Shown here: positions 1-28,629 of the stretch, piece after piece | Numbering within the stretch: position 1 is the first letter of the stretch | How the letters are laid out: every line of letters begins with the position of its first letter | IMG/VR virus record: IMGVR_UViG_3300005960_000002 | Coordinates: 1-28,629 of that record | Source: a virus | DNA: 28,629 nucleotides | Direction: 5' to 3' (one strand) | Position numbers and translations under genes: made by a program | The notes under the pieces: generated by a model | Databases searched by the model: none | Told to the model about the DNA's origin: nothing | What the model saw: the letters and a program-made list of their open reading frames with translations, nothing else

Positions 1-10
1 ACAAGGTATG

Positions 11-928
11 TCATTTCATTCTTGCTAACCGGATCATAGTAGCCGCCAAATTTATTTCTGGGTCGGAAACCAATGTATGATCTACTAATCCTTGTTTTAT
101 AATCAATATAGCACTTTCTTGTTTTTCTTCGTCTCCAAACAAATCAATGTTGTCATAAAGCCATTTGTAGACATCTTCTATCTCTTCTGGTCTTGCTTGG
201 CTACAGACAAGTTTTCTTGCTTTAGAAATCTGTCCTGCTTTGAATAGTTCAGTCATTTCAAGTTTCCAATCACTTTCTCCAGCATCACTCTTTTGCGGAG
301 GAACAAGCTCACCACTTACACTATTCATTTGTACCATATTTATACACTTACGTAAATCAGGATATGTAGCCTTAACGTATGTATCTAGTGTATCAATGTC
401 TGGAGTAATTTCTTCAGCAATTAGTATCTCTGCTACACGAGCAGTAAATTCTGTTTGATCAATACGTTCAATATGAAAGCCTTGACATCTTGAATGTAGT
501 GCTGGAATAATCCTGTTTGGATAGTTACAAGTAAGTATGAACCTGCTTGTTGTATGATATTCTTCCATCACGCCACGCAATGCCGCTTGTGCGTTTGGAC
601 TTAGATAATCTGCCTCATCTAGCAATACCACCTTAAATGCTCCAAACGGAATCATTTGTACAAAGTTTACAATCTTATCTCTAACGTCTTCTACACTATT
701 AGTTCTACTGGCATTGATCTCTAATACATCTAAGTCATTTATTTCTAATTGTGTTAATAAAATTTTAGCAAGAGTAGTTTTACCTATACCAGCATTTCCG
801 CTAAACAATAAATGGGGAATAGTACCATCCTTTATCCACTGCTCAACTTGTTTTCTTTGATGCTCATCTCGAAATACATATCCTTTTACGTCCTTCGGCC
901 TATATTTTTCTACCCAAAGTTCCTTCAT
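11..928 (-). CDS. 44: Sliding-clamp loader ATPase subunit (T4 gp44-like)
   Basis: This is the AAA+ ATPase of the phage clamp loader, which opens the sliding clamp and loads it on primer-template DNA for the replicative polymerase. Seen in the 305-aa product: the RFC-like opening WVEKYRPK near residue 5, Walker A GNAGIGKT at 44-51, Walker B with DEAD at 104-107, and the SRC motif at 146-148. All match the RFC/DnaX/gp44 family, and the length is close to T4 gp44. I chose the ATG at 928: its first bases overlap the upstream stop as ATGA, and AGGAGG lies 11 nt before it. A GTG at 940 would add four residues. The small loader subunit (gp62) would be expected beyond the left edge of the window. A candidate internal promoter lies in the upstream gene. 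Confidence 0.95.
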   Translation of the reverse strand: MKELWVEKYRPKDVKGYVFRDEHQRKQVEQWIKDGTIPHLLFSGNAGIGKTTLAKILLTQLEINDLDVLEINASRTNSVEDVRDKIVNFVQMIPFGAFKVVLLDEADYLSPNAQAALRGVMEEYHTTSRFILTCNYPNRIIPALHSRCQGFHIERIDQTEFTARVAEILIAEEITPDIDTLDTYVKATYPDLRKCINMVQMNSVSGELVPPQKSDAGESDWKLEMTELFKAGQISKARKLVCSQARPEEIEDVYKWLYDNIDLFGDEEKQESAILIIKQGLVDHTLVSDPEINLAATMIRLARMK

Positions 929-1236
929 CGTCCTAACCACCTCCTAGCCGCGTTAATTGGGTTTTTAAGTCCTTCATATGTTTGATCAATAAATTCAATA
1001 TGTTTTCCTAACTTTTCATTTAACATTTTAAGTTCTTTTTCTATATTTGTCAATCTATCATTATCTATGGCTTGCCAATACTGAAACTTTTTGTTTTTAT
1101 CTGTACCAATATATGCCTGTCCTGTTTCCATATCAATAATTTTCCATTTGCTTGGACACTTGGTTTCTATAACTAAATTAACTGTTTGTTCTAATTCTTC
1201 CACTACAGTTCCGTCAATTAATTTTCTAGCTTTCAC
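925..1236 (-). CDS. Hypothetical protein, about 103 aa, between exonuclease and clamp loader
   Basis: I do not recognise a family. The first half carries a compact motif, KWKIIDMETGQAYIGTD, that reads like a small beta domain. Residues from about 60 on (DRLTNIEKELKMLNEKLGK) are charged and heptad-like, so a short coiled coil is likely. I chose the GTG at 1236 because GGAG lies 6 nt before it; a TTG at 1248 would add four residues but has no ribosome site. The gene starts inside the end of the exonuclease gene and stops in an ATGA overlap with the clamp-loader start, so it is translationally coupled on both sides. A replication-accessory role is only a guess from position. Confidence 0.7.
   Translation of the reverse strand: MKARKLIDGTVVEELEQTVNLVIETKCPSKWKIIDMETGQAYIGTDKNKKFQYWQAIDNDRLTNIEKELKMLNEKLGKHIEFIDQTYEGLKNPINAARRWLGR
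1025..1053 (-). promoter_or_regulatory. Candidate sigma70-like promoter inside the 103-aa gene
   Basis: On the minus strand, TTGACA (1053-1048) is followed after exactly 17 bp by TAAAAT (1030-1025), one mismatch from TATAAT. It could give the clamp loader its own transcript with a leader of about 90 nt. It lies in coding sequence and AT-rich DNA, so chance is a real alternative. Confidence 0.35.
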
Positions 1237-1771
1237 TTTTAACTCCAAAATGTTTATATGTATCTTGAACGCATTTTGCTTGATAATAGCAATCTGCTAA
1301 GGCATTGTGTGCCGATTGTTGTATCTTTTTTCTTGGATCCTGTGGCAACATTTTAAACAATGTTCTACTATCTCTAATCTGCCAGAAGTTCCAAGGCACA
1401 GGTTTGCCTAAATTTTTATATAAGTCTTGTAATATTACAAAATCAAAGGTAGGTCCTTGACACCATATGTAATCTAAACCTACACACCACTTGTTTAATT
1501 GTTTTGTAAGTTCGTCACTTCCTACTCTTTCCTGATCTCCAAATGCTTCGTCCTGTATATCTTTTGGTTGTGTGCTCCACCACTTCATTGTGTTATCATC
1601 TATTTTTCTATTTAAATTTTCACTTTGTTCCTCTATATCACATCGTAAATACAAAGGATTATACGGCTCGGCATTATCAAATGGATTAAATTTTATAGCA
1701 CCTACTGTGATAATAACACTATCAGGGTTCACCCCAAGTGTTTCTAAGTCAATCATTCCATGTGTTGCCAT
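1226..1771 (-). CDS. dexA: DEDDh 3'-5' exonuclease (DexA/DnaQ-like)
   Basis: The product of 181 aa is a DnaQ-fold exonuclease. The four acidic residues and the histidine expected of a DEDDh enzyme can be placed: D8 and E10 in MIDLETLG, D110 in GPTFDF, and H155 with D160 in HNALAD. The family removes nucleotides from DNA 3' ends with two metal ions. T4 DexA (227 aa) is the closest well-known phage relative, and a role in host DNA breakdown or replication and repair is likely. It is the third gene of a unit that starts with two tiny membrane proteins and ends with the clamp loader. The chosen ATG has only a weak purine-rich upstream site; M6 is a possible alternative. The 3' end overlaps the next gene by about 11 nt. 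Confidence 0.88.
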   Translation of the reverse strand: MATHGMIDLETLGVNPDSVIITVGAIKFNPFDNAEPYNPLYLRCDIEEQSENLNRKIDDNTMKWWSTQPKDIQDEAFGDQERVGSDELTKQLNKWCVGLDYIWCQGPTFDFVILQDLYKNLGKPVPWNFWQIRDSRTLFKMLPQDPRKKIQQSAHNALADCYYQAKCVQDTYKHFGVKSES

Positions 1772-1772
1772 A

Positions 1773-1898
1773 CTACATTACTTTCACTAAAATGACCACT
1801 TGAACTGCTAATACTACAATCGGCACAATAGTTCTTACAAGTTCCATTATGTGATTATATTCATCTAGTTTTCTTTCAAGCCTATTTCTTTTTGCCAT
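1773..1898 (-). CDS. Small membrane protein, 41 aa
   Basis: This short open frame begins MAKRNRLERKLDEYNH and continues into a hydrophobic stretch (about residues 21-39, IVPIVVLAVQVVILV). That gives a charged N-terminal helix followed by one transmembrane segment. The ATG has a GGAAAGGG ribosome site. The gene starts 1 nt after the stop of the 54-aa gene upstream and ends 1 nt before the exonuclease ATG, so the spacing alone supports a real gene. Function is unknown; many T4-like phages carry such early membrane peptides. Confidence 0.7.
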   Translation of the reverse strand: MAKRNRLERKLDEYNHIMELVRTIVPIVVLAVQVVILVKVM

Positions 1899-1899
1899 A

Positions 1900-2064
1900 C
1901 TACCCTTTCCTATTCTCCTGCCCCATTGCTATTAAGATAAGGAGGATATAAAGGATAGGCCAACCCCAGCCTTCTATCATACCAATTAAATGTAATGTCA
2001 TTAAAGCAACACCTACAACTCCAGTTGTACCAATGCCGCTTGATTGTGGTTTTGGAAACTTCAT
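1900..2064 (-). CDS. Small membrane protein, 54 aa
   Basis: The 54-aa product begins MKFPKPQSSGIGTTG. It has two hydrophobic segments: about residues 13-30, and about 35-47 (PILYILLILIAM), separated by EGWGW. It is the first gene after a sigma70-like promoter (2085-2113), and AGGAG lies 6 nt before its ATG. A 67-aa frame in another register over the same region (1910-2113) has no such ribosome site and a less plausible composition, so I prefer this one. Function unknown; a membrane-located early protein is the most that can be said. Confidence 0.75.
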   Translation of the reverse strand: MKFPKPQSSGIGTTGVVGVALMTLHLIGMIEGWGWPILYILLILIAMGQENRKG

Positions 2065-2084
2065 TATACACTCCTATTTTGTTT

Positions 2085-2113
2085 ATAATAACATAAACAA
2101 CATGGAATGTCAA
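2085..2113 (-). promoter_or_regulatory. Sigma70-like early promoter of the replication unit
   Basis: TTGACA (2113-2108) is followed after 17 bp by TATTAT (2090-2085), one mismatch from consensus. It lies in the only non-coding gap of this region, about 20 nt before the ATG at 2064. Transcription would cover the two small membrane proteins, the exonuclease, the 103-aa protein and the clamp loader. Confidence 0.8.
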
Positions 2114-2123
2114 CTACTTTTGG

Positions 2124-2591
2124 CTATAAATCACCTTGTTTTCGATTTTCGGAATAGTGTACATCAAATTCACCGCCTGGATATCTTGCCTTAAGTTTGT
2201 TAACATTTTCTTTTATAACTTCATTTGGATCTAAATCCAACGCCCTACATGAATTAATCCAATACCAAATAATATCACCAAGTTCTCGTTTAATATGATA
2301 TTTGGTGTCGTCATCCATAGGCTTACCTTGGAATACACATTTTTTAATAATCTCGGCAAATTCGCCTCCTTCTGATGCTATACCAATTGCTCCCGTCATC
2401 AGTAAAGCCATATTTGTTTTGGAATCAAATTCTAGTTGCTTGAGTCGTTCACTCATAAATGAACTATTGTTTGATTCCGCAGACGTAACTTCTTGTACAA
2501 AGTCTTTGTATTTATTTAGGTCAATTTTGTCTGTGCTTTTTTCTTCTGGTATGTTCCTACGAACAGTTTCTAAATCTATCAATTCAATCAC
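2124..2591 (-). CDS. mazG: MazG-like nucleotide pyrophosphohydrolase
   Basis: MazG-family enzymes hydrolyse NTPs or dNTPs to the monophosphate plus pyrophosphate. Phage members have been proposed to shape host nucleotide or alarmone pools. In the 155-aa product the metal-binding helices are visible: EGGEFAE at 74-80 and KRELGD at 101-106 (E103, D106). The C-terminal NKLKARYPGGEFD resembles phage MazG proteins I know from marine T4-like viruses. The start is a GTG at 2591 that overlaps the stop of the co-chaperonin gene as GTGA. The ribosome site is weak, so translation probably depends on coupling. The first 45 residues are less family-like and could be an extension. Confidence 0.87.
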   Translation of the reverse strand: MIELIDLETVRRNIPEEKSTDKIDLNKYKDFVQEVTSAESNNSSFMSERLKQLEFDSKTNMALLMTGAIGIASEGGEFAEIIKKCVFQGKPMDDDTKYHIKRELGDIIWYWINSCRALDLDPNEVIKENVNKLKARYPGGEFDVHYSENRKQGDL

Positions 2592-2986
2592 CTTGCGAAT
2601 TCTTCTGGTCTAATATCTACAGGACCATCTGAGTATTCTTTTCCAATAATAGCATCAGAGGGTCTTTCTTCACTTACTGCTAGAACACTTTCTGCTTCTA
2701 CCATTCTAAGTTCAATTTCCTCATTACCGTTATTAATTTTTACTCCTCTAGTCCATCTTCCGTGTTCAACTAATATCCAATCACCATTGTTATAGTCATC
2801 ATTATTAGTTGGACCTTTGGCATAAACTTTTGCCCATCTAGGATATATACCCCTTGTGGTTCCATCATCATTGGAGATGATTATTCCACCTGCTGTTTTT
2901 TGCTCTCCGAAATACATATCCCTTACCAAGACTCTATTTTTTACAGGGGTAAGGTCTCCCTGTATAGTGTGTAGGTTAGTTGCCAT
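2588..2986 (-). CDS. groES: GroES/Hsp10-like co-chaperonin (functional analogue of T4 gp31)
   Basis: The product (132 aa) has the Hsp10 pattern: LTPVKNRVLVRD at 12-23 and the mobile-loop-like KTAGGIIIS at 30-38. It then has the WAKVYAKGP and GDWILVEHGRW strands that match the GroES beta-barrel. It would cap the host GroEL ring, as T4 gp31 does to let the major capsid protein fold. It is longer than bacterial GroES (about 95 aa) because of an acidic C-terminal tail. Its ATG shares one base with the upstream stop (TAATG) and has an AGAGGTG ribosome site. It lies between a conserved unknown gene and MazG. Confidence 0.85.
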   Translation of the reverse strand: MATNLHTIQGDLTPVKNRVLVRDMYFGEQKTAGGIIISNDDGTTRGIYPRWAKVYAKGPTNNDDYNNGDWILVEHGRWTRGVKINNGNEEIELRMVEAESVLAVSEERPSDAIIGKEYSDGPVDIRPEEFAR

Positions 2987-3378
2987 TACGCACCTCTTTT
3001 AACAAAATTGCCGTCTTTGTCTTCTACCCAATCTTCTTCAGCTGTTTCAGCTTTTGTTTTTCCAGACTTTGTTTTTACACTTGTAGATTTTTTAGTTTCT
3101 TCTACTTGTACTGCTGGAGCTTCATCAACTTCTTCTTTAGCTGACTGAACTGGTGTTTCAAACTCAGTAGCAGGTACATTATCTTCGTAATAGTCTCTAA
3201 GAACATCTTCACGTTTTCTAACGATCTTTCCACCTGGTCCTAATTCGTCACCTCTAGCGTTAACTCTTACGTTGCCAACTGCTGGAGTAAGTTCATTTCT
3301 TTGGCGTAGAAGATCCATATCAATGTTTTTACCCTGCATTGTACGGTATTGTTTTCTACCTGTTTGTCTAACTGCCAT
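2986..3378 (-). CDS. Conserved T4-like hypothetical protein, 130 aa
   Basis: The first 65 residues (for example MDLLRQRNELTPAVGN and NARGDELGPGGKI) are of a kind I remember as strongly conserved among marine T4-like phages without a proven function. The C-terminal half is low-complexity, rich in E, K, T and V, and probably disordered. It reads like a nucleic-acid or virion-associated protein with a flexible tail, which is inference only. An AGGAGG ribosome site precedes the ATG. A TATAAT hexamer lies on the minus strand at 3398-3393, but I see no good -35 for it. The stop overlaps the co-chaperonin start. Confidence 0.8.
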   Translation of the reverse strand: MAVRQTGRKQYRTMQGKNIDMDLLRQRNELTPAVGNVRVNARGDELGPGGKIVRKREDVLRDYYEDNVPATEFETPVQSAKEEVDEAPAVQVEETKKSTSVKTKSGKTKAETAEEDWVEDKDGNFVKRGA

Positions 3379-3405
3379 AACTGACCTCCTTTATTATATA
3401 TGTAC

Positions 3406-3927
3406 TTATCTCAAGAACTCGGTGTAATCCAGCTCATATTGGATTGAATTTACCTTATGTATACCAATTAAAAATAGTATATAACTAGCTACACTAGAGC
3501 CTCTTCCTACACCCCATACTATATGATTCTCTCGCATAAAGTCAACTAGATAAACCATGTATCTAAGCAGATCATACATCTGCCTTTTCTTATACTCTAC
3601 TAGTTCTTTTTCTACTCTATCTATTTCTTTTGAATCTTTACACTTATCTTTAACATATTTTTCTATGTCTAGTGTTTTATAATAGTCTGGCATAAACCAT
3701 TCATTTTGGCACACCTCATCAAACTGTTCTTTTGATACATCAATTTCTTTATACTTTTTAAGTTGGGGGATGCCAGAGTCTTTAGCCAATGTGTTAAATT
3801 TATCAACATCGTCACTAGGATCACATAGCACCGTGTGGCACTTGCTTATGTTACCTTCATAGATTAAATCTATTAGATCCTCACTCGTGAATCTGGGAAT
3901 TCCAAAATTATCTGTTTTCATTAGCAT
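3406..3927 (-). CDS. Stand-alone fragment related to DNA polymerase III alpha subunit
   Basis: The C-terminal 40 residues carry VWGVGRGSSVASYILFL (about 137-153) and end in ELDYTEFLR. They match the start of the bacterial PolIII alpha (C-family) palm domain, where GPGRGS is followed by a short helix and a FERFL-like segment. The rest of a C-family polymerase (about 1000 aa, with catalytic aspartates) is absent, so it is unlikely to polymerise DNA alone. Similar short proteins occur in marine T4-like phages, as I recall. It may bind nucleotide or DNA, or interfere with host PolIII; both are guesses. A sigma70-like promoter lies so close that the transcript would begin near the ATG; there is no clear ribosome site, and ATG 3921 (M3) is an alternative start. 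Confidence 0.75.
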   Translation of the reverse strand: MLMKTDNFGIPRFTSEDLIDLIYEGNISKCHTVLCDPSDDVDKFNTLAKDSGIPQLKKYKEIDVSKEQFDEVCQNEWFMPDYYKTLDIEKYVKDKCKDSKEIDRVEKELVEYKKRQMYDLLRYMVYLVDFMRENHIVWGVGRGSSVASYILFLIGIHKVNSIQYELDYTEFLR

Positions 3928-3934
3928 TAATTGT

Positions 3935-3963
3935 ATTTTACGATACTTTGATCAAATTGTCAA
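3935..3963 (-). promoter_or_regulatory. Sigma70-like promoter before the PolIII-alpha-like gene
   Basis: TTGACA (3963-3958), 17 bp, then TAAAAT (3940-3935). The hexamers overlap the 3' end of the 76-aa gene. The expected start of transcription is at or within 1-2 nt of the ATG at 3927, so the message may be leaderless or start translation at the second ATG (3921). Confidence 0.6.
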
Positions 3964-4168
3964 GATCTAAATCGCCATTTTGTTCTTCTTGCTTTTGTTT
4001 TTCTTCTTTTATTCTAACTTCTTGCTTGTAGAACTCAATGAATGTTTGTATTTGTTCTCTTACTTGTGGATTTTGGGTTTGAAAATATTTTTTGGATAAG
4101 TCTGCTAATTTTTCATGTATGTCAGATACAGTCATGTCAGCAGTATCTTCGCTAAACGGATGAATCAT
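3938..4168 (-). CDS. Small conserved hypothetical protein, 76 aa
   Basis: The product is 76 aa, mostly helical and charged. It begins MIHPFSEDTADMTVSDIHEK, followed by a helix with QNPQVREQIQTFIEFYKQEV and an acidic tail. I recall similar short proteins next to virion genes in marine T4-like phages, but no function. Its ATG shares a base with the stop of the fibre-like gene upstream (TAATG), so it is probably co-expressed with late structural genes. A structural accessory or chaperone-like role is possible but unsupported. Confidence 0.7.
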   Translation of the reverse strand: MIHPFSEDTADMTVSDIHEKLADLSKKYFQTQNPQVREQIQTFIEFYKQEVRIKEEKQKQEEQNGDLDLDNLIKVS

Positions 4169-4773
4169 TATTCAAAGTAACCAATGTAATCTGCGAATAC
4201 AGTTGCTCCAGCGTCGAAACTAATAAATTCAAAAACATAAGTTCTTGTTTGTGGAGTATCTATAACAAATGTATTTCCTGTTCCTGACCAATCACTGCTT
4301 CTTTTTAAAGTTCCGGCACCAGCATTAGAAGCAAAAGTTATTGTTCTTTGTACTCCGTCATTGTTAATGAAGACTCTAACTTTACCTGTTTTGGTAGTTT
4401 CTGGCCATTCTGTCAATGTTAATGTAATGTCTGCGCCAATAGAGAACGATTGAAAATTACCACTACTATAATTTATATTTTGGCTTGTGTTTACTGTACC
4501 ACCAGCAAAATGACCAAAGCTGTTATCAATGAAGTTTGCGTTTTTAACAGTATTTCCTAAGAAGTCGTTAGTGCTAATAGTGCCACCAGTTGGAGGTGGT
4601 GAGTATGTTACACCTTGTGCTGTGGTTGTTTGTAGAGTTTCTATCTCGCTTTTTGCGGCTACAAAATTGTCCTTAATGACATTAAAGTTATCTCTAAAGC
4701 CTTGTGAATCATTATCTTGACCTGCTACTGGGTAATCTTTGTTTACACCTGTATCATTTATATTACTAGCCAT
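4168..4773 (-). CDS. Virion structural protein, short fibre-like, 201 aa
   Basis: The N-terminal 45 residues (YPVAGQDNDSQGFRDNFNVIKDNF) follow the same plan as the N-termini of the 232-aa, 93-aa and 2628-aa proteins in this window. That plan is a short strand, then a D/G-rich turn, then a helix with FRDNF or NNFAEL. This suggests a shared docking module on the virion. The rest is T, G, N and F rich beta structure with an aromatic C-terminus ending ADYIGYFE. The late-type box GATAAATA lies 18 nt before the ATG, and AGGAG gives the ribosome site. It is probably a tail or neck appendage; the exact location is unknown. Confidence 0.75.
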   Translation of the reverse strand: MASNINDTGVNKDYPVAGQDNDSQGFRDNFNVIKDNFVAAKSEIETLQTTTAQGVTYSPPPTGGTISTNDFLGNTVKNANFIDNSFGHFAGGTVNTSQNINYSSGNFQSFSIGADITLTLTEWPETTKTGKVRVFINNDGVQRTITFASNAGAGTLKRSSDWSGTGNTFVIDTPQTRTYVFEFISFDAGATVFADYIGYFE

Positions 4774-4774
4774 G

Positions 4775-5524
4775 CTATTCTCCTGTCATATTATTTATCT
4801 TAATTGCTGAACGTCCAGTAAAGTCTACTACGTTAAACAAAGGTTTATATGGATTTTTGACGAAATATTCGTCTACTGCCTTGCGAGATCCTTGCCAATG
4901 CCCATAATCGTCAATAATTAGCACACCGTTATTACTCAAAACAGGATACAGCCAATGTAATTCTGTTTTAGTAGATTGGTACCAATCAGTGTCTAATCTT
5001 AACACACTTATTTGGGTAGGCCTATTACTAGGATCTTTAAGTGTTTCGCACACATCTCCTTTAATAAACGTAACTGCATTTATGTCTATGCCTGCCGACT
5101 GAACACATTTCTTGACATCTTCTAAAGATGCGTAACACCAATCTACATGCGTATCTGTTTTTGTTTGATGGTATTTGACTGTTGCCATTTCCTTTGTTCT
5201 AGCATTTACATCAAATTCTGTTGGTTCAGCCATTCCTTCAAATGTATCATACATCCAAACTTTTTTGTTAGATCCCATACGTTCAAATATTTTTTTTGCT
5301 AAAATTCCGTGTCCCCCACGCCATACTCCACATTCTACAAAATCACCTGGTACGTTATTTTCAACAGCATATTTACATGCTTTAAGAGTGTTGACTAACC
5401 TTGCTACAGAAGTCATTGTAAAATAGCTTTCAAGAACATATCTTATCAGTCTTACTTCTTCTTTATCTAGTTCTACAGCTATGTTTGATAATTCTAATTT
5501 TTGAGACTTGCTAATTCCAGCCAT
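4775..5524 (-). CDS. TylF/MycF-type O-methyltransferase
   Basis: The 249-aa product matches the TylF (macrocin O-methyltransferase) family, class I SAM-dependent enzymes that methylate sugar hydroxyls. Landmarks: GDFVECGVWRGG at 60-71 (SAM-binding loop), YDTFEGMAEPTE at 92-103, DTDWY at 178-182 (metal or substrate acidic pair), and IIDDYG at 203-208. The length is normal for the family. It sits among tail genes with its own late-type box 17 nt upstream and a GGAG ribosome site, so it is likely expressed late. Methylation of a sugar on the virion or host surface is inference. Its expression with structural rather than metabolic genes is the unusual point. Confidence 0.85.
   Translation of the reverse strand: MAGISKSQKLELSNIAVELDKEEVRLIRYVLESYFTMTSVARLVNTLKACKYAVENNVPGDFVECGVWRGGHGILAKKIFERMGSNKKVWMYDTFEGMAEPTEFDVNARTKEMATVKYHQTKTDTHVDWCYASLEDVKKCVQSAGIDINAVTFIKGDVCETLKDPSNRPTQISVLRLDTDWYQSTKTELHWLYPVLSNNGVLIIDDYGHWQGSRKAVDEYFVKNPYKPLFNVVDFTGRSAIKINNMTGE
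4792..4799 (-). promoter_or_regulatory. T4-late-like promoter box GATAAATA
   Basis: One mismatch from the T4 late box TATAAATA. It is 18 nt from the ATG at 4773, inside the 3' end of the methyltransferase gene. The spacing matches the other late boxes in this window. Confidence 0.5.
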
Positions 5525-5541
5525 GTGTTACTCCAACAAAA

Positions 5542-5549
5542 TATTTATT
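5542..5549 (-). promoter_or_regulatory. T4-late-like promoter box AATAAATA
   Basis: One mismatch from TATAAATA, 17 nt before the ATG at 5524 and overlapping the stop region of the 985-aa gene. GGAG follows 6 nt before the start codon. Confidence 0.5.
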
Positions 5550-8505
5550 AGACGTTAAATTGGAAATCAGCGAATTTGATGTATTGTTCATTACTGTTAT
5601 TTTTTGTTGAGTCTATGTTATAACGATCTATTTCTATGTTTAATTTTTTAAAATCAAAACTGCTGTTGTTTATGTTAAGTAATACAGAATCTGCTTGTCC
5701 TGGTTTACAATAAACTAATGGAACTGCTAAAACAAAACCCAATTCAGCCTGTCCTGTTGTTTGTGATGTACGCATCCATAAAGGATAAAATTCTCTTAAA
5801 TTGTTACCTAATGCTCTAATGCGTTTTCTCATGTTTGTGATATTACTAATATATTTTCTTTGATCAGCACTATCACTTATTTTTATAGCGTCACTGTCTA
5901 TTTTGATTGTATTTGTAACAGGACGTAATCTTAAAGGATCGCTGTTTATACTATCATCAATATTTGCCACTACTATAACATTTCCATTTTGATCTGTTAC
6001 AGTTATTTGATTACCTGGATTGAACAATAACGGAGACGTTCTAGCAAAAATTGTAATCGTTCCTGTAGAAGCAGGAGACTTTCCATTACCGCCACGAAGT
6101 CCTATATCAAAAAACCCTTGGCCTGTTCCTACTCCTGTGTTATCATCAGTAACTTCGAATTGGATGCTATCAACTGTAACTTTTTTTGTAGTTGTTGTAG
6201 TAAACTGTTCTTTGGTTTCACCTACGTTAGGTTCTGAAGGGTCAACAAGTTCTACATATATAACTTCATAGACTGTATCGTTAGTTCCTACATTTTTTGC
6301 AACTGCTTTTTTTACTGCTCCAAATTTATATTGTTTTCTTAAATGATTTTTTGCTACGGCCCCAACAAATTCTTGAACTTCTTTTGTTTCTATTCCTGCG
6401 TATGCTAATGCTTTTATTTGATCTTGTAATCCAAAAGCAGGATCGTTTGGTCTGTATACTGACTGTGGAGGAAATATATTTGGATCAGATATAAAATTTC
6501 TAAAACTTAATCTATCAGTATTTTTCATTAATGGTATCATTGAGATACTGCTGTATAACAAATCATCTGGATCAGTTGTTGATATAGTAAACGTTCTTGT
6601 GGTAGCACTAAATCCAAATTGATCTTGTGCTGTAACTGTGAAGGTATATGATCTATCAAGTGTTGTTGTACCACCGTCAAAAGTAAATGTGCCTGTAGAC
6701 TTATCGATAGTGGTTAGTCCAGGCTTACCAACCTCTCCAAACTGTCTAACTTTTCCTTGTAATTGTCCATCAATAGCTAATGTAATTCCTGGAGGTAACT
6801 TCCCGCTATCAAGTGTATATACTAAAACAGCATTAGGAACAGTACTTGTAGCATTAACGGATAAAGTTGAAATAAAGTTTGCTCTTAAATTTCCTAAATC
6901 CGCCGCTGTATTCCATGTAATAACGCTTTCTACTTCACCTAATAATTTTACTGTGAAAGTTTTATCCTTTGCTATTACTTGGTTTGTTTCAGATGTTATT
7001 CTTTCATCGAAGTCATAGAATGACATGGTAACCACTTTGTTGGCAGTCACTGCTCCGGTAGAGTCAAAAGTTCTAAATCCTACATCTACAATACTACCTT
7101 TAAAACTAGATCGAATTAAGTCACTGTCACCTTGTTCAACTTTTGTTAAACTTTTATCAGTTGCTGTACCTACAACTCTACCATTTTTGACAACCCAAAC
7201 TGATTTATCAATTATTCCTTGTAGAGTATATTTTGAGTTATCACTAGCATCTGCTGTTGTTACAGGGACAGTATTAAAAACAATCCAACCAGTTTCGTTA
7301 TTTTGTCCTAAAAAAAGTTGTTCAGCAAAATTAAAGAAAGGAACATTTTGTTGTCCTGACCAAGTTTGCCCAACCCCTATGTTATTAAAAAATGATTGGA
7401 AAGATGTACTTGCGGCAGATCCTAACTGTCTCAATGCTTCAATAGTAAATTTGTATTCTTTGGTTACGGCAGGTTGATAAGGTACAAGTCCTGCTATTTC
7501 ACCTGTCGTTGAATCTATACTTAATCCTGGTGGTAAAGAACTTTCCGAGCCGTCGGCATTGGATTTTTTAAGGGTAAAACTTATAATTCCTTGGTTGCTA
7601 GTTGGATCATATACATCTAAAAATAAAGTCACATAGTTATTTGCTCTTCTAAATCCTAAGTCACTTGGTGTTAACCAAACAGGCGCTCTGAGAAAAGTGT
7701 TGTCTGCTGTGAATAAGCCTGTACCAATCTGCATTAAAGTATTGTCAGTTCTTAGGAAATCATCACCTACAAGATAAATTTGAAATGATCTTTTAGCAAT
7801 TACTATTCCGTCGCTGACGCTTACTGTAAAATCGTAAAATCTATTTAATTTTCTTGGACTCTGTGTAGGTATGGCATAATCATAAAAATTTGTATCGTAA
7901 TAAAAACTTGAATAACCATTAAAACTTTTTACTCCAAAATCATATGGAAATTCACCAAATGTGTTTGAGTCAAAAAAACCAGAAGCGGCTCTTTTTTCTA
8001 ACGCGAGTAAAGGTTCAACAATACCCGTTAGTTTTCCTGTTGTCATTCCAAGCTCTATACCTGGAGGTAATTCACCATCTCCGTCTGCGATGAAATATTC
8101 TAAATTATCACCTGCCGGAATATCAGGATCAATTACCTGTAGCTGAAAGTCAACTGGACTACTATCTAGTATGTAAAATTTTTGATTAGGACCTAAGGGC
8201 AAAGGACCTTGATTTGTTACCCAATTAGGAGCGTCTGCTCCATTGATTGAAATACTAAATGTTCTATCATCTATAGTATTACCTTTTCTGGCTCGCAAAA
8301 CAAACTTGAATTCCTTTAAAGATTTAACTTCATAAGGAGTTCCTACCAAACTATTATTATTTGCTATTCTTAAACCTCCAGGCAGAGAGCCACTTATCAA
8401 TGTTACACTATCAACCGTATTGATAGGCAAAGCAATAGTTTGCGTAATGCTTTCATTATATGTGCCGAGATTGTGCCCTGTGTTTACTGTCCATAGTTCA
8501 GACAT
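5548..8505 (-). CDS. Large virion structural protein with Ig-like (He_PIG-type) repeats, 985 aa
   Basis: Four units with the putative-Ig signature are visible: LPGGLRI near residue 41, LPPGIEL near 145, LPPGLSID near 327 and LPPGITL near 570. Each is followed by a G-x-x turn and alternating strands ending in FTVTAQD-like segments. Such domains are common in surface-exposed phage tail proteins and often bind carbohydrates. The last 110 residues (MRKRIRALGNNLREFYPLWM and the following strands) look like a separate conserved C-terminal domain. There is no enzymatic motif. A late-type box CATAAATA and the ribosome site TAGGAGT precede the ATG. It is probably a tail, baseplate or fibre component; the exact part is unknown. 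Confidence 0.8.
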   Translation of the reverse strand: MSELWTVNTGHNLGTYNESITQTIALPINTVDSVTLISGSLPGGLRIANNNSLVGTPYEVKSLKEFKFVLRARKGNTIDDRTFSISINGADAPNWVTNQGPLPLGPNQKFYILDSSPVDFQLQVIDPDIPAGDNLEYFIADGDGELPPGIELGMTTGKLTGIVEPLLALEKRAASGFFDSNTFGEFPYDFGVKSFNGYSSFYYDTNFYDYAIPTQSPRKLNRFYDFTVSVSDGIVIAKRSFQIYLVGDDFLRTDNTLMQIGTGLFTADNTFLRAPVWLTPSDLGFRRANNYVTLFLDVYDPTSNQGIISFTLKKSNADGSESSLPPGLSIDSTTGEIAGLVPYQPAVTKEYKFTIEALRQLGSAASTSFQSFFNNIGVGQTWSGQQNVPFFNFAEQLFLGQNNETGWIVFNTVPVTTADASDNSKYTLQGIIDKSVWVVKNGRVVGTATDKSLTKVEQGDSDLIRSSFKGSIVDVGFRTFDSTGAVTANKVVTMSFYDFDERITSETNQVIAKDKTFTVKLLGEVESVITWNTAADLGNLRANFISTLSVNATSTVPNAVLVYTLDSGKLPPGITLAIDGQLQGKVRQFGEVGKPGLTTIDKSTGTFTFDGGTTTLDRSYTFTVTAQDQFGFSATTRTFTISTTDPDDLLYSSISMIPLMKNTDRLSFRNFISDPNIFPPQSVYRPNDPAFGLQDQIKALAYAGIETKEVQEFVGAVAKNHLRKQYKFGAVKKAVAKNVGTNDTVYEVIYVELVDPSEPNVGETKEQFTTTTTKKVTVDSIQFEVTDDNTGVGTGQGFFDIGLRGGNGKSPASTGTITIFARTSPLLFNPGNQITVTDQNGNVIVVANIDDSINSDPLRLRPVTNTIKIDSDAIKISDSADQRKYISNITNMRKRIRALGNNLREFYPLWMRTSQTTGQAELGFVLAVPLVYCKPGQADSVLLNINNSSFDFKKLNIEIDRYNIDSTKNNSNEQYIKFADFQFNV

Positions 8506-8522
8506 TTTGTACTCCTATACTA

Positions 8523-8530
8523 TATTTATG
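8523..8530 (-). promoter_or_regulatory. T4-late-like promoter box CATAAATA
   Basis: One mismatch from TATAAATA, 17 nt before the ATG at 8505, within the short gap and 3' end of the preceding gene. Confidence 0.55.
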
Positions 8531-9224
8531 CTGTAGGAAGTGTACCCATATCTGCGGTAGGTAAAGCAGAAGCTGTAAATGTAGATGTTCCGTTATCAAA
8601 ATCAACACTTAAAGCGTCTACTAGGTAATCTAGTGAACTAGAAAAAGTTGTTGGAAAAGCAAGTCCTTGATCAAATGTTAGGTAAGGAGCAACGTCTTTT
8701 ATATCTCTAATATCTACTCCGTATATCTTACTTTTTATATCACTTGTGTTAATAATTTCTTTTTGTTGTCCATCTAAGTTTGCGGCTAATTTAGGTGTGG
8801 TATCAGTAAACAGGGAAGTTTCTGATGTGATAGTTATAGTTGTTCCAACTAAATTTGTTGTTACTAAATTTCCACCTGCTATTGTTAATGCTGTATTGTT
8901 AGCATCAAAAGTAGCGTTGGTATTATCAGCAAAAACTTGTAATTGAGGTAAGCCAGTTGCTGTAGAATTAATTGTAATAGTGTTATTGTCACTTGCTAAA
9001 GTTACAGCAGTACCAGCAACCAATTTTTTAAATTGCATCTCTGCGGCACTGACTTGGGCAAATACACCTTCCCCAGATGTTCCAAGATTAGCACCGGTAG
9101 TTTTTTCCGGATCTCTAGCATCTAGTTCTGCGAAGTTATTGTTTACTTTTACAAACGCTTCACGTAGGTCATCACCTGTACCATCGTTTGCTATTGTTCC
9201 TATGTTAACTGTTTGTATTGCCAT
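8526..9224 (-). CDS. Virion structural protein with shared N-terminal module, 232 aa
   Basis: It begins with the module IGTIANDGTGDDLREAFVKV then NNNFAELDA (about residues 8-36), closely matching the starts of the 93-aa and 2628-aa proteins. The middle is repetitive beta-strand sequence (TITINST, TALTIAGG, TTITITSE), typical of trimeric fibre shafts. The C-terminus is a short globular tail with DIRDIKDVAPYLTFDQG. The ATG has AGGAAAG upstream, and a weaker late-type box (GGTAAATA) lies 15 nt before it. It is likely a minor fibre or baseplate-attached protein. I do not recognise a specific T4 counterpart. Confidence 0.72.
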   Translation of the reverse strand: MAIQTVNIGTIANDGTGDDLREAFVKVNNNFAELDARDPEKTTGANLGTSGEGVFAQVSAAEMQFKKLVAGTAVTLASDNNTITINSTATGLPQLQVFADNTNATFDANNTALTIAGGNLVTTNLVGTTITITSETSLFTDTTPKLAANLDGQQKEIINTSDIKSKIYGVDIRDIKDVAPYLTFDQGLAFPTTFSSSLDYLVDALSVDFDNGTSTFTASALPTADMGTLPTA

Positions 9225-9239
9225 ATCTCTTTCCTACTG

Positions 9240-9247
9240 TATTTACC
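9240..9247 (-). promoter_or_regulatory. Weak T4-late-like box GGTAAATA
   Basis: It shares only the TAAATA core with the T4 late box but has the same 15-nt distance to the ATG (9224) as its better neighbours. Confidence 0.3.
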
Positions 9248-10844
9248 TATTCTTTTTTCTTAATCCGTATGTGTTACTTGTGTAAGGATTTACTCTATTG
9301 TATCTGTTAAACAACATTCTATTATAGCCACCACATATATCAGTTGTATCTCCATAGTTAGCATTGTTTGATTCATCTTTTAAAACTGCGAGAGCATCAT
9401 TTTCTAATTTACTTTTAAGTTGGGCAGGTGTTAAACTTGGATCTGCATGTAGATACAATGCTCCTACTCCGCATACTTGTGGACTTGCCATACTTGTTCC
9501 ACTTATGTTAGTTTGTTTGAAACTTGAATTACCAAAGTATTGTGTGTTACCAAATCTAGTTGTAGTGCTACATGAACTGATAATATTTTCACCAGCGGCG
9601 AAAATAGAAACTCCTGGTCCTGTTGTGCTGAAACTTGTTTTTCTTTCTGTATTCGCATCTTGGGGAGTACTATCTGTACAACCTACCATGTTAGCTCCTT
9701 CATCAAAAGGAGAGCTACCTCTATGATAGTAATTATTTGAACCACCACTCCAAAAAATTACATTGTCATAATCTACTCCTGGTCCAACGGAAGTGTCTGC
9801 TTTAAAACTATTATTGCCAGCCGCAATACAAATATGTACTCCGGCATCTATACAATCTTGAACATCAGCATCAACAGAAGGTACCCTTGATGGATATCTA
9901 TAAGCAAAACTTCTATAGTATGGATAGAATCCATAAGTATCTCTATGGTATGCTGTTGTAGAGTTCCAACCTGCTGTGCTTGAGTTATAAGTTACTCCTC
10001 TATAGACATAGCTTTCTATGTTGCTAAAACTACTTCCTATTGATCCACTGTAACCCCAACTAGCATTTACAATGGTCGGACGTTTAAATCCTGTCTTTGG
10101 ATCTACTGGTTTGTTTTGATGCCAACCTTTGATTACATCAAAGCAAGAATTTACACTAATACCAGTGCCTGAATCTCCACTGCCTTCAAGGCCATTTACT
10201 TTTACACTATAAACTCTTGCTCCAGGAGCCCAACCAAAATTTAATCCTGTCGCTGTTCCTCCGCAATGAGTCCCGTGTCCGTCGTAATCTCTATAATGGT
10301 TAGCACTTTGTGATCCAGTTAATCCTGATTCAGCATACCAGTCTATAAGTTGTACTCTTGATACTCCGTTGGCATCATTAAATTCAGGATGGTCTACTTG
10401 TAGTCCACTATCTTGTATTACAATATCAACACCAGTGCCGTCCATTGAATAAGGTCTGTCATAAGTTGTACCTAATGAAGTAGAGGTTCCATATTTGTTT
10501 TCTGTGAAACTGTGTATTATTTTACCCCAGTCTCTATAATCGCCCGAATCAGAAGATGACTTGTTAAAATTAGCTGTTTGAATAGCATCATATCCTATTT
10601 CAATATCATCCCTATCTTCTGGACGTAGCTGTACATCAGTCACTCTACTATCACTGCGTAAAGCAACTGCTTCAGCATCTGTAAGAGCGTAGTGCGTGTT
10701 TCTTGTTGATAAAGCTCTATTATCAGCAACGTCTACAGTTCTATTTGGAATATCTCCTGCTCCAGTAGAAGCAATCATTTCTTGATTAAATTGTGCGTAG
10801 TCAACACCTTTGTTTAAGGTAACAATATATTCTTTTTCACTCAT
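9243..10844 (-). CDS. Subtilisin-like serine protease (peptidase S8), virion-associated
   Basis: The 533-aa product has the full S8 catalytic set: D145 in VIQDSGL, H190 in DGHGTH, the oxyanion N344 in AAGNN, and S451 in SGTSMASP. Residues 1-75 (EYIVTLNKGVDY, then ALTDAEAVALRSDSRVTDVQ) look like an I9-type propeptide, so the enzyme may be autoprocessed. There is no signal peptide. It lies inside the tail operon between a fibre-like gene and a 45-aa membrane protein, suggesting a structural or maturation protease. It could instead help degrade host surface protein. The ATG shares a base with the upstream stop, and AGGA precedes it. Similar proteases exist in other marine T4-like phages, as I recall. 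Confidence 0.9.
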   Translation of the reverse strand: MSEKEYIVTLNKGVDYAQFNQEMIASTGAGDIPNRTVDVADNRALSTRNTHYALTDAEAVALRSDSRVTDVQLRPEDRDDIEIGYDAIQTANFNKSSSDSGDYRDWGKIIHSFTENKYGTSTSLGTTYDRPYSMDGTGVDIVIQDSGLQVDHPEFNDANGVSRVQLIDWYAESGLTGSQSANHYRDYDGHGTHCGGTATGLNFGWAPGARVYSVKVNGLEGSGDSGTGISVNSCFDVIKGWHQNKPVDPKTGFKRPTIVNASWGYSGSIGSSFSNIESYVYRGVTYNSSTAGWNSTTAYHRDTYGFYPYYRSFAYRYPSRVPSVDADVQDCIDAGVHICIAAGNNSFKADTSVGPGVDYDNVIFWSGGSNNYYHRGSSPFDEGANMVGCTDSTPQDANTERKTSFSTTGPGVSIFAAGENIISSCSTTTRFGNTQYFGNSSFKQTNISGTSMASPQVCGVGALYLHADPSLTPAQLKSKLENDALAVLKDESNNANYGDTTDICGGYNRMLFNRYNRVNPYTSNTYGLRKKNR

Positions 10845-10981
10845 TATATAAATCCTAAAGCGTAAGCAATACCCATTTCAATTCCTAACAATAACATAAA
10901 ACCTATAAGGGTAAAAGTTATTGCCATAGGTAAGAACATAACATCTTTCCAAGTACGTTTTCTTGTACAACAATCACTCAT
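10844..10981 (-). CDS. Small membrane protein, 45 aa
   Basis: The product begins MSDCCTRKRTWKDV and continues with one long hydrophobic stretch (about residues 15-44, MFLPMAITFTLIGFMLLLGI). That makes one, possibly two, membrane segments with a basic N-terminus. AGGAG lies about 7 nt before the ATG, and the stop overlaps the protease ATG as TAATG. That packing strongly suggests a real gene. Its place directly before a virion protease hints at a late role at the envelope, but nothing in the sequence says which. Confidence 0.7.
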   Translation of the reverse strand: MSDCCTRKRTWKDVMFLPMAITFTLIGFMLLLGIEMGIAYALGFI

Positions 10982-10990
10982 TTATAACTC

Positions 10991-12916
10991 CTAGTGTAAA
11001 TCAACCCAAGCACCATTGGCATAACCTTGGAACTTGTTAGTAGTAGTATTATAAATTGTATCTCCGTTACCTGCTGTTAAGGCATCTCTTTGGGTAGTAG
11101 TGAAACTTGCCAATCTCAATGGACTATTAGTTATTTTAACTTGATCCTGTGCTATAAGTTCTATTGAACTAGCACTATCTATCTGAGGTGTACCTACTCC
11201 TGAACTTTCAAAACTGTCTGCTGTAAATCTTTGAGCAGTTAGATTTCCGTCAACAGTTAAGTCACTGCTCATTCTCACACTTGGTGTCATAACAATTTGT
11301 GAGCTATCGTCTGTGTCAATTACACTTGAGCTTAATGTAAAGTTACCAATTGAAGTGCCACCTGTTCCATTCTCCCATTTAGAAGTAGAACTGTTATATT
11401 TTAATACTTGGCCGTTAGCAACACTCGTTATGTTTACATCATTTAAGCTGTTGATACTTTCTGCTGTTATACCAGCTATGAAGCCAGCACCATTAGTAAG
11501 TTCATTTGTATTTGATGGAATAGTCGGCTTATTTGTAATTGTGGAGGTTGTGTAATCTATGCTTACCCCAGTTAGATTAGCAAAAGGAATACTCGTAATG
11601 TTTGTACCAGTTCCCCATAAATTATCGGCATAAACATTTGTCCATTTTAAAGTATTTGATCCTAAATTATATGTGCTATCAGCACCAGGAGAAACATTTC
11701 CAAAACTTACGCTATTGGTTGTTTCTGATCCTGCTGTGGTAACTTGGGTTAATGTAATTGAATCTAAGTTGGCACCACTTCCGTAATAATTATTAGCTTG
11801 TACATCACCTCCTACATCTAAAGTTTTTGTTGGACTTGTTTTGTAAATACCAATCCTGCTTGAACCTGTATCGATTTTAAATGCTGAAATTGTTCCAGCA
11901 ATAGGTTTCACTTTTATTTCAAAGTCTTGTTCATTTACTAAATTTTGTAATACTACATTTCCGCCTGTGATTCCTAATGATACTTTGCTTATTGAGCTTC
12001 CGCCAATCTGTAATCCGTTATCGTCATTGATTGTAATAGATCCATTTTGTGTGTAGCTTTGATTAGAACTTATAGCATCTGTAATACCGTAACCAGATAA
12101 AGTTGTAGGAGTTCCTGTTAACGAACTAAACTGACTATCAAATAAAGTTGGTTTATTTGTTAAGTTAGCATAATTTAAATAGTAAGATCCATCAAACCCA
12201 TCTAGTGTATCTGCGTTTAGGCCTGAGCCTCCTGTTGTAATATCATCTGCTGGTGCCCATTTACCACCGTCCCATTTTAAAACTTGTCCTGTTGCTGGAG
12301 GATTAGAAATTGTGTCCACATCAGCTAAATCACTTATGTCATCTACCAAAGTAGGTTTGTTTATAAGACTAGTATAACTTCCTGTAGTTGCCACTGTGGC
12401 AAAACTAGGTGTTCCAACAATCTCACTATAATTTACGCTTCCGTTTACCCACGCCGCTCCACCATCAGTATTGCCTGTGGTTGAATATTTAATTACTTGG
12501 TTGTTTGCTAATCCGTCAAAGTTAGTTGCTGGAGCAAGTCCTCCACTACCTCCACTACTTGTTCCTGTATTTGTTATAGTGATTGTTCCGTTTAGATCAT
12601 CATATACAATATCAATACCTGTTCCTTCTCTAAGGACAGCATTTACTCTATCGTCTACTCTTTCATTTGTAAAATATAAATTAGTGCCTTCAGGTAGCTC
12701 ACCTGTGTTTGTGGCAACAGTTGGTTTATTTGTTAAATCTGTGTAACTGCCGCTGAAAGGATTGTAACTAACATTATTAATAGTAAGTCCAGTTGCTGAT
12801 ATATTTCCAGCACCAACTATACCTGATCCTGTAAGATCGAGATTATCACCTGACGGTAATTCTTTTAGCTTGTTTTGATCATCTCTGTCAACTATAATTG
12901 GAAATCTATTTGCCAT
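10991..12916 (-). CDS. Tail fibre-like protein with NKPT repeats, 641 aa
   Basis: It contains at least four copies of the fibre motif Y-x-x-L-x-NKPT (near residues 65, 187, 256 and 464). It also has ELPEGTNLYFTNERVDDRV near 75 and many short T/N/G-rich strands. This motif set is typical of long phage fibres with beta-helical shafts. The last 35 residues (TTQRDALTAGNGDTIYNTTT to the end) form a common fibre C-terminal element. No enzymatic site is seen. It starts only 15 nt after the 93-aa gene, with GAGGA upstream, and has no late-type box, so it is probably read with the giant fibre gene. A receptor-binding role is likely from type, not proven. Confidence 0.8.
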   Translation of the reverse strand: MANRFPIIVDRDDQNKLKELPSGDNLDLTGSGIVGAGNISATGLTINNVSYNPFSGSYTDLTNKPTVATNTGELPEGTNLYFTNERVDDRVNAVLREGTGIDIVYDDLNGTITITNTGTSSGGSGGLAPATNFDGLANNQVIKYSTTGNTDGGAAWVNGSVNYSEIVGTPSFATVATTGSYTSLINKPTLVDDISDLADVDTISNPPATGQVLKWDGGKWAPADDITTGGSGLNADTLDGFDGSYYLNYANLTNKPTLFDSQFSSLTGTPTTLSGYGITDAISSNQSYTQNGSITINDDNGLQIGGSSISKVSLGITGGNVVLQNLVNEQDFEIKVKPIAGTISAFKIDTGSSRIGIYKTSPTKTLDVGGDVQANNYYGSGANLDSITLTQVTTAGSETTNSVSFGNVSPGADSTYNLGSNTLKWTNVYADNLWGTGTNITSIPFANLTGVSIDYTTSTITNKPTIPSNTNELTNGAGFIAGITAESINSLNDVNITSVANGQVLKYNSSTSKWENGTGGTSIGNFTLSSSVIDTDDSSQIVMTPSVRMSSDLTVDGNLTAQRFTADSFESSGVGTPQIDSASSIELIAQDQVKITNSPLRLASFTTTQRDALTAGNGDTIYNTTTNKFQGYANGAWVDLH

Positions 12917-12931
12917 ATTTAATCATCCTCT

Positions 12932-13213
12932 CTATGTCAGGTTCGCTATTCTTGTTTTGAAATCAGCAAAGTCTGTGCTTGCCGCCGCCACAGTTTTTAA
13001 AGTTTGTAGACTTACATAACCTGGTATTACTCCATTTACAGCATCTACTAATAATGTAGAATCATCTGCGAACACTGAACCAACAACATCTCTTTTAGTA
13101 TTAGATACATCAAGTTCAGCAAAGTTTTTGTTTATCTTATCGAACGCAACTCTTAACGGATCACCATCGCCTTTGTTAGCACTTGTTCCTATGTTTATAG
13201 TTAGAATAGCCAT
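12932..13213 (-). CDS. Short virion protein with shared N-terminal module, 93 aa
   Basis: Nearly the first half is the module INIGTSANKGDGDPLRVAFD then KINKNFAELD (to about residue 36), a clear relative of the starts of the 232-aa and 2628-aa proteins. The remaining 55 residues hold two weak strands and a helical end (LKTVAAASTDFADFKTRIAN). It looks like a docking module with almost no fibre attached, perhaps an adaptor or the remnant of a longer fibre. GGGAG precedes its ATG, which overlaps the stop of the giant gene (TAATG). Confidence 0.72.
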   Translation of the reverse strand: MAILTINIGTSANKGDGDPLRVAFDKINKNFAELDVSNTKRDVVGSVFADDSTLLVDAVNGVIPGYVSLQTLKTVAAASTDFADFKTRIANLT

Positions 13214-16200
13214 TATACTCTCCCTATCACAACTTCAACAATGCCATGTCCGTCATCATCTTTTGTGCCCACTGCTTTACCAATTATTGTTCCTATGCCT
13301 GGTATATTGTTTACCATACCGTATCCTGGTATCGCACTTGTTACAATCATATCACCTTTTTTAACTGTACCTATTACTTTACAAGGAGTTCTACCTTGTA
13401 GCGCCAACGGCGTGACATGTTCACCTTCTAACTGGCTGTTCATTAAGTGTGCCGGATTCTCTGAAACAACACCTGCTACCTTAGTATCACCTTTGATATT
13501 TGTTGTAGTAAGTTCTTGTTCTCCGCCAAATATAAGAACCGTGCCCACTTCGTAATCATTATCAGCTAGATAGTTTTCTGCCAAGTCAGCGTATTTTGCT
13601 GAAGTTGCCAAACCATCAAGTGCTGTAGCATAAACTGTAGAATATCTTAAAGAAGATGTTCCTAAAGCATATCCATTATTACTTGAAGGGCTTGCCGCTG
13701 TTTGTGTAAATTTAACAGCCGCCACATTGTTGTTTGCTATAATTGCTATTTCACCTGCGGCTGTAAATCCTGTACCTGCTCCTACAGCTATACCTGTAGA
13801 AGATGATCCTTTTTCTCCTGGAGCTTCTATGAATGAAGTGTAAGCCCAATCACTTGCCAGTCTTGGAGAATTCTGTGTAGCATCACTTGGATCTCCATAA
13901 CTACTATTCTTTTGGAAGAAAGATGCCGCTATATCTGTGTTACCTAATTGTACACTTCCTGGGAATGTTGTTGTAGTATTACTTGCCACAGATCCAACAG
14001 TATCAAATACCTTAGCACCACCAGGTGTTTTAAGAGTCATTGTTAAGTTGGTTTGATCTAAGATGTCGAAGTTATCAAGTTTAAATTTCTGTGCGTCTAT
14101 GCTACCATCTGTGCCAGTTTGTACTATTCTAGAAGCAACACCAGTAGTTGTAAATTTACTGTATGTGTCAATTAAATCATCGATGCTAACTGCTACGGTG
14201 TCTGCTGTGCCTGAGGTAATATTTGCCAACACAGTTTTTTGTGCCATGTCAGGTAAGTCTGAATAATCAACACTACCTTCCTTTAGAGTAACAAAACCGT
14301 TTGTAACAGTAAAGTCACCTGAGTCAAAACTAGCTAGTCCTAAATCACTTTGAGCAATACCTGTAGCATTAGCTCTGGTAGTTGCCGCATTCATTGCCAA
14401 CTTGCTTTGAGCTATACCAGCGTTTGTGTTTACATCCGCATTTATAATAGAACCTGCGGTAATTGAGAACGTAGCAATATTTCCTGCTACACTAATTCCA
14501 ATATCACCTGCCGGAGTAACGTTGTCATAACTAGATCCGTCCCACGCTAGGAAATCATTAGTCTGTCTATTAGCAATATTAGCACCAATAGCTTCTGTAC
14601 CAAATGGAGTTCTAGCATCAACATATGATTTAGTTGTCGCATCCTGTTGATTGGTTGGATCCGCCATATTGAATATCTTATTGGTTCCACCAGCATTTAA
14701 GTTTCCTGTTAAAGGTGTTGTACCGTCTCTTGCTAAAGCACCAGGTCCTATGGTTCCAACTGTTTGTAAAGATCCTGTTCTATCAAAGTGCAATCTTCTT
14801 GTCAAGAATCCCTCAGCGGCAAATTCCGTAGGCACAGCCGACGGATCAGCATCTGCCATTGTGTCATCGTTACTAAATTCAGTAATTCTAACACCTTGTT
14901 TAAATCCTAGTCCATCTAAGTTACTAATAGCTATAGAAGCCGCAAAAGTAACAGTACCTGTTCCTTGGTCAACACTAAAGAACTTACCAACTCTAAAGAA
15001 TCCGTCTTGGTCTGTAGAAGCAAAGAATACTCTACCTTTTCCTCTTTCATTAACCTCATTGGCTTGTGTAGCCGCGTTTACTGGTTCACCGTAAATAATG
15101 CTTGGATAGTTGGTAGTGTTAAATCCACCAGTACCAATTTTATCAAAGTCATGTCCGTTAGCTCTTAGTGTTGAAATACCGACTGTAATATTTGCCGCTT
15201 CATTTGAAGCTAATGATAAAGTAAGTGTTATAGCAGTGGCTCCTCCAGCACTATAAACTTTTTTAGCAATACCTGAACCAGTGTATAAAGTATTATCACT
15301 GTTTATGTTAGAAGCCGCAACATCTGTCAAATTAATTGTGGCAAAAGTTGTTCTGTCCGTGTAATTAGACACTTGGTGGAGTTTGCCTCCCCAAGCAAAT
15401 ATCATATCGTTATTATTAATTCTAGCAATACCTGCCGCTGTTAGTTTTTCAATAGCAATAACAACGTCACCAACTGTTGCTCCCATTGTTGTACCAGCAC
15501 CAGCGTATGTGTTGTTTACAGCTTCTGTTTGATTTACTGTCAGGTTTAGATGTTTGAATCCTGAATCAAAAACAATTTGGAATCTATCAGCCGCTAGTGC
15601 ACTATTGTCAGAATCTTGATTGTTAAAACTAATTGTTCTATAAACTTGATCTAAGTTTTCATCAAATATCAAAGCTGTTGACGGTCTAATACTTGTAACG
15701 CCTGATACTCCTGAGAACAAGTGGTTTTTGTTCATTCTCATCATTACGTATGGAGAAGCATCTGATGCCAAGTTTACATTATGGTCACCTGTTATGGCAC
15801 TTGCTAATCCAGTATCACCTGATATGTTACATCTGTAAATTGTTTGATTAGCACCTTTACGCCCTGTAGGACCTGTAGCACCTGTATATCCTCCTGAGTT
15901 TGAAGTAGGAACAGATAATGCCGCTACCGCTGTGACCTCATATGTGTTTAATGCTGTAATGTTTCCGCTTCCATCCCTTGTGTAAACGTCAATCAAACTG
16001 TTAGGATATGGATGATAATCACAATCATACAAGTGTATAGTGTTTACACCTGCCGCATGTGAAATAGCACCAAAGCCATATGTGTTACTAGCATCATTGT
16101 AAACCTTAGCAGGCTGTTGCATAGTTCTTAAGGAAGTAACTTGGTCAACTGTTTCGTTAGGATCTGATCCTGCCGCAACCAAACCAAAGTTACCATTTGC

Positions 16201-19200
16201 GTTAGAACAGTTTAGAGCTCTAATCTCGGAACCGTTGTTACTGAAAAACGCTATGTGGTTGTAATATGTGAATGTTGAAACTTGTTCTGAAAGACCTGCG
16301 TTGTTAACAAATAATCCATAGCCTAAGTCATTAACCTGTGTATAGTCATTTGCCAACATTGATCTATTACCAGCAGTCTGAATGAATATAGCTGTACCAC
16401 TTCCTGGGATAGCATCTGTATATCCATTACCACTGTTTGAAAGTTTGTTAATTAAAAGTTTAGCTGTACCTGCTCCTCCATCATATTCAGAAATAGCATC
16501 AACTTGATATCTGACACCATTAATAAAGAATGGAGCAGGAGTTTGCGGTTTTCTAATCCTTAAACCTGTGCCAGCCGCTGATTGAACATTCAATGTATAG
16601 TTGTCATCTTTACTTGTAATAACTGTTTCTAAGTTACCTGAGAAACCATCAATAAACATACCACCTCTAAATGCTTGTTTATTAACACTACCTGAGAATG
16701 ATCCACAAACCTGTGTATAAGGAGATTTGATAAGGACCTGACCTGCTGGATCAAGTACCTGAGCAAATCCTCCATGTCCTTGGAATGACATGTTTGCTAG
16801 TCTTGTAGCGTCATTCATTAAGAATACGTCCATTTGGTCGTTACGTTTAGCTACACTAGTTGAGTCTGCTGGATCTGTTAAGTAGTGATATCCATAATTA
16901 ACAGTTTTCTTAACATGCCAAGCACCTGAGCTAATTGTGTTTAAGTTTGGTAAAATATCAACTGTTAATGTAACATTGAAATCACTTCCGCCATCAGCAT
17001 TTGAAATTAGACCAACTGCTCCGTTATCTGTGTAGAACCAAGCACCGTCCCAAGCAACTGGAGCAATATTGTCTGCTGGAGTTACAGTAATAGTACCACC
17101 TGCTTCATTTATTCCTGTTATGGTAATATCTTGTGCCGTAGCAATGTCAGATCCAGTAAAGTCTGTAATTTTTAAATTATCTAAAAGTTTATCTCTGTAA
17201 AAATAAGATTTTACCCAAGGTGATTGTGATATTCTAGGTGCTGGTCTTATTTGACAACGTCTAAAGTCTGAACCTTTGATTGATACGTTTTCTGGAACCT
17301 TGATAGGATAGTCTTCATAGTAAATACCGGATTCAACATGAATACAGATTTGTTTTTCTTTTGTTCCATTACCATATTCTAGTTCTTCACCAATTCTAAA
17401 TTCTTTAGGTTCAACCAATACTACTTCTACTTCGTCATAAGCAACATTACCTAAATCTACACCACTTGTATATTTTACAATCCTACCTCTTGCTCCGGTA
17501 GTTTTACCTACAATAATTTTTCCTGGAAGTATATCTACATTGCTGTTTATACCTTGATCAGTATAATAGTTTGATCCACCATTACTAAATTGAATCTTGT
17601 ATGTGCTACCTTCAACTACTGTGTAAGTATCTACTGCTGTGAAGCCGTTTGTTAAAATATCTAGGATAATATCAAACTGGTTATCTAATGCGTTTTTAAT
17701 TGTATCAGATACTGTTGTGAGAGTACTATCTAAATATTGTGGAATGTCTGTTGAAAATTCTCCTGGATATTCTTTGATTCCAGTATTACATTCAAATACG
17801 ATACCATCTAATTGAACAACATTACCTGTAGATAATCCGTGTGTGGTTGTAGTTGTTATCAAACCTTTTCCGGTTACGTTATCATAAGCAAAATTGTTTA
17901 TCGCAAACTGTGTATTTCCAAAAGTAACAGTACCACCTCTGATGTAAGTATGGATTGTATTTGAAGTACCTACAGCAACTTGGAATTGTGTGCCTGATAA
18001 ATTAGCACTTTCAACTGTAAATAATCTTGATTGCCTTTTTAAGTCTGTATTCGAAACAACGCTTCTAACATAAGATTTTGCTTTCGTAATAGCCGCAAGT
18101 GTTTCGGTCTTTTGACTTATTCTTGCCTTTGCTCCGCTAGGTGTGCTGAAATATCTCTTGGCGGCTTGTAGTGCGTTAAAGTTTGAATTTGTTCCGTTCC
18201 TTATATCGATAATCATACCATCGATAATAAGTCCTAAATCTCTTTCACATGTATTATTTGCTTTTTCTGGTTGTACTGGACCAGGCACTTTTCCTAATCC
18301 ATTAGCAATCACATCTACAATCAGTTCTGTAAGAGTGTTCGCTCTTCCAGGAATATCTTTGTTACCAGTTCCATAATCTGCGTAAATTGGTTGTGGGTAA
18401 TATGTATTACTTACTGTTGGTGCTGTACAAGATAGGTAGATGTCAGCTAATTCAACTTTGTTTCCTGCTACAAAATTATGGTTAGCTGAAGTTGTTATTG
18501 TAGCATAACCCGTTGTGTTACTGTAATTGAAACCAGTGATTGTGTTACTTTCTGAGTAATACTTGACAGCATTTGTTCTTGCTCCGACAAAAGTATGTAC
18601 ACTTGTATCAGAAGATATACCTACATTCACTGTAATTGTTGTACCGCCTACTGCCGTAATAGGTAAAGCTGTATTGTATGCTGGATCACTGCTAGGCGAT
18701 GATGTTACAGATTCTTTTCTAGGATAAGAATGTAATGTAGCATTGTTATCTTTGGCACATGTAAATGTAAAACTGTTTGGTTCTATTTCAATTGAGTTTG
18801 AAGTAGTAAGGGAATGGTTGCCTATTGTAATAACCATGTCTCCAGTTGAAGGATTATAAGTTGCTCCTGTTGGAGAAAATTCAGTTAGGTTTCCTTTTAT
18901 TGTACCACCACTTACATAAGTGTGTCCGTACTTGCTAGGACCAACATAAACTTGTAATTGATTTGATGTAGGAGCTGTTCCTAAGAAGCTTGTGTTTTGT
19001 ACTGTGAATTTATAACAGTTTGCTTGACTAACAAGTTCTGGATATACTTTTTGCTGTGTCGAACCTTCGTATGTACAAGAAACATTTACACCAGTCAACT
19101 GTACTGTATTACCTGCTGATAGTCCATGTGTTGTAGTTGTGACAACATCAGCAAAACCTGTTGTGTAATCATATGTGAATGTGCTTACGTTAAGTTGTGT

Positions 19201-21099
19201 TCCGTCTGATTTAGTTACCAACCCACCATTGACATAAACATTCGCGTATGACGATGTACCAATGTAAAATCTGAAACCGGTTCCGGTTAAGTTAGCCGCA
19301 TTTACCTGGAAGTATCCTTGTTTTGTAGGATAAGCTGTTCCAGTTAAAATGTAATCCTTAACTAAATCTCTAGCAAATTCGATTGCGGCATTTGTTTGGG
19401 CTATTTGGTTGACAGTATTACCTGCGTTACTTGTATTTTTGTTTACAGCATTTACAGCACCAGCTAGATAACTTGAAGCTATTCTACGTGTTTCAATGTT
19501 TCCGCCTCTGGCTAAATCATTTTCCCAAGCATCAACAATGTATCCTACATCTCTTTTACATTTTGCTGAACTGTATTTGAATCCTGTAAAGTTAGCAGTA
19601 CCATCACTATAGCTTACAGTTGCTCCTGTGTTAATTTGATAATTAATCCAGGCTGTGACTTCTTCTTGTATAAATTTTTTATTTTTAAATAACAAACTTT
19701 CTGTGTTTGTGTTAATGACATTAGTATCAAAGAAACTGTGTGTAGGAAAATTATCTTTTACATAGTCTACAACCGATTTTTGTACAAACTTTTTACTTCC
19801 TTGTAAATATTTTATTGCACTTGATGCGGCTGTGTTAGGTGTTTTAGTTTCTGACTTTGTGACTAATGAAATACCATCACCTTCATTAAAAGTAATAGTT
19901 TGTCTATAAGCACCAGGCTCTATGGGTGCTGACTCCATTATCTCTTGTGCTTTTAATGCCGCGGCTTTTAAACTGCCAAAGGCATAACTCAAACCTCTTC
20001 CTTCAAAACCAACTGGAGTGTTAGCTTGTGTATCATCACCTTGTTTTGTTACAAAAAGATCTTCTGTACTTGCGTAGGAAGAATTATCAACATAAAGTTT
20101 TGATGCCGCTTGTCTATCTTCTATAGGGCCTGTAGTCCCTTGTAGATAACCAGGATGGTCTGAAAGATATAAAGGTCCTGCTAATTCATCTCCCTGTCTT
20201 CTGACTGAAGCATTTCTTGGCATGACCTCATCAACTCTATAATTTCCATATAAATCTTCATTGTAACTTTGATCTTTAATTACATCTGTGCCTGTTACGG
20301 CAGTCGTTGCTCCTAAACCAATATTGACTTTGACTCTTGATAGATCGTCATCATTTTGTGCTTCTGTTTTAGTTGTGTGTAAGCTCAATTGATCGGAAGA
20401 AACAAATCTAATAAAATAATCTGTGTTATTTGTCAATCCGTTTGGTGCTGTATTTGTAGTAGAATATTTCCATTGTGTACCATTAAAGCTGTTATCGAAT
20501 CCATGATTAGATATAACAACGTTACCTGATCTGTATTCAGTAATTGTTTGTGTGTATTCTGAATCATTAGTTGGTTCAGATCTGGCATAAACAGATTTAT
20601 TAGTTTGTGTTATTGTATGGGGTGCGTAGTTTTTATCTTGATATTTTTTATCAGTAACAATATCGTCTATTGTAATTTGTGAAGCATGAGTTTGATTAAA
20701 TTCTGCCACAGCCGCAAGAGACGTGTTAATTTTTCCTATTGAGTAAACAGCATTACCACTTAAAGGTCCACCTAGTATAGGACTAGTGTCAGCGTTAATA
20801 TTAGCACCAGTATTTGTTATTGTAATATTAGTAGCACTTGTGTTATCAATTGATATTCCTGTACCACCTGTCAATGTTTTTTGTATTAATTCTGTTCCAG
20901 TAGTGTTTCCTATAAGCAAACCATTTGGAGTAATAGCTGTTGGTGTATCACTTAATGCTGTAAAGCTGATGGTTCCGCCTTGTCCAAATACGGCGTAAAG
21001 TTCTGTAAAGTTTTCGTTAGCCTTTTTAAACGCTTCACGAATACTATCACCAGTTCCGTCGTTACCTTCAACCCCTAAATAAATATCTTGTCTAGCCAT
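13213..21099 (-). CDS. Giant tail fibre or virion protein, 2628 aa
   Basis: The N-terminus (LGVEGNDGTGDSIREAFKKA then ENFTELY, to residue 35) is the shared attachment module. Two related helical segments, CKRDVGYIVDAWENDLARGG near 514 and CERDLGLIIDGMIIDIRNG near 950, flank three of four repeats of about 80-90 aa. The repeats lie at about 603-686, 709-796, 816-904 and 1033-1113. A beta-helix-like region follows (about 1220-1700), then a short collagen-like GATGPTGRKG near 1740. The last 100 residues (YADLAENYLADNDYEVGTV and the following strands) form a distinct domain seen at the ends of phage fibres. It is vaguely like self-cleaving G2-type C-termini, but I see no proof of cleavage. It is probably the main host-binding fibre. 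Confidence 0.85.
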   Translation of the reverse strand: MARQDIYLGVEGNDGTGDSIREAFKKANENFTELYAVFGQGGTISFTALSDTPTAITPNGLLIGNTTGTELIQKTLTGGTGISIDNTSATNITITNTGANINADTSPILGGPLSGNAVYSIGKINTSLAAVAEFNQTHASQITIDDIVTDKKYQDKNYAPHTITQTNKSVYARSEPTNDSEYTQTITEYRSGNVVISNHGFDNSFNGTQWKYSTTNTAPNGLTNNTDYFIRFVSSDQLSLHTTKTEAQNDDDLSRVKVNIGLGATTAVTGTDVIKDQSYNEDLYGNYRVDEVMPRNASVRRQGDELAGPLYLSDHPGYLQGTTGPIEDRQAASKLYVDNSSYASTEDLFVTKQGDDTQANTPVGFEGRGLSYAFGSLKAAALKAQEIMESAPIEPGAYRQTITFNEGDGISLVTKSETKTPNTAASSAIKYLQGSKKFVQKSVVDYVKDNFPTHSFFDTNVINTNTESLLFKNKKFIQEEVTAWINYQINTGATVSYSDGTANFTGFKYSSAKCKRDVGYIVDAWENDLARGGNIETRRIASSYLAGAVNAVNKNTSNAGNTVNQIAQTNAAIEFARDLVKDYILTGTAYPTKQGYFQVNAANLTGTGFRFYIGTSSYANVYVNGGLVTKSDGTQLNVSTFTYDYTTGFADVVTTTTHGLSAGNTVQLTGVNVSCTYEGSTQQKVYPELVSQANCYKFTVQNTSFLGTAPTSNQLQVYVGPSKYGHTYVSGGTIKGNLTEFSPTGATYNPSTGDMVITIGNHSLTTSNSIEIEPNSFTFTCAKDNNATLHSYPRKESVTSSPSSDPAYNTALPITAVGGTTITVNVGISSDTSVHTFVGARTNAVKYYSESNTITGFNYSNTTGYATITTSANHNFVAGNKVELADIYLSCTAPTVSNTYYPQPIYADYGTGNKDIPGRANTLTELIVDVIANGLGKVPGPVQPEKANNTCERDLGLIIDGMIIDIRNGTNSNFNALQAAKRYFSTPSGAKARISQKTETLAAITKAKSYVRSVVSNTDLKRQSRLFTVESANLSGTQFQVAVGTSNTIHTYIRGGTVTFGNTQFAINNFAYDNVTGKGLITTTTTHGLSTGNVVQLDGIVFECNTGIKEYPGEFSTDIPQYLDSTLTTVSDTIKNALDNQFDIILDILTNGFTAVDTYTVVEGSTYKIQFSNGGSNYYTDQGINSNVDILPGKIIVGKTTGARGRIVKYTSGVDLGNVAYDEVEVVLVEPKEFRIGEELEYGNGTKEKQICIHVESGIYYEDYPIKVPENVSIKGSDFRRCQIRPAPRISQSPWVKSYFYRDKLLDNLKITDFTGSDIATAQDITITGINEAGGTITVTPADNIAPVAWDGAWFYTDNGAVGLISNADGGSDFNVTLTVDILPNLNTISSGAWHVKKTVNYGYHYLTDPADSTSVAKRNDQMDVFLMNDATRLANMSFQGHGGFAQVLDPAGQVLIKSPYTQVCGSFSGSVNKQAFRGGMFIDGFSGNLETVITSKDDNYTLNVQSAAGTGLRIRKPQTPAPFFINGVRYQVDAISEYDGGAGTAKLLINKLSNSGNGYTDAIPGSGTAIFIQTAGNRSMLANDYTQVNDLGYGLFVNNAGLSEQVSTFTYYNHIAFFSNNGSEIRALNCSNANGNFGLVAAGSDPNETVDQVTSLRTMQQPAKVYNDASNTYGFGAISHAAGVNTIHLYDCDYHPYPNSLIDVYTRDGSGNITALNTYEVTAVAALSVPTSNSGGYTGATGPTGRKGANQTIYRCNISGDTGLASAITGDHNVNLASDASPYVMMRMNKNHLFSGVSGVTSIRPSTALIFDENLDQVYRTISFNNQDSDNSALAADRFQIVFDSGFKHLNLTVNQTEAVNNTYAGAGTTMGATVGDVVIAIEKLTAAGIARINNNDMIFAWGGKLHQVSNYTDRTTFATINLTDVAASNINSDNTLYTGSGIAKKVYSAGGATAITLTLSLASNEAANITVGISTLRANGHDFDKIGTGGFNTTNYPSIIYGEPVNAATQANEVNERGKGRVFFASTDQDGFFRVGKFFSVDQGTGTVTFAASIAISNLDGLGFKQGVRITEFSNDDTMADADPSAVPTEFAAEGFLTRRLHFDRTGSLQTVGTIGPGALARDGTTPLTGNLNAGGTNKIFNMADPTNQQDATTKSYVDARTPFGTEAIGANIANRQTNDFLAWDGSSYDNVTPAGDIGISVAGNIATFSITAGSIINADVNTNAGIAQSKLAMNAATTRANATGIAQSDLGLASFDSGDFTVTNGFVTLKEGSVDYSDLPDMAQKTVLANITSGTADTVAVSIDDLIDTYSKFTTTGVASRIVQTGTDGSIDAQKFKLDNFDILDQTNLTMTLKTPGGAKVFDTVGSVASNTTTTFPGSVQLGNTDIAASFFQKNSSYGDPSDATQNSPRLASDWAYTSFIEAPGEKGSSSTGIAVGAGTGFTAAGEIAIIANNNVAAVKFTQTAASPSSNNGYALGTSSLRYSTVYATALDGLATSAKYADLAENYLADNDYEVGTVLIFGGEQELTTTNIKGDTKVAGVVSENPAHLMNSQLEGEHVTPLALQGRTPCKVIGTVKKGDMIVTSAIPGYGMVNNIPGIGTIIGKAVGTKDDDGHGIVEVVIGRV

Positions 21100-21102
21100 G
21101 TA

Positions 21103-21429
21103 TTAAAATCCTATGCTCTCTCCACAACCACAACTTGATGTTGAAGCTGGATTTTCAATTGAAAAATATGAGCCAAATACTTCCTTCTTGTAATCTACCT
21201 TTGATCCAATCAAGTACATAATACTTGCTGGGTCAATCAAAAACTTTCCTTTTGGAAGTTCTATGACTTCATCGTCTTTTTCTGCTTCATCTGCCAATGT
21301 CCAATCGTATTTAAACCCAGCACATCCACCGCCCTTTAAGGACAATCTGACTGCTTTTTTATCGTGTTCCTCAAGCATTGTAACCATTTGTTCCTTAGCT
21401 TGTTCAGTTAAAAATAGTATGTTTGACAT
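21103..21429 (-). CDS. A-type Fe-S cluster carrier (IscA/HesB-like)
   Basis: The 108-aa product has the three cysteines of A-type carriers: C36 in GGGCAGF and the CGCG pair C100/C102 near the C-terminus (numbered from M at 21429). The surrounding pattern, LSLKGGGCAGFKYDW, and length fit IscA/SufA/HesB. Members bind and pass iron-sulfur clusters to target proteins. I chose the second ATG because AGGAG lies 6 nt before it; the first (21432) is only 3 nt away. A perfect late-type box TATAAATA precedes it, and the giant fibre gene follows 3 nt after its stop. This suggests late expression, perhaps for a virion metalloprotein. Confidence 0.88.
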   Translation of the reverse strand: MSNILFLTEQAKEQMVTMLEEHDKKAVRLSLKGGGCAGFKYDWTLADEAEKDDEVIELPKGKFLIDPASIMYLIGSKVDYKKEVFGSYFSIENPASTSSCGCGESIGF

Positions 21430-21443
21430 CATCTGCTCCTTAG

Positions 21444-21451
21444 TATTTATA
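21444..21451 (-). promoter_or_regulatory. T4-type late promoter TATAAATA
   Basis: Exact match to the T4 late box, 14 nt before the Fe-S carrier ATG at 21429, followed by the AAGGAG ribosome site. It is the best candidate to start the long late transcript through the giant fibre, 93-aa and 641-aa genes. Confidence 0.75.
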
Positions 21452-21510
21452 TAATCTTTTACAATCCGAATGTAAATAAATACATTATGTTCTTAAGAAT
21501 TGAAAAAGAA

Positions 21511-21774
21511 ATGCGTTTTTATGTAAGACAAAGCAAATCTGGTAAGAGCCATCCTTACAAGCGTCTACGTAGTTATGCCGTTTTCAAGTGCGACGAGTGT
21601 CATATAGAATTTAAACGTGAAAAAGGTAAAGTTGACCCTAAAAGATTAGATGATTTGTATGTTCATGTCTGCCCTGATTGTGACCCTAAACGCTTTGCCC
21701 AAAAAAAGGGCGTCGAACAAAGAAGAAAACTTAATATCCCTGTCGACGCCGATATAACTATTGATGAACTATAA
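21511..21774 (+). CDS. Small CxxC zinc-ribbon-like protein on the opposite strand
   Basis: This is the only plus-strand gene in the window. Two cysteine pairs, CDEC (about residues 27-30) and CPDC (about 54-57), frame a basic, charged core (FKREKGKVDPKR). That reads like a zinc-binding, nucleic-acid-contacting domain of about 87 aa. I recall similar short proteins in marine T4-like phages, without known function. I chose the ATG at 21511 (MRFYVRQSKSGKSHPY); one at 21487 would add eight residues and also lacks a good ribosome site. TATAAT lies on the plus strand at 21450-21455 and a TAAATA core at 21472-21477. The stop abuts the convergent 53-aa gene. Confidence 0.72.
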   Translation: MRFYVRQSKSGKSHPYKRLRSYAVFKCDECHIEFKREKGKVDPKRLDDLYVHVCPDCDPKRFAQKKGVEQRRKLNIPVDADITIDEL

Positions 21775-21936
21775 TTACTTTTCTTTCTTCCAAATAGTCC
21801 AAACACCCCAAGCTATCGCTAATCCTGCCGCGATTTTTGCCAAGGGAGCCATGAATAATATCATAAGACCTAGAGCGATACAAACTGCTCCGTCCCATGA
21901 TGTTCTTTCACTGATTCTAGATTTTAACCATTTCAT
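21775..21936 (-). CDS. Small membrane protein, 53 aa
   Basis: The 53-aa product begins MKWLKSRISERTSWDGAVC. It has one or two hydrophobic segments (about residues 17-31 and 33-49) and ends WTIWKKEK, giving basic residues at both ends. AGGAG lies about 7 nt before the ATG, and a late-type AATAAATA box lies 23 nt before it. It converges with the plus-strand CxxC gene, whose stop is the next base. Function unknown. The basic termini and size would allow a holin-like or envelope-associated role, but nothing specific supports this. Confidence 0.7.
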   Translation of the reverse strand: MKWLKSRISERTSWDGAVCIALGLMILFMAPLAKIAAGLAIAWGVWTIWKKEK

Positions 21937-21958
21937 AGTTTTCTCCTTTGTCGTAAAT

Positions 21959-23086
21959 TTATTTATTGGCCGATTCGAAGAGTTTTATACTCGCTAAATT
22001 CTTTGCCTTGCTTTCTACCATTATATCAGCGTAATCTCTAAAAGATAAAGCCCAATCGTTAACAGCATTATTCCACATATAGTCGCTATGAGCACGTAGT
22101 TTTTGTTTTTTGTATCCTTGTTCAAGTAACTTCTCCATGTTTGGTAGTGTGTTTATATCATGATCAACGAGTATGTCTTCTCGTGATACAGAATAGTGTA
22201 TGACAGGACGCACACCACGCCAACTGTCTATTATGCGTAGAAATCTATCGTCGGTAGGCTGAATATATTCACCTGTTTTGACCCAGTGATGGTGTATGTC
22301 AAGCACCAATGCGAGGTGTTTTCGTAACTCCAAACTTGCGTCGATACCCCACGAGTTTTCGTCGTTCTCGATTGTAATTGTGTTTCTCGCCTCCGGAGAT
22401 AATCTTGGGTGGACGTTGAGGATACCGGCTGGACCCTTACGGCCGGAGATGTGGACATTGATCTTAAAGTCCTGGAATTGTCTACCGTACCCCATCCATC
22501 TTGCGACATCAACATGATATTCAAACTCCTCTACACTTCTATTTACTATATCGTCACTATCACTAGCAAGGACAGTGAACTGACCAGGGTGCATACTAAG
22601 GCGTACATCAAGACTGCGAGCCAACTCACCGACTGGTGCCAAAGCCTGTTCGCAATATTTACGTACATCAGGTAGCTTCCAGAAATAGCCCCAAGTAGGC
22701 TCAGTGTAAACAGGCAAAACATCGGAACCAAGTCTAACCATTCGTAAATCATGTTGTAGTCCTCCCACGTACTTAATTAAATTGTAATAGGATTGAATGT
22801 TGTGTTTACAAATATCCCATAGTCTTTCTTCTGCTACTTCTTTTGTCTGTCTATTTAACCAAGCAACAGTTGTTGACCTTGTGTTCAAAGGTCGTTGTAT
22901 CTCCTCCAGAAGTTTTTTCTTCTGTGTTTGATCTTCATGCATGTATTTACATGCGAAACCTATTCTTCTCATAACTTTCTTTTTTATTCTCTCGGCTTTA
23001 CTCTGTCTTGACCATTCTAATCCTTGCTTTAGGATTGCTTCTTCTTCTGGCCAAACTTCGTGGAAATATTTTTTAGTAGCTTCCAT
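21959..23086 (-). CDS. uvsE: UV damage endonuclease (UvdE/UvsE)
   Basis: UVDE enzymes nick DNA 5' of UV photoproducts using a TIM barrel with metal ions. Clear family blocks in the 375-aa product: RIGFAC at 41-46, RLSMHPGQF at 162-170, NVHISG at 210-215, ENDE at 240-243 and DIHHHW at 263-268. These supply the metal-binding His, Glu and Asp residues. The first 40 residues are an extra, charged, helical segment before the usual family start (MRRIGFAC; ATG at 22972 is the alternative). I kept ATG 23086 because a sigma70-like promoter ends about 20 nt upstream. The gene overlaps the HAD gene by 58 nt. It likely repairs sunlight damage to phage DNA. Confidence 0.88.
   Translation of the reverse strand: MEATKKYFHEVWPEEEAILKQGLEWSRQSKAERIKKKVMRRIGFACKYMHEDQTQKKKLLEEIQRPLNTRSTTVAWLNRQTKEVAEERLWDICKHNIQSYYNLIKYVGGLQHDLRMVRLGSDVLPVYTEPTWGYFWKLPDVRKYCEQALAPVGELARSLDVRLSMHPGQFTVLASDSDDIVNRSVEEFEYHVDVARWMGYGRQFQDFKINVHISGRKGPAGILNVHPRLSPEARNTITIENDENSWGIDASLELRKHLALVLDIHHHWVKTGEYIQPTDDRFLRIIDSWRGVRPVIHYSVSREDILVDHDINTLPNMEKLLEQGYKKQKLRAHSDYMWNNAVNDWALSFRDYADIMVESKAKNLASIKLFESANK
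21960..21967 (-). promoter_or_regulatory. T4-late-like promoter box AATAAATA
   Basis: One mismatch from TATAAATA, 23 nt before the ATG at 21936. It overlaps the stop codon of the UV endonuclease gene. Confidence 0.4.
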
Positions 23087-23766
23087 GTGTGTTTCCAATC
23101 ATCTACACTATAACATCTTCCTAAATTATTGTCAAGTATTACTTTTTTCAAAGGATAATCATTTCCTGCTTTATCCATTCTATCACCAAAAAAGTGTAAA
23201 GTGTCGTTCAATTCATCAAAATCATTTATTATTTGGGCTTTGTCTTTGCCATAAGGAAAGATATCAATACCAGTTTCACCACCTACTACTGCTTGAATGG
23301 CTGGAAAAAACTTTTGGAATTCTTTAGCAATACGTATTCTTTCTTTTGTTTTGGTATCATATTCAACATACATTTTACGTTCGCCCATAGTTGCGTTTCT
23401 ACCAACTACACTAAAGTTAATCATACCTGGCCTTTTCTCTATGTGTAATCCTGTCCTTAAAGGAAAGTCACTTAATCTACATTCAGCTTTTAACCATTGT
23501 TCTGCTTCTTCAGGTATTTGCCAATCACTTGTATAAACATTTACATTTCCATCCCATACATCGCTACCTGAACAGTTATAAACTCTGTCAGCAAGGCTGT
23601 ATATTTCTTCCCCTACCTGCTCTATTGTTTTTTCTCTATCACTGCCAGTAACAAGATATACATCATTTTCAGCACAGAAGTCTGTAAAGAAAACAGCAAA
23701 ATCCATATCAATCTCTTGTCTACTAGGTGTTAAAGTTCCGTCAACGTCAAAAATAAACTTATCCAT
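23029..23766 (-). CDS. HAD-family enzyme resembling eukaryotic-type phosphomannomutase
   Basis: The 245-aa product starts with the HAD nucleophile motif FDVDGTLTPSRQ (D7, D9) and has TGSD at 40-43. Unlike generic HAD phosphatases, it carries the alpha-PMM set: EKRPGMINFSVVGRNA at 110-125, ER at 129-130, GGETGIDIFPYGKDK at 162-176 and FFGDRMDKAGNDYP at 192-205. The length (about 245 aa) also fits alpha-PMM, which converts mannose-6-phosphate and mannose-1-phosphate. It may supply activated sugar for the glycosyltransferases nearby, or act as a related phosphatase. Its ATG overlaps the DadA-like stop by 8 nt, with GGAG 7 nt upstream, so the two are coupled. The substrate cannot be read from sequence. 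Confidence 0.8.
   Translation of the reverse strand: MDKFIFDVDGTLTPSRQEIDMDFAVFFTDFCAENDVYLVTGSDREKTIEQVGEEIYSLADRVYNCSGSDVWDGNVNVYTSDWQIPEEAEQWLKAECRLSDFPLRTGLHIEKRPGMINFSVVGRNATMGERKMYVEYDTKTKERIRIAKEFQKFFPAIQAVVGGETGIDIFPYGKDKAQIINDFDELNDTLHFFGDRMDKAGNDYPLKKVILDNNLGRCYSVDDWKHTWKLLKNISTKFGQKKKQS
23107..23135 (-). promoter_or_regulatory. Sigma70-like promoter inside the HAD gene, before uvsE
   Basis: TTGACA (23135-23130), 17 bp, TATAGT (23112-23107; one mismatch). The predicted start is about 23100, some 14 nt before the uvsE ATG at 23086, and gives uvsE its own expression. Confidence 0.65.
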
Positions 23767-24916
23767 AAGTCGGCTCCGTTATTTGTTTTGAAATCATAGA
23801 TGCTGTATAGGCTGAAAGCGTCCAACCAAGATGACCATGTCCAGTGTTGTAATATACATTTTTATTACGTTTACTTCTTTTTACAATTGGCATCATATTT
23901 GGAGTCATCGGCCTAAGTCCTGCCCAAGGAGTTACATGTTCCGTATTGATTCCAGGAAACATCTTTTCACTCCAAGTTATTAAAGGTTTAATTCTACTTT
24001 GTATTATATCAGTATTGTAACCATTTAGTTCTGCTGTACCTGCCACTCTTAATCTGTCTGCTCCTAATCTACTTGTTACAATTTTAGCTTCATCATCTAA
24101 CATGCTAGTCCAGGGAGCTACTTCAGGATTACGGATTGTTATGCTGTATCCTTTAACAGGATAGATTGGTAGATCATCTCCTATAGTTTTAGCAAGGCTT
24201 CTGCTGTCAGTTCCAGCACATATCACCACAGGAATATCAAACATTAATTTTTTTATTTCTTTACACACATGTTTTACTCTATATTTTGTTTCTAATATAA
24301 ACAGTAAATTTGTACAAAATTTATGTATATCGCCAGTAAAATCTGTTTCATTGAAAAATCCTCCTAGTAATTTTGGTGGAGGAACTAATGCTGGTTCTAT
24401 TTCTAAACATTCTTTAGGCGATACTTCCCAACGAAATAGTCCTGCTTTTTTGTAAATTTTGTTTACTTCTCTAGCATTTTCCAATTCAGTTTGGTCAGTG
24501 TATATGTGAAGTATTCCTTTTTCAACCATATCAAAGGATAAATTTTCTTCTTTTGCTATTTGCTTGTATATCTTATGTGCCTGTAATGCCCATTGACATG
24601 TTTTTAATGTGTTGTCTTTTGCTTGTGGTATTGCTTTCACAAATCTATATATCCAATTATATTTTTCTAAATTAAAAGCAGGATTAATTTTTAATGGAGC
24701 ATCTTCTTTAAGTAACCACTTGATACCTTTTTTGACACTACGCCAACTGTTCCATGTTTCTGCGTTGCTGGCACTGAGTTGTCCGCCATTTGCATAGCTC
24801 GTAGCCATTGCTGGATACTTTCTCTTGTCGTATATTACCACTTCATGTCCTGCTCTTGCTAGGAAATAAGCAGTTGTGATTCCGGCTATTCCGGAACCTA
24901 CTACGGCTACTTTCAC
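23759..24916 (-). CDS. dadA: DadA-like D-amino acid dehydrogenase (FAD)
   Basis: The 385-aa product is a DAO-fold flavoprotein. The FAD-binding GSGIAG is at residues 7-12, followed by a second strand ending IYDKR. It follows E. coli DadA closely: TSYANGGQLS near 39-48, EVSPKECLEIEPAL near 165-178, YPVKGYSITI, GLRPMTPNMMPIV and the C-terminal NTGHGHLGWTL. DadA oxidises D-amino acids (especially D-alanine) to keto acids and passes electrons to the respiratory chain. It is about 45 aa shorter than E. coli DadA, mainly at the C-terminus. It starts at a GTG with AGGAG 8 nt upstream and overlaps the HAD gene by 8 nt. It would be an auxiliary metabolic gene; D-amino acid use by the infected cell is the simplest reading. 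Confidence 0.87.
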   Translation of the reverse strand: MKVAVVGSGIAGITTAYFLARAGHEVVIYDKRKYPAMATSYANGGQLSASNAETWNSWRSVKKGIKWLLKEDAPLKINPAFNLEKYNWIYRFVKAIPQAKDNTLKTCQWALQAHKIYKQIAKEENLSFDMVEKGILHIYTDQTELENAREVNKIYKKAGLFRWEVSPKECLEIEPALVPPPKLLGGFFNETDFTGDIHKFCTNLLFILETKYRVKHVCKEIKKLMFDIPVVICAGTDSRSLAKTIGDDLPIYPVKGYSITIRNPEVAPWTSMLDDEAKIVTSRLGADRLRVAGTAELNGYNTDIIQSRIKPLITWSEKMFPGINTEHVTPWAGLRPMTPNMMPIVKRSKRNKNVYYNTGHGHLGWTLSAYTASMISKQITEPTYG

Positions 24917-24927
24917 CCATCATTCTC

Positions 24928-25143
24928 CTATCTAATACTACCCATCATTACCAATACACAAACATAAAAAAATGCAAACACAAAAACTGGTGCCGCATTT
25001 GATATTTTTTTAGTAGTTGTTGGCTCAGGCTTTGTCCAATCAGCAGGCATGTAGTCTCTATCCCAAGCATCTCTTCTTGTATCTATCTTACGTTGATCAA
25101 CATTAATAGAGCCCGGGTCTACTTTGTAGTCTTCGTTTGTCAT
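24928..25143 (-). CDS. Small tail-anchored membrane protein, 71 aa
   Basis: The 71-aa product begins MTNEDYKVDPGSINVD. Its first two thirds are polar and charged (DQRKIDTRRDAWDRDYMPAD). One hydrophobic segment at about residues 49-67 (PVFVFAFFYVCVLVMM) lies at the C-terminal end, so it looks tail-anchored with the polar part in the cytoplasm. The ATG overlaps the glycosyltransferase stop as ATGA and has AGGAG 8 nt upstream. An upstream TTG would add seven residues. I recognise no family; it may act with the glycosyltransferase or DadA-like protein at the membrane. Confidence 0.7.
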   Translation of the reverse strand: MTNEDYKVDPGSINVDQRKIDTRRDAWDRDYMPADWTKPEPTTTKKISNAAPVFVFAFFYVCVLVMMGSIR

Positions 25144-26021
25144 CTCCAATTCTCCTTTACCCAATCGTCCTCAACCTGGTGTGGATGGGGTTCTCCGTGG
25201 AATACAGCAACATTACATAAATGATGGACTATAGGATCTGCCTTTACCTTAAAGTTTCTTATGCCTCCTATCCTGTCCAACTGTGACCTATCTCTCATTT
25301 CCCATTTGTAACTGCGTATCCATTCGTCTGGCCAAAACATCCATAAACTTTTCTTATCACTTAACATTTCATATATCCAGTCTTGGTCACCGTGGTACCT
25401 TCTCATGTTCATTGCGGCGTTTTCCATAAACACATCATACACAAAAGGTAATGACCCTGAAACTAATCTAAACACACTACTATTCATTCTACTCCAGTCA
25501 TGCCTAATGCTTCTGTTGAAGTCTCTACAAATTAAAAACTTTCCAGGATTATAAGAAAAAAGATTATCTATATTTTTGTGTATCACGACATCAAGATCGA
25601 AGTAAAGTATATTGCCATCTAGGGGAAAATTTTTATCAAAGAAGATAGGTTTGTACCACCAACCACTTACTCCCAAGTGTTTTAGTGTTATTGTTTTGAT
25701 GTTTGAATTTATTTCACGTATGTCGTCGGTGAAACACACAAATTCATATGGCACAGTACAATGACGCTTAACCATGTTGTAAAGGTTATTCACATACTGT
25801 GCGTTATATTTGGTACCGTGTTTAAGACAAACGACATAGTTTGCCCGTTTATCTACTACAGGTTCATTAACTGCTACTTTAACTGTTCTTTCTGTATCTT
25901 TTGCTTCTAAAGTATTCTTTTGTGCCTTTTTAGCTCTATCGGCGGCTTTTTGCCTTCGCCTCTGCTCACGAATGACTTTCCACTGTTCTTTTGTGTATTG
26001 TGATTTATCTATCTTTGCCAT
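25140..26021 (-). CDS. GT-A type glycosyltransferase, 293 aa
   Basis: Residues 61-145 read as a nucleotide-sugar fold: NYVVCLKHGTKYNAQYVNNL, then YEFVCFTDD, and the DXD-type metal site YFDLDVVI (D142, D144). MNSSVF near 179-184 and FHGEPHP at 274-280 match the acceptor and C-terminal elements of GT8-like and related enzymes. The first 50 residues are a highly charged helix (WKVIREQRRRQKAADRAKKA) not typical of the catalytic domain. It could move a sugar onto DNA, protein or a host glycan; the acceptor is unknown. It lies between a QueD-like gene and a tail-anchored membrane protein. The ribosome site is weak (AAGG 13 nt upstream). Confidence 0.8.
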   Translation of the reverse strand: MAKIDKSQYTKEQWKVIREQRRRQKAADRAKKAQKNTLEAKDTERTVKVAVNEPVVDKRANYVVCLKHGTKYNAQYVNNLYNMVKRHCTVPYEFVCFTDDIREINSNIKTITLKHLGVSGWWYKPIFFDKNFPLDGNILYFDLDVVIHKNIDNLFSYNPGKFLICRDFNRSIRHDWSRMNSSVFRLVSGSLPFVYDVFMENAAMNMRRYHGDQDWIYEMLSDKKSLWMFWPDEWIRSYKWEMRDRSQLDRIGGIRNFKVKADPIVHHLCNVAVFHGEPHPHQVEDDWVKENWR

Positions 26022-26035
26022 TGTACATGGTAGCC

Positions 26036-26485
26036 TTATCTCTCGTATATAGCAGAATTAGCACCATGCTCAGCACACTCAACACTCACTACAAAACATC
26101 TATCGTTTGTTTTTTCTCTGATAAGTTTATCAGCAAAGTTAAATGCGTGTTCGGCAAACTTTTCAGCACCAACACCATCAAACATTCTAAGTTCAGCGAG
26201 GTCCAATGCTTCAAGTTCTTTGAATTTCCCAATGTGTGGATCATTATTATCTAAACATAATTTGTGATCAAAGTTATCTTCCAACCATGCTTTCAAAGGT
26301 TTCAACCCACCAAAGTCAACTGCCCAATTTTTGTTGTCAAGTTCTTTACAACCAAAAGTAAATTTAAATTGTAAACTATATCCGTGTAGCAAGTGACAAT
26401 GGGAATGATCAGCATTTGGCTGTCTAAATACAGCACTTAATCCTATATTGTGTCCATATGTTTTAGTAGAATAGTATTTTCCCAT
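26036..26485 (-). CDS. queD: 6-pyruvoyl-tetrahydropterin synthase/QueD-like protein
   Basis: The 149-aa product has the PTPS/QueD fold pattern: the putative catalytic C30 in HSHCHLLHGY, VDFGGLKPLK at 56-65, DH at 73-74, and ECAEHGANSAIY at 136-147. QueD makes carboxytetrahydropterin for 7-deazaguanine pathways; PTPS makes a tetrahydropterin precursor. Compared with the textbook family, the first zinc histidine of F-x-A-A-H seems replaced by F20, and HGH is HGY (H34, Y36). Extra His at 27, 29 and 31 could substitute. I recall the same altered pattern in marine T4-like phages. AAAGG precedes the ATG, and a consensus sigma70-type promoter lies just upstream. No other queuosine gene is in the window. 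Confidence 0.85.
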   Translation of the reverse strand: MGKYYSTKTYGHNIGLSAVFRQPNADHSHCHLLHGYSLQFKFTFGCKELDNKNWAVDFGGLKPLKAWLEDNFDHKLCLDNNDPHIGKFKELEALDLAELRMFDGVGAEKFAEHAFNFADKLIREKTNDRCFVVSVECAEHGANSAIYER

Positions 26486-26509
26486 AGTTTACCTTTCCAA
26501 GTTTCTTAT

Positions 26510-26538
26510 ATTATATTATAATTTGTTAATATTGTCAA
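26510..26538 (-). promoter_or_regulatory. Perfect-consensus sigma70-like promoter before queD
   Basis: TTGACA (26538-26533), exactly 17 bp, then TATAAT (26515-26510): both hexamers match the consensus fully. The leader to the ATG at 26485 would be about 17-18 nt and includes AAAGG. It overlaps the stop of the 189-aa gene and probably drives queD, the glycosyltransferase, the tail-anchored protein, dadA and the HAD gene. Confidence 0.88.
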
Positions 26539-27085
26539 CCTTTATATTTTTAAAATCCCATTGTTTTGGACAATTCCAGTTCTCCAAATTAAAGAAATGA
26601 AATGTAGTATCTTGATTATATTCAAAAAGTTTACCTATTTGATACACCCAATAAGACCAATCGACAGCATCATCATGTAAAGTTTTATACCCATCTGTGT
26701 TGGCATAAACATTATTTGTGTTACCGCCTTCAGTTCCATAAAGATCAAATCCAACAATCTTAATGTATTTAGACAATGTGGTCGCTAACAATAATGCATA
26801 TGGACCACTGCCCCAATGAAAAGGATCATCTTGCCTTTTGTCACCTTTGTAAGGTAGTTCTGGTAAAGCAATTACATGTTCTTTTGGAAAATCTGCTATC
26901 CATCTATGTCGCGTGTAAATTGGAGAGACTCCAGCACCGATAGCTTGTTTGACCATCTTCTTATCACAACAGACCAGATGGTCTACATAAAAGTCTCTGA
27001 AGATAGCATTACAACCTATCTTTGTTTCAGGATAACGGTCAAGATTTATCGTTGTCCTGCTTGTCCCGTTTCCTATTACTATCAT
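26516..27085 (-). CDS. Putative glycosyltransferase, sialyltransferase-like (GT42/DUF115-type pattern)
   Basis: I cannot assign a firm family. The 189-aa product opens with IVIGNGTSR (residues 2-10), then CNAIFRDFYVDHLVCCDKKM (about 25-44). It has SGPYALLLATTLS near 93-105 and KIVGFDLYG near 109-117. This order (GNG-S loop, N-x-F strand, S-G-x-x-A helix, GxDxY strand) resembles GT42 sialyltransferases and the related DUF115-type Rossmann proteins. The N-terminal strand and loop would bind a nucleotide sugar. The ATG overlaps the membrane-protein gene by 47 nt, with a weak ribosome site. With the glycosyltransferase, methyltransferase and PMM-like genes it suggests a sugar-modifying set; the substrate is unknown. 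Confidence 0.6.
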   Translation of the reverse strand: MIVIGNGTSRTTINLDRYPETKIGCNAIFRDFYVDHLVCCDKKMVKQAIGAGVSPIYTRHRWIADFPKEHVIALPELPYKGDKRQDDPFHWGSGPYALLLATTLSKYIKIVGFDLYGTEGGNTNNVYANTDGYKTLHDDAVDWSYWVYQIGKLFEYNQDTTFHFFNLENWNCPKQWDFKNIKVDNINKL

Positions 27086-27365
27086 TGATTTCTTTTTTGA
27101 TTTCTTGGATGTCAGTGATTATTGTGTCAAATCTATTATGAGCACCTTTGAGTAAATTGAAAAGTTCCTTGACAGTATCTAAAACCCACCACCACCATGT
27201 AAAGGCAATGACAGCAAATACAGTACCTAAAAATATAAGTGCGTGTTCTAACCAGCCTGATACATCAAATATCAATACTAGACAAAGCAAAAATAAAGCT
27301 CCTATCGGAGCAACTCTGCCTAACATGTACCAAGCGTTTACTTGTTTATTTACGTCTTTCTTCAT
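27039..27365 (-). CDS. Two-TM membrane protein with C-terminal coiled coil, 108 aa
   Basis: From ATG 27365 the 108-aa product has VNAWYMLGRVAPIGALF near the start and two hydrophobic segments (about residues 17-35 and 41-62, the second ending WWWWVLD). A charged helical tail follows (DTIITDIQEIKKEINDSNRK). I remember similar proteins in marine T4-like phages beside structural genes, with no proven function. The topology would allow a holin-like or membrane-adaptor role, which is inference. The start overlaps the upstream stop as ATGA; a longer start at 27425 would add 20 residues inside the neighbouring gene. Confidence 0.75.
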   Translation of the reverse strand: MKKDVNKQVNAWYMLGRVAPIGALFLLCLVLIFDVSGWLEHALIFLGTVFAVIAFTWWWWVLDTVKELFNLLKGAHNRFDTIITDIQEIKKEINDSNRKRDKQDNDKS

Positions 27366-27778
27366 CCACCAATCATCCCAAATGTGCGCCACTCTCCAGG
27401 GGTGCCTGTTCTTATACAAATCCAACCAACAATGCCGTTTGGCACTGGATCGTCATTCCATACAATATCACCCTTGTTATAAAGTCCAGTCTTAGGAACA
27501 TCACTGTTCACTTCGAATTTCTTTCCTTGAAATCTTACTGGCAAACTTGTTTCTATAGCTACATCATTTGGTACGGTGTCTACACCGACGCCGAGATTAC
27601 CGTGGATTATAGTATCTTCTTTGCCAGCAACATGAAGCCTTCCTTTACTATCTATCGAAAGTTTCGAATTGCTTGTGCCGGCCAATCTTTCCATGGTAAG
27701 AATCCAATTAGAAAGATCATTTAATCCTGACTTTATTTCAGAAATAGCTTGAATATCAATATTAAAAAGTTTTGTCAT
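27362..27778 (-). CDS. Virion structural protein, 138 aa, paralogous C-terminus
   Basis: From ATG 27778 (TAATG overlap with the preceding stop) the product begins MTKLFNIDIQAISEIKSGLN, a helical N-terminus. It continues with fibre-like strands (LHVAGKEDTIIHGNLGVGVD). Its last 50 residues contain NKGDIVWNDD, IVGWICIRTGTPGEWRTFG. They are plainly related to the last 45 residues of the next gene upstream, so one arose by duplication or they share a tip or cap domain. It is probably a minor fibre or baseplate component; a longer start at 27808 lies inside the neighbour. Confidence 0.72.
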   Translation of the reverse strand: MTKLFNIDIQAISEIKSGLNDLSNWILTMERLAGTSNSKLSIDSKGRLHVAGKEDTIIHGNLGVGVDTVPNDVAIETSLPVRFQGKKFEVNSDVPKTGLYNKGDIVWNDDPVPNGIVGWICIRTGTPGEWRTFGMIGG

Positions 27779-28629
27779 TATTTTTCTATCGCTCCAAAGC
27801 CCTTCCATGTACCAGGATTACCTGGGATAATACAAACCCAGCCTACCCATTTGCCCTCGGCTACGTCTGTATTGTAAATTATATCTCCCTTGTTGAAGTT
27901 ACCTTCTGTAGGAGGTTGATTGCCAACTGAAAACTTTTTGGCATTAAATCTTATATCACCCTTGACTTCTAAGTCAACATCTTCGCCAGGATATGCTGTA
28001 TTAATTCCTAGCTTATCTTTTATTTCAACTCCTCCGTGCTGTTTGATAACAATTCTTTCTTTGTTATCAGTAATTAAGGACATTTTACTTGTCGTCCAAG
28101 CACCTACTCTTAAATGATCAAAGTCTGGATCAACAACAAATTCAGCTTCGTCACTGGAAACACTCAACTGTCCGTTTGGTGCTTCTGTTCCTATCCCTAA
28201 TCTACTTGTACCACTTTCATAAAAAATATAATCGTCTACAGTAAGGTCGCCATCTGTTTGTAAATTTTGTAATCTACCTACCGTTGAAAGGTTACTTTTA
28301 GTTATTGTAGCACCTAATGAGTCCTGTGTAATAACAGGAATATTATCAATACTATAAGAAGCATCTCTGTGAAGATCAACAGTATTGCTGATGTAAAACC
28401 TATCATCACGCCAAACTAATTGTTTTGTCGCTTCACCCTTTTTACGCCATTGTAAACCAATTAGACGTGTATCACCTTCTACTTGAAAATCTAATGATGT
28501 GTTATGTTTTTGATCTGTATATGTTTCGTCTACTCGTAATGTTTTAGCTTTTAATTCACCGCCTACTGTAAGATTGTCTTCTACACTTAAATCACCCATC
28601 ACATTATCTATATCAGCACTACCTACTGT
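27778..28629 (-). CDS. Virion structural protein, fibre-like, 5' end cut by the window
   Basis: The reading frame is open to the right edge (residues T-V-G-S-A-D-I-D-N precede the first internal GTG/ATG at 28602/28599), so the true start lies outside. The visible 284 codons carry LSVEDNLTVGGELKAKT-type strand repeats, SRLGIGTEAPNGQLSVSSDE and VEIKDKLGINTAYPGED, typical of tail-fibre shafts. They end in NKGDIIYN, KWVGWVCIIPGNPGTWKGFG, the C-terminal element shared with the next gene. There is no enzymatic motif. The repeat pattern suggests that only part of a longer protein is seen. Confidence 0.75.
   Translation of the reverse strand, partial: TVGSADIDNVMGDLSVEDNLTVGGELKAKTLRVDETYTDQKHNTSLDFQVEGDTRLIGLQWRKKGEATKQLVWRDDRFYISNTVDLHRDASYSIDNIPVITQDSLGATITKSNLSTVGRLQNLQTDGDLTVDDYIFYESGTSRLGIGTEAPNGQLSVSSDEAEFVVDPDFDHLRVGAWTTSKMSLITDNKERIVIKQHGGVEIKDKLGINTAYPGEDVDLEVKGDIRFNAKKFSVGNQPPTEGNFNKGDIIYNTDVAEGKWVGWVCIIPGNPGTWKGFGAIEK

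Follow-up and report, generated by a model that had tools for sequence, protein, structure and literature searches.

In phage T4, the baseplate proteins gp9 and gp10 share an N-terminal segment of about 40 residues (PF07880, T4_gp9_10_N; phrog_677 and phrog_958), a type of module that is long known. As described in PMC3004832, the N-terminal domain of gp9 binds gp7, and gp9 and gp10 occupy different places on the baseplate. In gp10, the segment is followed by the domain XD1. Branched complexes that contain gp10-like domains are described in PMC8825819, PMC10253068 and PMC9700779: TSP4 of CBA120 (Ackermannviridae) has an anchor, described there as a triple beta-helix (PMC8825819), followed by XD1-XD2-XD3, and in the branched fibres of RaK2-like and phiKp24-like jumbo phages, conserved N-terminal domains organise several receptor-binding proteins (PMC10253068, PMC9700779). 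Synechococcus phage ACG-2014d, in contrast to the phage described here, has one copy of the gp9/gp10 segment per genome, and there the segment and the gp9 body belong to a single chain. Here we analyse a window of 28,629 nucleotides of viral DNA, for which we consider it probable that the baseplate wedge holds three gp9/gp10-type plugs, with a separate place for each, together with a fourth gp10-like part that has another kind of plug.

Three tail proteins carry a gp9/gp10-type N-terminal segment

The tail cluster of the window contains four ORFs of interest, all on the minus strand and all where the original prediction had located them, encoding proteins of 2628 aa (13213..21099), 93 aa (12932..13213), 232 aa (8526..9224) and 201 aa (4168..4773); we refer to the gene positions of the first three as L, A and C. 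On the same strand lie a 641-aa tail protein (10991..12916) matching phrog_9627 and phrog_32829 ('tail fiber protein') and, between positions A and C, a subtilisin-type S8 protease (9243..10844; PF00082, E = 4.6e-30). A neighbouring 985-aa protein had no match among named phages. The prediction had spoken of several different fibres, but only the 2628-aa protein, which matches phrog_9851, 17885 and 5342 ('tail fiber protein'), is clearly a fibre; the others are one variable accessory protein and two short proteins of constant length.

All four proteins had also been credited with a common N-terminal unit, and this holds for the 232-, 93- and 2628-aa proteins, whereas the 201-aa protein, counted in on account of its DNDSQGFRDNF form, does not join the profile. 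For this comparison we used an external profile of T4 gp9, T4 gp10, ACG-2014d gp9, the Mosig fibre and KVP40 gp10 (the KVP40 row being entered twice). Among the 143 six-frame ORFs of the window, it matched exactly the 232-aa (E = 1.6e-12), 2628-aa (8.3e-11) and 93-aa (9.2e-9) proteins; the next ORF followed at E = 0.84, and the top score among 2860 shuffled ORFs was 6.4 bits. The unit, which we call M1, occupies residues 1 to about 42 in all three proteins (20974..21099 at L, 13088..13213 at A and 9099..9224 at C, all minus strand). Judged by its sequence, M1 is the N-terminal segment of T4 gp9/gp10: the M1 group profile aligns with residues 2-41 of T4 gp10 and 6-47 of gp9, the M1 of the 2628-aa protein matches T4 gp10 residues 2-41 at E = 1.4e-4, and phrog_677 matches the first 60 aa of the 2628-aa protein (E = 1.5e-12), the 232-aa protein (7.4e-10) and the 93-aa protein (2.1e-7). 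The curated cut-off of PF07880 (25 bits) is exceeded by the 232-aa protein (26.5 bits) and by the first 60 aa of the 2628-aa protein (26.6 bits; absent from the list of the whole-protein scan), with the 93-aa protein remaining below it at 14.4-15.7 bits. We nevertheless credit the 93-aa protein with the segment because of its matches to the external profile and phrog_677, and on these matches it has the segment though it is not filed under PF07880.

Common to all three M1 units are the initial MA and G9, G15, G17, D18, R21, A23, F24, K26, N28, N30, F31, E33 and L34. The GT-N-D-G start of the consensus first proposed was slightly off, since the 2628-aa protein has GVEGNDGTGD and the 93-aa protein NKGDGD. 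Of 79 modules in a further set, 78 start at profile position 1 with Met; in the last one a Met lies within 5 residues. Full-length similarity to T4 gp9/gp10 was not found; matches to phrog_677 and phrog_958 mostly end within the first 34-50 residues, and the longest phrog_958 match, to residues 3-85 of the 232-aa protein, spans just 2-79 of 606. The bodies behind M1 thus differ from those of T4, being a giant fibre, a variable appendage and a short constant protein, and only about 50 residues follow M1 in the 93-aa protein. The model of the 232-aa protein, of low confidence (mean pLDDT 65), has a helix at residues 19-36 followed by strands, and a fold search with it gave no PDB match at E <= 0.001; the protein is probably an intertwined trimer. 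The 641-aa protein has no M1, and in the 199.8-kb relative (G001) its positional counterpart contains the C-terminal part of phrog_677, so that there, unlike in T4, the gp9 C-terminal domain is on a separate protein without M1. The motif strings NDGTGD, DNDSQGFRDNF and GTGDSIR did not occur in the literature searched.

The 201-aa protein combines another N-terminal module with an XD1-like fold

The N-terminus of the 201-aa protein is a different module, M2 (YPVAGQDNDSQGFRDNF type; residues 1-49, 4627..4773, minus strand), defined from an alignment of 18 sequences and modelled as an extended stretch (1-23) followed by a helix (24-49; mean pLDDT 81). Residues 85-200 (4174..4521, minus strand) form a predicted XD1-like beta-sandwich, for which VIA-align gave Z 8.8 to residues 78-179 of CBA120 TSP4 and Z 8.6 to residues 49-153 of gp10 of a Klebsiella T4-like phage, the first chain beyond the XD1-bearing set appearing at Z 3.6. 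A capsid spike (9ny6, Z 8.9) and bacterial proteases (6o38, 4dny) have XD1-like folds too, so XD1 alone does not put the 201-aa protein on the baseplate. XD2 and XD3 were not seen in this protein, whose chain stops after XD1. The body is thus gp10-like in fold, with XD1 following M2 where in T4 gp10 it follows M1, and the order of module and then XD1 is shared with TSP4, although the TSP4 anchor is unlike M2. Long proteins of Atu_ph07 (876 aa) and Phosso (930 aa, with a phrog_9017 tail fibre C-terminus) also begin with M2, which is thus a reused N-terminal module too; among RaK2, PA5oct, Atu_ph07 and Phosso, M2 was found only in these two and M1 in none.

Whether M2 is a far relative of M1, both belonging to one superfamily of plugs, is a matter independent of how the proteins dock, and an affirmative answer would make the original prediction right in substance. 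Both modules follow the same plan of an extended stretch leading into a helix, and the body behind M2 is an XD1 domain like the one in gp10. In hhalign, R, F at +3 and N-F at +9/+10 fall into register, M2 ranked first among 24 non-M1 N-terminal families, and when the M1 profile was run against 13,969 ORFs, its best non-M1 match was an M2 ORF (8.5 bits). The profile-profile comparison, controlled with column shuffles and native N-terminal families and repeated with 160 M1 and 51 M2 sequences, however gave P of only 0.01-0.03, with 20/200 and 25/200 column shuffles scoring as well, and full-length profiles of the 232- and 201-aa families yielded nothing (probability 0.5%). A cross-search of 166 unit-bearing and 105 201-type ORFs found 0 ORFs in common at E<1e-3; at E<10, 12/105 201-type ORFs matched the M1 profile weakly and 0/166 M1 ORFs matched the 201-type profile. 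The 201-aa protein did not match PF07880, and neither it nor the M2 profile had a credible match in a PDB sequence search. Joining M2 to M1 by sequence is hence suggestive and not significant, and we give their kinship somewhat less than an even chance.

Gene order is fixed in relatives

Copies per genome, which the original prediction had proposed to count, came to three M1 and one M2 in the whole records of both a 156.6-kb relative and the 199.8-kb relative; the M1 profile was run over the full length of 68 different records in total. T4 likewise has more than one M1 carrier per genome, namely two to the three of this phage. The order L-A-C-M2 (giant fibre, variable accessory, protein of about 230 aa, 201-aa type) was found in the 11 contigs showing all four genes, that is, 10 relatives and the window; in contig G023, L and C were present and A was not seen. 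The giant fibre headed by M1 measures 2,200-3,000 aa. Counterparts of the 93-aa protein range from 92 to 996 aa, those of the 232-aa protein only from 214 to 239 aa, and the 232- and 201-aa proteins are short and of constant length across relatives. A common body for the position-A proteins was considered and rejected: the BLAST links joining 36/36 of them run via short repeats (GSVF.DDSTLLVDAVN, by eye), and their C-terminal ends differ.

We also searched the 199.8-kb relative for a docking partner. The gp7 family was not recognised in the parts scanned, and phmmer with T4 gp7, gp8, gp11 and gp12 returned nothing. Adjoining the gene of a gp6-like 1153-aa protein is a 4906-aa protein, of which 4816 aa were scanned; these matched phrog_10938 and phrog_460 and did not match phrog_964 (gp7).

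Clustered tail genes would also suit a baseplate holding a single M1 protein, with the others docked on it or on one another like the branched tailspikes of CBA120 and the hyperbranched fibres known from jumbo phages, and the papers cited above document complexes of this kind. Known branches, however, use XD2/XD3 platforms, none of which was seen in the proteins modelled here, and in gp9 the M1 segment is the anchoring end; we regard such branching as unlikely.

M1 modules group by gene position

A tree of 41 M1 modules from 15 contigs (42 columns) fell into three clades by gene position, supported at 99/96 for C, 99/94 for A and 82/81 for L, without exchange between positions in any contig; four modules from named phages fell outside these clades. 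None of 500 shuffles was as clustered (0/500). Identity was 0.70 between modules at the same position in other genomes vs 0.48 between different positions of the same genome, and each position retains its own sequence signature. ACG-2014d gp9, which bears the same M1, is nearest to position L (mean alignment score 99 vs 89 and 84). At every position identity is higher in the module than in the body behind it (module/body 0.80/0.49 at L, 0.63/0.47 at A, 0.71/0.41 at C and 0.65/0.42 for M2), and M1 was the more conserved part in 66/66, 73/91 and 104/105 genome pairs at the three M1 positions. Together with its extreme N-terminal location and its gp9/gp10 identity, this bears out the proposal of an attachment module, probably of baseplate type.

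The original prediction further suggested that one docking site, probably on the baseplate, may hold several different fibres. A single kind of seat, repeated or shared, that accepts any M1 protein would fit the residues common to the three modules (G9, G15, G17-D18, R21, A23-F24, K26, N28, N30-F31 and E33-L34) and the precedent of T4, where two proteins also bear the segment. The clades and identities above speak against such interchangeable plugs with differing fibres, as do the separate places of T4 gp9 and gp10 described in PMC3004832, and we consider them quite unlikely. Another reading, in which the M1 helix, with its conserved cap, merely initiates the trimer and makes no specific contact, might be suggested by the modelled helix of about 18 residues. 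It is very unlikely, given that conserved residues are found not only in the helix but also in the cap and the extended stretch (G9, G15, G17-D18), and that position-specific signatures would be superfluous in a generic coiled coil. Position-specific clades and modules better conserved than bodies thus favour separate, position-specific sockets over a single common site.

Discussion

In the arrangement of separate wedge places that we propose, each M1 plug would consist of about 18 extended residues leading into an amphipathic helix, which the model of the 232-aa protein places at 19-36. Through this helix three chains would pair, and the resulting trimer would sit on a protein of the wedge in the way gp9 sits on gp7 in T4; we infer the trimers, the baseplate binding and the separate seats. 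The L plug would bear the giant fibre and the A plug an appendage of variable size, down to about 50 residues; the C plug would carry a short part of constant length. Built like gp10, with a helical plug and XD1, the 201-aa protein would add a fourth small component and probably uses a different seat from the M1 proteins because its plug comes from another sequence family. More tentatively, and as something possible rather than probable, the wedge may have a separate socket for each of three gp9/gp10-plug lineages, kept there from a time before the radiation of the group, in addition to an M2 socket, with position A acting as an exchange port at which the plug is fixed and the cargo varies from about 50 to 950 residues.

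Threefold use of M1, once at the head of a fibre of 2,200-3,000 aa, was not found in the literature searched, and the gain is modest because the module itself is no novelty: the T4-type plug, a known part, is used more times here than T4 itself uses it, and each copy stays at a place of its own. For a widespread group of uncultured phages, this turns 'hypothetical' tail genes into named parts, namely baseplate plugs, a giant fibre and a variable appendage. The signature of each position would provide a sequence rule predicting which seat a fibre takes, and the arrangement would show that appendages were gained by copying plug and seat together, not by sharing one seat.

Three of four tail proteins share a gp9/gp10-type N-terminal module

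The proteins in question are all encoded on the minus strand of the 28.6-kb virus record. The original prediction held that the 2628-, 232-, 93- and 201-aa proteins start with a similar unit, in a looser form in the last. This stands for the first three, since a profile built independently from T4, ACG-2014d, Mosig and KVP40 only (the KVP40 gp10 row counting twice, as two loci represent the same gene) retrieved exactly these among the 143 ORFs of the window, but fails for the 201-aa protein, whose own module, M2, has no ORF in common, at E<1e-3, with the shared module of ~42 residues, M1. When only the N-terminal 60 residues were searched, the 2628-, 232- and 93-aa proteins matched phrog_677 (E 1.5e-12, 7.4e-10 and 2.1e-7, respectively), labelled 'baseplate wedge tail fiber protein connector', the annotation of T4 gp9, as well as phrog_958, 'baseplate wedge subunit' (E 4.5e-7, 3.5e-6 and 4.2e-3), and scored 26.6, 26.6 and 15.7 bits with PF07880 (T4_gp9_10_N), the 93-aa protein falling below the 25-bit cut-off. 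Against solved structures, a profile of 25 modules, T4 itself among them, aligned with T4 gp10 residues 2-41 (E 1.8e-17) and T4 gp9 residues 6-47 (E 4.1e-14); the 2628-aa segment by itself also led to gp10 (E 1.4e-4).

Both M1 and its presence in two proteins of T4 were known before, and passages in three papers describe branched receptor-binding complexes made from gp10-like domains (PMC8825819, PMC10253068, PMC9700779). In the open-access literature searched, we found no report of three M1 carriers per phage, one heading a fibre of 2,200-3,000 aa, nor of a protein combining M2 with XD1, the domain behind the module in gp10; such absence is weak evidence because the search was open-access only.

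Whole-record profile searches for M1 covered three sets of 29, 13 (four repeated from the first) and 30 records. M1 was matched in 20 of the 29 records of the first set, at most three times per record (T4 two, ACG-2014d and Mosig one each, P-SSM2 and Atu_ph07 none). The second set gave two copies in KVP40 and Sf-FS3, one in S-H38 and S-B43 and none in S-PM2, HTVC008M, RaK2, PA5oct, Phosso and the four repeated records. In the third set, most of whose contigs were picked for the giant-fibre module and all of which are short and possibly fragmentary, 14 of 30 held three copies, eight two, seven one and one none. Four contigs of this set (G026, G039, G042 and G043) contain M1-headed open frames of 4087-4762 aa, giant fibres longer than that of the window. 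M2 occurred as a single copy in 18/29 records of the first set and 1/13 of the second.

The three M1 positions are separate lineages

The cluster was cut from 13 contigs and two pieces of the 199.8-kb relative G001, giving 14 genomes. Ten show the order of the window, namely giant fibre (L), variable accessory (A), 232-aa type (C) and M2 protein; in G023, L and C are present and A is missing, and three (G018, G020, G021) show A and C only on contigs too short upstream to tell. Across 41 modules from 15 contigs, compared over 42 columns, identity was 0.70 within one position between genomes, and 0.47 across genomes and 0.48 inside one genome between positions. The closest module belonged to the same position in 40/41 cases, the exception (L166_A) having a one-residue gap that the ungapped identity count does not bridge. 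In the tree, whose deeper forks are unsure with 42 columns, C (15 rows, 99/96), A (14, 99/94) and L (12, 82/81) each form one side of a branch, with the four named-phage modules outside these groups. C and A were labelled there by length and the motif GDDLR; these labels agree with gene position in 14/14 clusters, C being the last M1 gene, and are therefore not circular in effect.

The module was more conserved than the body in 66/66 pairs for L, 73/91 for A, 104/105 for C and 90/91 for M2; the pair totals are complete, no pair being removed by the filter for >97% likeness in module and body alike, except that the M2 of G015 (L155), cut by the stretch end, was dropped. Sorted by motif, A proteins span 92-996 aa (36 distinct) and C proteins 214-239 aa (67 distinct); in the cluster set, L spans 2220-3004 aa and the M2 protein 186-213 aa. 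Because of these ranges, we regard A as a variable appendage and C and the 201-aa type as constant small parts, hardly fibres, which speaks against the suggestion of several different fibres.

The 201-aa protein pairs a different module with an XD1-like domain

By sequence, the 201-aa protein lies outside the M1 family. Cross-searches of 166 M1 and 105 M2 ORFs shared none at E<1e-3, so that it did not join the M1 profile; at E<10, 12/105 M2 ORFs weakly matched the M1 profile and 0/166 M1 ORFs the M2 profile. Alignment of M1 with M2 by hhalign gave P 0.031 (0.027 with larger sets of 160 M1 and 51 M2 sequences). M2 ranked best against M1 among 24 non-M1 N-terminal families of G001, but 20/200 column-shuffled copies scored as high (25/200 with the larger sets). 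The top non-M1 ORF for the M1 profile among 13,969, which are non-independent because loci overlap, was an M2 ORF at 8.5 bits.

In the predicted model (mean pLDDT 81), residues 1-23 are extended, 24-49 form a helix and 85-200 fold into a beta-sandwich, the last with pLDDT mostly >90. By VIA-align, the sandwich superimposed on CBA120 TSP4 78-179 (Z 8.8, rmsd 2.8, 95 aligned), where a passage of PMC8825819 places XD1 at 80-178, and on residues 49-153 of 9f4b chain FA (Z 8.6, rmsd 2.9, 96 aligned), gp10 of a T4-like Klebsiella phage with its own M1 at 2-41 (same sequence: 9f4a_FA). The modelled protein is therefore built as a plug followed by XD1, with a plug unlike M1. Other chains with this fold are the capsid spike 9ny6 (Z 8.9), the tailspike 24qj (Z 7.2) and the bacterial proteases 6o38 (Z 6.6) and 4dny (Z 6.4); beyond this set the next chain reached only Z 3.6. 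M2 also heads proteins of 876 aa (Atu_ph07) and 930 aa (Phosso), the latter ending in tail-fibre family phrog_9017, and is thus an independent N-terminal module.

Other shared N-termini were observed in G001. Three consecutive tail proteins (60911-66364; L148:911-6364) have a module of ~85 aa (GKNY.GYGE..NENFLHLLENF...GQLWYDTT) that is also present in RaK2-like and other jumbo phages, at four places in PA5oct; the first of the three also has a tail collar domain and matches Gp10_C weakly. By eye, two adjacent proteins (10642-13705) share a further N-terminus (RISGPLL.ANL).

The phage and its gene neighbourhood

The window would come from a large contractile-tailed phage, probably marine. Among named phages, the 201-aa protein has relatives only in Atu_ph07 and Phosso, whose genomes measure 470-490 kb. 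The S8 protease of the window matched 40 phage records, mostly Synechococcus and Prochlorococcus (27-36% identity among the 30 listed), and 64 IMG/VR loci (37-100%). No tRNA genes were found in the window.

The S8 protease gene (9243-10844) directly precedes the M1 232-aa gene; an annotated protease, an S8 family peptidase in Phosso, directly precedes the M2 protein in Atu_ph07 (L141:8240-14631) and Phosso (L170:4132-10793). A 173-aa protein adjoining the tail genes (3406-3927) is covered from end to end by a match to phrog_11127, 'DNA polymerase'. A 249-aa gene (4775-5524) between the 201-aa and 985-aa genes resembles, by eye, a putative sugar O-methyltransferase, and the neighbours at 27362-27808 and 27778-28602 each match the C-terminal end of phrog_21471, a common C-terminal domain.

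Implications for baseplate attachment

According to passages of PMC3004832, the N-terminal domain of T4 gp9 binds a gp7 domain, and the long fibre is held by the C-terminal domain of gp9; gp10, 23% identical to gp9 over its first 200 residues, is seated elsewhere on the baseplate. By homology, the three M1 modules would seat trimers on wedge proteins. Searches of G001 with T4 proteins, and of its scanned parts with protein families, found no docking partner for M1. A single docking site had been proposed; since every position has a signature of its own that is constant across all contigs, L, A and C may instead be expected at three different seats. An 802-aa G001 protein (165416-167824, minus strand; L153:5416-7824), with a window counterpart at 10991-12916, matches phrog_677 at 217-409 (E 3.9e-34), the gp9 C-terminal part. 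There this part lies behind a non-M1 N-terminus, whereas in ACG-2014d gp9 it is joined to M1 on one chain; the gp9 domains thus look split and shuffled.
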